Shown here: one piece after another, positions 1 through 64,000 of the stretch
Numbering within the stretch: the stretch's first letter is position 1
Layout of the letters: each line of letters opens with the position of its first letter
Assembly: GCA_021521415.1 (NCBI GenBank)
Contig: JAIQDT010000026.1
Location: 4,863,001 to 4,927,000 of the forward strand
Direction: 5' to 3'
Length of the DNA: 64,000 nt
Source: Bidens hawaiensis
Lineage: Eukaryota > Streptophyta > Magnoliopsida > Asterales > Asteraceae
Made by a program: the position numbers and the translations under genes
Notes under the pieces: generated by a model
The model's database searches: none
What the model was told of the DNA's origin: nothing
The model's input: only the letters and a program-made list of their open reading frames with translations

Positions 1-21
1 AATTCCAAATTTCTTGATCTT

Positions 22-732
22 TTGAAGCAGCTTCACCTTAACATTCCATTCCTTGAGGCACTGACTCAGATGCCTAAACACGCGAAGTTCCTCAAGGATA
101 TCCTTTCGAATAAGGAGAAGCTTGCTGAGGTCGCATCCATCCCATTGAGTGCTAGCTGTTCTGCTGTCTTACAGAGGAAATTACCGGAAAAGATGGCCGA
201 TCCATGGAGTTTCACGATTCCCTGCATCTTGAGTGATGATACGGTTATTCATGCGCTGGCTGATCTCGGTGCCAGTATTAATCTCATGCTGTATTCCGTG
301 TATCGCAAGCTGGGTTTAGGCGAACCGAGGCCTACCAGGATGAGTATCCAGCTTGCTGATCGTTCTGTGAAATACCCTCGAGGGGTGGTCGAGAACATGC
401 TGGTTCGTGTCGACAAGTTCATCTTCCCGGTGGACTTTGTCATTCTGGACATGAACGACGATGATAGCGTACCACTGATTTTAGGCCGACCATTCCTTGC
501 CACTGCATAGGCGTTGATCGACGTTTGCGAGGGTAAGTTGATTTTGAGAGTTGGGGATGAGAACGTCACCTTTGACGTTCGACAGTCACTAAAACACCCC
601 AAGTCTTCTGATGACTCCCTGTACTATATCGATACCACCATGGAGCATGTTGGGGAGTTTTTCAGCGAGATTTGTTGTCCGACACTCAGATTCTCGATAG
701 GGACATTCCGGAGATTGAGATGGTTGCCATGA
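22..732 (+). pseudogene. E1 gag C-terminus and aspartic protease, broken
   Basis: The frame from 22 to 510 holds the retropepsin-like region of Athila elements: the catalytic-type motif appears as ALADLGASINLM, so the usual DTGA/DSGA signature is altered to DLGA as commonly seen in this lineage, followed by a ILGRPFLAT flap-like block typical just before the RT linker. An in-frame TAG at 508-510 interrupts it; the same frame continues from 511 with ALIDVCEGKLILRV, the conserved continuation. A further frame change occurs between about 640 and 700, after which coding continues in the frame that opens at 672. The true start of gag lies outside the window. Role: cleavage of the Gag-Pol polyprotein in the particle. 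The copy cannot give a full product. Confidence 0.8.
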
Positions 733-944
733 CCGATCAGTCAACGGAAGATGACGCCGAGTCACACCACCCTGAGTCTGAAGTGTCTGCTAGGATTGTA
801 CGTGACGATCCGATGGACCGACCTTCTGTCGAGAGCCCCCCTCCTTCCTTAGAGCTTAAGGATTTACCTGCCCATCTGGAGTACACGTTTTTGGACGAGG
901 AGAGGAAGTTTCCGGTTATTGTCGCATTTGCTTTGACGGAGGTC

Positions 945-977
<33 letters not shown>

Positions 978-2547
978 GAGGGTGCTTCGAGAGCACAAGG
1001 AGGCCATTGCATGGAAGATTATCGACATCAAGGGTATCAACCCTTCGTTTTGCACGCATAAAATCCTCATGGAGGATAATTATAGGACTGTCGTTCAGCC
1101 GCAGCGGCGGCTTAATCCGAAGATTCAGGAGGTCGTGAAGAAGGAGATCATCAAACTCCTTGATACGGGGATCATTTTCCCCATTTTTGATAGTTCGTGG
1201 GTTAGTCCAGTCCAAGTGGTTCCCAAAAAGGGTGGCATGACTGTCGTCACCAATGAGAGGAACGAGCTTATTCCCACTAGGACTATGACCGGTTGGAGAG
1301 TCTGCATCGATTACCGCAGACTGAATGATGCCACGAGGAAAGACCACTTTCCTCTACCTTTCATTGATCATATGTTGGAGCGTTTGGCAGGTCAGTAGTA
1401 CTACTGCTTCTTAGATGGTTTCTCCGGGTACTTTCAGATTCCTATTGCTCCCGATGACCAAGAGAAAACCACGTTTACCTACCCATACGGTACGTTTTCC
1501 TATCGACCTATGCCGTTCGGACTGTGTAACGCTCCAGCCACATTTCAGAGGTGCATGGTGGCTATATTTCATGACATGATCAAGGACTCCATGGAGGTGT
1601 TCATGGACGATTTTTCTGTATTTGGGAGCTCTTTCGATCAGTGTCTCTCCAACCTTGAGAGGATGTTGGCTCGATGCGTTGACACCAACCTAGTTCTTAA
1701 CGAGGAGAAGTGTCACTTCATGGTACGCGAGGGCATCGTTCTGGGGCATCGTATTTCGAGTGCGGGGATAGAGGTCGACCGAGCGAAGGTCGATACCATC
1801 TCTAATCTTCCCCCGCCCACTTCCATGAGATCCATCCGGAGTTTACTGGGTCATGCTGGGTTCTATCGCCGGTTCATTAAAGATTTTTCTAAGATTGCGA
1901 GACCCATGACCAAACTCTTGGAGAAGGATGCCCCATTTGTGTTTTCTGAGCAGTGTATCGAGGCGTTTGATCTTTTAAAAGACAAACTCGTTAACGCCCC
2001 GATCATGATTGCTCCCGACTGGTCGCTTCCTTTTGAGTTGATGTGTGATGCGAGCGACTTCGCAGTCGGAGCAGTTCTTGGACAGCGGAAGGATAAACAC
2101 TTCCATCCGATTTACTATGCGAGCCGGACCTTGAATGGTGCACATGAGAGTTACACCACCACCGAGAAAGAGCTTTTAGCTGTGGTGTTTGCATTTGATA
2201 AATTCAGGTCCTATCTTGTTCTGTCTAAGACGATTGTGTACACGGATCATTCTGCCATTCGTTATCTCTTTAGCAAACAGGATGCTAAGCCACGTCTTAT
2301 CCGTTGGATCCTGTTGCTTCAAGAGTTTGACATTGAAATCTGTGATAAAAAGGGGGCTGAGAATGTAGCGGCCGATCATCTTTCGCGTCTTGAGGGAGCT
2401 GAGTTAGGAGAGCCAGGGGTCATGATTAATGACCACTTTCCGACAGAGAGTCTTATGTTTGTTTCGGCTCAGGATGAGGGTTTCCCATGGTTCGCCGATG
2501 TCGCGAACTATCTTGCAGACGGGTACTACCCGAAGATGTCTTACTAG
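672..2547 (+). pseudogene. E1 reverse transcriptase and RNase H, broken
   Basis: RT motifs are visible in order: the linker ending in ELKDLPAHLEYTFL, the GIIFPIFDSSWVSPVQVV block, GWRVCIDYRRLNDATRKDHFPLPFID, then [14 protein letters not shown] and the catalytic FMDDFSVFG near 1600. RNase H follows with [24 protein letters not shown] and [11 protein letters not shown], so three of its acidic residues are seen, and it ends at AADHLSRLE. Breaks: a (GA)14 microsatellite at 945-972 that shifts the frame, an in-frame TAG at 1396-1398 between the fingers and palm blocks, and a TAG at 2545-2547 before the integrase zinc region. The role in life would be copying RNA to DNA and removing the RNA strand. 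Confidence 0.88.
945..972 (+). repeat. (GA)14 microsatellite inside E1 RT linker
   Basis: Fourteen GA units lie between the conserved linker (ending ALTEVE in one frame) and the RT block that continues as VLREHKEAIAWK in another frame from 976. Expansion of a short GA run in coding DNA explains the frame change here. Confidence 0.9.
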
Positions 2548-3774
2548 CAAAAGAAGAAATTCTTTGATGATGTTAAGTTTTACCTGTGGGACGACCCGTA
2601 TCTTTTTCGTATAGGTGCTGACCAGTTGATTAGGAGGTGTGTTGACGTTAAAGAGGGATGGCAGATTCTGAGCCATTGCCATGTTGGACCGGCAGGAGGT
2701 CACCACGGTGCGAGTTTGATGGCGAAGAAGGTGTTTGATTGTGATTTTTATTGGCCTTCGATTTTTAAAGATGCGCACGCGTTTGTGAGTAGTTGTGATC
2801 GTTGCCAGCGGGTCGGTAACATTTCTTCGTGAAATGAAATGCCCCAGAATGCTATTCAGGTTTGTGAGGTTTTCGATGTGTGGGGCATTGATTTCATGGG
2901 ACCGTTTCCATCTTCGCGTGGAAACAAGTACATACTCGCGGCGGTCGACTACGTTTCGAAGTGGGTTGAGGCCAACGCCTTACCCACGAATGATGCCCGA
3001 GCTGTACTCCGTTTTCTTAAGAGCCTTTTTGCTCGTTTTGGTGTCCCGAAGGCGTTGATCAGTGATAGAGGAACTCACTTCTGCAATGTGCAGATGGAGA
3101 AGGCGTTGCGACGCTATGGGGTCACCCATCGGCTTGCGACCGCTTACCACCCACAGACTAGTGGGCAGGTAGAAGTGAGTAATCGGGGGATCAAACTTAT
3201 TCTTGAGAAAATGGTTGGTTCGAATCGTCGGGATTGGTCCGACAAGTTAGATGATGCGTTGTGGGCCTTCCGTACAGCCTACAAAACTCTGACCGGTTCC
3301 ACACCGTTTCGGATGATTTATGGGAAGGCCTGCCACCTGCCTGTCGAGTTGGAGCACCGTGCTTCTTGGGCCCTACAGAGGGTCAATCTTGATATGTCCG
3401 CCGCGGAGGCCACTCGGTTCCACCAGTTGCACGAGTTAGAGGAGCTGAGAGATCACGCCTACGCCCAGTCGTTCAGGTATAAGGTGCGGACGAAGGAACT
3501 GCACAATAGGAAGTTAAAGGGTAACAAGCAGTTCATGTGTGGGGATTTGGTTTTATTATATAACTCCCGGTTGAGGTTATTCCCGGGAAAGTTGAGATCC
3601 CGATGGTCGGGACCGTTCACGGTCACTGAGGTCTTCCCGTACGGCACTGTTGAAATAGAGGATAAAGGTGGGAAGTTTAAGGTGAACGGTCATAGACTGA
3701 AGCACTACATTGGCGAGCCGGTGACTGATCAGACGGTCGAGGTATTCTACCTTGACGCGCTCTATGAGACGTAG
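2548..3774 (+). pseudogene. E1 integrase, broken near its N-terminus
   Basis: From about 2548 the frame shows the linker [19 protein letters not shown], then the HHCC zinc region ([12 protein letters not shown]...CDRCQ). A TGA at 2830-2832 separates this from the catalytic core, which is open from 2839 to 3774. The core shows the first Asp in WGIDFMGPF, the second in [10 protein letters not shown] and the Glu in [12 protein letters not shown]. The C-terminal part has the [15 protein letters not shown] block and the GPF-type module near 3605 ([14 protein letters not shown]). The protein would insert the cDNA into host chromatin. Integrase ends at the TAG of 3772-3774, and no chromodomain follows, in keeping with the Athila lineage. 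Confidence 0.88.
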
Positions 3775-5353
3775 ACGTGATGGATGCACCACTCGGGAGA
3801 CTGCCCGAGTTGTAGAGTTTGTATTTTTGTTATATGATTGTGCTATCTGTTTTATTTGTTTTGTCTATTTCAGGATGTTCTAAGATGAAACCGCTCGTAC
3901 TCAATCTCCATTCGAGTCGGTCGATTTAAGGGGTGTTTCATTGAAAAAAATAAAAAAAAATAAAAAAATAAAAAATAAAAATTATAAAAACCAAAAAAAC
4001 AAAAATATGTTTATTTGTTTATGTTTTTGTTTTCCGTGTTGTAGCTGCTACATGCGAGCGAGTTTGAGTTCTGCAGGTTATATTATGCGCATGGTAGCTA
4101 CGATGGCGTTGTGGAACTGGTTCTCCCGAGGTTGCGGCCGCAAATGAAATGCTATACGGTCGTTTGGACACTACTCAGCTGTTGAAGATTTTGCACACAA
4201 ACCAGGGGAGTAACCCGTTCTTTGTTTTAGTCTTGTATACTTTATTTTTATTTTCTGTTTTATTTTTATTTTATTTTATTTATTTTCCTTGTACTCATCG
4301 AGGACGATTTCGTTCTAAGTGTGGGGATGGGGTTTATTTTACTTAGTTGTAGAAATTTTTTTTTTTTGAAAAAAAAAGAGAATAAATAAATAAAAAAAAA
4401 ATAAAAAATTTGAAAAATTTAAAAAAATAGTTCATTGAAATTTGTTTTCTCTACGTTAAATAGGAGATGATATTATTACCGAGTAGTGTTTATTTTATAA
4501 CTTTCTGGTGTTTTCAAAATATATATATATAATAAATAAGAACAATGCCCATTAGACCCGCACGTAATGTATGGTAACCGAATGGTTTAGACTCAGTAAT
4601 CGTGTGTCGGTAGGCTCAGCCTTTGAGAATGAAAGGGCGGTTTGGTTGTTGACCTAATTGAACCTCTTAAATGGCCTGACTATAGTGGGAAACATCTTAG
4701 GGATTTTGTTTGTTTAACTAAGCTCGTGACAGGACTGGAATGAAAAGCCGGGTCATACTCAAGCCTTGAGTCACATGATCGTCTGTATATATTAGTTGTT
4801 TTATCTTTTGTATTTGTTTCTGTTCATGCAAAGCCATGTAATATGAGTATAAAAAAAAAAAATTTAAAAAGCCAAAAGGCAGAAAAAGAAATAAAAGAGA
4901 TGCATTTGTAATTGCGTGCACTTGAAAGAGAGCTAGAGTTTATAGTTTGTATATGAATGAAATGTTTAATCATGTGGCAAAAGGTTTAAGTCAAGTTGGG
5001 GTGGCTCGGCCCGGTAAAACCATAATGGAATTGGTGAAGTGGCAGCAGGGCTTTTAGGTGTGGGTTCCAGTTAGTCATACAAATTAATAGAATTGTCACG
5101 CCTTATTTGCCTCGGTAAGTATTAGGGGCATGGGTTTAAAGTGGACAGCAATACCGGAAATCGACCTGATCTAGCTTATTAGGTGAAAGTTGGAAGGGGT
5201 AACGGGTCACTTGTTCTAATACTTTTAAAAGAAAAAAAAATATATTAATAATAATAGTAAATAAATAAAACCAAGATTTGTCGGTTGAACTCGGGTATGA
5301 TCGTGTGTAGTGTTCTTTTTCAGGGACGAAAAAGTCTTAAGTGTGGGGATATT
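3775..5353 (+). other. E1 3' non-coding region
   Basis: About 1.6 kb lies between integrase and the 3' LTR. It has long A and T runs (for example 3943-4010, 4360-4440, 4848-4870) and no convincing long frame, so no envelope-like ORF survives. A polypurine-like motif TAAGTGTGGGGAT occurs at 4316-4328 and again at the LTR border. Two stretches, 4751-4767 and 4981-5003, recur exactly in the 3' region of Sirevirus E6 (see findings). Confidence 0.75.
5338..5353 (+). promoter_or_regulatory. E1 polypurine tract, plus-strand primer
   Basis: TAAGTGTGGGGATATT directly precedes the LTR start TGATGTGT. Its position and purine-rich core fit the primer for plus-strand DNA synthesis. The same 13-nt core is present 1022 bp upstream at 4316-4328. 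Confidence 0.7.
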
Positions 5354-7034
5354 TGATGTGTTGTAAAACACACGTATTTTCCGCACGTTTTATCTACGTA
5401 TTATATTATATTTTATATGTTTTAACTCGTTTTAGATAGGTTTTACATACATTTATTAATCTTGTAGGTTTTGGGTAAAAGAAAGGACGAAACCGGGACT
5501 TTTCGAGCATTTTACGACCCTTTTACGCATACCAGTTCAAGACAAAGCTCCAGGCCCGGCCCGGATGCATCATGGAGGCCCAAATCTTACATTATAATAT
5601 AATATATAAAAAATAAAAAAACCCTAGGGCTGGAAAAAGGTTCCGATCGGCAGGCAGCAAGGGGAAAAGAAAAGGAAAAAAGTTTTGTGGAGCTAAGGTT
5701 GGAGCTTGTGGCGGCTAGGGAAGGAAGAAGACACAAGAATCAAGCCTCGGGATCATTCACCATCAGTTTTTACAGCCAAGAAGCAGCCCGGAAACATCCA
5801 TATCCTTACATCTTTTTCATTGTTCATACACTTTGATTTTCTTGTTTAATTGTTGATTTGTTTTGCAATTGATTGAGAGATTGAATTGTTATTGATTATT
5901 GTTGATCATTGGATGATTGTTAAGATGTTTGGTATGAGATTAATGATGTGTTTATTAATTGTTTGCTGCTGTCTAAAAATGATTCTCGGCTAAACTTGTT
6001 AGTTCTACCTAGGAATGATGATTCTTGTTAGTGTTTGATAGGTTTTATGGATTGTTTGATTGATAGACTTGAATTGTTATTGTAAAGTTTGATTTAGACA
6101 TGAAATAGGTTGTGTTTAGTGGCTGGAAATTTTATCAATTTATTGCATAAACCCCGTGTGTTGATTGATTAGTTTTGTATTGATTGATCGGTGCATTGTT
6201 TGTTTCTAGACTTGGTGTTTAGGGTTTGTTTGCGGTATGAACAACCGTAGGGTTTTGTTGCATGGTTAATTGATTAAAGTAGAGTGGTTAGACACCTTCT
6301 TTGAGACCGAGAGGTGATAAGAAGTTAGGGTTGTCTCATTGCCTTTGCATGCTAGAATAAGGATTGCGCGAGAGCGAGTTCGTTTCTTGTCAGGTTTAGG
6401 TGTTTGAGCTACTAGTTGATCTATTTTGGTTTAAGTTGAATTGTTCCTCTATCCTTGGTTGTGTAGTATTCATTGCCATTGGGGTCGAGTGTTGGTGAGA
6501 CCGAGAGGTGATCCTTCATTAGAACACGTTAGCAATTATTTCCCGGTTTGGTCGTTTTAGGCGATTTTGAGTAGTTTAGGCTTGTTGAGTGAGACCGAGA
6601 GGTGATCCAGTGAGCCCGAGCGATCCTTAGTCGTGTCATCTTTAGGGACCGGTGTCTTGAAGTCATTAAATTCATTAGCTTGTTAGGCCTACAATTTGAT
6701 TCAGACTTAGGTAGACGTTTTTCTCTATCCTAAGTTAACACAGTTAGTTTTCCGTTAAGTTTTCTATTTTTGGTAAGTTTTGTTAGTCAGTCTAGTTAGT
6801 TCAGTTAAGTAATTAAAAAATCAAAAATCAATTAAATATTATTCTAAGTAGGTCTTATCTAGGGTTAGTAATCGTTAGCGTCTTACGTGTCCACGTGTTC
6901 GATACTCGGACTTCCTAGGTCTATACTACTTGCGATCGGTACACTTGCCGGTTGTGTGTGGTTTTAGGATTTTCATTTTAATATTAAAGCTTAGTTGTGA
7001 GGGTCATTATTATAGGGTTATTAGACACACATCA
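5354..7034 (+). repeat. E1 3' LTR, 1681 bp
   Basis: The two ends are perfect 8-bp inverted repeats, TGATGTGT at 5354-5361 and ACACATCA at 7027-7034, and the copia RT frame of E2L resumes directly after the right end. A TATATAAA box at 5603-5610 is a weak promoter candidate. The motif GAGACCGAGAGGTGAT occurs three times (6303-6318, 6497-6512, 6591-6606); at the first, arms CTTCTT (6296-6301) and AAGAAG (6319-6324) enclose it as a perfect 6-bp hairpin. No gene is seen in the LTR. Confidence 0.9.
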
Positions 7035-7829
7035 TACACCTTCCATGGTTGGAATGTCATTCCCAAATAGTAGTATGTCATCAACATATAATACTAAGAA
7101 GGTAATGATGCTCCCACTAGCTTTCTTATACACACAAGCTTCGTCACCAATTTTGATGAATCCAAATTTCTTAACTTCTTCATCAAAACGATGATTCCAA
7201 CTTCTAGATGCTTGTTTCAATCCATAGATTGATTTCTTTAACTTGCATACTTTGTTAGGATGTTGTGGATCGACAAAACCTTCGGATTGAACCATATAGA
7301 CATCTTCCTCAAGATGCCCATTTTGAAAAGCGGTTTTGACATCCATTTGCCATATCCCATAGTCATAATGTGCGGCTATGGCAAACAATATCCTAATAGA
7401 CTTTAGCATTGCTAGGGGAGAAAAAGTTTCATCATAGTCAACCCCTTGAGTTTGAGTGAAACCTTTTGCTACAAGTTTTGCTTTAAAAGTATCCAAGTTT
7501 CCATGCATATCGGTTTTCTTCTTGAAAAGCCACTTACTTCCAACCGGTTTGGAATTAAGAGGTGGTACAACCAAATCCCATACTTGGTTGTCATGCATGG
7601 ATTGCATCTCTACGTTTATGGCTTCAAGCCATTTGTCACAATCGGATTGTGACATTGCATCACGGTATGTGGTGGGTTCATCTGAATCTACCACAGAGCA
7701 TCCATCCACAAAAAATCCATATCTTTCGGGTGGATGTCTAATTCTACCGGATTTGCGAACGTTTAGTGTGTCTTGATCAACCATTTGATCATTTTCAACT
7801 ACCTCTTGTTGATTGCTAGTGTCAACCAA
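7035..7829 (-). pseudogene. E2L copia reverse transcriptase, truncated by E1
   Basis: The frame reads from the integrase-RT linker (KSGRIRHPPERYGF) into RT: WLEAINVEMQSM, VWDLV, VGSKWLFKKK, AKLVAKGFTQTQGVDYDETFSPLA, IWQMDVKTAFQNGHLEEDVYM, SIYGLKQASRSW and the catalytic YVDDILLFGND. These are the standard copia RT blocks in order, with both active-site Asp of YVDD present. Coding stops a few residues later at the E1 LTR border, removing the thumb, connection and RNase H. The frame is shifted relative to the preceding integrase C-terminus near 7830-7840. Confidence 0.9.
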
Positions 7830-8530
7830 ACGTGTATCGGCTTGTGGTTCTCAATCCTCCTCGAGTTCCACCGTTCTTACTAGTACCTTCCATAAGGAAC
7901 TTAGTTTCCAAGAACTCGGCCTTTCGAGCAACGAACACTTTTTGCTCGGTTGGGTTGTAGAAATAATATCACATGGAGTCCTTGGGATATCCTACAAAGA
8001 TACACTTAGTGGAACGATTTTCAAGTTTGTTTTGGGTGTTTTTCTTGACAGAAGACTCACAACCCCATACCTTTAAATATGATAATGATGGAGCCCTTCC
8101 ATTCCATATTTCAAAAGGTTTCTTGTCCACTTTCTTGGTTGGGGCCATATTTAGAATACGGGCCACAGAGAGCAAAGCGAAATCCCAAAATGATAGAGGC
8201 AATGTGCTTCTAGCCATCATAGATCGAACCATATCTAATAGAGTTCGATTTCTCCTCTCGGACACACCATTGTGTTGTGGTGTTCCGGGTGGAGTAAGTT
8301 GTGAGATGATCCCACAACTTCTAAGATGATCTTGGAAAGCATCACTTAGGTATTCACCTCCTCTATCCGAACGAAGTACTTTGATGGTTTTATCGAGTTG
8401 ATTTTGTACTTCATTTTGGAAGATTTTGAACATTTCAAAAGCTTCATCTTTGTGTCTTAACAAGTACACATACCCATAACGACTATAGTCGTCAATAAAG
8501 GTAATGAAGTATCTTTCACCATAACGACTA
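7830..8530 (-). pseudogene. E2L copia integrase remnant
   Basis: The core frame (7969-8469) shows the second catalytic Asp in VLRSDRGGEYLSD, the Glu in PQHNGVSERRNRTL, and the FEIWNGRAPSLSYLKVWGC and CIFVGYPKDSM blocks. The zinc region and the first catalytic Asp are gone, deleted at the 8475-8549 junction. A stop follows PKDSM at 7966-7968 where the E2R copy keeps a Gly codon. The frame after it carries the short C-terminal part (YYFYNPTEQKVFVARKAEF) to about 7835, where another frame change occurs. Confidence 0.87.
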
Positions 8531-8549
8531 TAGTCGTCATAACGACTAT
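8475..8549 (-). repeat. Palindrome-bearing repeat at the E2L gag/integrase deletion junction
   Basis: CATAACGACTATAGTCGTC occurs at 8475-8493 and again at 8520-8538, and a third partial copy CATAACGACTAT at 8538-8549. The core CGACTATAGTCG is a perfect palindrome. In E2R the sequence occurs once, in integrase codons for the IDDYSRYG region, so the extra copies arose at the deletion junction that fuses gag to mid-integrase. Confidence 0.85.
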
Positions 8550-9463
8550 GAATGTTGTACCCGAGGTTTGCCCCGCATCCCTCTTAGCTTTCAACTCTTT
8601 GAGATAGGTTGGACAATTCCTCATCCAATGACCTATCTCCCCACATCCAAAGCACGGATCCTCCGCGCAAACCTTTGGCTTCTTTTCCTTTGGTTTGGGT
8701 GGTCTCGCTTTCGCCTTTCCCTTGAACTTAGCCATGACTTGTCCCTTACCTTTGGCAACCTTTGCCTTAGGTTCTGGGTGATGCCTCTTCCTATTGCCTC
8801 CCTCATTGATCGTGAGAACGGGTAAAACCTTTTTACCCATTCCCGTCTCGGCCGTCTTGAGCATTGCATGAAGCTCACCAATGCTCTTGTCCCACCCATT
8901 CATGTTATAATTAATAACAAAAGTCTCAAATTTCTTGGTTAGCCCATTTAGGATCAAATCCGTGGCTAACTCGTTTGAGACGCGAAAATTAAGGCGCTCG
9001 AGATGATCAATGTGGCTTTTCATCTTAAGCACATAGGAGGAAACGGATTGGGTTTCTTCCATACGACATGCATGAAGCGCTCAAACCATTTCGAAGCGTT
9101 CCACCCTAGCTTGTGTAAGGAACATTTCCTTAAGTTGGGTGATCATGTCGTATGCCCCATGAAGTTCAAAATCCTTTTGAATTTCCGGAATCATAGTTCC
9201 CAACATGAGGCAAACAACTTGCGCCGAATCCTCATTGTGCTTAACCCAATCGTTATGGTTTGGACATCGTCAACACTAGGTTCATCGGGAATAGGATCCT
9301 CTAATATGTAGTATTTCTTTTCTTACTTGAGAACGATTCTCAAGTTTCGATACCAATCCATAAAGTTGTTATAGTTTAGACGATCCTTGTCAAGAATAGA
9401 TCTAAGTGATTGGTTGTTAACGGGTGGAATAATAACGTTAGGTGGGTTGTTGATTGCGGCCAT
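8550..9463 (-). pseudogene. E2L copia gag, broken
   Basis: The start codon at 9463-9461 opens the same N-terminus as the E2R gag (MAAINNPPNV), followed by SLRSILDKDRLNY. Stops and frameshifts lie between about 9320 and 9080. From 9062 the frame is open again: MEETQSVSSYVLKMKSHIDHLERLNF, then SNELATDLILNGL, a lysine-rich stretch, and a zinc knuckle CFGCGEIGHWMRNC near 8650-8610. These are UBN2/retrotran-gag type features of copia Gag, the capsid and RNA-binding protein. The end is fused to integrase by the deletion. Confidence 0.85.
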
Positions 9464-10926
9464 CTACAAGTATAACAAAGCTCAATTTTAGTATTTTTGA
9501 TATCAATAATTAATTTTAATCGTTAATACCCTTTATGTCTCCAAGACAATTAATGATTAAAATCTAGAACCCAACTTAAATTCAAATAGTAGTTAGGTGA
9601 CCTTTATCCTACTATTTAAATTAACAAGGTAGTTAACATTTGACGATTGCAACCCTTTGCAACTTCTAGTTTTATGGGATCGTTTAAACATCTTATGTTT
9701 AGTTGGCATGTTTAATCCCATAAACACCATTGTACACCATGCTTCGGTGACCCTATTCACATGGTTTCCAATTTAAGTCGTCCTACTTATACACACATGT
9801 GAGTTTACGTATACAAGTGGTTAGGTGACCTTTATCCCACTTATATGGTAAAACCACCTCAAACTCCCAAGTTTCCTCCAACATGGTTAGGTGACCTTTA
9901 TCCCATATCGAGTTCCCAAGTGATTCGAGTGTTGTATAAAAGGATGGTGTTCGACTTATTTTATAAAAGGGATTTTCGTCTTCTAAATTCTAGATTGGAA
10001 AACCTTTTATGTACCTTTCATTTGCATGCATTCAAATGTATGGTACTTAGTTTAAAAACCCATTTTCAAAGTTCCTATTGATAAAACCCATTTTATTATG
10101 AAATCATTAGACTTTAATAAAACCAATTTTTATTACCTAACGATTTCTAAGGAACCAATTTTATGCTAGTTGTTGATTTTAAGTAGTTAGCAAACCATAT
10201 GGCAATAACACAAACAAAAGAAAATCAACCATGCAAGCATAAAACATACAACCACAAGTTCATAACCCTAGCCTCCTAATGTTGACTACACTTGTTGACC
10301 GAAGACAAGTGTGTCAAAAGGTCTTTCCTAAGGGACCCGAAAGGACATAATCTTGTGTCGGTGAACTCCCACTTGATCCCGCATCTAAATGCTCCAAGTG
10401 TTCACCCCTGTGTTGTGGTCTCCACTTTATTTGGGCTTCCATCCTTGCATCTTCTTTTACAAAATATGTCCTAATACATTTTTCTAGTAAAAGAAATGCA
10501 TCTAATCTACTTATTATTACAAACCAAATGAATGAATAAATAGATTACAAACCCAAATAAATATTACAACCATATCGAATGAACAAACACATAAACACAA
10601 CCATTCAACCAAACACAAGGCCATGGCTAGGTTATGAACATCTATTACACATCCAAATATGCAATAATCCAAGACCAACAATTGGTTCCCCTTTCCCTGA
10701 AACTTTCGGCCCAAATAACAACCAAACCGAAAGTTTCGGGTTTTTTTCCAAACAACACAATCAATCATCCAAATGACTTAGTTTTTCAAGATTACCACAT
10801 GCATGTAAACTATAACCTTGAAAAACCATGGGGTAACCAAAACCCCTAAAATTTTCGGCCATATGGTAAAACCCCACCATAAAACCGAAAATTTTTCGGT
10901 CTAATGAAGCATGCATCCGTATAAGC
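9464..10926 (-). other. E2L leader between primer binding site and gag
   Basis: About 1.46 kb without a gene. It is homologous to 26250-27729 in E2R. It contains four hairpins with related loops (9584-9908, separate entry). The part from about 10517 to 10920 also has stretches such as CCGAAAGTTTCGG near 10725 but no supported coding region. Confidence 0.75.
9584..9908 (-). repeat. Four hairpins with a conserved loop and different stems, E2L leader
   Basis: The 16-nt loop TTAGGTGACCTTTATC (plus-strand reading) appears exactly at 9593-9608, 9821-9836 and 9887-9902. The stems are AAATAGTAG/CTACTATTT (9584-9592, 9609-9617), ATAcAAGTGG/CCACTTaTAT (9811-9820, 9837-9846; lower case unpaired) and ATGG/CCAT (9883-9886, 9903-9906). 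A related loop with GGTGACC lies at 9742-9759 between ACCATG (9736-9741) and CATGGT (9760-9765). Arms pair within each copy but differ between copies. Three have counterparts in E2R. Confidence 0.85.
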
Positions 10927-10940
10927 GGCTCTTGATGCCA
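10927..10940 (-). promoter_or_regulatory. E2L primer binding site
   Basis: On the minus strand TGGCATCAAGAGCC starts two bases after the LTR end, resembling the plant initiator tRNA-Met site TGGTATCAGAGCC with small changes. It primes minus-strand cDNA synthesis. Confidence 0.8.
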
Positions 10941-10941
10941 C

Positions 10942-11904
10942 TGTTGGGTTTTAACAAGATTATCAAAGTTATAAAACTTCAATTTTATGAAAAACGCAGC
11001 GGATAAAAGATTTAAATCTTGTTAGTTCATAGTGTATAAAACCAATTTTATACATGCAAAACCCAAACCCGGATCCAAATACGAAATACATACTATCAAA
11101 CACATGCATGTCACTATAAGTTCATGCATGTTAAACTACCTTTCAAGTAAACCAAAGAAGTATGAAGGAGATGGTGAAAAGTAGGCAAGAACTTCAATAG
11201 GTAGTTCCTCAAGCTAGTATACCCTAAGCTCCAACAACACACCTTTAGCTAGGATTTTAGCGCTTGAAAAACACCTCCTTGTTCTTCTTCTCCTTTGGCC
11301 AAAAATTGGAAGAGAAAGGAAGAGAGTGAGAGTGTTTTTTATTACTTGCAAAAATATGTAATGAAAAAATGAAAGAGAAATGTTGTGGTCATTCAAAGGC
11401 ACCACCCAAAGTGCCAATCACAACATTTGCATGTCTCAACTCATTTGAAAATAATAATATAAAATTGAATAGAGAAAGGGGGGGGGGGGGGCGGCCACCC
11501 TCATGCCCATTTCAATTTTATTATTTTTTTAAACAAGTTTTAAAATGTAAAACTTATTATGTTATGTATTTTCATTTCATAGAATTATAACATAACATTT
11601 TTCAAGCAACATGCAAATTGATAAGTGTTACATATTGTTATTTAACCATCTTAAATAACATTATGTAATGTTCTCTTTCAAAATATAAATCATCCATATG
11701 ATTTATTTATTTCACAAGTACATTGTATTTAGAAACCCTTCCCAAATAACATAAGTGTCAATATTTATTTACTTATGATCATATCATATATAAACAAATA
11801 TAATCGGTGTTTGTCTAGCTTGTTATTGGGTATGACCCGACTTGGATCATAACGTACTAGCCACATTAATCATAATATGTGTCTTGGGCAGACCGAGTCC
11901 AACA
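10942..11904 (-). repeat. E2L 5' LTR, 963 bp
   Basis: The ends on the minus strand are TGTTGG (11904 side) and CCAACA (10942 side). It matches the E2R LTR at 25315-26234 in inverted orientation, with many small differences and a poly-C tract of unequal length (14 here at 11478-11491, 10 in E2R). Read on plus it carries no gene. Confidence 0.9.
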
Positions 11905-12500
11905 GTTTGAGTTTGGAATTGAGTTGAATTGGATTGTGATTTGATAGATGTGGATTTGAATGTTAATGGCGGAAAACGTAGCTATATGGACTGTTAATTG
12001 AGGTCCGGATTGTAGTGTTTGTGGTTACAGACTAGCTCGGATTTGGATTACGAGTTGTTTGGTATAAGTTTTGTTGATTACATACGAGTATGGACTGAGA
12101 TATGAATGTTTTGGACATGATGACTGATTCGTTAACTGTTGAAGATTGATTCGTTTAATGTTGAAGATTGATTCGTTAACAGTTTAATTGTAACTGATCA
12201 TTCGTATACTCACATTCGCAAAACCTACATTCGCTAAACCTAGATTCGTTAGACAATACATTCGTCATGACTTTTGCATAAGTCACGTTCGTTAACACAA
12301 GTGCCATTCGTTAAGCACTGATTTGCTATTCATCAAACACATTTTCTAAACACATTCGCTATCCATTTTCTCACATTCGTTACTCATACCTATTCGTTAC
12401 ATCTTCACCATTCGTTACTGTTCTCTCATTCGTTTGAACAGTAACTATAATCTTTTACATTTAATAAGTTTAATCCTTGATTTTTCAAACTTGTTATCTC
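11905..12500 (+). other. E6 5' non-coding region with a same-strand ATTCG array
   Basis: No gene is seen. From about 12120 to 12440 ATTCGTT, or close variants such as ATTCGCT and ATTCGTA, recurs roughly every 15-25 bp, almost all on the plus strand. Two tandem units of about 22 bp (GTTGAAGATTGATTCGTT) lie at 12136-12180. No tRNA-Met primer binding site is visible, so the LTR and its junction are probably on the far side of E2L. Confidence 0.7.
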
Positions 12501-15500
12501 ATGGCTTCTCAAAATGCTTCATATTATTCTTTGGCATCCCAGAATGCGTTAATGCAACAAATGCTGACGATGGACAACGAGATCAGTAGTCATAATAAGT
12601 GTCCTAAACTTCTGAAATTGTCAGAGTTTGCTCGGTGGGAACCGAGGTTTCGTACTCATTTGGGGTCGGTACATCCTAGCAGTGTACGGTTTCTCTATGA
12701 TGTTTATGCAGCACCTCTTGTAGGTTGTGATAATCTTGGTTGGACTCCGAAGGAATTTAAGCACTATGAAGCACAGGAAATCAAAGATTTTGAAAGTGAG
12801 ACAAAAGCATATTCGACTCTCACAATGCCTTTGCCCGAGCAAATCTTTTACCAGTATAGCACTATTAAGACTTGTGCATCTCTATTTGCAACCCTGAAAA
12901 CTAGAAGCTTGGGAAATACGCTCGAGAGTAAAAAGACTCTTGTAAAATTTTAGTTTAGAAATTTTATTTTAATGAAGAATGAAACTGTGGAGGAGATGAT
13001 TAATCGGGTTAGTCATCTTGTGGTGGAAATGTCAAGTGTGAATCTTGAGCCGACTGAAGCTGACAAAATTGATACCCTGAAGAACGCATTGCCACCTTCA
13101 TATTTTACTTTCCTTTTGGTGTTAAAAGAGAATGGTTACTTTCGTAACACCGAGCTCACTACAGTGCAATTTATTAACAAAATCGAGGAAAGAGAATTTG
13201 ATTTGAAGTGCCAGACATCATTAAAAGATAATCAAAATCATAATCCTTCTTTTTTTGGTGGTGCAATGCCTGCAAATAATTCTTCAAGTTCAGTTCCTAT
13301 CACAGCATTCTTCACTCAAGCAGAAGAAGAATCAGCTAATGTAAATGGTTCACCTAACGTATGCTTTATGGCAACTAGTGTCAATTCTGGTTCAAATGCA
13401 AGTGCTTCAAATTCGTTGACTAAAGTAAATCTTCAAGAAGTTGAACAGCAATTTGTGTTTGTGTGTGCGTTCATGACTTCATATGAACCACTGGTTGGAA
13501 GCAAGTTTGCAACAAGTGAGTTGACTGATGAAGACTATGACCAGATTGATCCCGATGACCTTGAGTTGATGGATCTCAAGTGGAACATGGCAATGATTGT
13601 CAGAAAGGTTAAAAGGTTTATGCAAAAAATGGGAAAAGACCTTCCTACTCTTAACAAGCGAGTCGGGTTTGACAAACTGAAGGTCAAGTGTTAAAATTGC
13701 AGGGACTTTAGCCATTTTGCAAAAGAGTGTGATAAACCAAGAAAGGAGTATTCAGGTCCACGCAGTTTTGAAAGAACTTCGGGAAAGAATTCATCCGGAA
13801 GTGATCAAAGTAAGAAGAGTTCATCAGAGGGTGACAAGAATAAGTCTACTAACACTCAAGCTCTCGTCGCAAATGATGGTGTGGACTGGTCTCAACGGTT
13901 ATTGGGAAATCAAGCCAACCTTGCTGTTGTTGAACCAGTTGCGAAGTTTGAAGATGCAAGCAGCGATAATGTATCTGAAGAAAGTGACACCTCAGATTCG
14001 GAAACTGATTCTGATCAGAGTTCATCTGTGCAAACCGAATCAGAACAATCGGTTCCTTAGCAAGTCGAATCTTTTGCCTGCATGGCAAAAATTGAAGAGG
14101 TGTGTCCTAAACCTTCAATTAATGTATCTGAATCTTTAGCTGTTGTGACTGAGTGTGCTGAATGTGCTGAACTCAAAATCAAACTTGAATCAGCCTTACA
14201 TCATAATACTACTCTCACAAAAGATCATTTCATGATCAATGAATGCGATCGACAGAAATCCAAATTACTGGAACAATCTACACTAAAAATTAAAAATATG
14301 TCCGAAAGCAATCATGATCTCAAAGCTGAAATTCAATGTAAGATAATAGTTGTTGAACAACATTTCAAGGAGATTCTCAGACTCCGAACTTGCATTTCAA
14401 ACCTAGAAAATGAAGTTTTAGAACTGAAAAACAAACTTGGAAAATTTCGAGATTCCTCGTTTCTTTTAAATGAGATTATTGAAGTTAATAATTCTCACAA
14501 GAAAAATGGGAAAGCGAGTTTAGGGTACGTTGAGATTCCTCCTCCTTTTAAAGGAGATTACTGTAGCATTCCTGATGTGAAACAATGTCCAGAAATGCCT
14601 ACTGTTGAATCTGAAAATGTTGAACAAACTAAAACAACTCAAGAACCAATACATATTAAAAGTAAATATGTGTTTACTGAAAATGAGTTGGATGGTTCGA
14701 TTGAGGAATTGACAGAACCCGATGTGATTATCAAGAATGTATCTTGTGTGAACCCTAGGAATTTGAACAAGCGGTATATGGTTCAAAGCCCTTGGGTGAG
14801 TCGTCAGTAAAAACTCCTAAGGTATCTTCTAAAGTATCTAAATTAGATAAACCTTCGGTGTCTGATGAGGAGTTGATGAGGTTCATCAATCCTCAACCTA
14901 AATCTTCAAGTGGGAAGATTTTTAAGTTAAAAGGATTGTCGAAAGTGTTTTCGGATAAGGAAGTTCCTTTGAATCTTCTAAATCCTAAAATGATTGAAAG
15001 TGTCTTTCAAGACGACACTTCTAAGGTCACTGAACTTGAACGAAAATTTAACAAATCCAAATTAAAGAATGTTCAAGTGAATGATAATGTTAAAACGTTT
15101 AACCATATAAAACTTGTGAAATCATCTAGGATGGAGGATTCATCAAATTCCACCAATCTGGAATTTTATCAAAATAAAAAGGGTTTAAAACGTGAAGTTC
15201 CAAAGAAAGTAACCTTTGAAAGTTTTAATGTTGATAATCCTCAACCTTTGCATAAAAACAAACCAAGCTTTTCACCACAAGAATCGTTAGACACTCGTTT
15301 ATGTTTTAAATGTGGTGAACTGGGTCATATTTCAAAGAAGTACAAAGCAAAGGTTGTTGATAACAAGTCGTCATCAACCCGAAAAACTGAATTGAATCAG
15401 AATTTGAAAGATAATCAAATTGATGAATGTATTATAATGTATTCAAATGTAAATCCGAAGAAAGTTGTTCGGGTTGAAACTGTTAATGTAACAAACAAAT

Positions 15501-15691
15501 TTATTGACCGTGCTCAACCGATTTGTAAAAACACTGATTCGGGAATAATACGTGATGGTTACTTAAAGAAGACAACAAAGAAACCCGTCACCTATTCTCA
15601 AGTACCGAATGCTAGTGTTAATTTAAATTTATCTTCGAAAGTATCAAAAGGAGAGCCCAAGACTGAGGCTTGGGCTGCCCTTTTGAACTAA
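12501..15691 (+). pseudogene. E6 Gag and Gag-Pol linker, broken
   Basis: The start at 12501 (MASQNASYYSLASQN) is chosen over the upstream in-frame Met at 12477 because it begins the conserved Gag N-terminus. Gag blocks include FARWEPRFRTHL and LPEQIFYQYSTIKTCASLFATL. In-frame stops lie at 12951-12953, 13692-13694 (inside the zinc knuckle C-stop-NCRDFSHFAKEC) and 14058-14060. The region 14082-14780 is rich in heptad-like Leu/Lys/Glu and fits the coiled coil of Sirevirus Gag. A frameshift near 14790 moves coding to another frame that has a second zinc-knuckle-like motif at about 15300 (CFKCGELGHISKKY, last Cys changed to Tyr) and ends at 15689-15691. Role: capsid and RNA packaging. Confidence 0.83.
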
Positions 15692-15706
15692 TCATTTTAC
15701 CTGTTT

Positions 15707-16201
15707 ATGCAGAGTTCATCTAGGTCCATGTCTAGTCACAAGTGGATATTGGATAGTGGGTGTTCTCGACATATTACCTGCAACCTGGATCTTCTTAATG
15801 ACACCAAAGATATTCAGGGAGGTTATGTAGCGTTTGCGGGTAATAACGGTGGGATGATTACTAAGGAAGGAAAGGTTTCAAACGGGAAAGGTACGTTTGA
15901 AAAGGTTAATTATTGTGAAAAAGTGGATCATAATCTGCTGAGCGTCTCGCAGATATGTGATAAGAAGTATACCACGATTTTCACGGATACGGAATGTGTT
16001 ATCCTTCAACCGGGATACACGATTCCTGAGGACATGGTTGTCATGCGATCACCTCGATCAAATGATATTTATGTACTTGACATGAGTTGTAATGTAAGTG
16101 TAAGTGTTTCGCCCTCGGCTACGTGTTTTGTCTTCAAAGCCACTGAGAAGACTCTATTCTTTGGCATCGACGCATGGGGCACATCCACATTCGTAAAATG
16201 A
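15707..16201 (+). pseudogene. E6 protease and pre-integrase region, broken
   Basis: This frame continues that of the upstream linker after a stop at 15689-15691. The active-site motif is WILDSGCSRHIT, and YVAFAGNNGG, LLSVSQICDKKY and RSNDIYVLDM follow, which are the protease and GAG-pre-integrase blocks of Sireviruses. A frameshift near 16150-16175 breaks it from the HRRMGHIH zinc region of integrase. The protease would cleave Gag-Pol. Confidence 0.85.
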
Positions 16202-17418
16202 ATCATTTAATCTTGAATGATTTAGTGGATGGTGTAAACCTCAATAGCTTCATGATAAGTAATCATTGCGTTGCTTTCAAGAAGGGGAAACAGAAGAAGA
16301 AATCACATCCGACTAAGTCAATTAATTTGATTGACACACCACTAGAACGACTTCATATGGATTTATTTGGTCTAGTGAATCGTGCTAGTATTGCGGGTGA
16401 TCTGTACTGCTTGGTGGTTACTGATGATTTCTCACGATACTCATGGGTTTTATTTATGGGGTTGAAAGATCATATGCCTGTCTTGATTCAGAACCTTATC
16501 ACGAAGATCGAATTACTTTACAAGCTGAAAGTGAGAAGAATACGTAGTGATATTGGAACTGAGTTCAAGAATAATGTATTGGATTTTTTCAGTATTCAAA
16601 AAGGAATTCATCTGGAATTCAGTGCGCCTTATGTTCCTCAACAAAATGGCGTGTCTGAACGAAAGAATCGTACATTGATAGAGGCTGCGAGAACGATACT
16701 TGCTGATTCTAAGCTACCCGTTCAATTCTTGAACAAAGCTGTGAATACGGCTTGTTACACACTGAATCGCGTACTAACTGTAAAGAGGTTCAATAAGACA
16801 AGTTACAAGCTTCTGAACAATCGTAGGCTGAACTTAAAGTGTTTGGAACCTTTCGGGTGTCCGTGTACTGTATTGAAGAGAGATGCCGGGAAGTTTGATG
16901 AAAAGGCATTTGAGGGATACTTTTTGAGATACAATTCTCCTAAGAAGCAGATCTTCAATATCTCTTCAGGTTGTGTGGAAAAATGGTATCATGTTGATTA
17001 CCAAAGTTATACTACTCCTCCAACTGGTACGGGTCCCGATTGGATGTTCGATTACGATGGGTTATTTAATTCATTTACATCAGCGGTTGAAGAAGTACCT
17101 GAAGATTTTGTTAGATCATATTTGGAAGAACGATGTCTTCCCATTCCTAGTTCTTCTTCGGTTGATGTAGATGACTCTCCTAACATATCAGAAATGTCAA
17201 ATGATGTTTCTGAGTCTTCCGATGATGCTAATTTTGTTGATTCATCGTCAGTTCCATTAGATGAAGCTCCAAAAACAAACGAGTCGATTCTAATTGATGA
17301 TGACTCACCAACGGTCTCTTTAGACACGGCAGAGAAAAATATCACCAATCTGGGTGATAACGTATCTGTACCTGCTAATCCTACCTTAAGTATTCACACG
17401 AACCATCCGCAGGAATAG
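16174..17418 (+). pseudogene. E6 integrase, frameshifted from protease
   Basis: The frame begins within the zinc region (RMGHIHIRKMNHL); the two later Cys positions read HCVAFKKG, so one Cys is replaced by Phe. Catalytic core residues: Asp in LHMDLFGLVN, Asp in RRIRSDIGTEF, Glu in PQQNGVSERKNRTL. The C-terminal part (FEGYFLRYNSPKKQIFNI) runs into an acidic Ser/Asp-rich linker to a TAG at 17416-17418. The role would be insertion of cDNA into host DNA. The core is open for about 400 codons, longer than other pol parts of E6. Confidence 0.86.
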
Positions 17419-17430
17419 ATAATTGGTTAT

Positions 17431-18370
17431 TTGAACGATGGGGTTCGCACGAGAAACCAATTAGCTAATGTATGTGATGACTTGATTGACTGTAACTTAT
17501 CTCCAACTGAGGATTCGATTGTATGTGCTTATGTGGATTTGCACTCATCGGGTATTCTTAGTATTGCACGATACACCTGCTTCTTATCACCGATTGAACC
17601 GACAAGTGTCGCGATGGCACTCAAGGAACCATCTTGGGTTAAAGCTATGCAGGAGGAGCTGGAACAGTTTGTTCGACTGGGTGTATGGGATTTAATTGAC
17701 AAACCCGATCGGGTTAAGAAGGCTGTTCCAACAAAATGTGTTTTTAAGTGCAAAAAGGACGACCGCGGGGTAATCGTGAGAAACAAGGCACGATTGGTCG
17801 TTTTGGGTTACAATCAACAAGAAGGCATTGACTACACCGAAGTATATGCTCCTGTGGCATGACTGAAGGCTATACGTATTTTTCTTGCCTATGCAGCCTA
17901 CAAGAATTTTAAGGTTTATCTGATGGATGTGAAATTGGCGTTCTTAAATGGAGCTATTCATGAGGAAGTGTATGTGAAGCAGCCTCCTAGTTTCGAGGAT
18001 CCAGACTTTCCAGAGCGTGTTTATCGACTAAACAAGGATCTTTATGGTTTACACCAGGCCCCGAGAGCCTAGTACAGCACGTTGGCTGACCATTTGATAG
18101 AAAGCGGATTCAAGAGGGGAACTGTGGATTGTACATTATTTTTCTAAGAATGTTGGTGATGATCTGCTCCTCTTCCAGATATATGTGGACAACATTATTT
18201 TCTATTCGACAAACGACAGCCTGTGCAAAGATTTCAAGAAGACGATGCAAACCAAATTCGAGATGAGTTCGATGGGAGAGATGAGTTTTTTCTTAGGCTT
18301 GCAAGTTCACCAGTCTGATTCCGGGATCTCTATCCATCAGACCAAATATATGAACAATGTCTTGAGCTGA
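17431..18370 (+). pseudogene. E6 reverse transcriptase, several stops, YVDN active site
   Basis: Copia RT blocks are present: [77 protein letters not shown] and [11 protein letters not shown]. Stops interrupt at 17860-17862 and 18070-18072, and a frame change occurs near 18130-18185. The catalytic box reads IYVDNIIFYSTN at about 18180-18215, so the second Asp of YVDD is Asn. That change alone should abolish polymerisation. Confidence 0.87.
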
Positions 18371-19144
18371 TTAAAGATATCAGACGGCAAGATTCCTTCG
18401 ACACCTCTTCCCGTGGGTCACAATTTATCACTGGATGAATTGGAGGATATCGTTGATCCGACCCTGTACTGAGCTATGATAGGATCTTTGATGTATTTGA
18501 CCGCTTCTCATCCTGATATTATGTTTGCTGTTTGTTTGTGTGTCAGGTACCAATCGAGCCCCCGAGTGACTCATCTGGCAGTAGTTAAGCGGATCTTACA
18601 TTATCTGAGGGGAAATCCAGACATCGGGTTGTGGTACCCCAAGGACGATAAGTTTGATCTCACCGCTTTTACTGATTCGGACTATGGAGGATGCAAGATC
18701 AATTTCAAGTCTACAACAGCGGGTTGTCAGTTCTTAGGAAACCGGCTTGTTTCCTGGCGGTGTAAGAAGCAGACAATGGTCTCCACTTCAACAGCCGAAG
18801 TGGAGCATGTGGCAGCCTCGAGTTGCTGTTCACTGGTTCTCTGCATCCAGCAGCATCTGCGGGATAACAGTTTGAAGTTTCTTACTACTCCTATCTATAT
18901 TGATAATTCGGCCGCTATTTCTATCACCAAAAATCCGGTTCATCATTCAAAAACCAAACATATTGAAATCCGTTATCACTTCATACGTGATTGCTTTGAA
19001 AAGAAATTAATTAACATTGAAAAAATACATACGGATTTTCAAAAGGCTGACCTTTATACCAAAGCGTTTGATAAAACACGTTTTCAATATTTGCTGGGTA
19101 TAAATGGTTTAAAAACTTTAAAAGATATTCAAAAGCTTGGTTAA
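18371..19144 (+). pseudogene. E6 RNase H
   Basis: The frame from 18476 reads MIGSLMYLTASHPDIMFAV, LHYLRGNPDIGLWYP, then RNase H blocks LTAFTDSDYGGC, STSTAEVEHVAAS, IYIDNSAAISITKNPVHHSKTKHIEIRYH and TDFQKADLYTKAF. The conserved acidic residues are present, though AEVEHVAAS replaces the usual AEAEYVAA. It ends at TAA 19142-19144. The stretch 18371-18475 carries the preceding connection in a broken frame. Confidence 0.86.
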
Positions 19145-20700
19145 ATCATTTTATTTTAATTTTTCTTGTTTTTAGTTCAATTTTTGTTGTTTTTAGGGGG
19201 AGAAAATATAAAATCCAAAAATATTGTGATTTCAGTTTCTACAGAGAAATTTAAAAACTCCAAAAACATTCAAATATTAAAAAATGCAAAAACATTAAAA
19301 AAAATTACTCCTCAAAATGAGTCTTGAAGTAAAAACGGAAAATGATAGTACATTGGTCATTTGCTCCTAAGTCCAGTAAAAAGTAAGTAATAAAAGACTG
19401 TGTGCTTAATTGCATTGATGTATTGGTAGGCCTTTTGACAAACAAGTACGGACCAGTAAGTGATATAAACATAAATTGCTAAATACTCAGGAGATTAGTT
19501 CTATAGAAGGTCTTGATAACAATGGCATAAATGTAATAATCCGGTCATACTCAAGCCTTCCAATCAATTTGAAAACTATTTTAAGGAAAAGAGTCTAGTT
19601 GGTGGTTAACGCTTCAACGATGTATGGTCTTATGGCCTTAAATCCTGTATTGATGGGATGCTTTAAGGTTCCTGACACCATTGGGTCTTTATGCGGTTTT
19701 ACATCTGGTATTCATTTCGATGAATATTAAAAAAATGCTTGTAAAAGCGAACCCGTAGTGTAACTGCTTAAATCTCTAAACTTGATCGCAAAATGTACTT
19801 CGTGTACAAAATCAATTACAGACTTGATCAAACCACGCTGTGAGTCATACATTGTCCCCTTGCTCGCGTCTTATTACCATTAATAAACGGACCACAAGGG
19901 ACACAATGTTTGTAAGCCGACAGATGAAATCATGCATACTCATCCATGGGAACGGACCTTAGGGTATTGCTTGATAACGGGGGTATATCTTGTAGTGGGG
20001 ATTACGGACTATGATTTCTTAAATATAATCATTTTTACATCAAATTCGTTCTAAGGTTTAAGTCAAGTTGGGGTGATTTGGAGAAAATCAAATTACGCTT
20101 GAATCAAGATTTGAACTAATTCTTTCTGATATTTGTGCCTAATTGAACCAATTAAGAAATATCACCGAAAGTTCTGAAAAATTTGTTAGAAGATTTATGT
20201 GGACAACAATAAAATAATCGACTTAACACCAATCATAATAAAAGCTGAAAATAAAACTGTGGTGGACGGAAATATTGGTCAATATGATTCTCTGCTCAAA
20301 CTCACAAAAATATGTACTTCTTTGTTAGATGTTAGTTTGCTTTACTGCTTTACATTTACTGCATTTTATTTTAGTTTAAAAAATTTCAAAATCCAAAAAT
20401 ATTTTAGCTTTTTTTTGCGTTATTTTCGATTACCGAGCTTGCGAATAATTCAAAACAAAAAGAAAATTTTTGTTACCCCAATTTTAAGTTAATCGTGCTT
20501 AACGTAATTCACAACTTGTATCAGTTGATGTTTTAACGTAAAAATCCGCTTAATTTAAACATTAGGCGATCTTTGGTTGATCGGGTATTTTAATGTATGA
20601 AATTAAAACCCTAAGTGGATTTAATTGATTATTTAATTCTTTGATTAAAACACTAATTGGTTTTAATGAATATTTAATTCCTTAATGAGATTGTATCTCA
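19145..20700 (+). other. E6 spacer after pol, with central polypurine tract and shared motifs
   Basis: No gene is seen. A purine run AGGGGGAGAAAA at 19195-19206 resembles the terminal polypurine tract and may be a central one. Two segments, 19543-19559 and 20053-20075, match E1 exactly. Hairpins include TATTCAT/ATGAATA with a TTCG loop at 19709-19726, and CATTGTCCCCTTG (19850-19862) facing CAAGGGACACAATG (19895-19908). Confidence 0.7.
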
Positions 20701-20720
20701 TTCGTTAAGGATCTTTGGTG

Positions 20721-21783
20721 ATTCGTTAATTGATTTAACGAATGTAAAGCCTTTTGTTATTTAAACATAACGAATGAGTTTCTCATTCGTTATAATGGCA
20801 TTCACTTCCGTTGTGCATAACGAATGGAAGACATTTGCTTAAACATTTAACAAATGGAATGATTTTAATGTATCATTTGTTAAGATTTTAACGAATGACT
20901 CTAATATTCGTTATAAAGTTGACGAGTGGAAGAGTTAATGAAATATTCGTTAAAGTTTAACGAATGAAAATCTTATTCGTTTAAACCTTTGAACGAATCA
21001 GGTTTATAATTTAACGAATGAGGCCATTCGTTAGTTCAAATTTGAACGAATGACCTTGGAAAGTGTGAAATTATTGAGTTTATAATCCCAAGGTTATACG
21101 AATGACCTTTCATTTGCCATTTCCTATTTCATCGCCTATAAAAATGAACTCTTGCAAAAATTTTTCAGAATCCTATAACTGCTTGTTAGCCTAATTAATT
21201 GACATAATCGTGTTCAACAGATAATGGTGAGCTCAACCATATGTGATTCGGGGAATTTCATCGGAGTTTTAGGGGTTAACAGATCAATTTGTAAATGGAA
21301 AATAAAATGAATCATTAACTGCTCATAATATTCATATCTGAATCAAAAATTTTAGATGGATGATCTTTGTTTAGTATATTAAATCGATTTTCGAACATGA
21401 TTGTGAAGGCTAATTGTGAAATGTGTTAGGAAATTAAAGGTTTCATCGATGACAATCGTCGTCTTTGACAATAATTTAGTCAAAATTAATTATAAAATTG
21501 ACTCCTGTTAGTCAAATTGGTTAACTAAGTCAGATTCGTTTTTATTTTAACGAATGATAGACAGACTTGTTAACTTGCTAACAAATGACTATATGATTCG
21601 TTAAAAGTAACGAATAGATATCTACTGATAACGAATCAGAGTTGATTCGTAATGTAATAAAATCAGATTCGTTCTCATAACGAATGATTTAACGTATGGG
21701 TTTGATTCGTTATTTGTAACGAATGAAAGATAGCTAATGTATAATGAATGTCTCATTCGTTTCATATATCATAACGAATGAGA
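20721..21783 (+). repeat. Array of AACGAAT/ATTCGTT hairpins in E6 spacer
   Basis: At least eleven hairpins share the stem core AACGAAT/ATTCGTT, with pairing that often extends outward or inward by different bases: 20721-20743, 20767-20793 (12-bp stem ATAACGAATGAG/CTCATTCGTTAT, 3-nt loop), 20889-20913, 20945-20965 (10-bp stem, 1-nt centre), 21012-21033, 21534-21555, 21596-21615, 21631-21650, 21667-21685, 21705-21724 and 21751-21783 (11-bp stem). Loops range from 1 to 11 nt. Two more stand in the 3' LTR. Confidence 0.88.
21137..21144 (+). promoter_or_regulatory. Candidate internal TATA box upstream of the env-like ORF
   Basis: TATAAAAA follows the first part of the hairpin array by about 90 bp and precedes the third ORF by about 700 bp. 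The layout, hairpins then TATA, mirrors the 3' [12 protein letters not shown] at about 21224 and TTTAACCAG at about 21841-21849 could be a splice donor and acceptor, which would join this transcript start to the ORF. All of this is inference. Confidence 0.35.
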
Positions 21784-21849
21784 TATCTATTCGTTAATCA
21801 AAATAAGATTGATGAATATTTTACTAATGTTTATATTTTTGTTTAACCA

Positions 21850-24249
21850 GTAATAGCAGACGAGAACATTCAAAACCCTGTTCCCGAGCATAATCCCAAG
21901 GCAAATCCTGACCAACGGCCTCAAGCTCAAGATCAAGCTGCATCTGAACAAGATCTAGTGCTTTTATCATGGAACAAAAGCCATAACATATGTGCTTTTC
22001 TGGAGACAAACTTTGAAGACTCACCGATCATCGGGGGCATGATTAGTTTCTTAATACGCTCCAGGATTTACTATGCCATATATACACGGACTGTTGTTTA
22101 TCAAAGCATTATCCGAGACTTTTGGAATACCGCCAGACTTAATGAGGTCGAGAATCAGATTGAAGCGGTTATTCAGGATAAAAGTGTGGTAAATTGATGT
22201 TGGAGTTATTAGAGATTCGTTGGGTTTCCGTGATACGGTGGATGATAGGTGTGAGTTTGACAAAGGTTTGATTAAAGGGTTGTTTGGACGGGTGAAGTAT
22301 AATGGTGATTTGGGTAAATCAATGTACAACAAAGCTAACTTGTTTGAACAATACATGTATTTGCTTCACGTGTTGATACATTGTCTCGGTGGACGTAAAG
22401 GTGGTTTGATGAGTACCTAGTGATGCTTCAGTCTGCGTTTGTTGCCTTAATGTTGAATAAACCATTCAATTTCTCTAAATTGGTTTATTATCACTTGAAG
22501 GAGAATCTCACTAACCGTCACAAGTTTCTCATGTATCCGAGATTTTTGCAGATGATGATCAATGATTTACAACCTACGTTGTTGAAGAATCAAGATGATG
22601 TGTTGAAGCTGGATCACATGAATGTGGAGACGATGAGACGATTGAGATATTATCGTGGTCAAAGCATTCAAGAACGGCCGAGGTATACACGTTTGATTGG
22701 TCATCTTGCCAACATTGACTATCAAGAGCCACCTAATGATCGTTGGGCTCATGATGATTCTGACTCTGAGCGTGAAGGTGGTGATGGTGGTGGTGATGGT
22801 GGTCCAGGACCACAAGATGAGATCATCCTTCAGCTCACATGCAAAGATGACGAGTTGAAGAAGTTAATGAATGATGAAGATGATCAGGATGGAACAGGAG
22901 GTGTGGATCAGCAAACGGGCTGTAGTTCTGCACCGTCGGCTGGGAATCAGGCTAAGACTGGTAGAGGTGGTGGATTAGAGGGTAATCAGTTGTAGATTAT
23001 GCCTTACAATGACTATTCTCAAGTTAAACCGATCGATGAGATTCCTGAGAATAGGATTATTTTTGTTGGTATGGTTGGGATTGTGAGGAGTATTGTAAAT
23101 GCTGATGAGATCGAAGAGGGTGAGTTTATTGACCATTTGTTGGCTAAAGAACAAATTGCCCTGCTTCTGGATCTGAATGAACAGGAGGTTGAGGAATTGG
23201 GAAAGAGTGTGGATGTTGATAATGAGTTTGAGAAAAGTAAAAATCCAGGCATTCCACGCGGGAATGTGCCTGAATATGATGAAGTAGAGGTAGAGGATGT
23301 TACTGCTGAGGAGTACCCTGAGTTTTATTCTATCAACAATAATGACTCAGGTATTCCATTCTTCACTATAGAGCATTTTGTTTTAGTAGAACGTCGCTTA
23401 CGAGAAGAGATCGAGAAATGGAATAAAGCTGCAGAGACAAGTCACCTGTCTGCTTAAGAAAGGAAACGGAAACGTGCTTTGGAGGGTATGTTTGAGCATG
23501 ATGTGAAGAGAATGAACAAGATGATCGAGGCCTTTCGTTATCATGAAAGGAGAAAGTCAGATTGGCAAAGGCTCGAGCGTCTGCGTACCAGATGAAGAAG
23601 CACAAGCCCGTCAAAGGTGATTTGATAGCTTGGCAATATGATTCTGAGCTTAAGGTTTATATCGTAAAGTGGGAACACGGTATTTATTATTTCAAGCGCC
23701 CACACGATATACTATCTATACCGAGGTGGGATGTTAGAACACTAGCCAACAAACCATTTATGAATCGAGGGAAGGATCAGTGGGCTGAGTGGTTCTTGCT
23801 CATCTGCTTCAACAAACCCGTTATGGTTTCAAATTCTTCAAGCCGCAAGTGCCGACTCACAAGTATATAGACGAGATCGATCAGCGCACTGGCTGGAGGA
23901 AGATGATCTTACAGGTAAAGCTGCCAAAGACGATGAAGAGGGCACCGATGAAGATATTCCCTCAGAGTTTGTTCACCTCGTTCAACTACTGGTATTCTGA
24001 TAATCTAACGGGTGAAGCGGTTATTGTATGGGCACCAGATCAAACACGAGTGCCATACGTGTGATCGAACCGATGCGGCTTTTTAACTTATCTGAGTCTG
24101 ACAACGATGCTTTATTTACTAGTCAGATCAGATTTGCTAATGTAAACGACTACGAACTTGCGATGCAGTTTCAGAAGGTTGTTCGTGTTTGTTATGCATA
24201 CAAGATTCATAGCTATGTGGACTGGAAGACGAAGATGTTCCAGCAATAA
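21850..24249 (+). pseudogene. E6 third (env-like) ORF, in several frames
   Basis: The frame from 21850 to 22197 reads ADENIQNPVPEHN..., then LVLLSWNKSHNICAFLETNF and IYYAIYTRTVVYQSIIRDFWNTARL, which fits the N-terminal region of third ORFs of Sirevirus-type elements (the FWxTA block). Coding continues with frame changes at 22220-22420 and 22420-22995 (RHKFLMYPRFLQMMI; Gly/Asp-rich stretch near 22770-22830), 22999-23457 (Glu-rich), a Lys/Arg-rich helix to about 23570, then 23562-23870 and 23789-24249 (KMKIFPQ-like, FNYWYSDN). I see no signal peptide and no convincing membrane segment, so the label env-like is by position only. Function unknown. Confidence 0.65.
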
Positions 24250-24263
24250 AGAATAAAGAGCTC

Positions 24264-24279
24264 GAGACGAGGGGGAGTT
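24264..24279 (+). promoter_or_regulatory. E6 3' polypurine tract
   Basis: GAGACGAGGGGGAGTT directly precedes the LTR start TGTTGATACATG. It is the expected plus-strand primer and shares GGGGGAG with the central run at 19196-19202. Confidence 0.8.
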
Positions 24280-24679
24280 TGTTGATACATGTTTTGGTAA
24301 TTGTATAAGCCCATTCGCTCTATTGTAAGTTAAATTCGTTACCCGGTAACGAATGTAACACATTCGTATTAATTGTAAGCTCATTCGCTAATATTGATTA
24401 ACGAATGAGATAACGAATGAGGGCTATTCGCTGTGATTAAATGTATAACTAATGAATGTCACATTTGTTAGTCCTTAATGTAATGAGTAACTCATTCGTT
24501 AAGGTTATCTTAACGAATGAGGTCATCTCCTATATATACCCTGCAAGGTTATTCCTAAAGTACAGTTCTATTATTAATCTTATCTGAGTCGTTACTCTGC
24601 CAAAATTCATTCTCCACACACACAGTACACATACTTAACCGTATTTGTTCATAATCGTATACCTAATCAACGAGTAACA
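24280..24679 (+). repeat. E6 3' LTR, about 400 bp, with TATA box and two hairpins
   Basis: Start TGTTGATACATG after the polypurine tract; the end at ...GAGTAACA is a best guess from the TGTT/AACA ends. ATTCGTTACC/GGTAACGAAT (24334-24354, one-base centre) and CTCATTCGTTAAG/CTTAACGAATGAG (24491-24521, 5-nt loop) are perfect hairpins. TATATATA at 24531-24538 lies ten bases after the second and is the likely promoter. A length of 400 bp is short for this group, so the right border is uncertain. Confidence 0.65.
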
Positions 24680-25314
24680 TGATGTCATCATAAGATCTAG
24701 ATCCTAACTGGCTCTCTCAGAAGATGAGGCCAACTAGGAAATAACTAAAAAAGAAGCTCGTGACAAAAGAGATTATGAAGAAGTGAAAAGTAAACACAAA
24801 GATGTCAAGTTCCTGCAATTGCATGGATTTGATTATAACTCTCTCATAGACCTGACCCTTGAAGAATTGAAAAGAAAAGTGCAAATGGTGAAGGATTCAC
24901 ATAAAGATGCAAAATGCACTACAGACTGTGAAAGGGAGAGGAGATTAAGAATGAAGTTGGACAAAGAAAGAGAGGAGGTAGAAAAGAAGAAGGAAGAAAC
25001 TGTTGAGTGGTTCAATGACCCCGAAAGAGTGAAAACTTTAAAAGATATATTAATACAAAAGGGATGACGGAAGCATAACTTGAAAGCATGCCTCATGAGC
25101 AGTTGATTGAAACATATAATAGAGAGCAGAGTCTATTTTTGGAAACCTAAAGAAAGATACTGGTAGACAGATTGAAAAGAGAAGAAGAGGTAAGAGCTGA
25201 AATGACTAGCATATCTTCAACAGGGTATTGAAAAGTGATAGATTTGGTATTGAAAAGTGGAGTTGAGATCAAAAGATTGTATGAAGAATCAGAAAAAAGA
25301 TTTGGGAAGCAAAC
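24680..25314 (+). other. Unassigned sequence between E6 and E2R with a coiled-coil-like frame
   Basis: A frame at 24783-25067 (94 codons) reads MKSKHKDVKFLQLHGFDYN and then a Lys/Glu-rich helix (LRMKLDKEREEVEKKKEE). Similar charged coding potential continues in broken frames to about 25310 (ESMPHEQLIETYNREQ, VDRLKREEEVRAEM). I cannot assign it to a family. It may be the flank into which E6 inserted, or a remnant of another element. It ends in CAAAC beside the E2R LTR. Confidence 0.45.
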
Positions 25315-26234
25315 TGTTGGACTCGGTCTGCCCAAGACACATATTATTATTGATGTGGCTAGTACGTTATGATCCAAGTCGGGTCATACCCAATAACAAG
25401 CTAGAAAAACACCAATAATATTTGTTTATATATGATATGATCATAACAAACAAATATTAACACTTGAGTTATTTGGGAAGGGGTTTCTAAATACATTGTA
25501 CTTGTGAAATAAATAAATCATATGGATGATTTATACTTTGAGAGAGAGCATTCCATAGTGTTATTTAAGATGGTTAAATAACAATATGTGAATAATGGTT
25601 ACCAAGCATGTTACCTATATTATAATATAAAACTTATTTAAAGAAAAAAAATATATAAAATTTGAAACGGGTGAGAGGGTGCCCCCCCCCCTCTTTACTC
25701 TCTTACACCTTTTATTTTATATTATTATGTTTTCTTTAGTGGAGACATGCATTGGATGTGAGTGGGTGCCTAGGGTGGTGCTTCCATTAACTCCCTAACT
25801 CTCTTTCATTCATTCTTACAACATTTTGCAAGTAACAAAACATTCCTCTCTTCCTTTTCTCTCCCATTTTCGGCCACAAGGAAGAACATCAAGGACGAGT
25901 TGGTTTTTCAAGTGAATCCTAGCTAAACAAAGGTGTATTTTTGGAGGCTTGGGGTATGCTAGCTTGAGGAGCTTCCATATTCAAGTTCTTGCCTTTCAAT
26001 CACTCTTTCTTCACCCGGTTTTGGTTTACTTGAAAGGTAGTTTAAAATGCATGAACTTATAGTGACATGCGTGTGTTTGATAGTATGTATTTCGTATATG
26101 GATCATGGTTTGGGTTTTGGATGTATAAAATTGGTTTTATACACTATAAACTAACAAGATTTAAAACATTTATCAGCTGCGTTTTTGGTAAAAGTAAGGT
26201 TTTATCACTTTGATAATCTTGTTAAAACCCAACA
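25315..26234 (+). repeat. E2R 5' LTR, 920 bp
   Basis: Begins TGTTGGACTCGG and ends AAACCCAACA; the terminal inverted repeat is TGTTGG/CCAACA. It aligns to 10942-11904 reversed. The preceding five bases CAAAC (25310-25314) are the reverse complement of GTTTG at 11905-11909 beside E2L. Confidence 0.92.
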
Positions 26235-26235
26235 A

Positions 26236-26249
26236 TGGCATCAAGAGCC
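26236..26249 (+). promoter_or_regulatory. E2R primer binding site
   Basis: TGGCATCAAGAGCC one base after the LTR is identical to the E2L site and resembles the initiator tRNA-Met complement. Confidence 0.82.
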
Positions 26250-27729
26250 GCTTATACGGATGCATGCTTCATTAGACCCAAAAATTTTCGAGTTTATGGT
26301 GGGGTTTTACCATATGGCCAAAAATTTTAGGGGTTTTGGTTACCCCATGGTTTTCAAGATTATACTTTACATGCATGTGGTAATCTTGAAAAACTAAGTC
26401 ATTTGGATGATTGATTGTGTTGTTTGGACAAAACCCGGAACTTTCGGTTTGGTCAAGTTTGGGCCGAAAGTTTTAGGCCAAAGGGGAACCAATTTTGGGT
26501 CTTGGATTATTGCATATTTGGATGTGTAATAGATGTTCATAACCTAGCCATGGCCTTGTGTTTGGTTGAATGATTGTGTTGATGTGTTTGTTCATTCAAG
26601 TGGTTGTTTGTTCATTCGATATTGTTGTAATATTTATTTGGGTTTGTAATCTATTTATTCATTAATTTGGTTTGTAATAATAAGTAGATTAGATGCATTT
26701 CTTTTACTAGAAACATGTATTAGGACATATTTTGTAAAAGAAGATGCAAGGATGGAAGCCCAAATAAAGTGGAGACCACAACACGGGGGTGAACACTTGG
26801 AGCATTTGGATGCGGGATCAAGTGGGAGTTCACCGACACAAGATTATGTCCTTTCGGGTCCTTAGGAAAGACCTTTTTGACACACTTGTCTTCGATCAAC
26901 AAGTGTAGTCAATATTAGGAGGCTATGGCTATGAACTTGTGGTTGTATGTTTTATGCTTGCATGGTTGATTTTCTTTTATTTGTGTTATTGCAATATGGT
27001 CTACTAACTACTTAAAATCAACAACTAGCATAAAATTGGTTCCTTAGAAATCGTTAGGTAATCAATTGGTTTTATTAAGGGCTAATGATTTCACAATAAA
27101 ATGGGTTTTGTTAATAGGAACTTTGAAAATGGGTTTTTCAACTAAGTACCGTACATTTGAATGCATGCAAATGCTAGGTACATAAAAGGTTTTCCAATCT
27201 AGAATTTAGAAAACTAAAAAAACCCTTTTATAAAATAAGTCGAACACCATCCTTTTATACAACACTCGAATCACTTGGGAACTCGATATGGGATAAAGGT
27301 CACCTAACCATGTTGGAGGAAACTTGTGAGTTTGAGGTGGGTTTATCATATTTGTGGGATAAAGGTTACCTAACCACTAGTATGTGTAAACTCACATGTG
27401 TGCATAAGTAGGACGACTTAAATTGGAAAATATGTGAATAGGGTCACCGAAGCATGGTGTACAATGGTGTTGATGGGATTAAACATACCAACTAAACATA
27501 AGATGTTTTAACCGATCCCATAAAACTAAAAGTTGCAAAGGGTTGCAATCGTCAAACGTTGACTACCTTGTTAATTTAAATAGTATGATAAAGGTCACCT
27601 AACTACTATTTGAATGTAACATTGGGTTCTAGATTTTAATCATTAATTGTCTTGGAGACATAAAGGGTATTAACGATTAAAAGTAATTGATATCGAAAAT
27701 ACTAAAATTGAGCTTTGTTATATTTGTAG
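26250..27729 (+). other. E2R leader with three conserved-loop hairpins
   Basis: No gene is seen. Loops GATAAAGGTCACCTAA at 27292-27307 and 27587-27602, and GATAAAGGTTACCTAA at 27358-27373, are the reverse complements of the E2L loops. Their stems are ATGG/CCAT, AAATAGTA/TACTATTT (27578-27585, 27604-27611) and CATATTTGTGG/CCACTAGTATG (27347-27357, 27374-27384; nine of eleven positions identical to a perfect complement). Confidence 0.8.
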
Positions 27730-28041
27730 ATGGCCGCAATCAACAATCCACCTAACGTTGATATTCCACCCGTTAATAACCTATCACTAAGATCTATTCT
27801 TGATAAGGATCGTTTAAACTATACCAACTTTATGGATTCGTATGGAAACTTGAGAATCGTTCTCAAGCAAGAAAAGAAACACTACGTAATAAATGAGCCT
27901 ATTCCTGATGAACCTAGCATTGACGATGCCGAAGACCATAACAATTGGGTTAAGCACAATGAGGATTCGGTGCAAGTTTCTTGCCTCATGTTGGGAACAA
28001 TGATTCCCGAAATTCAAAAGGATTTTGAACTTCATGGGGCG
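27730..28041 (+). pseudogene. E2R copia gag, N-terminal fragment
   Basis: The start at 27730 opens 104 codons (MAAINNPPNVDIPP..., SLRSILDKDRLNYTNFMD, SCLMLGTMIPEIQKDFEL) before the E3 LTR cuts in. This part has no stop, so it is better preserved than its E2L counterpart. The capsid C-terminal part and zinc knuckle are missing. Confidence 0.9.
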
Positions 28042-28046
28042 TAAGA

Positions 28047-30046
28047 TATAACACCCGTCAACTTCCGGTTTAATGATTTAGCGCGTGTAAAGTATGTATA
28101 ACTCTCGGGACTTAACCGACGTTTCTCGGAAGCCTTTACGTCATCCCGGTACGTTAAAGAACTTAACTTTTCCTCCCATTTTTCCTTACACTTCAAATTG
28201 GAGGGACTTGGATGTAACTTCTGTTTTATATCATAAAACAAAAGGTTAACCCTAACCCTACCCACTGTAGCGATCGGCCGAAGAACAGCCCCCCCTTCTT
28301 TGCTTTGACTTTTTGAGCGATTCCAAGGCACTTAGAAGTAGTTCAAGGTATGTACTACAATCCCCAACACTCTTTTCGTTCACTCCTAATCGTTTTGATG
28401 CTCAATTTTGCGGATACTTTTCGTTGGACAGATTTCGGCCAAAGTGCAATTGACCCACTTCCCGTGGATAAAAAATTAGAGTTTCTGGTGTAGAAAGATT
28501 CCCAGGTATGGCATTTACATCATATTAAAATTTCGTGGCCATTGGAGGTGTTTAGGTCGGTCAATCGATTTTAGTTCGAAAACTAGGGTTTATCGGGTGT
28601 AGAATTGTCAATTGTTGAGTTTGATGCGTTAATCGATTGAATGACCAACTGAATCTGTTTGCATCGCCCTAGGGGAGTTTAAGGGCTGTGGGAAAATTAT
28701 TTTTTTTACACTCGGGGCTGATTTGGTTGGTGATTGGTCAATCGAGTCGGCGGTGCGCGAATTGTCGTTTAAATGTTATATTGACAGTTGTAAAAAGGAA
28801 CCGTCAACCCTATCAACTCGGGTTACATAATTATGATGTATGAAAAGGTTAAGATGGGAATTTGGTCCATTTGGGGCCGATTTGTTTGGAAATTGGTTTT
28901 ATGATTTATTACGCGCGTATTCGACTCGATTTGATTACCGGCAGGTGAGTTGTGCATCATGGTTAGCCCCGACCATGATCGAAGAGTGGATTTGGTTAAT
29001 TGAAAGGTTTTAGGAGCTGAGGTAAAGTAATTGGGTATGGGTTGGGCCTCGGGCCAAGTTGTTGGGCCTCGGGCCAAAGTGTTGGGCTTGAACGGCACAT
29101 TAGGCAAGTGTGTTCTTACGGTCTAGTTTAGTGACGCGTTGTGTACAATTTACAGGTCCTTACTTGTGAGTGTGCACTTAGGGATTTTCTAGCTCGTTAC
29201 AGGTGTTCGGTTGATTTCAGGTGAGTTCTTGATGCCCCGTTTAACTCTTTATAAGATTTGGGCTAGTATGCACACCTAAGCGATTTTGATTGATGAAATG
29301 TTTTAAACTATTTTGCATAGGCTTGCTAGTATTGGTAGGCCTTGGAATGTTATAGAATGTGTGTATGTATATTATTATTGTATGGCCAATATTTGGCGAA
29401 TGTTGTAGTCGTTATCGACTACGGAATGTTACGTATTCCTACTTCGTGTTTGCATGGGTTGAATGGAGTGTTACGTGTTGGGGTTGTATGTTTTCTCGTC
29501 TCTGAATGTTATTATTGAATGTCATATATATATATATATATTTATTTATATATATAGGAATGCACGTATAGAGATGTTCATGCGTAACGATGATTATTTA
29601 TTAAATGTGATGACCTAACTGATGTATTTCCATTTACAGTTTTAAAACCGTTGAAATGATTATTAAGACTTTTGTTACTTATTTAAAACTTGAACTCACT
29701 CAACTTAAGCTGACTTTGTGTGCATGTTAGTGTGAGTTTCAGGTTAGGAAGAGGATGCCTTATAGCTTGGACGTGCACGAAGCTACTTGGATGGTGAAGG
29801 GCATACGGGATTTGAAGACTTTATTATTAAACATTTCCTTTTAAAAATTTTTATTAAAGATAATTAAGTTGGTTTTGGGCAAAATTCCCGGGTTTTGGGA
29901 ACTTATTTTATTATTTACGTTTTCCGCTGAATTTTACTTTGAAATTGGTTGCTTAATGGAACGATTGAATTTTTTTTAGTTTGAATATTTTATAAGTGTT
30001 TAGTATGATTAGCAACTGTGGGGTCCCCGGGGTTCGGGGCCTTACA
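28047..30046 (+). repeat. E3 5' LTR, 2000 bp
   Basis: It matches the 3' LTR from 45884 on. The first bases are TA where the 3' copy has TG, a point change. It ends in CCTTACA four bases before the primer binding site. Inside are a direct repeat of TTGGGCCTCGGGCCAA at about 29040-29080, the hairpin ATCATGGT/ACCATGAT at about 28957-28980, and a (TA)n tract near 29525-29555. No gene is seen. Confidence 0.9.
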
Positions 30047-30049
30047 AGT

Positions 30050-30394
30050 TGGTATCAGAGCCTTGGTTCGAGGGATCCGAGCATCCCCGAATGCTAGGAC
30101 TCGAATTGTAAGCAAAGATACACGTATGCCCACCGCGAGTAGCTGCACGCTAAGAGGTGACTTTTTATTATTTAGTCATTCCTTTGAATTTAAAAGTTTT
30201 CGGTATGTGATTAACTGTTTAAGTGTTAGATAGAAGGCTAACGTGGTTAGGGGCATGGGGTGGTTAGGATGGGCGGGTAAAGTAAATGACTAATTACACT
30301 TGATCAACGTCATTAGCAGTTTACCCTTACCTTACATGTTCTAATTACCACTTGTACTTGCCGTGTTATAATTCTGTCTTTGTAGGGATAAGTC
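30050..30394 (+). promoter_or_regulatory. E3 primer binding site and leader
   Basis: TGGTATCAGAGC at 30050-30061 is the plant initiator tRNA-Met site. The rest, to the gag start at 30395, has no feature I can support. Confidence 0.85.
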
Positions 30395-30529
30395 ATGGTT
30401 AATACTCTAGCTGCTAAGAGAGGTGGTCCTAGTGTTCGCGGCCGTGGTCGTAAGCCACGTGCCGAAGCCGATAGAGAGATTCCTACTCCCCAGCGGGAAG
30501 AGACCCCGATTCATGAGGAGGGGGATAAC
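30395..30529 (+). pseudogene. E3 gag, 5' fragment before E4
   Basis: The start at 30395 opens MVNTLAAKRGGPSVRGRGRK and a Pro/Glu-rich stretch, and is interrupted by E4 after 45 codons. The frame continues in register at 41242 once a single copy of the target duplication is counted, so gag was open here when E4 inserted. Confidence 0.85.
30525..30529 (+). repeat. E4 target site duplication, left copy (ATAAC)
   Basis: ATAAC directly precedes the LTR end TGTCACACC and is repeated exactly at 41242-41246 after the other LTR end GGGCGTTACA. A perfect 5-bp pair confirms both borders of E4. Confidence 0.97.
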
Positions 30530-30853
30530 TGTCACACCCCGATCGTGATGGCGGAATAATCGAGGCGCGGCGACTAAGTCGTGATTGTTGAGCACAATAG
30601 TATAAAAGTCTAAATGCATAAACATAACCAAAATGTCAAATATTACACCATCCAGGTAACATGAAACAAACTGTTTTAATACAAAATATCAAGTTTCCAA
30701 ACAACTCCTAGACTAGCCTTCATCTCTCTAAGGCCTCTAAACTTGCTAGGGATTTCTTGCTGCATTATTTCCTGAAAACATGTAACAAACTGTCAACTAC
30801 ATAAAGTAGATGAGTGAATTCATAGGTTTAAAGAAAAAGAGTTTATACACAAA

Positions 30854-30934
30854 CATACTAGTATAGGTTGTAGGGGTTTATATATAGGGTGTACCTGCGG
30901 CTAACCCACCACTCCTACAACTTATACTACTATG
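30854..30934 (-). promoter_or_regulatory. E4 LTR core promoter inside a 21-bp-arm hairpin
   Basis: TATATATA at 30879-30886 is centred in a conserved core (GGGTTTATATATAGGGTG and GCGGCTAACCCACCACTCC). Arms at 30854-30874 and 30914-30934 pair at 19 of 21 positions. The box is about 350 bp from the LTR end, which suits a U3/R border. The same core occurs three times in the 3' untranslated region. The identical hairpin is at 39065-39145 in the other LTR. Confidence 0.75.
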
Positions 30935-31344
30935 TTTGGATATAATACCCGGTTTTAAGATGGTTTGTAAGAAAAGGGCTCTTGGTTTTCCCAAAGAGGT
31001 TTTTGTAGTAAGTAAAACATGAAATGTTCTCCTGGACTCTCAGCGGGCTTATTATTCTCCCATTAGAGTCGTTTGTGATAAGATTACTCAAAGATTTGTG
31101 GTCTCCCAACGATACATGTAGCACATAGCAGTTAAGCATAAATGAGGACATATAGATTTGAGCATGCTAAGTTTACTAGATAAACCAACACCAAGATCCC
31201 ACAGTTTTCTAGTATCCAAGATGATGGTGAATAAATGATGATGATGATGAATGAAGATGAAACTCAATGATCACACAAGACTTGATTGATCCCACGCAAG
31301 ACTTAAACCAAGACTACCTCGTTCTTGTCATCCAGGACTCAGCT

Positions 31345-31540
31345 AGGTTCTACCGAGAGTAGGATAGACTCCCCAAAGAATCCTGGGTTCCCTTGGTCCC
31401 TACCGAGACTAGTATAGGTCCTCAAGAGTTATGGATTTCACCGAGACTAGTATGAAATCCCATGAGTTACGAGTGCCACCGAGAATAGAATGCCACTCAT
31501 GGTCGCGAGTTCTACCGAGAGTAGAATAAACTCTCGCGTC
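31345..31540 (-). repeat. Five ACCGAGA hairpins in the E4 LTR
   Basis: The core ACCGAGANTAGNAT recurs five times between 31352 and 31527. The clearest hairpins are GGATTTC (31433-31439) with GAAATCC (31454-31460), GAGTGCCA (31471-31478) with TGCCACTC (31491-31498; seven of eight positions pair), and CGCGAG (31504-31509) with CTCGCG (31533-31538). The first two cores have weaker arms. The arm sequences are unrelated between copies. The other LTR has the same set at about 39556-39751. Confidence 0.8.
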
Positions 31541-31991
31541 CAATTCAACTCATGATGCTTTGATCTCTAGATTTCCATGCTGACACAATGACTATGATGA
31601 TATGAATATGATTCCCATTTCCCATGATGTCAATGTTCATAGAATTTCCCATACTCATTGATTTCCAATGTTCTTAGATCTCCATAAGTTGATGGGTTTT
31701 CCCCATGTTCATAGATTTCCAAAGTTTATAGTTTAAAGAGTGTTTGCATAAATGATTTTTATCCAAACGTGTAAAGTTACCATGTTTCCACCCCATAGTT
31801 TTGAAAAGCTTAAATAGGGGCTATGAACTCACCTTGATCTCGGGTTAGGATGGTGCTACAATAGATCTCCTTAGCCTAGAGTTGAACATAAATATAAGGT
31901 TAACAACGTGCTATAAGTCTAAGAAAACGAGCTTACGCGGCCTCGAGCAAAAACTGGGTTTTAAAGACGAAACAGCTTGGTTCTGGCTTGA

Positions 31992-32261
31992 TTCGATCGA
32001 ATAGGAACACGTTCGATCGAATAGACACACATTCGATCGAATCTGTGGCACACTCGATCGAACTAGAAACACATTTGGTCGAACCAGTTGGAAAAACTCG
32101 TTCGGTCGAACATGGAACTTGTTCGATCGAATAGACACTCGTTCGATCGAATACGAAACTCATTCGGTCGAATGAGTTGGAGACCATTCGGTTGCTTTCC
32201 TATTCGATCGACTGAACTGATTCGATCGACTGGACTGATTCGATCGACTGGTTCGATCGAA
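31992..32261 (-). repeat. Array of about 14 TTCGATCGAA palindromes in the E4 LTR
   Basis: Exact or one- to two-base variants start at 31992, 32012, 32032, 32053, 32075, 32101, 32122, 32142, 32163, 32203, 32221, 32239 and 32252, with an imperfect one near 32186. Most steps are 17-21 bp. The full site is a perfect 10-bp palindrome. An identical array is at 40203-40472. The even spacing suggests sites for a dimeric DNA-binding protein in U3. Confidence 0.9.
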
Positions 32262-33030
32262 TGAGTCTGATTCGACTCCTTCAAGCTGGGCGACGGAGAA
32301 ACCTACGGGTTTTTCAGATTTTCCAGATTTTTGACCCAAAATCGAAGTTTTTGACATGGAAATGCTCGGGATTGAAAGGGCTATCGATTCCTAGTGATTT
32401 TAAACACAAAAGCCTGCATTTTGACACCAAAACAAGACGGTTTTTGACCCGAAAACTCTAGAAACGAAAGTGGGTGTTTTTGCTCGATTTGAGGCCGAAA
32501 ATGGTTATGAAAATGGATGATTTTCAAGAAGATCTTACCAAGAATAACAACAAACAGATTTGTGGACTCGGATTTGAAGTTTGAAGACTTTCTCTCTCTA
32601 GTTTCTCTCTCTAGAATGAGAGTGTTTGGGTGGGAAGTGTTGGTGGAAATGAAAGAGATGGTGTAAGAATACTTGATTTTCCGCTTAAATACTCGGGTGA
32701 CTCGGGTTCGGGTTTAGGCTACCGACGGGTCAAGACTAGTCGAGTTCATAAGTTTTTAAACAAACTAAAACTTTTTCAGCAAAACTTTTATAAAACCATT
32801 TTCCGAATAATTATTTGAAATCTTTTTAAATAAGAACATTTAATTTTTCGAAAGCATAAAAATTAATATTTTTCAGGCGTAAATGTCGTTTTATAAAATA
32901 AACATTTTAAATGATAAAAGCAGATTTTTCCAATGATATGGGTTCTGAACTTATCGTCCAAAATCCCAAAGTCTATAGTTTCCGATGATTTCACGATCCT
33001 AGTTTACCAATCGAATTTCAGGGCGTTACA

Positions 33031-34014
33031 TTCTCCCCAATTTAGAGGAATTTCGTCCCGAAATTTAGAACTTAGTATAGTTGATGCAATGATGTTTTAG
33101 ATCAAATGATCCCATGATGACCACTATGCGCCACTACCCCTAATTTTCGTCTTGGATACCACCCAAATCAAGTTGAAGGGGTTTATATATAGGGTGTACC
33201 AGCGGCTAACCCACCACTCCCTCAACTCCACTTGGGTGTTTCTTTCGACTCCTATTAGTTCAATGACACACAGGACGACACACTATTTTCCACTACAAGG
33301 CATCACCTTCAAGCTTTACATCAGACATATTCATTTCGGATTGAAGGGGTTTATATATAGGGTGTACCAGCGGCTAACCCACCACTCCTTCAATCTCCAA
33401 TGAATAATTCCCTCAATAACTCTTGAATTTAACGCCTCACAGCTGCCACGCTAACTATGAGTCCCTAATTCCAAGTCTCGCTTCAGACATAATCAACTTG
33501 TGCCGAAGGGGTTTATGTATAGGGTGTACCAGCGGCTAACCCACCACTCCTTCAACATTCATTGATTAATTCCCTACACGAAGCTTGAGTTCATGACTCA
33601 TAGTTACACAATAGCATATTGTTTATACACGTATACACCTGTGAACTTGATGTAATTATATTCCGGACTATAATTACGAGTTCACCTTGTATCAATGTAT
33701 AAACTCCATTGTGTGCGGCTAGAAAAATCGACACGACACCACACACACACCCACAACCATGCTTCATGAATGCTAGAATGATGACAAATTTTGGCTCAAT
33801 GATACATAGTTTACCCCAATGTTTACATGATTAAGTATGCACAACTTGTGTTTTCCAGCACGAGTCATGGGTAGCCAAACTTGGTGTTATGCAAATAAGA
33901 GAATATTTATAAGCAAATAGGAACAACATGATACTTCATTGATTGATATTGGTCCCTGATTACATGATTACGATTACATAGACTCCAAGATTTCTAGAAT
34001 TACAAAGATGATGA
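33031..34014 (-). other. E4 3' untranslated region with polypurine tract and three TATA-hairpin repeats
   Basis: Next to the LTR the minus strand reads AAATTGGGGAGAA, the polypurine tract. Three copies of the LTR core lie at about 33162-33236, 33329-33405 and 33490-33560, spaced 168 and 162 bp, within diverged tandem units of about 165 bp. Their flanking arms pair: CCCAAATCAAGTTGAAGG with CCCTCAACTCCACTTGGG (14 of 18) and ATTCATTTCGGATTGAAGG with CCTTCAATCTCCAATGAAT (16 of 19); the third pairs less well. No ORF is supported. Confidence 0.85.
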
Positions 34015-37000
34015 CTATGCGAACAGATGAGGGTATTCCTCCTTCATCTTAACCTCTCGCTCCCATGTGAACTCGGGTCCACGATGGTTGTTCCAACGTA
34101 CCTTGACTATGGGTATCCGGCTTCGCTTAGTCCTTTTGACTTCTCGATCTAGGATCTCGACAGGTTCCTCAACAAAGTGTAGTTTGTCGTCGATGCGAAC
34201 CGTGTCGATCGGGATTTGAGCGGTCTCGTCAACGAGGCACTTTTTGAGTTGCGACACATGAAAAACGTTGTGAACACGGCTGAGTTCTGGAGGCAATTCC
34301 AAGCGATAGGCTACGGGTCCGACCTTTTCGATGATCTTGAAAGGTCCTACGTACCTTGGAGCAAACTTTCCCTTTTTTCCCGAAGCGAACAATGCCCTTC
34401 CAGGGGGAAACTTTGAGCATTACGCGATCGCCTATTTGGAACTCCAGAGGTTTGCGGCGTTTGTCAGCGTAATACTTGTGTCGACAGCGGGCGTCCTTAA
34501 GTCTTTGCTGGATGATGGCGATACTGTCAGTGGTTTCCTGTATCAGTTCCGGGCCGAGGATTTGAGAATCTCCGGTCTCGGACCAACACAGTGGAGAACG
34601 ACATTTCCTGCCATAGAGTGCCTCGAATGGTGCGCATTTGATGGTAGCATGATAGCTGTTATTGTATGAGAACTCTGCAAGAGGAAGGTGAGTCTCCCAG
34701 CTACTACCGAATTCAAGGATACAGGCTCTGAGCATATCCTCCAGGGTTTGTATGGTCCTTTCGCTCTGACCGTCCGTTTCAGGATGATAGGCAGAGCTAA
34801 GTTTCACACTTGTCCCAAAGGCTTTCTGAAATGACTTCCAGAACCTTGACGCAAAAGAGGGGTCACGGTCAGACGTGATGCCCTTAGGCACACCGTGACG
34901 GGTTACGATCTCACGAATGTAAATCCGCGCCAGCTTCTCCGTAGTGTAGTCCTCGCGGACAGGGAGAAAATGGGCAGACTTGGTCAAGTAATCCACGATA
35001 ACCCAAATCGTGTCATAACCGCTGGGTGTCCGCGGGAGTTTGGTAATGAAGTCCATAGCGACTTCGTCCCACTTCCACTGCGGTATGATCGGTTGCTGTA
35101 GCAGGCCAGATGGTCTCTGATGTTCAGTCTTGATCCGCGAGCATGTTAGACATCTACCGACGTACAAAGCTATGACTTTCTTCATACCCGGCCACCAGAA
35201 GTGAGACTTGAGATTCTGATACATTTTATCACTGCCTGGGTGAATAGAGTATCTGGATTTGTGCGCTTCGTTCAGGATGAGTTCTCGAAGTGGTTCAGAG
35301 TTTGGAATCCACATGCGATTTAAGTAGTAAAGTATACCATCAGACTTGGTTTCAAACTTCCGTTCGGCACCGCAAGATAGCATATTTTTGAGATCACCAC
35401 CAGCAATCGCTTGCTTTTGAGCTTCAAGAACCATGGAGGGAAGATTGGACTGAATACGGATCGCATGCAACTGGGTCCTTTCCTTGCGACTTAACGCGTC
35501 AGCCACTACGTTAGCCTTTCCAGGGTGGTAGCGGATTTCGCAGTCATAGTCACTTAGGAGTTCAACCCATCGACGTTGTCGCATGTTTAGCTCCCTTTGA
35601 TTGAGGATGTGTTGTAGGCTCTTGTGGTCGGTGAAGATGACACATTTCGTACCGTATAGGTAGTGTCTCCATATTTTTAAGGCAAAGACCACAGCACCCA
35701 ATTCCAAGTCATGAGTGACATAATTCCTCTCATGACTCTTGAGTTGACGCGAGGCGTAAGCGATGACCTTACCGCGTTGCATTAAGACGCAGCCTAGACC
35801 TTGGCTCGAGGCGTCGCAATAAACAACAAAATCATCGTTACCCTCAGGAAGTGACAGGATTGGTGCATGACAGAGTTTATGTTTCAATGTTTGGAAAGCC
35901 TCTTCCTGCTCTTGGCTCCAAATGAACGGTTCCCCTTTTTGAGTTAACATTGTGAGAGGCAATACGATCTTTGAAAAGTTCGAGATGAATCGACGGTAGT
36001 ACCCAGCTAAACCAAGAAATGAACGAATTTCGGTTGGCGTTGTAGGCGCTCCCCAATTTTTGATGGCTTCAATCTTGGCAGGGTCGACATGAATGCCTTC
36101 CTTGTTAATGATGTGACCTAAGAATTGAATTTCCCTTAGCCAGAATTCGCATTTGGAGAATTTGGCGTAGAGTTGCTCTTTCCTCAGCAGATCCAAGGTA
36201 AGCCTGAGATGAAGCTCATGGTCGGCTTTAGAGCGGGAATAAACGAGAATATCGTCAATGAAGACGATAACAAACTGGTCCAGGTATGGACGACAAACGC
36301 GATTCATGAGATCCATGAACACCGCAGGGGCATTCGTCAAACCAAAAGGCATGACTAGGAACTCGTAGTGTCCATAACGAGTTCTGAAAGCGGTTTTCGC
36401 GATGTCGTCCTCCATGACGCGTACTTGGTGATAACCTGAGCGTAGGTCGATCTTGGAAAAGTAAGTGGCTCCTTGCAGCTGGTCGAAAAGATCGTCAATC
36501 CTTGGTAATGGATACCGATTCTTGACCGTGAGTTTGTTAAGCTCACGATAGTCTATGCACATCCGGAAAGATCCGTCCTTCTTCTTGACGAAGAGGACTG
36601 GAGCTCCCCATGGAGATGAACTAGGGCGAATAAAACCCTTGTCTAGTAGTTCCTGTAGCTGGCTCGATAATTCCTGCATTTCTGACGGAGCCAAACGATA
36701 CGGAGATTTTGCCACGGGGGTTGCACCGGGAACTAATTCGATGCGGAATTCGACTTGTCGGCTAGGAGGTAGTCCGGGTAAGTCTTTAGGAAAAACGTCT
36801 GGAAATTCACGCACGACGGGGACATCAGAGAGCTTCTTCCCCAAAGATTTCTTGATGGAGACATGAGCTAGGAAGGCGAGACACTTCTTTCGAAGGCATC
36901 GCCGAGCTTTAAAGCAGGAGATTAATTTCAGACATCTACCTGATCTTTCTCCTTGAATAATTATGGACTCGCCAGAAGAACAAGGAACGCGAATGAGCTT

Positions 37001-38476
37001 CTCAGCACACACCACTTCCGCGTGGTTGATGGACAACCAATCCATCCCAACAATTACATCGAAACTTCCTAATTGCATAGGGATGAGGTCAATGCTAAGA
37101 GGCGTCTGATCAAACGTAAGCGTGCAATTGCGAACGATTTCGTTCACTTGGGTAGACTCTCCGTTTGCCAATTCGACAGAGAAAGCGGGGTCTAAGACAG
37201 AGGTTCCTAGATTAAGCAATGGGACCAATGCGCTAGAAATAAAACTTCTATCTGCACCCGTATCAAATAGAATAGAAACCCAGAGATTGTTGAGAATGAA
37301 CGTACCAGTAATGACGTCAGGATTTTGGCGAGCTTCAGCAGCGCCAATAGTAAAGGCTCGGCCTCGGGCCGGAGGAAGATTTGCAAGACGAGGACACCTG
37401 CTCTTGAAGTGGTCCGTGGCTCCACACTCGAAACAGCCTCGAGTGTTGCTGGGTTGGGAACTGCTGCTCTGTATTGCCAGTTGATTACCTTGAAATCTGC
37501 AGCGTTCCGCTAGGTGCCCCAAACGCCCACAGTTCGTGCATTTCCAGCACGGGGTTCCGGCAGGGTGATGAAATTGGCAAGTGCCGCACATGGGGTGAAC
37601 CCCAGTGTACTCCCTCTTTGGCCTTCCAGAAGGGGTGGGAGCAGGTGCGACAGAGCTGATTGGGGTTGCGGGAGTAACCATCGCGTAACTGCTAGCCTTA
37701 CGCTTTTTGATGCGGTTGATCTTTTTGGATGAGCCCTCGGCGGCCTTGCCCGTACCTTTGGCTAGGACCCCAGTCTTAACCTGGTCCTGGGTCAGTCGGG
37801 CAGCTAGTTCAATGGCCGCTTGTAGGGTTGATGGGTCAGCCCCGATAACGATTCCACGGACAGTGTCAGGTAGGCCATTGATGTAAAGCTCAATAGCCCG
37901 GGAGGGAGGGGTGACCAAGTGTGGTACGAGAAGGGAGAGCTCGTGAAAACGCTCCGTGTACCCTTGGTGATCAGCGCCCGTCATTCTGTGCACCCAAAAC
38001 TCAGCTTCAAGTTTCTGCACCTCACTGCGAGGTACGAACTCGCGGGTAACCAAAGCTACGAATTCCGACCAGGTCATGGCCAAGGCAGCCTCACGCCCGC
38101 GGGTTCTTATCTCGTTGTTCCACCAGGTCAGCGCGCGTTTAGACAACATGCTTGCCGCGTGCGTGACCTTCAGTGTCTCAGGGCACGAGCTAATAACAAA
38201 GGCAGCCTCCATCTTTTCGATCCACTGGAGGAGACCAACGGCGCCTTCTGAACCGCTGAAGCTGGTGGGTTTGGTAGCCATGAAGTCCTTGTATGGCTTA
38301 TTTGCTGGTTCATTTGCGTTCTGAGCTGGAATTTGGTTGGCCCCAGAGGTTCCTTCTTGCCTCAGCCCCTGGCTGATGGCTGTTACCATGCCTGGTAACA
38401 CAGCCGCGATCTGCTGGGCTATAAGGTTGGCTAGATCAGCGGAGTCCAAGGGGGCGGGTGCACGTCTGGGAGGCAT
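34015..38476 (-). CDS. E4 Gag-Pol polyprotein, one frameshift near the end
   Basis: The start at 38476 ([14 protein letters not shown]) is preferred over an in-frame Met 18 codons upstream because it is the usual Gag start in this lineage. Order, with residues counted from that start: Gag domain about 60-240 ([27 protein letters not shown]), zinc knuckles [14 protein letters not shown] and [14 protein letters not shown] about 315-370, protease [11 protein letters not shown] about 404, RT with DLRSGYHQ and FIDDILVYS about 738, RNase H ([32 protein letters not shown]), and integrase with its zinc region, AMDFITKLP about 1140, [11 protein letters not shown] and GQSERTIQT. The frame leaves register at a T6 run (34373-34378, plus strand); the GPF module and a chromodomain-like tail ([15 protein letters not shown]) continue in the neighbouring frame to 34015. 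All catalytic residues looked for are present. Confidence 0.93.
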
Positions 38477-38724
38477 TCTTGACAAAACGAAAAAAAAAAC
38501 GAGCGTTAGATAGAATCGATGACACGCCAAAGATTAAGAATAGAGGACATAGATTATACCAAGAACACAGAATGACATGGCTCAAGAGATTAACAGTTAA
38601 TATACAACACATAAGCACGCAGCACGTATATAAGTGTAGACATGTGATTGTGATGCATGAGCTATCTAGAGTCAAGGATCCTAGGTTATAGTCTAGGTCG
38701 GTTTCCTAATTCCCTATAACCACT

Positions 38725-38737
38725 GGCTCTGATACCA
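38725..38737 (-). promoter_or_regulatory. E4 primer binding site
   Basis: On the minus strand TGGTATCAGAGCC begins three bases after the 5' LTR; it is a perfect initiator tRNA-Met type site. The 248 bp between it and the Gag start show nothing else. Confidence 0.95.
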
Positions 38738-38740
38738 ATC

Positions 38741-41241
38741 TGTCACACCCCGATCGTGATGGCGGAATAATCGAGGCGCGGCGACTAAGTCGTGATTGTT
38801 GAGCACAATAGTATAAAAGTCTAAATGCATAAACATAACCAAAATGTCAAATATTACACCATCCAGGTAACATGAAACAAACTGTTTTAATACAAAATAT
38901 CAAGTTTCCAAACAACTCCTAGACTAGCCTTCATATCTCTAAGGCCTCTAAACTTGCTAGGGATTTCTTGCTGCATTATTTCCTGAAAACATGTAACAAA
39001 CTGTCAACTACATAAAGTAGATGAGTGAATTCATAGGTTTAAAGAAAAAGAGTTTATACACAAACATACTAGTATAGGTTGTAGGGGTTTATATATAGGG
39101 TGTACCTGCGGCTAACCCACCACTCCTACAACTTATACTACTATGTTTGGATATAATACCCGGTTTTAAGATGGTTTGTAAGAAAAGGGCTCTTGGTTTT
39201 CCCAAAGAGGTTTTTGTAGTAAGTAAAACATGAAATGTTCTCCTGGACTCTCAGCGGGCTTATTATTCTCCCATTAGAGTCGTTTGTGATAAGATTACTC
39301 AAAGATTTGTGGTCTCCCAACGATACATGTAGCACATAGCAGTTAAGCATAAATGAGGACATATAGATTTGAGCATGCTAAGTTTACTAGATAAACCAAC
39401 ACCAAGATCCCACAGTTTTCTAGTATCCAAGATGATGGTGAATAAATGATGATGATGATGAATGAAGATGAAACTCAATGATCACACAAGACTTGATTGA
39501 TCCCACGCAAGACTTAAACCAAGACTACCTCGTTCTTGTCATCCAGGACTCAGCTAGGTTCTACCGAGAGTAGGATAGACTCCCCAAAGAATCCTGGGTT
39601 CCCTTGGTCCCTACCGAGACTAGTATAGGTCCTCAAGAGTTATGGATTTCACCGAGACTAGTATGAAATCCCATGAGTTACGAGTGCCACCGAGAATAGA
39701 ATGCCACTCATGGTCGCGAGTTCTACCGAGAGTAGAATAAACTCTCGCGTCCAATTCAACTCATGATGCTTTGATCTCTAGATTTCCATGCTGACACAAT
39801 GACTATGATGATATGAATATGATTCCCATTTCCCATGATGTCAATGTTCATAGAATTTCCCATACTCATTGATTTCCAATGTTCTTAGATCTCCATAAGT
39901 TGATGGGTTTTCCCCATGTTCATAGATTTCCAAAGTTTATAGTTTAAAGAGTGTTTGCATAAATGATTTTTATCCAAACGTGTAAAGTTACCATGTTTCC
40001 ACCCCATAGTTTTGAAAAGCTTAAATAGGGGCTATGAACTCACCTTGATCTCGGGTTAGGATGGTGCTACAATAGATCTCCTTAGCCTAGAGTTGAACAT
40101 AAATATAAGGTTAACAACGTGCTATAAGTCTAAGAAAACGAGCTTACGCGGCCTCGAGCAAAAACTGGGTTTTAAAGACGAAACAGCTTGGTTCTGGCTT
40201 GATTCGATCGAATAGGAACACGTTCGATCGAATAGACACACATTCGATCGAATCTGTGGCACACTCGATCGAACTAGAAACACATTTGGTCGAACCAGTT
40301 GGAAAAACTCGTTCGGTCGAACATGGAACTTGTTCGATCGAATAGACACTCGTTCGATCGAATACGAAACTCATTCGGTCGAATGAGTTGGAGACCATTC
40401 GGTTGCTTTCCTATTCGATCGACTGAACTGATTCGATCGACTGGACTGATTCGATCGACTGGTTCGATCGAATGAGTCTGATTCGACTCCTTCAAGCTGG
40501 GCGACGGAGAAACCTACGGGTTTTTCAGATTTTCCAGATTTTTGACCCAAAATCGAAGTTTTTGACATGGAAATGCTCGGGATTGAAAGGGCTATCGATT
40601 CCTAGTGATTTTAAACACAAAAGCCTGCATTTTGACACCAAAACAAGACGGTTTTTGACCCGAAAACTCTAGAAACGAAAGTGGGTGTTTTTGCTCGATT
40701 TGAGGCCGAAAATGGTTATGAAAATGGATGATTTTCAAGAAGATCTTACCAAGAATAACAACAAACAGATTTGTGGACTCGGATTTGAAGTTTGAAGACT
40801 TTCTCTCTCTAGTTTCTCTCTCTAGAATGAGAGTGTTTGGGTGGGAAGTGTTGGTGGAAATGAAAGAGATGGTGTAAGAATACTTGATTTTCCGCTTAAA
40901 TACTCGGGTGACTCGGGTTCGGGTTTAGGCTACCGACGGGTCAAGACTAGTCGAGTTCATAAGTTTTTAAACAAACTAAAACTTTTTCAGCAAAACTTTT
41001 ATAAAACCATTTTCCGAATAATTATTTGAAATCTTTTTAAATAAGAACATTTAATTTTTCGAAAGCATAAAAATTAATATTTTTCAGGCGTAAATGTCGT
41101 TTTATAAAATAAACATTTTAAATGATAAAAGCAGATTTTTCCAATGATATGGGTTCCGAACTTATCGTCCAAAATCCCAAAGTCTATAGTTTCCGATGAT
41201 TTCACGATCCTAGTTTACCAATCGAATTTCAGGGCGTTACA
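38741..41241 (-). repeat. E4 5' LTR, 2501 bp
   Basis: It is nearly identical to 30530-33030 at a constant offset of 8211 bp, with no length difference. It carries the same hairpins and arrays: TATA hairpin 39065-39145, ACCGAGA set 39556-39751, TTCGATCGAA array 40203-40472. This copy would drive the genomic transcript leftward. Confidence 0.95.
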
Positions 41242-42308
41242 ATAACCCCGCCTTAGATCCTGCTATGCACGCGGCTATCGTCGACGAGGTTTACCAGGTG
41301 CTCCATAGCGCCATTCCCGAGATCGTTTTTGAGGTCGTTAGGGCCATGGAAGAGTCATTGGTTGGTAAAGGTTCGGATAAAGGGAAGAAATGTAAGGTGA
41401 CGTAGGTCGAGGAAGAGGAAGAGGTGTATGTACCGAGTGGGGATAAGGACGAGGTTCGGACTATTAGTGTATCTACTCGGGGTTGTTCGTATGGGGACTT
41501 CAAAAAGTGTGACCCTCCTTCTTTCGATGGTACTAAAGATGCTTTGGCAGCTCATCAGTGGGTGAGAGAGATGGAGGCTGTTCTGAGGGTTAGTAAGTGC
41601 AAGGGAGATGACATGGTCACTTATGCTACCGCCTCGTTTCGTTCCGAGGCATTATGTTGGTGGGATAATCTGGTGCAGGCTATGGGTGATCGGTTGATTA
41701 GGAGGATGACATGGGATGGATTGAAGAAGTTGGTTCTCGATCAGTTTAGTCCTCCGCACGAATTGGATAAAATTGAACATGAATTCTTGACCTTGGAGGC
41801 GGGTAGTATGACACATCGGGAATACACCACAAAGTTCAACAAGATGGCTCGCTTATGTCCCAATCTGGTTACCCCTGAGGCAAAAATGATTAAGAAGTAT
41901 GTGAAGGGCCTCCCGGTGGATATTCGTAGGGGTGTGGTGACCACCGACATGAACTCCTTTCACTCGGTGGTTAGCTTGGCAGGTACATTGTATGATCAGA
42001 GGGAGAAGTTACCGCCGACCGAGGCTAGGAAGACTTGGAACACTAATTCGTATGGTAAGCGGCCCGGGGGAAACAATTTTAGTTCGTCTGGGAAAAGGGT
42101 GAAGACTGAGACTTCTGAGTTTAGGAGGGATGCGGCATTCAGTAATTGCAAGAAGTGCGGCAAACTACACAAGGGGGACTGTAAGAGTGGGTCCGACACC
42201 TGTTTTCGTTGCGATAAAGTTGGGCACCCCCATTACGAGTGTCTGACTCTGAGTTGTTTCCGCTGTAAGGGTTCCGGTCACTTGTCATCAAACTGTCCTA
42301 CTAGTTAG
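41242..42308 (+). pseudogene. E3 gag, 3' fragment after E4
   Basis: The first five bases are the right copy of the ATAAC duplication. The frame reads ALDPAMHAAIVDEVYQV, has a TAG at 41403-41405, and is then open from 41424: FKKCDPPSFDGTKDALAAHQWV, LCWWDNLVQAMG, KLVLDQFSPPHELDKIEHEF and LCPNLVTPEAKMIKKYVKGLP are Gag blocks of chromoviruses. Three zinc-knuckle-like motifs follow (CKKCGKLHKGDC, CFRCDKVGHPHYEC, CFRCKGSGHLSSNC). It ends at TAG 42306-42308. Confidence 0.88.
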
Positions 42309-43040
42309 GTGGGTGAGTCCGGTCAGGGGACTTCCTCAAGAGGGAAGATGGAAGAGAAGCCGAAGGTCAGGGCAAGGGCCTTCAACATCTCCAAAAAGGA
42401 GGTGAAGGATGATGCGGATGTCGTTTTAGGTACTTTTCCTTATTTAGTTTTCATTCCACCTTTATAATTTATTGTTCCTTTGAAATCGTATGTGTTGACC
42501 GTGTAGCTAAGCAGTAGTATAATATCGTCCCAGGTACTTTTCTACTTGATGAGTTACAGGCGTCAGTTTTATTTGATTCGGGCGCTAGTAGAAGTTTTTT
42601 GTCTACCGCTTTCTTTTCCTCGTTGAATAAATCACCCGAGAGCGTAGTCAATGTGTTTGAGGTTGAGTTCGCCGTAGGAAAATCCGTGTCCGTGTCTAGG
42701 GCTATTCAGGGTTGTTCCATCGAGTTGTCTGGGTATAGATTTCCGGTGCGGTCGTATTTGATGCCGGTGGTTGTTTCGATGTGGTGCTCGGGATGGATTG
42801 GCTTGCGAGTGTTGATGCTCAGATCATTTATGGTCAGAAACTCTTTCGTTTAAGGACCCCGGATGGGACTCAAATTACGGTCTTCGGTGATCAGAATGTT
42901 GCGACGCCACATATTATATCCATGCTTAAGGCGGGAAAATTGATGCAGCGGGGGTGCGGGGCATATCTGGCGTATGCTATAAACATAAATACCGAGGTGG
43001 CTACCGTTGGTGATGTTCCTATTGTTCGGGATTTCCTGGA
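42309..43040 (+). pseudogene. E3 protease region, broken
   Basis: The frame passes through RARAFNISKKEVKDDADVVLGTF, is interrupted by a 104-bp insertion (42430-42533), and continues as LLDELQASVLFDSGASRSFLS with the active-site DSGA. A frame change near 42780 leads to VLGMDWLASVDAQIIYG. Near the end VGDVPIVRDFLDVFPDDL links to RT. It would cleave Gag-Pol. Confidence 0.85.
42430..42533 (+). other. 104-bp GT...AG insertion in E3 protease, flanked by an 11-bp direct repeat
   Basis: The insertion starts GTACTTTTCC and ends ATCGTCCCAG. AGGTACTTTTC occurs at 42428-42438 and 42532-42542, so excising 104 bp leaves an uninterrupted protease frame. The inserted DNA is A/T-rich and has stops. It could be an intron, or a small insertion with a target duplication; I see no terminal inverted repeats. 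Confidence 0.5.
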
Positions 43041-44370
43041 TGTATTTCCTGATGATTTGTCAGATGTGTCGCCGGACCGCGAGGTCGAATTCCAGATAGA
43101 CCTTGTGCCGGGCGCAAAACCCGTTGCCCGAGCTCCATACCGCCTAGCGCTGAATGAAATGAAAGAACTTATGGCTCAGTTGTAAGTCTTGATTGATAAG
43201 GGCTTTATTCGACCAAGCATCTCACCTTGGGGTGCCCCGGTCCTGTTCGTTAAGAAGAAGGACGGTAGCATGCGAATGTGCATTGACTACCGTGAATTGA
43301 ATAAGCTCATCGTTAAGAATCGGTACCCTCTCCCGAGGATCGACGACTTATTTGATCAGCTCCAAGGAGCTAGTTGGTTCTCGAAGATCGACCTTAGGTC
43401 TGGGTATCATCAGCTGAAAATTCGGGAGGAGGATATTCCTAAGACCTCCTTCCGCACTCGTTATGGGCATTATGAATTTCTTATGATGTCATTCGGTTTG
43501 ACCAACGCACCGGCTGCGTTCATGGACCTTATGAACCAAGTGTGTAGGATGATGCTCGATCATTCGGTTATTGTGTTCATCGACGACATTCTTGTGTACT
43601 ATAAAAGTGAATCCGATCACGCCGGTCATCTCATGGAAGTGCTGGAGGCCCTGCGGAAGAACAAATTGTATGCGAAATTTTCTAAGTGTTCCTTTTAGTT
43701 ACGTGAGGTTCAATTCTTGGGTCATGTTATTAACCCGAGTGGTATTCTGGTTGACCCTACAAAGGTGGAAGCCGTGAATGAATGGGAGTCTCCTAAGTCT
43801 CCATCTAAAATCCGTAATTTTTTTGGGTTTGGTGGGGTATTACCGCCGCTTTATTCCCGATTTTTTGAAAATGCTTCTTCACTGACCAAGTTGACTAAAA
43901 AGAGTGTTAAGTTCGTTTGGGGTACTGAGCAGGAGGAGGCTTTTCTCGAGTTGAAGAACAGGTTGACGCATGCCTCGATTTTAGCTTTACTCGATGGCAC
44001 CGATGACCTTGTGGTTTATTCTAATGCCTCTTATCAGGGGCTTGGGTGTGTTTTGATGCAGCGAGGTCGAGTCATCGCTTATGCCTCAGGGCAGTTGAAG
44101 CCTCATGAGGCGAATTATCCTACTCACGACTTGGAGCTGGCGGCGGTTGTGTTTGCACTTAAGTTGTGGAGGCATTATTGGTATGGGGTTCGTTGTGTTA
44201 TCTATACGGATCATAAGAGTTTAAAGTATTTCTTCGAGCAAAAGGAACTAAATATGCGACAGTGTAGATGGTTGGAGTTAATTAAGGACTACGATCTGGA
44301 GATTATGTACCATCCCAGTAAGGCTAACATGGTAACCTACGCGTTAAGCCGGAAGGAGAGACCAAAACCT
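43041..44370 (+). pseudogene. E3 reverse transcriptase and RNase H, broken
   Basis: RT motifs: [56 protein letters not shown] and the active-site [11 protein letters not shown]. Stops are at 43183-43185 and 43696-43698. RNase H shows VVYSNASYQG, in which the first catalytic Asp is Asn, then HDLELAAVV, IYTDHKSLK and MVTYALSRK, where the usual VADALS Asp is also replaced. Two of four RNase H acidic positions are therefore lost. Confidence 0.87.
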
Positions 44371-45886
44371 ATTCGTGTGAAATCCTATCAGCTTATTCTC
44401 AAACCTGACATTTTGAAACAAATAGCCAACGTCCAGAATGAAGCGTTACAGGTAGAATGGATTATTTCAGAACTTATTTGGGGTCACAAAAAGTTGTTGG
44501 AAGACGTTGGCAATGGGGTAAAGTATAAGGATGGGCATTTATGGGTAACAAGGTATGGGGGATTCAGAGATAAGATTTTAGATGAAGCGCACAAGTCGCG
44601 CCATTCCATTCATCCAGGCGCGACCAAGATGTACCTAGACCTGAAGAAGAATTATTGGTGGCCTACGATGAAGTTTGAGGTGGCTCAGTATGTGAGTAAG
44701 TGTTTGACGTGTCTACAAGTTAAGGCCGAGCATCAAAAGCCGTATGGGAAACTTCAGCCGTTGGAAATACATGAGTGGAAATGGGAGCATCTTACCATGG
44801 AATTTGTGACTAAACTTCCTCGTACTCCTAGGGGTAATTACGACACCATTTGGGTAATCGTTGATAGACTGACCAAGAGCGCTCACTTCTTGTCGATTTG
44901 AGAGATTTTTAATTCTGAGCAGCTGGCCGATGTGTTTATCCGTGAGATCATTTCTAGGCACGGGGTTCCGGTATCCATTGTTTCAGATAGGGATACGCAT
45001 TTTACCTCCAGGTTTTGGAAAAGGTTTCACGAGGAGATGAGCACCAAACTCCTCATCAGCACTGCCTATCACTTGCAGACGGATGGTCAGTCCGAGAGAA
45101 CCATTCAGACTCTTGAGGATATGTTGCGGGCCTGTGTAATCGATTTTGATGGTAGTTGGGATCGTCACTTACCATTGGTAGAGTTCTCATATAATAACAG
45201 TTATCACGCCACGATTAGGATGCCACCGTTTGAGATGTTGTATGGTAGGAGGTGTAGGACTCCAGTTTGTTGGGGTTCCATTGGAAAGAAACAGTTGGGT
45301 AGTTTGGAGGTAGTTGACGCTACGACTGAGAAGGTCGATAAAATTAAGGCGTTTATGATGGCCGCTCAGGATCGTCAAAAGTCCTATGCGGACAAAAGGC
45401 GAAGGCCAATCGTGTTCGAGGCTGGGGATCGGGTTATGTTGAAAGTTTCTCCTTGGAAGGGCATTATTCGTTTTCATAAGAGGGGGAAGCTCAGTCCGAG
45501 GTTTATTGGTCCGTTCCATATCTTGGCCCGAGTTGGTGAGGTAGCTTATAGGATGGAATTGCCCGAGGAGCTCATGGGGATTCATCCTACCTTCCATGTG
45601 TCCCACTTGAGGAAGTGCTTAGCGGATGAGGAGGCCCATATGCCTTTTGATGATATTGAGCTTGATAGTAAGCTGAACTACGTGGAGGAGCCTATTGCCA
45701 TACTTGACCGTCAGGAAAGGCGGTTGCGGAACAAGGTGGTTAAGCAGGTGAAGGTGCGGTGGAGGCACCGTAGGGGTTCCAAGGCTACTTGGGAATCCAA
45801 AGATGAGATTATGAAACTGTATCCGCAGTTGTTCCTGTCGCATCGGGATTCGGGGACGAATCCCATTGTAAGGGGGGTGGACTTGT
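44371..45886 (+). pseudogene. E3 integrase with chromodomain-like tail, one stop
   Basis: The zinc region reads HKSRHSIHPGATKMYLDL...CLTCLQVK. Core residues: LTMEFVTKLP, where the first catalytic Asp of the usual MDF is Glu, Asp in VSDRDTHFTSRF, and Glu in [13 protein letters not shown] at 44899-44901 splits the core. The second part (44932-45886) is open through the GPF module (RFIGPFHILARVG) to a C-terminal block KVRWRHRRGSKATWES resembling the chromodomain of this group, ending at TAA 45886-45888 just inside the LTR. Confidence 0.86.
45868..45883 (+). promoter_or_regulatory. E3 polypurine tract
   Basis: TGTAAGGGGGGTGGAC lies directly before the 3' LTR start TGTAACACC. It overlaps the last codons of the integrase frame. 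Confidence 0.8.
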
Positions 45887-46993
45887 AACACCCGTCAACT
45901 TCCGGTTTAATGATTTAGCGCGTGTAAAGTATGTATAACTCTCGGGACTTAACCGACGTTTCTCGGAAGCTTTTACGTCATACTGGTACGTTAAAGAACT
46001 TAACTTTTCCTCCCATTTTGCCTTACACATCAAATTGGAGGGACTTGGATGTAACTTCTGTTTTATATCATAAAACAAAAGGTTAACCCTAACCCTACCC
46101 ACTGTAGTGATCGGCCGAAGAACAGCCCCCCCTTCTTTGCTTTGACTTTTTGAGCGATTCCAAGGCACTTAGAAGTAGTTCAAGGTATGTACTACAATCC
46201 CCAACAATTTTTTCGTTCACTCCTAATCGTTTTGATGCTCAATTTTGCCGATACTTTTCGTTGGACAGATTTCGGCCAAAGTGCAATTGACCCACTTCCC
46301 GTGGATAAAAAATTAGAGTTTCTGGTGTAGAAAGATTCTCAGGTATGGCATTTACATCATATTAAAATTTTGTGGCCATTGGAGGTGTTTAGGTCGGTCA
46401 ATTGATTTTAGTTCAAAAACTAGGGTTTATCGGGTGTAGAATTGTCAATTGTTGAGTTTGATGCGTTAATCGATTGAATGACCAACCGAATCAGTTTGTA
46501 TGGCCCTAGGGGAGTTTAAGGGCTGTGGGAAAATTATTTTATTTATACTCGGGGCTGATTTGGTTGGTGATTGGTCAATCGAGTCGGCGGTGCGCGAATT
46601 GTCGTTTAAATGTTATATTGAGAGTTGTAAAAAGGAACCGTCAACCCTATCAACTCGGGTGACATAATTATGATGTATGAAAAGGTTAAGATGGGAATTT
46701 GGTCCATTTGGGGCTGATTTGTTTGTCAATTGGTTTTAAGATTTATTACGTGCGTATTCGACTCGATTTGATTACCGGCGGGTGAGTTGTGCATCATGGT
46801 TAGCCCCGACCATGATCGAAGAGTGGATTTGATTAATTGAAAGGTTTTAGGGGCTGAGGTAAAGTAATTGGGTATGGTTTGGGCCTCGGGCCAAGTTGTT
46901 GGGCCTCGGGCCAAAGTGTTGGGCTTGAACGGCCCATTAGGCAAGTGTGTTCTTACGGTCTAGTTTAGTGACGCGTTGTGTACAATTTACAGG
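45884..46993 (+). repeat. E3 3' LTR, truncated to about 1110 bp
   Basis: It aligns to 28047-29157 of the 5' LTR and stops after GTACAATTTACAGGT, where E2R copia sequence (TGTTGTCGAAGCC) begins. The missing 890 bp of LTR and the adjacent copia gag/protease were lost in one deletion. Scattered differences from the 5' LTR show E3 is clearly older than E4. Confidence 0.9.
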
Positions 46994-46994
46994 T

Positions 46995-48096
46995 TGTTGT
47001 CGAAGCCCGAGAGGACTACATTTTGAAGCTTCCAAATGGTTTGGAAGTTATTTTAAATACTGTTTTGTATGCTTCTAGTTTGACTAGGAATATTATCTCT
47101 GTTTCACTTCTAAGACAATATGGTTATGATTTTAAGTTTATGGATGATTGTATTTATGTTTTCATGAGTGATGTATTTTATTTTAAAGCAATGCCATCTA
47201 ATGGCATTTATGAATTGGTTCATAATAACACATCTTATGATAACACGTTATACCAATCAAGCACCAAAAGGCTCAAAATGGATTTGAGTAAAACTTATCT
47301 TGGCATTGTCGCCTTGGTCATATTAACAAAGATCGCATACATACACTTCAAAAGAATGGTTTTTTGGAATCAAGTGAAGGTGATTAATTTGATAAATGCG
47401 AGTCTTGTATGTTAAGAAAGATGACCGAGGACCTCTTTAGTGGAACGAACCAAAGGGCAAAAGACTTATTAGGTATCATACATTCGGATGTATGTGGTCC
47501 TTTTAAGGCAATGACAAGGAATGGTGAAAGATACTTCATTACCTTTATTGACGACTATAGTCGTTATGGGTATGTGTACTTGTTAAGTCACAAAGATGAA
47601 GCTTTTGAAATGTTCAAAATCTTCCAAAATGAAGTACTAAATCAACTCGATAAAACGATCAAAGTACTTCGTTCGGAGAGAGGAGGTGAATACCTAAGTG
47701 ATGCTTTCCAAGATCAGCTTAGAAGTTGTGGGATCATCTCACAACTTACTCCACCAGGAACATCACAACATAATGGTGTGTCCGAGAGGAGAAATCGAAC
47801 TCTATTAGATATGGTTCGATCTATGATGGCTAGAAGCACATTGCCTCTATCATTTTGGGGTTTCGCTTTGCTCTCCGCGACCCGTATTCTAAATATGGCC
47901 CAAACCAAGAAAGTGGACAAGACACCTTTTGAAATATGGAATGGAAGGGCTCCATCATTATCATATTTAAAGGTATGGGGTTGTGAGGCTTATGTCAAGA
48001 ACAACACCCAAAACAAACTTGAAAGTCGATCCACTAAGTGTATCTTTGTAGGATATCCCAAAGATTCTATGGGATATTATTTCTACAACCCAACGG
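46995..48096 (+). pseudogene. E2R pre-integrase and integrase, broken and cut by E5
   Basis: The first frame reads VVEAREDYILKLPNGLEVIL and NIISVSLLRQYGYDF (GAG-pre-integrase). A frame change near 47300 lies within the WHCRLGH zinc region. The frame from 47409 shows IIHSDVCGPF, VLRSERGGEYLSD, QHNGVSERRNRTL and KVWGCEAYV. The second catalytic Asp, present in E2L (RSDRGG), is Glu here. The last codons of that frame to 48146 read into the E5 LTR and are not copia. Confidence 0.88.
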
Positions 48097-50844
48097 TGAC
48101 ATTTGAGCCAAAACATGGTACACCTCAGTACGTATTTACCGATTAAGCAAATAAACGCCTTTTGCGTAACAAACGAACGATTAACCGAATGGGTCGGGTT
48201 ATGACCCAAAAATATCGGGGGGCCATCTATAAGTGATATACATTTAATATAAGATAAAATATTAGTAATATTGCCTTAGTTCGATAGCAAACAAGTTAAA
48301 CGAAAACATGCTCGTTTAACTACCCGCTATAGATTTAAACGCGAAAGATAGTTACAAACCAAGCATTGTATCATCCGTTAAGCCGTAAAAGACTTACCAA
48401 ACACTTATTTGAAATGTTTTAAGCGTTCCGTGAAAATATTTTTGATTTTTACAAACATATGGTATGTTTTTATAATTTTACACAAAACTAGCCGAAAAAC
48501 AGTCGTTTCCGCACTGTTTAACGCACCCGATAAGCTTTTCGCGCCAAAAACCGAACCCGAACTAAATTTGGACTGGGCTTTTTGTATTTGGGCTTGAGAA
48601 ATCAGAAACTTGGGCCAAAATGGGCCCATGGACTTCCAGCCGCAGCCGCCACCCCACCCCCCTTTTTATCCTTTCACATATAAACTAGATTTGAGATATT
48701 TTTACACATATTTTCAAACACAACTTCTGGAACTCTTCTTCTACAGCCAAAACCAGCAAGAAAACTAGGTAAATACCTTATGATTAATCGATTTTTGATT
48801 CGTTTAAACTCGTTTAACAACATATAAACATGTCTTGATTGTTAAAAATCATAGTTAACCATGTAAAACTCTCAAAAATCATTCAAAAACATACTTTGAT
48901 GTTAAACCTAGTTTCAAATCAGAATCATGATCTTTTTTGGCCATAAACACGGATTAAAGGGTTGAAACGGCGTTTTTACGGTTCAAAAGTTCGTTTTTGT
49001 GCACTAGCCGAAACCCTAAGTTAAAGGGTTGTTCTACTGATGAAACCTGCTTGGTTTGTGATATAGGACTTATATCTAGCTTGCATAGAAGCACAAGAAC
49101 CTGAAAACTTGATTAGAAGGGCGAAAACGAACCAAAACCGCTAAGGTAATGCCGAAACACTCGCTTACGGGCTGTTTAGGTTATGGTTGTGATGTGAATA
49201 TTGTTAGGCCTTAAAATGTTGGAGGAGCATCAGGGACCATGTCAATGAGTGCCTGTTCAAATTTGGTAATTTTTCGACCATCCGAGAATATTTGGCGAAT
49301 TTATTACAGAATTGGAACGTTTAATTGGGAAAATTAGCTAAAATACTTCAAAAATTATGAAATTTTTCTGGGAACTCAGATTTGATGAATTTTGATCACA
49401 TATGAATTTTTGGATCATTTGGAGAAGTTTAAAGGTGTTTGGTTTAAATGCGTTTGTGTGAATTTTTATAGCCGAATTTAAGCCGAAAAGAATATCGCAC
49501 GAGCTTTTTACATTCTGGAATTGACACAGGTTTTTTTGGGACATGATTTGAGTGTTTAAAAATTTTTGTGGAATTTTTCGAAATTGTTTGGGGTAAACGG
49601 ACGATTTTCATACTAAATATAGCTGATAAAATGAATTTTTATAAATTAAACTGAATAAACGGAAACGGGCCCCGTGGCTAATCCGGGACCCCAGTATGTG
49701 ATCCTTCTTTATAACTTAATCATTTTATTAACCAATACATTTACCCAAGCTTATTTTCCCATAACTGTTTTCTGAACGCGTAAACGAACAACTTGGCCCA
49801 GATGGGAAAACGGGAATTTGAGCCAAGTTCAGTTCTAAGTATTAGACATTGAACAACATCACAACCTAAGCCTATTGCCACTTTCTAGGCGTTCCAGCTA
49901 CACCCAGATTAGTTATACAGCCCAGTTTAGTATTGAGAATATAATAATATTAAAATATTAATATTATTATAATATTGATTATAGGAACTACTGATAGCGG
50001 ACCGAACAAACCACGAGCTGATACAGTACTGATTATCTTCATAACCGTGAGTTTCATGACCCCACTTCTAAACTGTTTTACGAACTTTTTAGGGTGAAAA
50101 GCATGTTTGATTATATATACATACCTAAAACATGTATTGATGTGAATTATCTAAGTGCTAACACACGAAAGTCCCCACGATCAAAGTGATTAACTTCGAG
50201 CCGGTGGCTTGTGAATAGTACAATTGGTTTGACAAACCCAAACGGAGCCGGCATGTATTGTTGAGACTTTACTCCGTTTGCACATGACCATATTTATACA
50301 ACACGTTATGTAGTGTTAGACATAGCTACTTGGGGCATGTTGTGGGCGGAAAGAGGCCACAGTGGTTGATTGAGCGTGGGAAATGGATGCACGCAGCACA
50401 TACAGTCAAGGCTTCACTGTAGCTTAGCATAATTACATCATTTACATACATACATACATACTTATTTCATGATTACAAGTGTTAACTTGTGAATACTCAT
50501 TACTGTTTTCTCAAAACTCGTGAAACTCACTAACTCTAATAGTTGACCTGTTTAAATCTGCTTTTCAGGTGTACCTAAATCGGAATGATTTGGTGATCTG
50601 TTACTTGCCCAAGGAGTGTGGTTGATGCTATGTGAATAGAGGCAAGGGTATTAGTAGTAAGAACGTATAGTTAACGAACTAGTTTTGTTTGTATCACCTA
50701 GACTGTAAAACAATGATAGAACAAAGAAATGTAATATATTGTAAATTAGTTTGTAATATTTCTTTATAAACAATGTGTTGATACCAGAGGTGTCTGTTAC
50801 ATTCCCGTTTTACGCTTCCGCAATGTGCTAGTCGGAGTGTGACA
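48097..50844 (+). repeat. E5 5' LTR, 2748 bp
   Basis: Starts TGACATTTGAGCC, matching the sequence after the polypurine tract at 63344, and ends GGAGTGTGACA before the primer site. Inside are AAACGGAG/CTCCGTTT (about 50248-50280) and GGTTTgacAAACC (about 50225-50240) hairpins. Several differences from the 3' LTR show it is older than E4. No gene is seen. Confidence 0.9.
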
Positions 50845-50849
50845 GAAGT

Positions 50850-50862
50850 TGGTATCAGAGCC
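50850..50862 (+). promoter_or_regulatory. E5 primer binding site (copy 1)
   Basis: TGGTATCAGAGCC, five bases after the LTR, is the initiator tRNA-Met type site. The duplicate is at 57572-57584. The 530 bp from here to the leader ORF hold A/T-rich DNA and no gene I can support. Confidence 0.92.
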
Positions 50863-51395
50863 ATTGGTTATAAAGGATTAGGTTATCCCTTAGGGTACCT
50901 AAAATATAACCGTAGGCTCGATTAACTCTGGGCAATATTTAAATAATAAATTAATATTATATACTGATGGATGTTGGGATAAACTTGTAGGGCAAGTGAG
51001 TTATTGTGGTCCGGAACATAATAACAGACTTGCTTGTACGAGGGAATTCGAGGAGAAGTCGCGGAACGTGTGGTTAGGTAAAAGTGGCAACATATGTGTA
51101 TAAAAGGTAATGTGAAAGTATATATATATGTAACACTCATACGTGCTTAATTGGAACAAGGTGTATGAATACGTGTACGTACGATACTCTTTGATGACGG
51201 TAAATTTTACTATGAATATTATATTTATTTATATTCAATATTGATTTAAATAATAATAATAATTAAAATTTTAATAAAACTAATATTATATTCTAATATA
51301 ATTAATATTAAATTTGGTTTAATTAATTAATCTTTTCGACAATAGTTAGCGCTAGCAATAGATATTATTCTTATAACTAACCTTTGTGCAGAGTC

Positions 51396-52154
51396 ATGTC
51401 AAGGAATAACGACTATGTATCGGAAGAAGAACCGGTAATCTCTGTTGAGGAGGATCCAGAGGAGGAATCCGAGGAGGATCCAGAGGAGGAATCCGAGGAG
51501 GATCCGGAAGAGGAGGAACCGGAGGAGGAGGAGGAAGAGGTGGAAGAAGAAGTTATCTATAGAGAGCTACCCAGGAATGTGCCTGATCTATCCGGCTACA
51601 GATGCGATAGTTATCCCCCCAGGTCACCACGCAGGGATCAAAACGAAGTTAACAGTCAGTATCGTTCACCTGCTAGAGTAGCCCGATCACCCACTCCACC
51701 CATTCACCTGTCGCCGACGACTTCAGCTACTGCGCGAGTCCGATAGAGTGCTCGTATTCGGGTAACCCCGATTGACCCTACCTCGATTCCATTCAGATCT
51801 ACCCACGACCGGGGAGGACCTTCACGCCCTAGGGCGGATACTTCATCTTCCCGTTCATTAAGTATACCTACTCCTCGCCCTGACCTCCCAAACGCAGGAA
51901 ACAACTCTTGGATGGCTGTCCTGACTGACCGCGTGATAGACCACTCGATAGCCATAGCTAACATTAACCAGGAAAGGAGGGATGTGACCAAGTGCTTATC
52001 GACGTTACATCATATAGTACTGAACTTGCAGCAGTCAGATGCCTACCACCGTTGGTGTTTGGATAGGGTGACAGTTCGACTGTGGAACTGTTACTGGATG
52101 ATCACGGTGTTGTTGTTTGTATGTTTGTGGTTAGTCTATCGTATGTATGGATAG
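51396..52154 (+). pseudogene. E5 leader ORF: acidic, coiled-coil, tail-anchored protein (copy 1)
   Basis: The frame starts at 51396 (MSRNNDYVSEEEPV) rather than at the Met four codons upstream, a choice of context only. It has EEDPEEES repeats and a Glu run at residues about 10-60, an Arg/Pro/Ser-rich middle, a helical stretch LTDRVIDHSIAIANINQE to LQQSDAYHRW at about 170-215, and a C-terminal hydrophobic segment YWMITVLLFVCLWLVY followed by RMYG-stop. One TAG at 51744-51746 interrupts it; the same frame continues after it. It lies between the primer site and gag, where most gypsy elements have no gene. A tail-anchored membrane protein is inferred; I do not recognise the family. Confidence 0.6.
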
Positions 52155-52255
52155 ATGCAGAATGTTACAGATATGTGTACTTGATCTTTTGATACTCCAT
52201 GTATGTATATAGTAGTATGTTATGTTAACATGGGGCACAATTTTGTATACTATTA

Positions 52256-52350
52256 CAAGCACTGACCCTTATAGGGTTAAGTCTAACTGTCACTTAGTGA
52301 CAGATTTTGATATACACATGCAAGCACTGGCCTTTATCAGGCAAAGTCTA
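52256..52350 (+). repeat. E5 leader hairpins with conserved flanks and different stems
   Basis: Two units share CAAGCACTG before and AAGTCTA after. Unit 1 has stem ACCCT/AGGGT (52265-52269, 52273-52277), unit 2 GCCT/AGGC (52330-52333, 52339-52342). Between them CTGTCAC/GTGACAG (52287-52303) is a perfect 7-bp hairpin with a TTA loop. The duplicate lies 6722 bp downstream. The rest of 52155-52500 has no gene. Confidence 0.7.
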
Positions 52351-52500
52351 TGTATCTTTTATTATCAATATACAACACAATTTGTGAAATGTTAGTATGT
52401 TATCTGATTTACCTGTATAACATTTATTGTGATTATTATTACACAGTGCCGTAGTCTGGAAATTAGTATTAATTGGCTTATATTTGTTTATCATTATAGA

Positions 52501-54314
52501 ATGGCCCCAAAGAAAGCAAACCCCATGACTGAGGCAGAAATAGCCGAGATGATTGCTCGGCAAATACAGGCAGGAATTCCACTAATTGTAACACTGGTGA
52601 CTACCGGTGTAAACGCAAATACACAAACAAACCAGCAACAAATCAATAATGCTCCCCCAACCAACAATGAAATAGTTACAAATAACAATCCCCCACCTAA
52701 TACAAATGCCCCTACCAATGTAAATAATCCCCCACCTGATGCAAATAATGTCAACAACAATAATCCCCCACCGAACCCAAACAATAACAATAACAACCCT
52801 AATCCCCCTCGAAGGGAATATTCGATCAAAAACTTTATGGCCTGAAAAAACCGATTGATTTCAAGGGCACTGAAGGGCCAAACGGGTTAATCAAATGGAT
52901 CGAAAAGACTGAATCTGTCCTCAATATCAGCAATTGTCCACCCGAAAACATTGTCAAGTATGTTGCTTCTAATTTTACGGATCATGCTTTGATGTGGTGG
53001 AACACTACAGTTCAGATAAAAGGGCAAGATACAATTAACCGCATGACATGGGCTGAACTCAAAACATTGATTCTAGAACATTTTTGCCCAAAGAATGAAA
53101 TACAAAGGTTAGAACACGAACTTTGGAGTTTGGAAATGAAACGAGCGGATCATTTGGGATACACGAACCACTTCAATGAATTGGCCCGCTTAGTACCATG
53201 GTTAGTAACTCCTGAAGATAAACGAGTTGAACGTTATATTTGGGGTTTAGCCCCGGAAGTGAGGAGTTTGGTGAACTCCCTGGGGCACACATCGTTTGAA
53301 AATGTTGTGACCCAAGCCGGAATTGTGACTTTTGACTTGGTAAGAAGCGGAGTATTGAGAATGACCGGAGAATCAGTGGGTATGAAATGAACTGACTATG
53401 GGACGAGAGCACAAGGAAGACAATCAAGCAAACGTGCACGTCCGACAATAAGAAATTATGCTATAACTGGTTCCGATACGAAGCAAGACAGGTATAAGGG
53501 ACCCTTGACAAAGTGAGATAAATGTAATTACCATCATGTGGGAGAATGCAGATTCCCGGTATGCCAGAAATGTGGTCGAACTGGGCATTATGCCCCTAAT
53601 TGCAGAGCAGGTGCAGAAATTGTGAGCCGACCAACTCAAACAACTCAACCTCGTCGTCCACCGCCACCGAGACCTCAGCCAATCCGCCAACAACCTATCC
53701 AACAAACTTCAACCGGAGCAACCTACCGTAGCTGCTATGAATGTGGCAGTACAGAACATATTAGAAGAAACTGCCCCAAGTTGAATCCAAGAGCAGTTAC
53801 TAGACCGAACCAAGCATCGACTTCAAGTGCGCCTCGGGGACGTGCGTTCGTTATCGGGTCTGGGGAAGCACGACAAGACCCAAACGTAGTAACAGGTACA
53901 TTTGTTGTTTCTGATCAATATGCTTCTGTATTATTTGATACTGGTGCCGATAGAAGCTTTGTTTCCACTAGTTTTGTATCCCTGGGTAATATGCCAGTTA
54001 GTGAACTAACAAATCCCTATACTATAGAACTCGCTAACGGTAACTCTATAACTGTCAACCAAATAATCCAAAATTGTTCCATTATTCTTAATGACCACCC
54101 ATTCCTTATTGACCTGCTCCCGGTAGAGTTAGGAAGTTTTGATGTTATTGTCTGCATGGACTGGTTAACCAAGAATAAGGCAGAGATTGTGTGTAACGAA
54201 AATATGGTTAAAATTCCCCTTCCGGAAGGTGAAATGATTATGGCACAGGGAGAGAAGTCTGGTTCGATATTACCTCTCGTGTCTCATCTTAAAGTGTTGA
54301 AATGTTTACGCTAA
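52501..54314 (+). pseudogene. E5 gag and protease, copy 1, broken
   Basis: Starts MAPKKANPMTEAEIAEMIAR, then an Asn/Pro-rich linker (about residues 45-110) and the Gag domain (LMWWNTTVQIKGQD, LEHFCPKNEIQRLEHELWS). A 2-bp length change near 52845 breaks the frame here but not in copy 2. A TGA at 53388-53390 is shared by both copies. The first zinc knuckle is lost to a TGA near 53515 in this copy; CQKCGRTGHYAPNC and CYECGSTEHIRRNC remain. Protease active site [11 protein letters not shown] is at about 53936. Ends at TAA 54312-54314. Confidence 0.87.
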
Positions 54315-56385
54315 GGTTGTATGGAATTCTTGGCAAATGTGACTATAAAGAACCCTGATGAGAAACGCATAGAAGAGATTCCCGTTGTACATGAATACAC
54401 CGATGTCTTTCCCGATGATCTACCTGGATTACCACCGAACCGACAGGTTGAATTCCATTTTGACTTAATCCCAGGATCAGCCCCTATTGCTAAGGCACCT
54501 TACCAATTGGCACTCTCTGAAACGCAAGAAGTATCTAATAGTTACAGGAGTTGTTAGATAAGGGTTTCATTCGTCCTAGTTATTCTCCTTGGGGAGCACC
54601 GATATTGTTTGTAAAGAAGAAAGATGGAAGTTTTAGAATGTGCATCGATTACCGGGAATTAAACAAAGTTACCATCAAGAACCGATACCCTCTTCCACGA
54701 ATAGATGACTTGTTTGACCAACTTCAAGGGGCAAACTATTTTTCAAAAATTGACCTTCGAGTTAAAATTCAAGAGGAAGATGTGTCTAAAACGGCGTTCC
54801 GAACTCGTTATGGTAACTATGAATTCCTAATTATGCCGTTCGGACTAACTAATGCTCCCGCAGTTTTCATGGATCTTATGAATCGAGTTTGTAAACCGTA
54901 TCTCGACAAATTCGTTATTGTGTTTATTGATGACATCTTAATATATTCAAAAACCAAGGAGGAACACGAGCAGCACTTACGAACCATTTTGGAGCTGCTG
55001 AGGCAGGAAAAGTTGTATGCCAAATTATCAAAGTGTGAATTTTGGCTACAAGAGGTACAATTTCTAGGGCACGTTGTTAACCGACACGGTATCCATGTAG
55101 ACCCGAGCAAGATTGAAGCCATCAAAAGTTGGCAAGCCCCAAAGTCACCGAAAGAAATTCGCCAATTTTTGCGTTTAGCTGGGTATTATCGGCGTTTTAT
55201 TGCTAATTTTTCCAGTATAGCCCAACCTTTAACTCTTTTGACTCAAAAAGATCGTGCTTATGCTTGGGGAGAAGAATAAGAAGCGGCTTTTCAATTGCTG
55301 AAACAGAAACTATGCCAAGCCCCGATACTGAGTCTTCCAGAGGGAACTGATGATCTGGTAGTTTATTGTGACGCGTCCCGGAAAGGTTTAGGGTGCGTAC
55401 TTATGCAAACAAACAAAGTCATAGCAAACGCTTCTCGACAGTTAAAGGTGCACGAGAAGAATTATACCACTCATGATTTGGAAATGGGCGCGGTCATTTT
55501 CGCACTTAAGATCTGGAGGCACTATTTGTATGGCACCAAATGTACAGTATACACCGACCACAAGAGCCTACAGCATATTTTTGACCAGAAAGAACTGAAC
55601 ATGAGGCAGAGAAGATGGGTAGAGCTGTTGAACGATTATGACTATGAGATTCGATACCATCCGGGCAAGGCTAATATAGTAGCAGATGCTTTGAGCAGAA
55701 AAGACGGGATCAAACCGCTACGGGTCCGAGCACTTGGAATGATCGTCCAAACCAGTCTCACCGAACAAATTCGTATTGCTCAAAACGAAGCTCTGAAAGG
55801 AGATCACTTGGAAAATGAAAACTTGCATGGGACCGAACAAAACTTTGAAGAAAGAACTGACGAAATTCTATACTACAAAAACCGAATTTGGATTCCCACT
55901 TTCAGCAATCTGTGTGACTTGATCATGAACGACGCCCATAAGTCCAAATACTCCATTCATCCTGGAACGGATAAGATGTACATGGACTTGAAGGAGTATT
56001 ATTGATGGCCCGGTATGAAGAAGGATATAGCCACATACATCAGTAAATGTTTAACTTGTGCGAGGGTTAAGGCTGAATATCAAAAACCTTCGGGAATGTT
56101 GCACCAACCGGAAATACCACAATGGAAATGGGAACAAGTTACCATGGATTTTGTAACACACCTTCCTAAAACTTCCCGAGGAAATGATGCAATATGGGTG
56201 ATAGTTGACCGACTAACCAAATCCGCACACTTCCTTCCAATCCGAACCACTTACACAACCGAAAAACTTGCTCACATTTACATAAATTAAATCGTATCCC
56301 GACACGGCGTACCCATTTCAATTATTTCTGATCGAGATAGCCATTTCACCTCTCGTTTCTGGCAAGCCGTACAAGAAGCTTTGGG
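54315..56385 (+). pseudogene. E5 RT, RNase H and integrase N-half, copy 1, broken
   Basis: RT blocks: [47 protein letters not shown] and [11 protein letters not shown]. Five residues (SGYHQ of the DLRSGYHQ block) are missing in frame at 54760/54761. Breaks shared with copy 2: a frameshift near 54535-54550, TAA after WGEE (55277-55279), TGA before WPGMKKD (56003-56005) and TAA after HIYIN (56288-56290). RNase H shows [25 protein letters not shown] and VADALSRK. Integrase has its zinc region and [10 protein letters not shown], then is cut after [11 protein letters not shown] at the duplication junction, so its catalytic Glu is absent. Confidence 0.88.
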
Positions 56386-58117
56386 AACGGGCCCCGTGGC
56401 TAATCCGGGACCCCAGTATGTGATCCTTCTTTATAACTTAATCATTTTATTAACCAATACATTTACCCAAGCTTATTTTCCCATAACTGTTTTCTGAACG
56501 CGTAAACGAACAACTTAGCCCAGATGGGAAAACGGGAATTTGAGCCAAGTTCAGTTCTAAGTATTAGACATTGAACAACATCACAACCTAAGCCTATTGC
56601 CACTTTCTAGGCGTTCCAGCTACACCCAGATTAGTTATACAGCCCAGTTTAGTATTGAGAATATAATAATATTAAAATATTAATATTATTATAATATTGA
56701 TTATAGGAACTACTGATAGCGGACCGAACAAACCACGAGCTGATACAGTACTGATTATCTTCATAACCGTGAGTTTCATGACCCCACTTCTAAACTGTTT
56801 TACGAACTTTTTAGGGTGAAAAGCATGTTTGATTATATATACATACCTAAAACATGTATTGATGTGAATTATCTAAGTGCTAACACACGAAAGTCCCCAC
56901 GATCAAAGTGATTTACTTCGAGCCGGTGGCTTGTGAATAGTACAATTGGTTTGACAAACCCAAACGGAGCCGGCATGTATTGTTGAGACTTTACTCCGTT
57001 TTCACATGACCATATTTATACAACACGTTATGTAGTGTTATACGTAGCTACTTGGGGCATGTTGTGGGCGGAAAGAGGCCACAGTGGTTGATTGAGCGTG
57101 GGAAATGGATGCACGCAGCACATACAGTCAAGGCTTCACTGTAGCTTAGCATAATTACATCATTTACATACATACATACATACTTATTTCATGATTACAA
57201 GTGTTAACTTGTGAATACTCATTACTGTTTTCTCGAAACTCGTGAAACTCACTAACTCTAATAGTTGACCTGTTTAAATCTGCTTTTCAGGTGTACCTAA
57301 ATCGGAATGATTTGGTGATCTATTACTTGCCCAAGGTGTGTGGTTGATGCTATGTGAATAGAGGCAAGGGTATTAGTAGTAAGAACGTATAGTTAACGAA
57401 CTAGTTTTGTTTGTATCACCTAGACTGTAAAACAATGATAGAACAAAGAAATGTAATATATTGTAAATTAGTTTGTAATATTTCTTTATAAACAATGTGT
57501 TGATACCAGAGGTGTCTGTTACATTCCCGTTTTACGCTTCCGCAATGTGCTAGTCGGAGTGTGACAGAAGTTGGTATCAGAGCCATTGGTTATAAAGGAT
57601 TAGGTTATCCCTTAGGGTACCTAAAATATAACCGTAGGCTCGATTAACTCTGGGCAATATTTAAATAATAAATTAATATTATATACTGATGGATGTTGGG
57701 ATAAACTTGTAGGGCAAGTGAGTTATTGTGGTCCGGAACATAATAACAGACTTGCTTGTACGAGGGAATTCGAGGAGAAGTCGCGGAACGTGTGGTTAGG
57801 TAAAAGTGGCAACATATGTGTATAAAAGGTAATGTGAAAGTATATATATATGTAACACTCATACGTGCTTAATTGGAACAAGGTGTATGAATACGTGTAC
57901 GTACGATACTCTTTGATGACGGTAAATTTTACTATGAATATTATATTCATTTATATTCAATATTGATTTAAATAATAATAATAATTAAAATTTTAATAAA
58001 ACTAATATTATATTCTAATATAATTAATATTAAATTTGGTTTAATTAATTAATCTTTTCGACAATAGTTAGCGCTAGCAATAGATATTATTCTTATAACT
58101 AACCTTTGTGCAGAGTC

Positions 58118-58876
58118 ATGTCAAGGAATAACGACTATGTATCGGAAGAAGAACCGGTAATCTCTGTTGAGGAGGATCCAGATGAGGAATCCGAGGAGGA
58201 TCCAGAGGAGGAATCCGAGGAGGATCCGGAAGAGGAGGAACCGGAGGAGGAGGAGGAAGAGGTGGAAGAAGAAGTTATCTATAGAGAGCTACCCAGGAAT
58301 GTGCCTGATCTATCCGGCTACAGATGCGATAGTTATCCCCCCAGGTCACCACGCAGGGATCAAAACGAAGTTAACAGTCAGTATCGTTCACCTGCTAGAG
58401 TAGCCCGATCACCCACTCCACCCATTCACCTGTCGCCGACGACTTCAGCTACTGCGCGAGTCCGATAGACTGCTCGTATTCGGGTAACCCCGATTGACCC
58501 TACCTCGATTCCATTCAGATCTACCCACGACCGGGGAGGACCTTCACGCCCTAGGGCGGATACTTCATCTTCCCGTTCATTGAGTATACCTACTCCTCGC
58601 CCTGACCTCCCAAACGCAGGAAACAACTCTTGGATGGCTGTCCTGACTGACCGCGTGATAGACCACTCGATAGCCATAGCCAATTTTAACCAGGAAAGGA
58701 GGGATGTGACCAAGTGCTTATCGACGTTACATCATATAGTACTGAACTTGCAGCAGTCAGATGCCTACCACCGTTGGTGTTTGGATAGGGTGACAGTTCG
58801 ACTGTGGAACTGTTACTGGATGATCACGGTGTTGTTGTTTGTATGTTTGTGGTTAGTCTATCGTATGTATGGATAG
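58118..58876 (+). pseudogene. E5 leader ORF, copy 2
   Basis: Same frame and length as 51396-52154, with the same TAG (58466-58468). Amino-acid changes are few (for example Glu to Asp in the first acidic repeat, and IANINQ to IANFNQ). The C-terminal hydrophobic segment is unchanged. Both copies are too recent for their similarity to show selection. Confidence 0.6.
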
Positions 58877-59222
58877 ATGCAGAATGTTACAGATATGTGT
58901 ACTTGATCTTTTGATACTCCATGTATGTATATAGTAGTATGTTATGTTAACATGGGGCACAATTTTGTATACTATTACAAGCACTGACCCTTATAGGGTT
59001 AAGTCTAACTGTCACTTAGTGACAGATTTTGATATACACATGCAAGCACTGGCCTTTATCAGGCAAAGTCTATGTATCTTTTATTATCAATATACAACAC
59101 ACTTTGTGAAATGTCAGTATGTTATCTGATTTACCTGTATAACATTTATTGTGATTATTATTACACAGTGCCGTAGTCTGGAAATTAGTATTAATTGGCT
59201 TATATTTGTTTATCATTATAGA

Positions 59223-61034
59223 ATGGCCCCAAAGAAAGCAAACCCCATGACTGAGGCAGAAATAGCCGAGATGATTGCTCGGCAAATACAGGCAGTAATT
59301 CCACTAATTGTAACACTGGTGACTACCGGTGTAAACGCAAATACACAAACAAACCAGCAACATATCAATAATGCTCCCCCAACCAACAATGAAATAGTTA
59401 CAAATAACAATCCCCCACCTAATACAAATGCCCCTACCAATGTAAATAATCCCCCACCTGATGCAAATAATGTCAACAACAATAATCCCTCACCGAACCC
59501 AAACAATAACAATAACAACCCTAATCCCCCTCGAAGGGAATATTCGATCAAAAACTTTATGGCCTGTAAACCGATTGATTTCAAGGGCACTGAAGGGCCA
59601 AACGGGTTAATCAAATGGATCGAAAAGACTGAATCCGTCCTCAATATCAGCAATTGTCCACCCGAAAACATTGTCAAGTATGTTGCTTCTACTTTTACGG
59701 ATCATGCTTTGATGTGGTGGAACACTACAGTTCAGATAAAAGGGCAAGATACAATTAACCGCATGACATGGGCTGAACTCAAAACATTGATTCTAGAACA
59801 TTTTTGCCCAAAGAATGAAATACAAAGGTTAGAACACGAACTTTGGAGTTTGGAAATGAAACGAGCGGATCATTTGGGATATACGAACCACTTCAATGAA
59901 TTGGCCCGCTTAGTACCATGGTTAGTAACTCCTGAAGATAAACGAGTTGAACGTTATATTTGGGGTTTAGCCCCGGAAGTGAGGAGTTTGGTGAACTCCG
60001 TGGGGCACACATCGTTTGAAAATGTTGTGACCCAAGCCGGAATTGTGACTTTTGACTTGGTAAGAAGCGGAGTATTGAGAATGACCGGAGAATCAGTGGG
60101 TATGAAATGAACTGACTATGGGACGAGAGCACAAGGAAGACAATCAAGCAAACGTGCACGTCCGACAATAAGAAATTATGCTATAACTGGTTCCGATACG
60201 AAGCAAGACAGGTATAAGGGACCCTTGACAAAGTGCGATAAATGTAATAACCATCATGTGGGAGAATGCAGATTCCCGGTATGCCAGAAATGTGGTCGAA
60301 CTGGGCATTATGCCTCTAATTGCAGAGCAGGTGCAGAAATTGTGAGCCGACCAACTCAAACAACTCAACCTCGTCGTCCACCGCCACCGAGACCTCAGCC
60401 AATCCGCCAACAACCTATCCAACAAACTTTAACCGGAGCAACCTACCGTAGCTGCTATGAATGTGGCAGTACAGAACATATTAGAAGAAACTGCCCCAAG
60501 TTGAATCCAAGAGCAGTTACTAGACCGAACCAAGCATCGACTTCAAGTGCGCCTCGGGGACGTGCGTTCGTTATCGGGTCTGGGGAAGCACGACAAGACC
60601 CAAACGTAGTAACAGGTACATTTGTTGTTTCTGATCAATATGCTTCTGTATTATTTGATACTGGTGCCGATAGAAGCTTTGTTTCCACTAGTTTTGTATC
60701 CCTGGGTAATATGCCAGTTAGTGAACTAACAAATCCCTATACTATAGAACTCGCTAACGGTAACTCTATAACTGTCAACCAAATAATCCAAAATTGTTCC
60801 ATTATTCTTAATGACCACCCATTCCTTATTGACCTACTCCCGGTAGAGTTAGGAAGTTTTGATGTTATTGTCTGCATGGACTGGTTAACCAAGAATAAGG
60901 CAGAGATTGTGTGTAACGAAAATATGGTTAAAATTCCCCTTCCGGAAGGTGAAATGATTATGGCACAGGGAGAGAAGTCTGGTTCGATATTACCTCTCGT
61001 GTCTCATCTTAAAGTGTTGAAATGTTTACGCTAA
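59223..61034 (+). pseudogene. E5 gag and protease, copy 2
   Basis: Gag is open for 295 codons from 59223 to the shared TGA at 60108-60110, including the Asn/Pro-rich linker and the full Gag domain. Three zinc-knuckle-like motifs are kept (CDKCNNHHVGEC, CQKCGRTGHYASNC, CYECGSTEHIRRNC). Protease [11 protein letters not shown] follows, then MDWLTKNKAEIVC, ending at TAA 61032-61034. It is the better preserved copy. Confidence 0.88.
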
Positions 61035-63105
61035 GGTTGTATGGAATTCTTGGCAAACGTGACTATAAAGAACCCTGATGAGAAACGCATAGAAGAGATT
61101 CCCGTTGTACGTGAATACACCGATGTCTTTCCCGATGATCTACCTGGATTACCACCGAACCGACAGGTTGAATTCCATTTTGACTTAATCCCAGGATCAG
61201 CCCCTATTGCTAAGGCACCTTACCAATTGGCACTCTCTGAAACGCAAGAAGTATCTAATAGTTACAGGAGTTGTTAGATAAGGGTTTCATTCGTCCTAGT
61301 TATTCTCCTTGGGGAGCACCGATATTGTTTGTAAAGAAGAAAGATGGAAGTTTTAGAATGTGCATCGATTACCGGGAATTAAACAAAGTTACCATCAAGA
61401 ACCGATACCCTCTTCCACGAATAGATGACTTGTTTGACCAACTTCAAGGGGCAAACTATTTTTCAAAAATTGACCTTCGAGTTAAAATTCAAGAAGAAGA
61501 TGTGTCTAAAACGGCGTTCCGAACTCGTTATGGTAACTATGAATTCCTAATTATGCCGTTCGGACTAACTAATGCTCCCGCAGTTTTCATGGATCTTATG
61601 AATCGAGTTTGTAAACCGTATCTCGACAAATTCGTTATTGTGTTTATTGATGACATCTTAATATATTCAAAAACCAAGGAGGAACACGAGCAGCACTTAC
61701 GAACCATTTTGGAGCTGCTGAGGCAGGAAAAGTTGTATGCCAAATTATCAAAGTGTGAATTTTGGCTACAAGAGGTACAATTTCTAGGGCACGTTGTTAA
61801 CCGACACGGTATCCATGTAGACCCGAGCAAGATTGAAGCCATCAAAAGTTGGCAAGCCCCAAAGTCACCGAAAGAAATTCGCCAATTTTTGCGTTTAGCT
61901 GGGTATTATCGGCGTTTTATTGCTAATTTTTCCAGTATAGCCCAACCTTTAACTCTTTTGACTCAAAAAGATCGTGCTTATGCTTGGGGAGAAGAATAAG
62001 AAGCGGCTTTTCAATTGCTGAAACAGAAACTATGCCAAGCCCCGATACTGAGTCTTCCAGAGGGAACTGATGATCTGGTAGTTTATTGTGACGCGTCCCG
62101 GAAAGGTTTAGGGTGCGTACTTATGCAAACAAACAAAGTCATAGCATACGCTTCTCGAAAGTTAAAGGTGCACGAGAAGAATTATACCACTCATGATTTG
62201 GAAATGGGCGCGGTCATTTTCGCACTTAAGATCTGGAGGCACTATTTGTATGGCACCAAATGTACAGTATACACCGACCATAAGAGCCTACAGCATATTT
62301 TTGACCAGAAAGAACTGAACATGAGGCAGAGAAGATGGGTAGAGCTGTTGAACGATTATGACTATGAGATTCGATACCATCCGGGCAAGGCTAATATAGT
62401 AGCAGATGCTTTGAGCAGAAAAGACGGGATCAAACCGCTACGGGTCCGAGCACTTGGAATGATCGTCCAAACCAGTCTCACCGAACAAATTCGTATTGCT
62501 CAAAACGAAGCTCTGAAAGGAGATCACTTGGAAAATGAAAACTTGCATGGGACCGAACAAAACTTTGAAGAAAGAACTGACGAAATTCTATACTACAAAA
62601 ACCGAGTTTGGATTCCCACTTTCAGCAATCTGTGTGACTTGATCATGAACGACGCCCATAAGTCCAAATACTCCATTCATCCTGGAACGGATAAGATGTA
62701 CATGGACTTGAAGGAGTATTATTGATGGCCCGGTATGAAGAAGGATATAGCCACATACATCAGTAAATGTTTAACTTGTGCGAGGGTTAAGGCTGAATAT
62801 CAAAAACCTTCGGGAATGTTGCACCAACCGGAAATACCACAATGGAAATGGGAACAAGTTACCATGGATTTTATAACACACCTTCCTAAAACTTCCCGAG
62901 GAAATGATGCAATATGGGTGATAGTTGACCGACTAACCAAATCCGCACACTTCATTCCAATCCGAACCACTTACACAACCGAAAAACTTGCTCACATTTA
63001 CATAAATTAAATCGTATCCCGACACGGCGTACCCATTTCAATTATTTCTGATCGAGATAGCCATTTCACCTCTCCTTTCTGGCAAGCCGTACAAGAAGCT
63101 TTGGG
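61035..63105 (+). pseudogene. E5 RT, RNase H and integrase N-half, copy 2, broken
   Basis: It shares with copy 1 the in-frame RT deletion (61480/61481), the frameshift near 61255-61270 and the three later stops (61997-61999, 62723-62725, 63008-63010). Catalytic [11 protein letters not shown] and the RNase H acidic residues are present. Integrase ends at the same mid-core point. Confidence 0.88.
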
Positions 63106-63180
63106 AACGGGCCCTGTGGCTAATCCGGGACCCCAGTATGTGATCCTTCTTTATAACTTAATCATTTTATTAACCAATAC
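63106..63180 (+). repeat. 75-bp E5 LTR fragment inside integrase
   Basis: It corresponds to 49664-49738 of the 5' LTR and joins to pol C-terminal sequence at about 63180/63181 (AATACAAAATC). Integrase from mid-core to near the C-terminus is missing across it. Confidence 0.9.
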
Positions 63181-63303
63181 AAAATCTCTCTAGTCAAAGT
63201 TCGATGGAACTCAGAACGGGGACCCGAATTCACGTGGGAGTGGAAATCCGAATTCAAAAAGAAATACCCGCACTTGTTTCCAAACAAAGACAAAGTTGAA
63301 TAA
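63181..63303 (+). pseudogene. E5 pol C-terminus, chromodomain-like tail
   Basis: The frame reads [20 protein letters not shown] and KKKYPHLFPN, closely like the E4 tail, and ends at TAA 63301-63303. It is the C-terminal, chromatin-targeting part of integrase in chromoviruses. Confidence 0.87.
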
Positions 63304-63331
63304 TCAAATTTCGGGGACGAAATTATCTAAC

Positions 63332-63343
63332 GAGGGGAGAATG
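63332..63343 (+). promoter_or_regulatory. E5 polypurine tract
   Basis: GAGGGGAGAATG directly precedes the LTR start; TTTCGGGGACGAAATTAT before it is the usual 3' non-coding context in this group. Confidence 0.85.
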
Positions 63344-64000
63344 TGACATTTGAGCCAAAACAAGGTACACCTCATTACTTATTTACCGATTAATCAAATA
63401 AACGCCTTTTGCGTAACAAACGAACGATTAACCGAACGGGTCGGGTTATGACCCAGAAATCTTGGGGGGCCATCTATAAGTGATTTACGTTTAATATAAG
63501 CTAAAATATTACTAATATGGCCTTATTTCGATAGCAAACAAGTTAAACGAAAACATGCTCGTTTAACTACCCGCTATAGATTTAAACGCGAAAGATAGTT
63601 ACAAACCAAGCATTGTATCATCCGTTAAGCCGAAAAAGACTTACCAAACACTTATTTGAAATGTTTTAAGCGATCCATGAAAATATTTTTGATTTTTACA
63701 AACATATAGTATGTTTTTATAATTTTACACAAAACTAGCCGAAAAACACTCGTTTTCGCGCTGTTTAACGCACCCGATAAGTTTTTCGCGCCAAAAACCG
63801 AACCCGAACTAAATTTGGACTGGGCTTTTCGTATTTGGGTTTGAGAAATCAGAAACTTGGGCCAAAATGAGCCCAAAGTGGGCCCATGGGCTTCCGGCCG
63901 CAGCCGCCACCCCACCCCCCCCTTTTTTTTCCTTTCACATATAAACTAGATTTGAGATATTTTTACACATATTTTCAAACACAACTTCTGGAACTCTTCT
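63344..64000 (+). repeat. E5 3' LTR, first 657 bp
   Basis: It aligns to 48097 onward with scattered differences (for example AACATGG against AACAAGG, and CAGTACG against CATTACT) and one 10-bp-scale difference near 63865. The rest is outside the window. Confidence 0.9.

Follow-up and report, generated by a model that had tools for sequence, protein, structure and literature searches.

Conserved loops on covarying hairpins in copia and gypsy retrotransposons of Bidens hawaiensis: candidate RNA recognition sites, possibly read by Gag

LTR retrotransposons make up a large share of many plant genomes, and to our knowledge little is known about how, in plants, such an element selects its own RNA for packaging. 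A locus of Bidens hawaiensis (assembly GCA_021521415.1, contig JAIQDT010000026.1, positions 4,863,001 to 4,927,000, forward strand; hereafter the window, 64,000 nt) raises the question of whether short hairpins in such elements are selected, whether selection acts on the RNA, and what might read them. A first-pass annotation of the window had described, in several unrelated families, hairpins whose loop is kept between copies while unlike stem arms pair within each copy. This core observation is confirmed, and all the examples that the annotation quoted were recovered at their positions. The breadth that it claimed is well supported for E2, a copia element (assigned through a relative of E2), and for E4, whose domains are gypsy-type; the evidence is weaker for E5, also with gypsy-type domains, and for a further element, E1. 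The hairpins are present on the strand on which they were quoted, but the E2 and E4 elements run on the minus strand, and the quoted strand is thus the antisense, which conceals G.U pairs.

The E2 core, TTAGGTGACCTTTATC, occurs in five exact copies in the window, at 9593, 9821 and 9887 (plus strand) and at 27292 and 27587 (minus strand), each between complementary arms that, read on the respective strand, span about 4 to 9 bp (at 27587 the innermost pair is broken). The annotation lacked a fourth, variant member at 9743-9758. The E2 features are as follows:

10942 to 11904, minus strand: E2a LTR (TGTTGGG...TCCAACA), with a primer-site-like stretch adjoining at about 10928-10941, both read by eye
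9873 to 9916, minus strand: E2a hairpin 1, core 9887-9902, with covariation between subfamilies
9807 to 9850, minus strand: E2a hairpin 2, core 9821-9836
9733 to 9768, minus strand: E2a hairpin 3, core 9743-9758, variant loop GAAUAGGGUCACCGAA
9577 to 9626, minus strand: E2a hairpin 4, closest to gag, core 9593-9608, RNA loop GAUAAAGGUCACCUAA
9463, minus strand: E2a gag ATG, translated
27278 to 27616, plus strand: E2b, the same four hairpins again in inverted orientation, cores 27292, 27358, 27436 and 27587

The E2a and E2b copies are 87.8% identical, and the hairpins stop roughly 105-120 nt short of the gag ATG both in E2a and in the other subfamily (L011).

In E4, ACCGAGACTAGTAT lies at 31402 and 31440, with LTR duplicates at 39613 and 39651. 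The TCTCG set noted by the annotation consists of five hairpins (set a); a second set of four (set b, near 30866, 33172, 33341 and 33507) had been overlooked:

30529 to 41257, minus strand: E4 gypsy element, LTRs 30529-33046 and 38740-41257, primer site 38737, gag-pol frame 38530-34229
31325 to 31545, minus strand: set a, 3' LTR copy, five hairpins on five unlike stems, with UCUCGGU on the 3' side of the loop
39536 to 39756, minus strand: set a, 5' LTR copy, offset 8211
30852 to 30943, minus strand: set b, LTR copy, a long hairpin around GAGUGGUGGGUUAGCCGCAGGUACACCCUAUAUAUAAACC
33480 to 33575, minus strand: set b, copy preceding the 3' LTR, first in sense order
33318 to 33413, minus strand: set b, copy preceding the 3' LTR, second in sense order
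33150 to 33246, minus strand: set b, copy preceding the 3' LTR, third in sense order

Set b also contains a TATA-like stretch.

In E5, CAAGCACTG lies at 52256 and 52321, with duplicates in a second tandem unit at 58978 and 59043. The features of E5 and E1 are as follows:

52252 to 52288, plus strand: E5 hairpin 1, CAAGCACUG-ACCCU-UAU-AGGGU-UAAGUCUA, ending 213 nt before the gag ATG at 52501
52287 to 52303, plus strand: E5 middle hairpin, CUGUCAC-UUA-GUGACAG
52314 to 52354, plus strand: E5 hairpin 2, CAAGCACUG-GCCU-UUAUC-AGGC-AAAGUCUA, ending 147 nt before the gag ATG
58974 to 59076, plus strand: the same hairpins in the second E5 tandem unit, offset 6722
6277 to 6631, plus strand: set of three hairpins in the E1 LTR, core TGAGACCGAGAGGTGAT at 6302, 6496 and 6590 (weaker evidence)

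The two E5 hairpins claimed earlier are indeed of the kind described, but their folding statistics are weak (z -1.98 and -0.35), and the E5 evidence amounts to two hairpins (a count that left out at least two length variants) and two compensated pairs. In E1, one of six arm swaps beats the true arms.

Taken one at a time, the hairpins would leave room for chance or cherry-picking, since single-site p values are modest (0.001 to 0.28) and single folds are often unremarkable, with z from -3.29 to -1.21 in E2a and of +1.02 and -0.15 in two E2b copies (the z-score windows clipped the outer stems of three E4 set b copies and, at 27358 in E2b, one arm, so that these z say little). Taken together, the hairpins pair above chance: of all permutations of the arms, the true combination gives the highest stability in E2a (1 of 24), E2b (1 of 24), E4 TCTCG (1 of 120) and E4 TAGCC (1 of 24), and joint p values against positions drawn at random from the region concerned are 1.7e-5, 1.7e-5, 4.3e-5 and 3.3e-6, respectively, the last being the simulation floor. 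Under an earlier, cruder score with too short a loop, the E4 TCTCG set gave p 0.054; the energy test used another core definition. An unbiased scan of both strands returned 777 pairs in which a repeated 9-mer stands between unlike flanks, and both stems reached -7 kcal/mol or lower in 15 pairs with true arms and in none with swapped arms. This support counts for only so much, since 12 of the 15 come from a single palindromic TTCGATCGAA array of E4 (two others are the same E4 pair, present in each LTR, and the last is from E2), and a sceptic could cite it too. Given the joint and permutation tests and the genome samples described below, we reject chance or cherry-picking as scarcely credible.

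Genome samples were taken from the source genome, where exact E2 cores number 10,609 against a single match for the reversed control. Twenty hand-chosen clusters from the first 100 of these listed places, mostly with at least two exact cores, gave 48 distinct E2 hairpins, a count that left out at least five hairpins with other loop variants as well as weak look-alikes. In this sample 78.8% of 480 cells are paired (56.7% when shuffled, at most 51.3% when slid), and the covariation score is 0.587 against 0.243 in shuffles (0 of 500 as high) and at most 0.237 in slid registers. For E4 set b, 14 distinct hairpins (three LTR-type rows, aligned with a gap, were left out) have 96.0% of 224 cells paired (82.9% shuffled, at most 51.8% slid) and a score of 0.497 against 0.250 (0 of 500 as high; slid at most 0.141). 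In these samples pairing and score exceed the shuffles, but the two measures least inflated by relatedness do not clearly do so. Two-sided change is found at all 10 E2 pairs and at 7 of 16 set b pairs, values equalled or exceeded in 131 and 127 of 500 shuffles, and further pair types number 31 in E2 (22 of 500 shuffles as high, and so not clearly beyond them) and 17 in set b (382 of 500).

Comparisons among related copies add detail. Between locus L036 and E2a, loops are identical at 64 of 64 positions, arms at 70 of 80 and spacers at 256 of 281. Among orthologous E2 copies, compared under a looser loop rule, covariation appears in two of the four hairpins only; none was found for hairpins 2 and 3, where 618 and 422 of 1000 swaps of the arms score at least as high as the true pairing. 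In E4 set a, both arms have changed in 3 of 30 sampled arrays, from C-G to U-A in hairpin 1 and from U-A to C-G in hairpin 3.

The two strands are not equivalent. On the sense strand, G.U outnumbers A.C by 58:23 cells in E2 and 26:3 in E4 set b (15:7 and 8:1 when counted by distinct column and type), and the sense stem is the stabler in 18 of 20 hairpins across five sets, the antisense being slightly more stable in one of five set a and one of four set b hairpins. The G.U excess points to selection on RNA and not to copied arms in decay; the selected structure that the annotation had envisaged is accordingly supported and can be assigned to the RNA sense strand. Its alternative, that one arm was copied from the other at birth by template switching or fold-back synthesis and that the pairs are neutral remnants, would by our reasoning yield unlike yet matching arms in a single event. 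This origin is very improbable, because neutral decay should leave G.U equal to A.C and related copies show two-sided changes; loops are also better conserved than spacers.

The same data bear on whether hairpin potential is a by-product of dyad symmetry in DNA elements, namely palindromic enhancer boxes comparable to the BI and BII boxes of Tnt1 or the RM boxes of Sireviruses. BI and BII are DNA enhancers, alike to the present sets as tandem or palindromic repeats in LTRs, and we know of no covarying stems in them. Tandem repeats are mentioned for Tnt1 (PMC3601003). RM boxes are described as high-copy repeated symmetric motifs in the non-coding parts of plant copia elements and read as possible DNA regulatory boxes (PMC2829016). 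They are resembled by a palindromic TTCGA[TC]CGA array in E4 and by tandem TTCTCGGTCAA arrays present in the genome; these, with the TATA-like stretch of set b, speak for a DNA role. However, such elements predict conserved arms and equivalent strands, whereas here the arms diverge and G.U exceeds A.C, and we consider this explanation quite improbable. RM boxes conserve the palindrome; here the loops are conserved and the stems covary, no conserved palindrome being found in E2, E4 set a or E4 set b (the separate TTCGA[TC]CGA array has that form). E4 and E5, being gypsy-type, are not Sireviruses, and E2 shares with these the copia superfamily. The annotation's statement that no named class behaves in this way therefore needs qualifying, since packaging signals and RM boxes are near relatives in kind, but it stands in part, since RM boxes (PMC2829016) have the palindrome itself conserved and the present hairpins the loop.

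What, then, might read these hairpins? They present repeated conserved loops, stems changed on both sides, a sense-strand signature and, in E2 and E5, a place between primer site and gag. We tentatively propose, with confidence just short of even, that they are RNA recognition sites, multivalent and particular to each element, and that their most likely use is packaging by Gag. Each family's transcript would hold several copies of one short recognition sequence, which the hairpin would present open in its loop or, in E5, beside the stem; because the hairpin would only present the sequence, the stem would be free to change while still pairing. Repetition would provide several binding sites per RNA, and the most likely partner would be the element's own Gag or nucleocapsid, choosing genomic RNA for particles by means of the array. 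CCHC zinc knuckles are encoded in the gag regions of E4, E5 and L011, and E2, E4 and E5 each have a loop of their own, in keeping with a family-specific address. In the fold of the E4 LTR region, TCTCGG is more open than its surroundings (0.69 vs 0.37 regional, p 0.004). Against the proposal, the motif is open in the antisense fold too (0.64 vs 0.44, p 0.02), and E2 cores show only a weak excess in the sense fold (0.55 vs 0.37, p 0.07). We infer that the E4 LTR sets lie within the transcribed RNA at both ends; if E4 transcription starts at TATATATAAA within set b, set a would fall in U3, at the 3' end of the RNA only.

Dispersed packaging signals of MS2 and other RNA viruses have stems that are free to vary. 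The present pattern, a shared loop motif on unlike stems with several per RNA, matches such multiple signals, from which it differs in that MS2-type motifs are dispersed and have a known protein binding (PMC6281560), whereas the hairpins here are clustered in non-coding parts and are putative binding sites. For the elements BARE1 and BARE2, dimerization and packaging signals are mentioned on the strength of an earlier study, BARE2 making no Gag yet keeping the signals and being packaged in BARE1 particles (PMC3735527). Like the retroviral psi packaging signal and these BARE signals, our hairpins would be candidate signals in the RNA of an LTR element with conserved secondary structure (with reservations from the E2 orthologue test and the two shuffle measures), and judged by sequence position the E2 and E5 sets lie where psi is expected, between primer site and gag. 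Unlike in those signals, a single loop recurs here on a number of differing stems, E4 has sets within the LTR and others just ahead of the 3' LTR, and the function is putative.

The place of the E2 and E5 sets just upstream of gag also suits control of gag translation from a long leader, by internal entry, shunting or re-initiation after upstream frames, with host factors on the loops. The leaders are long, and an extra frame of 116 codons precedes the E5 hairpins. Such control is nevertheless unlikely, since it leaves unexplained both the E4 copies before the 3' LTR and the difference of the repeated loop from family to family. Those E4 positions, and the RNA-strand signature, would fit sites for host factors acting in export, stability, splicing or 3'-end formation of the element RNA; an intron-like stretch on the minus strand (donor near 32540, acceptor near 30770) may enclose the E4 LTR sets. 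TCTCGGT recurs in tandem repeats of other elements, which is awkward for a family-specific ligand and favours a shared factor. We regard host factors as distinctly unlikely all the same, because the candidate splice sites were read by eye only and a single factor is not obvious for the differing E2, E4 and E5 loops.

Several other identities were rejected. A fold-back or MITE-like insertion requires arms shared between copies, whereas here the arms differ and the loop is common. Pairing of loops with a target in the same element finds no exact sense-strand complement of GGTCACC, CTCTCGG, TCTCGGT, TTAGCCGC, CAAGCACTG or AAGTCTA in E2a (7035-11904), E4 or one E5 unit. Dimerization by ACUAGU is suggested by a perfect palindrome in two set a loops, yet this is lost from hairpin 4 in some of the listed copies. 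None of the 4227 Rfam families matched the window at its gathering threshold; the E4 set b LTR hairpin scored 31.0 bits against the plant miRNA precursor family MIR7994 (RF03818; E 0.0033, or 0.00013 in a shorter search), far from the gathering value of 100 and close to the 28.6 bits of the other strand, and is not a member. GGTGGGTTAGCCGCNGGTACACC had no match in collections of viral contigs and genome contigs, and nine viral contigs with an E2 16-mer were taken as chance by an estimate from collection size.

The thousands of natural fixed-loop hairpins form a mutational record separating bases that are read from bases that merely hold the stem. They put the packaging question within reach of direct tests, for which short RNAs and fragments of recombinant Gag would serve, and could reveal which non-autonomous elements ride on which Gag. 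A wider and more doubtful extension is that, in both superfamilies, it is general for plant LTR retrotransposons to label their genomic RNA with a multivalent address particular to the family, a short motif repeated many times near gag or in the LTRs on covarying hairpins (E2, E4, E5) or as plain repeats. Gag would recognise these repeats in the way that coat proteins recognise the dispersed packaging signals of RNA viruses. Plain repeats are seen in E3, where 14 copies of ATTCG[T/C] precede the gag ATG, and at locus L100, where TTCTCGG repeats precede a gag-like ATG.

The hairpins analyzed here, in which a repeated core is conserved while the two stem arms change, are a real RNA-level feature; in two or more unrelated families (E2 and E4 among them) they seem to be under selection. 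The 64-kb window (contig C26, 4863001-4927000, of a 3.47 Gb assembly) is plant-type DNA rich in LTR retrotransposons, and contains:

about 5345-6985, + strand: LTR of E1 (by eye)
6302-6606, + strand: E1 LTR set, three copies of TGAGACCGAGAGGTGAT on unlike stems
10942-11904, - strand: LTR of E2 (copia), adjoining a primer-site-like stretch (both by eye); gag ATG at 9463
25310-28056: inverted copy of E2, 87.8% identical to it
30529-33046 and 38740-41257, - strand: LTRs of E4, a young gypsy element, 99.7% identical; gag-pol frame of 1433 codons
31325-31545, - strand: E4a, five consecutive LTR hairpins, UCUCGGU spanning the 3' side of the loop, every stem different
33150-33575, - strand: three of the four copies of E4b, a 40-nt conserved block, lying before the 3' LTR; the fourth is in the LTR, hence in each LTR
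49661-63181, + strand: E5 (gypsy), two tandem 6722-bp units, 99.35% identical, then 79 bp of a third
51396-51746, + strand: extra E5 frame between primer site and gag (52501), 116 codons, acidic, with repeated EEDPEEE

The first-pass annotation had reported loop-conserved, stem-changing hairpins in E2, E4, and E5. Its named motifs lie where it placed them; it missed a further set, the E4b blocks. Because E2 and E4 both run on the minus strand, it had seen their antisense strand; the hairpins are present, and the sense stems gain G·U pairs, four of them in the best sense-strand structure of the E2 copy at 9902. Under DNA-only symmetry or neutral decay, G·U and A·C should be equally frequent on a given strand, we argue, since each arises from a Watson-Crick pair by one transition. 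Counted by cells, G·U instead outnumbers A·C on the sense strand by 58:23 (E2) and 26:3 (E4b); counting each distinct column and type once gives 15:7 and 8:1. Across five sets, 18 of 20 hairpins have their more stable stem on the sense strand, the exceptions being one E4a hairpin and the LTR copy of E4b.

The E2 leader holds four hairpins (loop variant GAAUAGGGUCACCGAA at 9743-9758), the last ending roughly 105-120 nt upstream of gag both in E2a, the copy with gag at 9463 (E2b being its inverted counterpart), and in the other E2 subfamily. In that subfamily, Retrotran_gag_2 and a zinc knuckle are encoded in an open frame of copy L011. E4a occupies positions 1502-1722 and the E4b LTR copy positions 2104-2185 of the 2518-nt LTR; whether E4a falls within the 5' leader depends on the transcription start. 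Single folds are modest in E2a (z -3.29 to -1.21 across four hairpins) and E4a (-3.71 to -1.03 across five). The E4b blocks (GAGUGGUGGGUUAGCCGCUGGUACACCCUAUAUAUAAACC in the copy at 33387, variants in the others) have 18 to 22 closing pairs each in the best structure, an outer stem unlike between copies, and full folds of -30.6 to -39.1 kcal/mol; the three that precede the 3' LTR form a tandem whose units can still be aligned. A TATA-box-like TATATATAAA occurs in the LTR copy (30852-30943, - strand) and in two of those three.

Within the window, arms were permuted with the core kept open and pairing restricted to flank with flank. The true combination ranked first among all permutations in E2a (24), E2b (24), E4a (120), and E4b (24), with mean energies, true versus swapped, of -12.1 versus -2.9, -10.4 versus -1.7, -15.1 versus -9.4, and -20.6 versus -5.6 kcal/mol, respectively; a cruder score for the E4a arms gave p 0.054. 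An unbiased scan of both strands (777 candidate pairs) yielded 15 true versus 0 swapped pairs with both stems ≤ -7, and 23 versus 2 at ≤ -5. These 23 comprise 16 from the palindromic TTCGATCGAA array of E4, three from E2, two from E4a (one pair in two LTRs), one from E1, and one from an AT-rich stretch.

Genome-wide, on both strands, exact matches far outnumber reversed patterns for the E2 core (10,609 versus 1), the E4b core (4,496 versus 0), the double E4a loop (742 versus 0), and the E5 flank pair (2,300 versus 6). The claim that changed arms still pair holds in the genome sample for both E2 (48 distinct hairpins, from 20 genome leaders and the window) and E4b (14 of 17 distinct rows). E2 pairing reached 78.8% of 480 cells (56.7% shuffled, ≤51.3% slid), with a covariation score of 0.587 (0.243, ≤0.237) and 133 two-sided changes by cell (66.3 shuffled); E4b reached 96.0% of 224 cells (82.9%, ≤51.8%), 0.497 (0.250, ≤0.141), and 34 (11.2 shuffled). 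The two measures that relatedness inflates least, however, are not clearly above shuffled: pairs with any two-sided change numbered 10/10 in E2, the ceiling (matched by 131/500 shuffles), and 7/16 in E4b (127/500), and further pair types 31 (22/500) and 17 (382/500).

At orthologous positions only, E2 hairpin 1 covaries (arm swaps reach its score in 4/1000 and its two-sided-change number in 0/1000) and hairpin 4 does so more weakly (43/1000 and 29/1000), whereas hairpins 2 and 3 show no covariation (score reached by 618/1000 and 422/1000 swaps). The pooled signal is therefore part compensation over time and part difference between hairpins of one leader, whose arms differ yet pair, as first annotated. 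The loop sequence is more strongly held than the stem letters: across 18 leaders, loop columns have a mean conservation of 0.968, against 0.894 in the arms and 0.877 in the spacers, and identity to E2a, in the same order, is 64/64, 70/80, and 256/281 in locus L036 and 60/64, 64/80, and 212/281 in the more distant L021. In E4a, 3/30 sampled arrays combine two pair changes, C-G to U-A (hairpin 1) and U-A to C-G (hairpin 3); a recount with overlapping loci gives 4/37.

The feature probably extends to a third family, E5, whose hairpins end 213 and 147 nt upstream of gag. Its variable stem has five pairs, two of which are compensated between the two hairpin types, the innermost being broken in the second; a third type, also frequent in the genome, contains one G·U, and its innermost pair is likewise broken. 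A fourth family, E1, is a possible case: its sense stems reach -10.0, -9.7, and -11.6 kcal/mol, with a joint p of 7e-4, but one of six arm swaps beats the true arms. Read on the opposite strand, the E1 ACCGAGAG gives CTCTCGGT, present in two E4a loops.

These hairpins are a new form of cis-acting RNA hairpins in retroelements. In the open-access literature, as far as its texts were available, we found no described group of plant LTR retrotransposon hairpins that keeps its loops while its stems covary; subscription journals and preprints lay outside this scope, so absence is unproven. The nearest known systems, from partial texts, include BARE, where dimerization and packaging signals are mentioned (PMC3735527), Ty1/Ty3 encapsidation (PMC4974528), Sirevirus RM boxes (PMC2829016), packaging-signal-mediated assembly (PMC6281560), and LTR structure (PMC3601003). 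A term search of the main text of a plant structured-RNA survey (PMC12218528), as available, returned no transposons, LTR, copia, or gypsy, and the enod40 paper (PMC10578108), in its available part, concerns a different RNA.

Several open copies of one sequence on exchangeable stems would suit a sequence-reading RNA-binding protein that binds each RNA multiply. We infer Gag with its zinc knuckle as the candidate ligand and packaging as the candidate task, a best guess to which we give roughly an even chance. The difference in loops among E2, E4, and E5 is consistent with each element encoding its own ligand, whereas TCTCGGT repeats in other elements count against a strictly family-specific one. 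A triple run of TCTCGGT is matched 8,712 times in the genome (102 for the reversed pattern), partly in E4 itself and partly as direct TTCTCGGTCAA repeats of other elements.

Loci L098-L102 carry TTCTCGGTCAA repeats, partly as palindromes with ACCGAGAA in L101 and L102; in L100 the array lies directly upstream of a gag-like ATG (likeness by eye), whose frame stops after 38 codons. Arrays of both kinds, direct and palindromic, are similar to the Sirevirus CGG-CCG boxes described in PMC2829016. The E4 LTRs also carry a palindromic TTCGA[TC]CGA array (31987-32277 and 40198-40488, - strand; nine exact motifs in 31950-32320), close in form to the RM boxes of Sireviruses, although the host here is a gypsy element. 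The leader of the copia element E3 (12127-12433, + strand) contains 14 ATTCG[T/C] repeats, the last of which ends 68 nt upstream of the gag start codon (12501), and these are only weakly more open in the fold than their region (0.51 versus 0.43, p 0.07).
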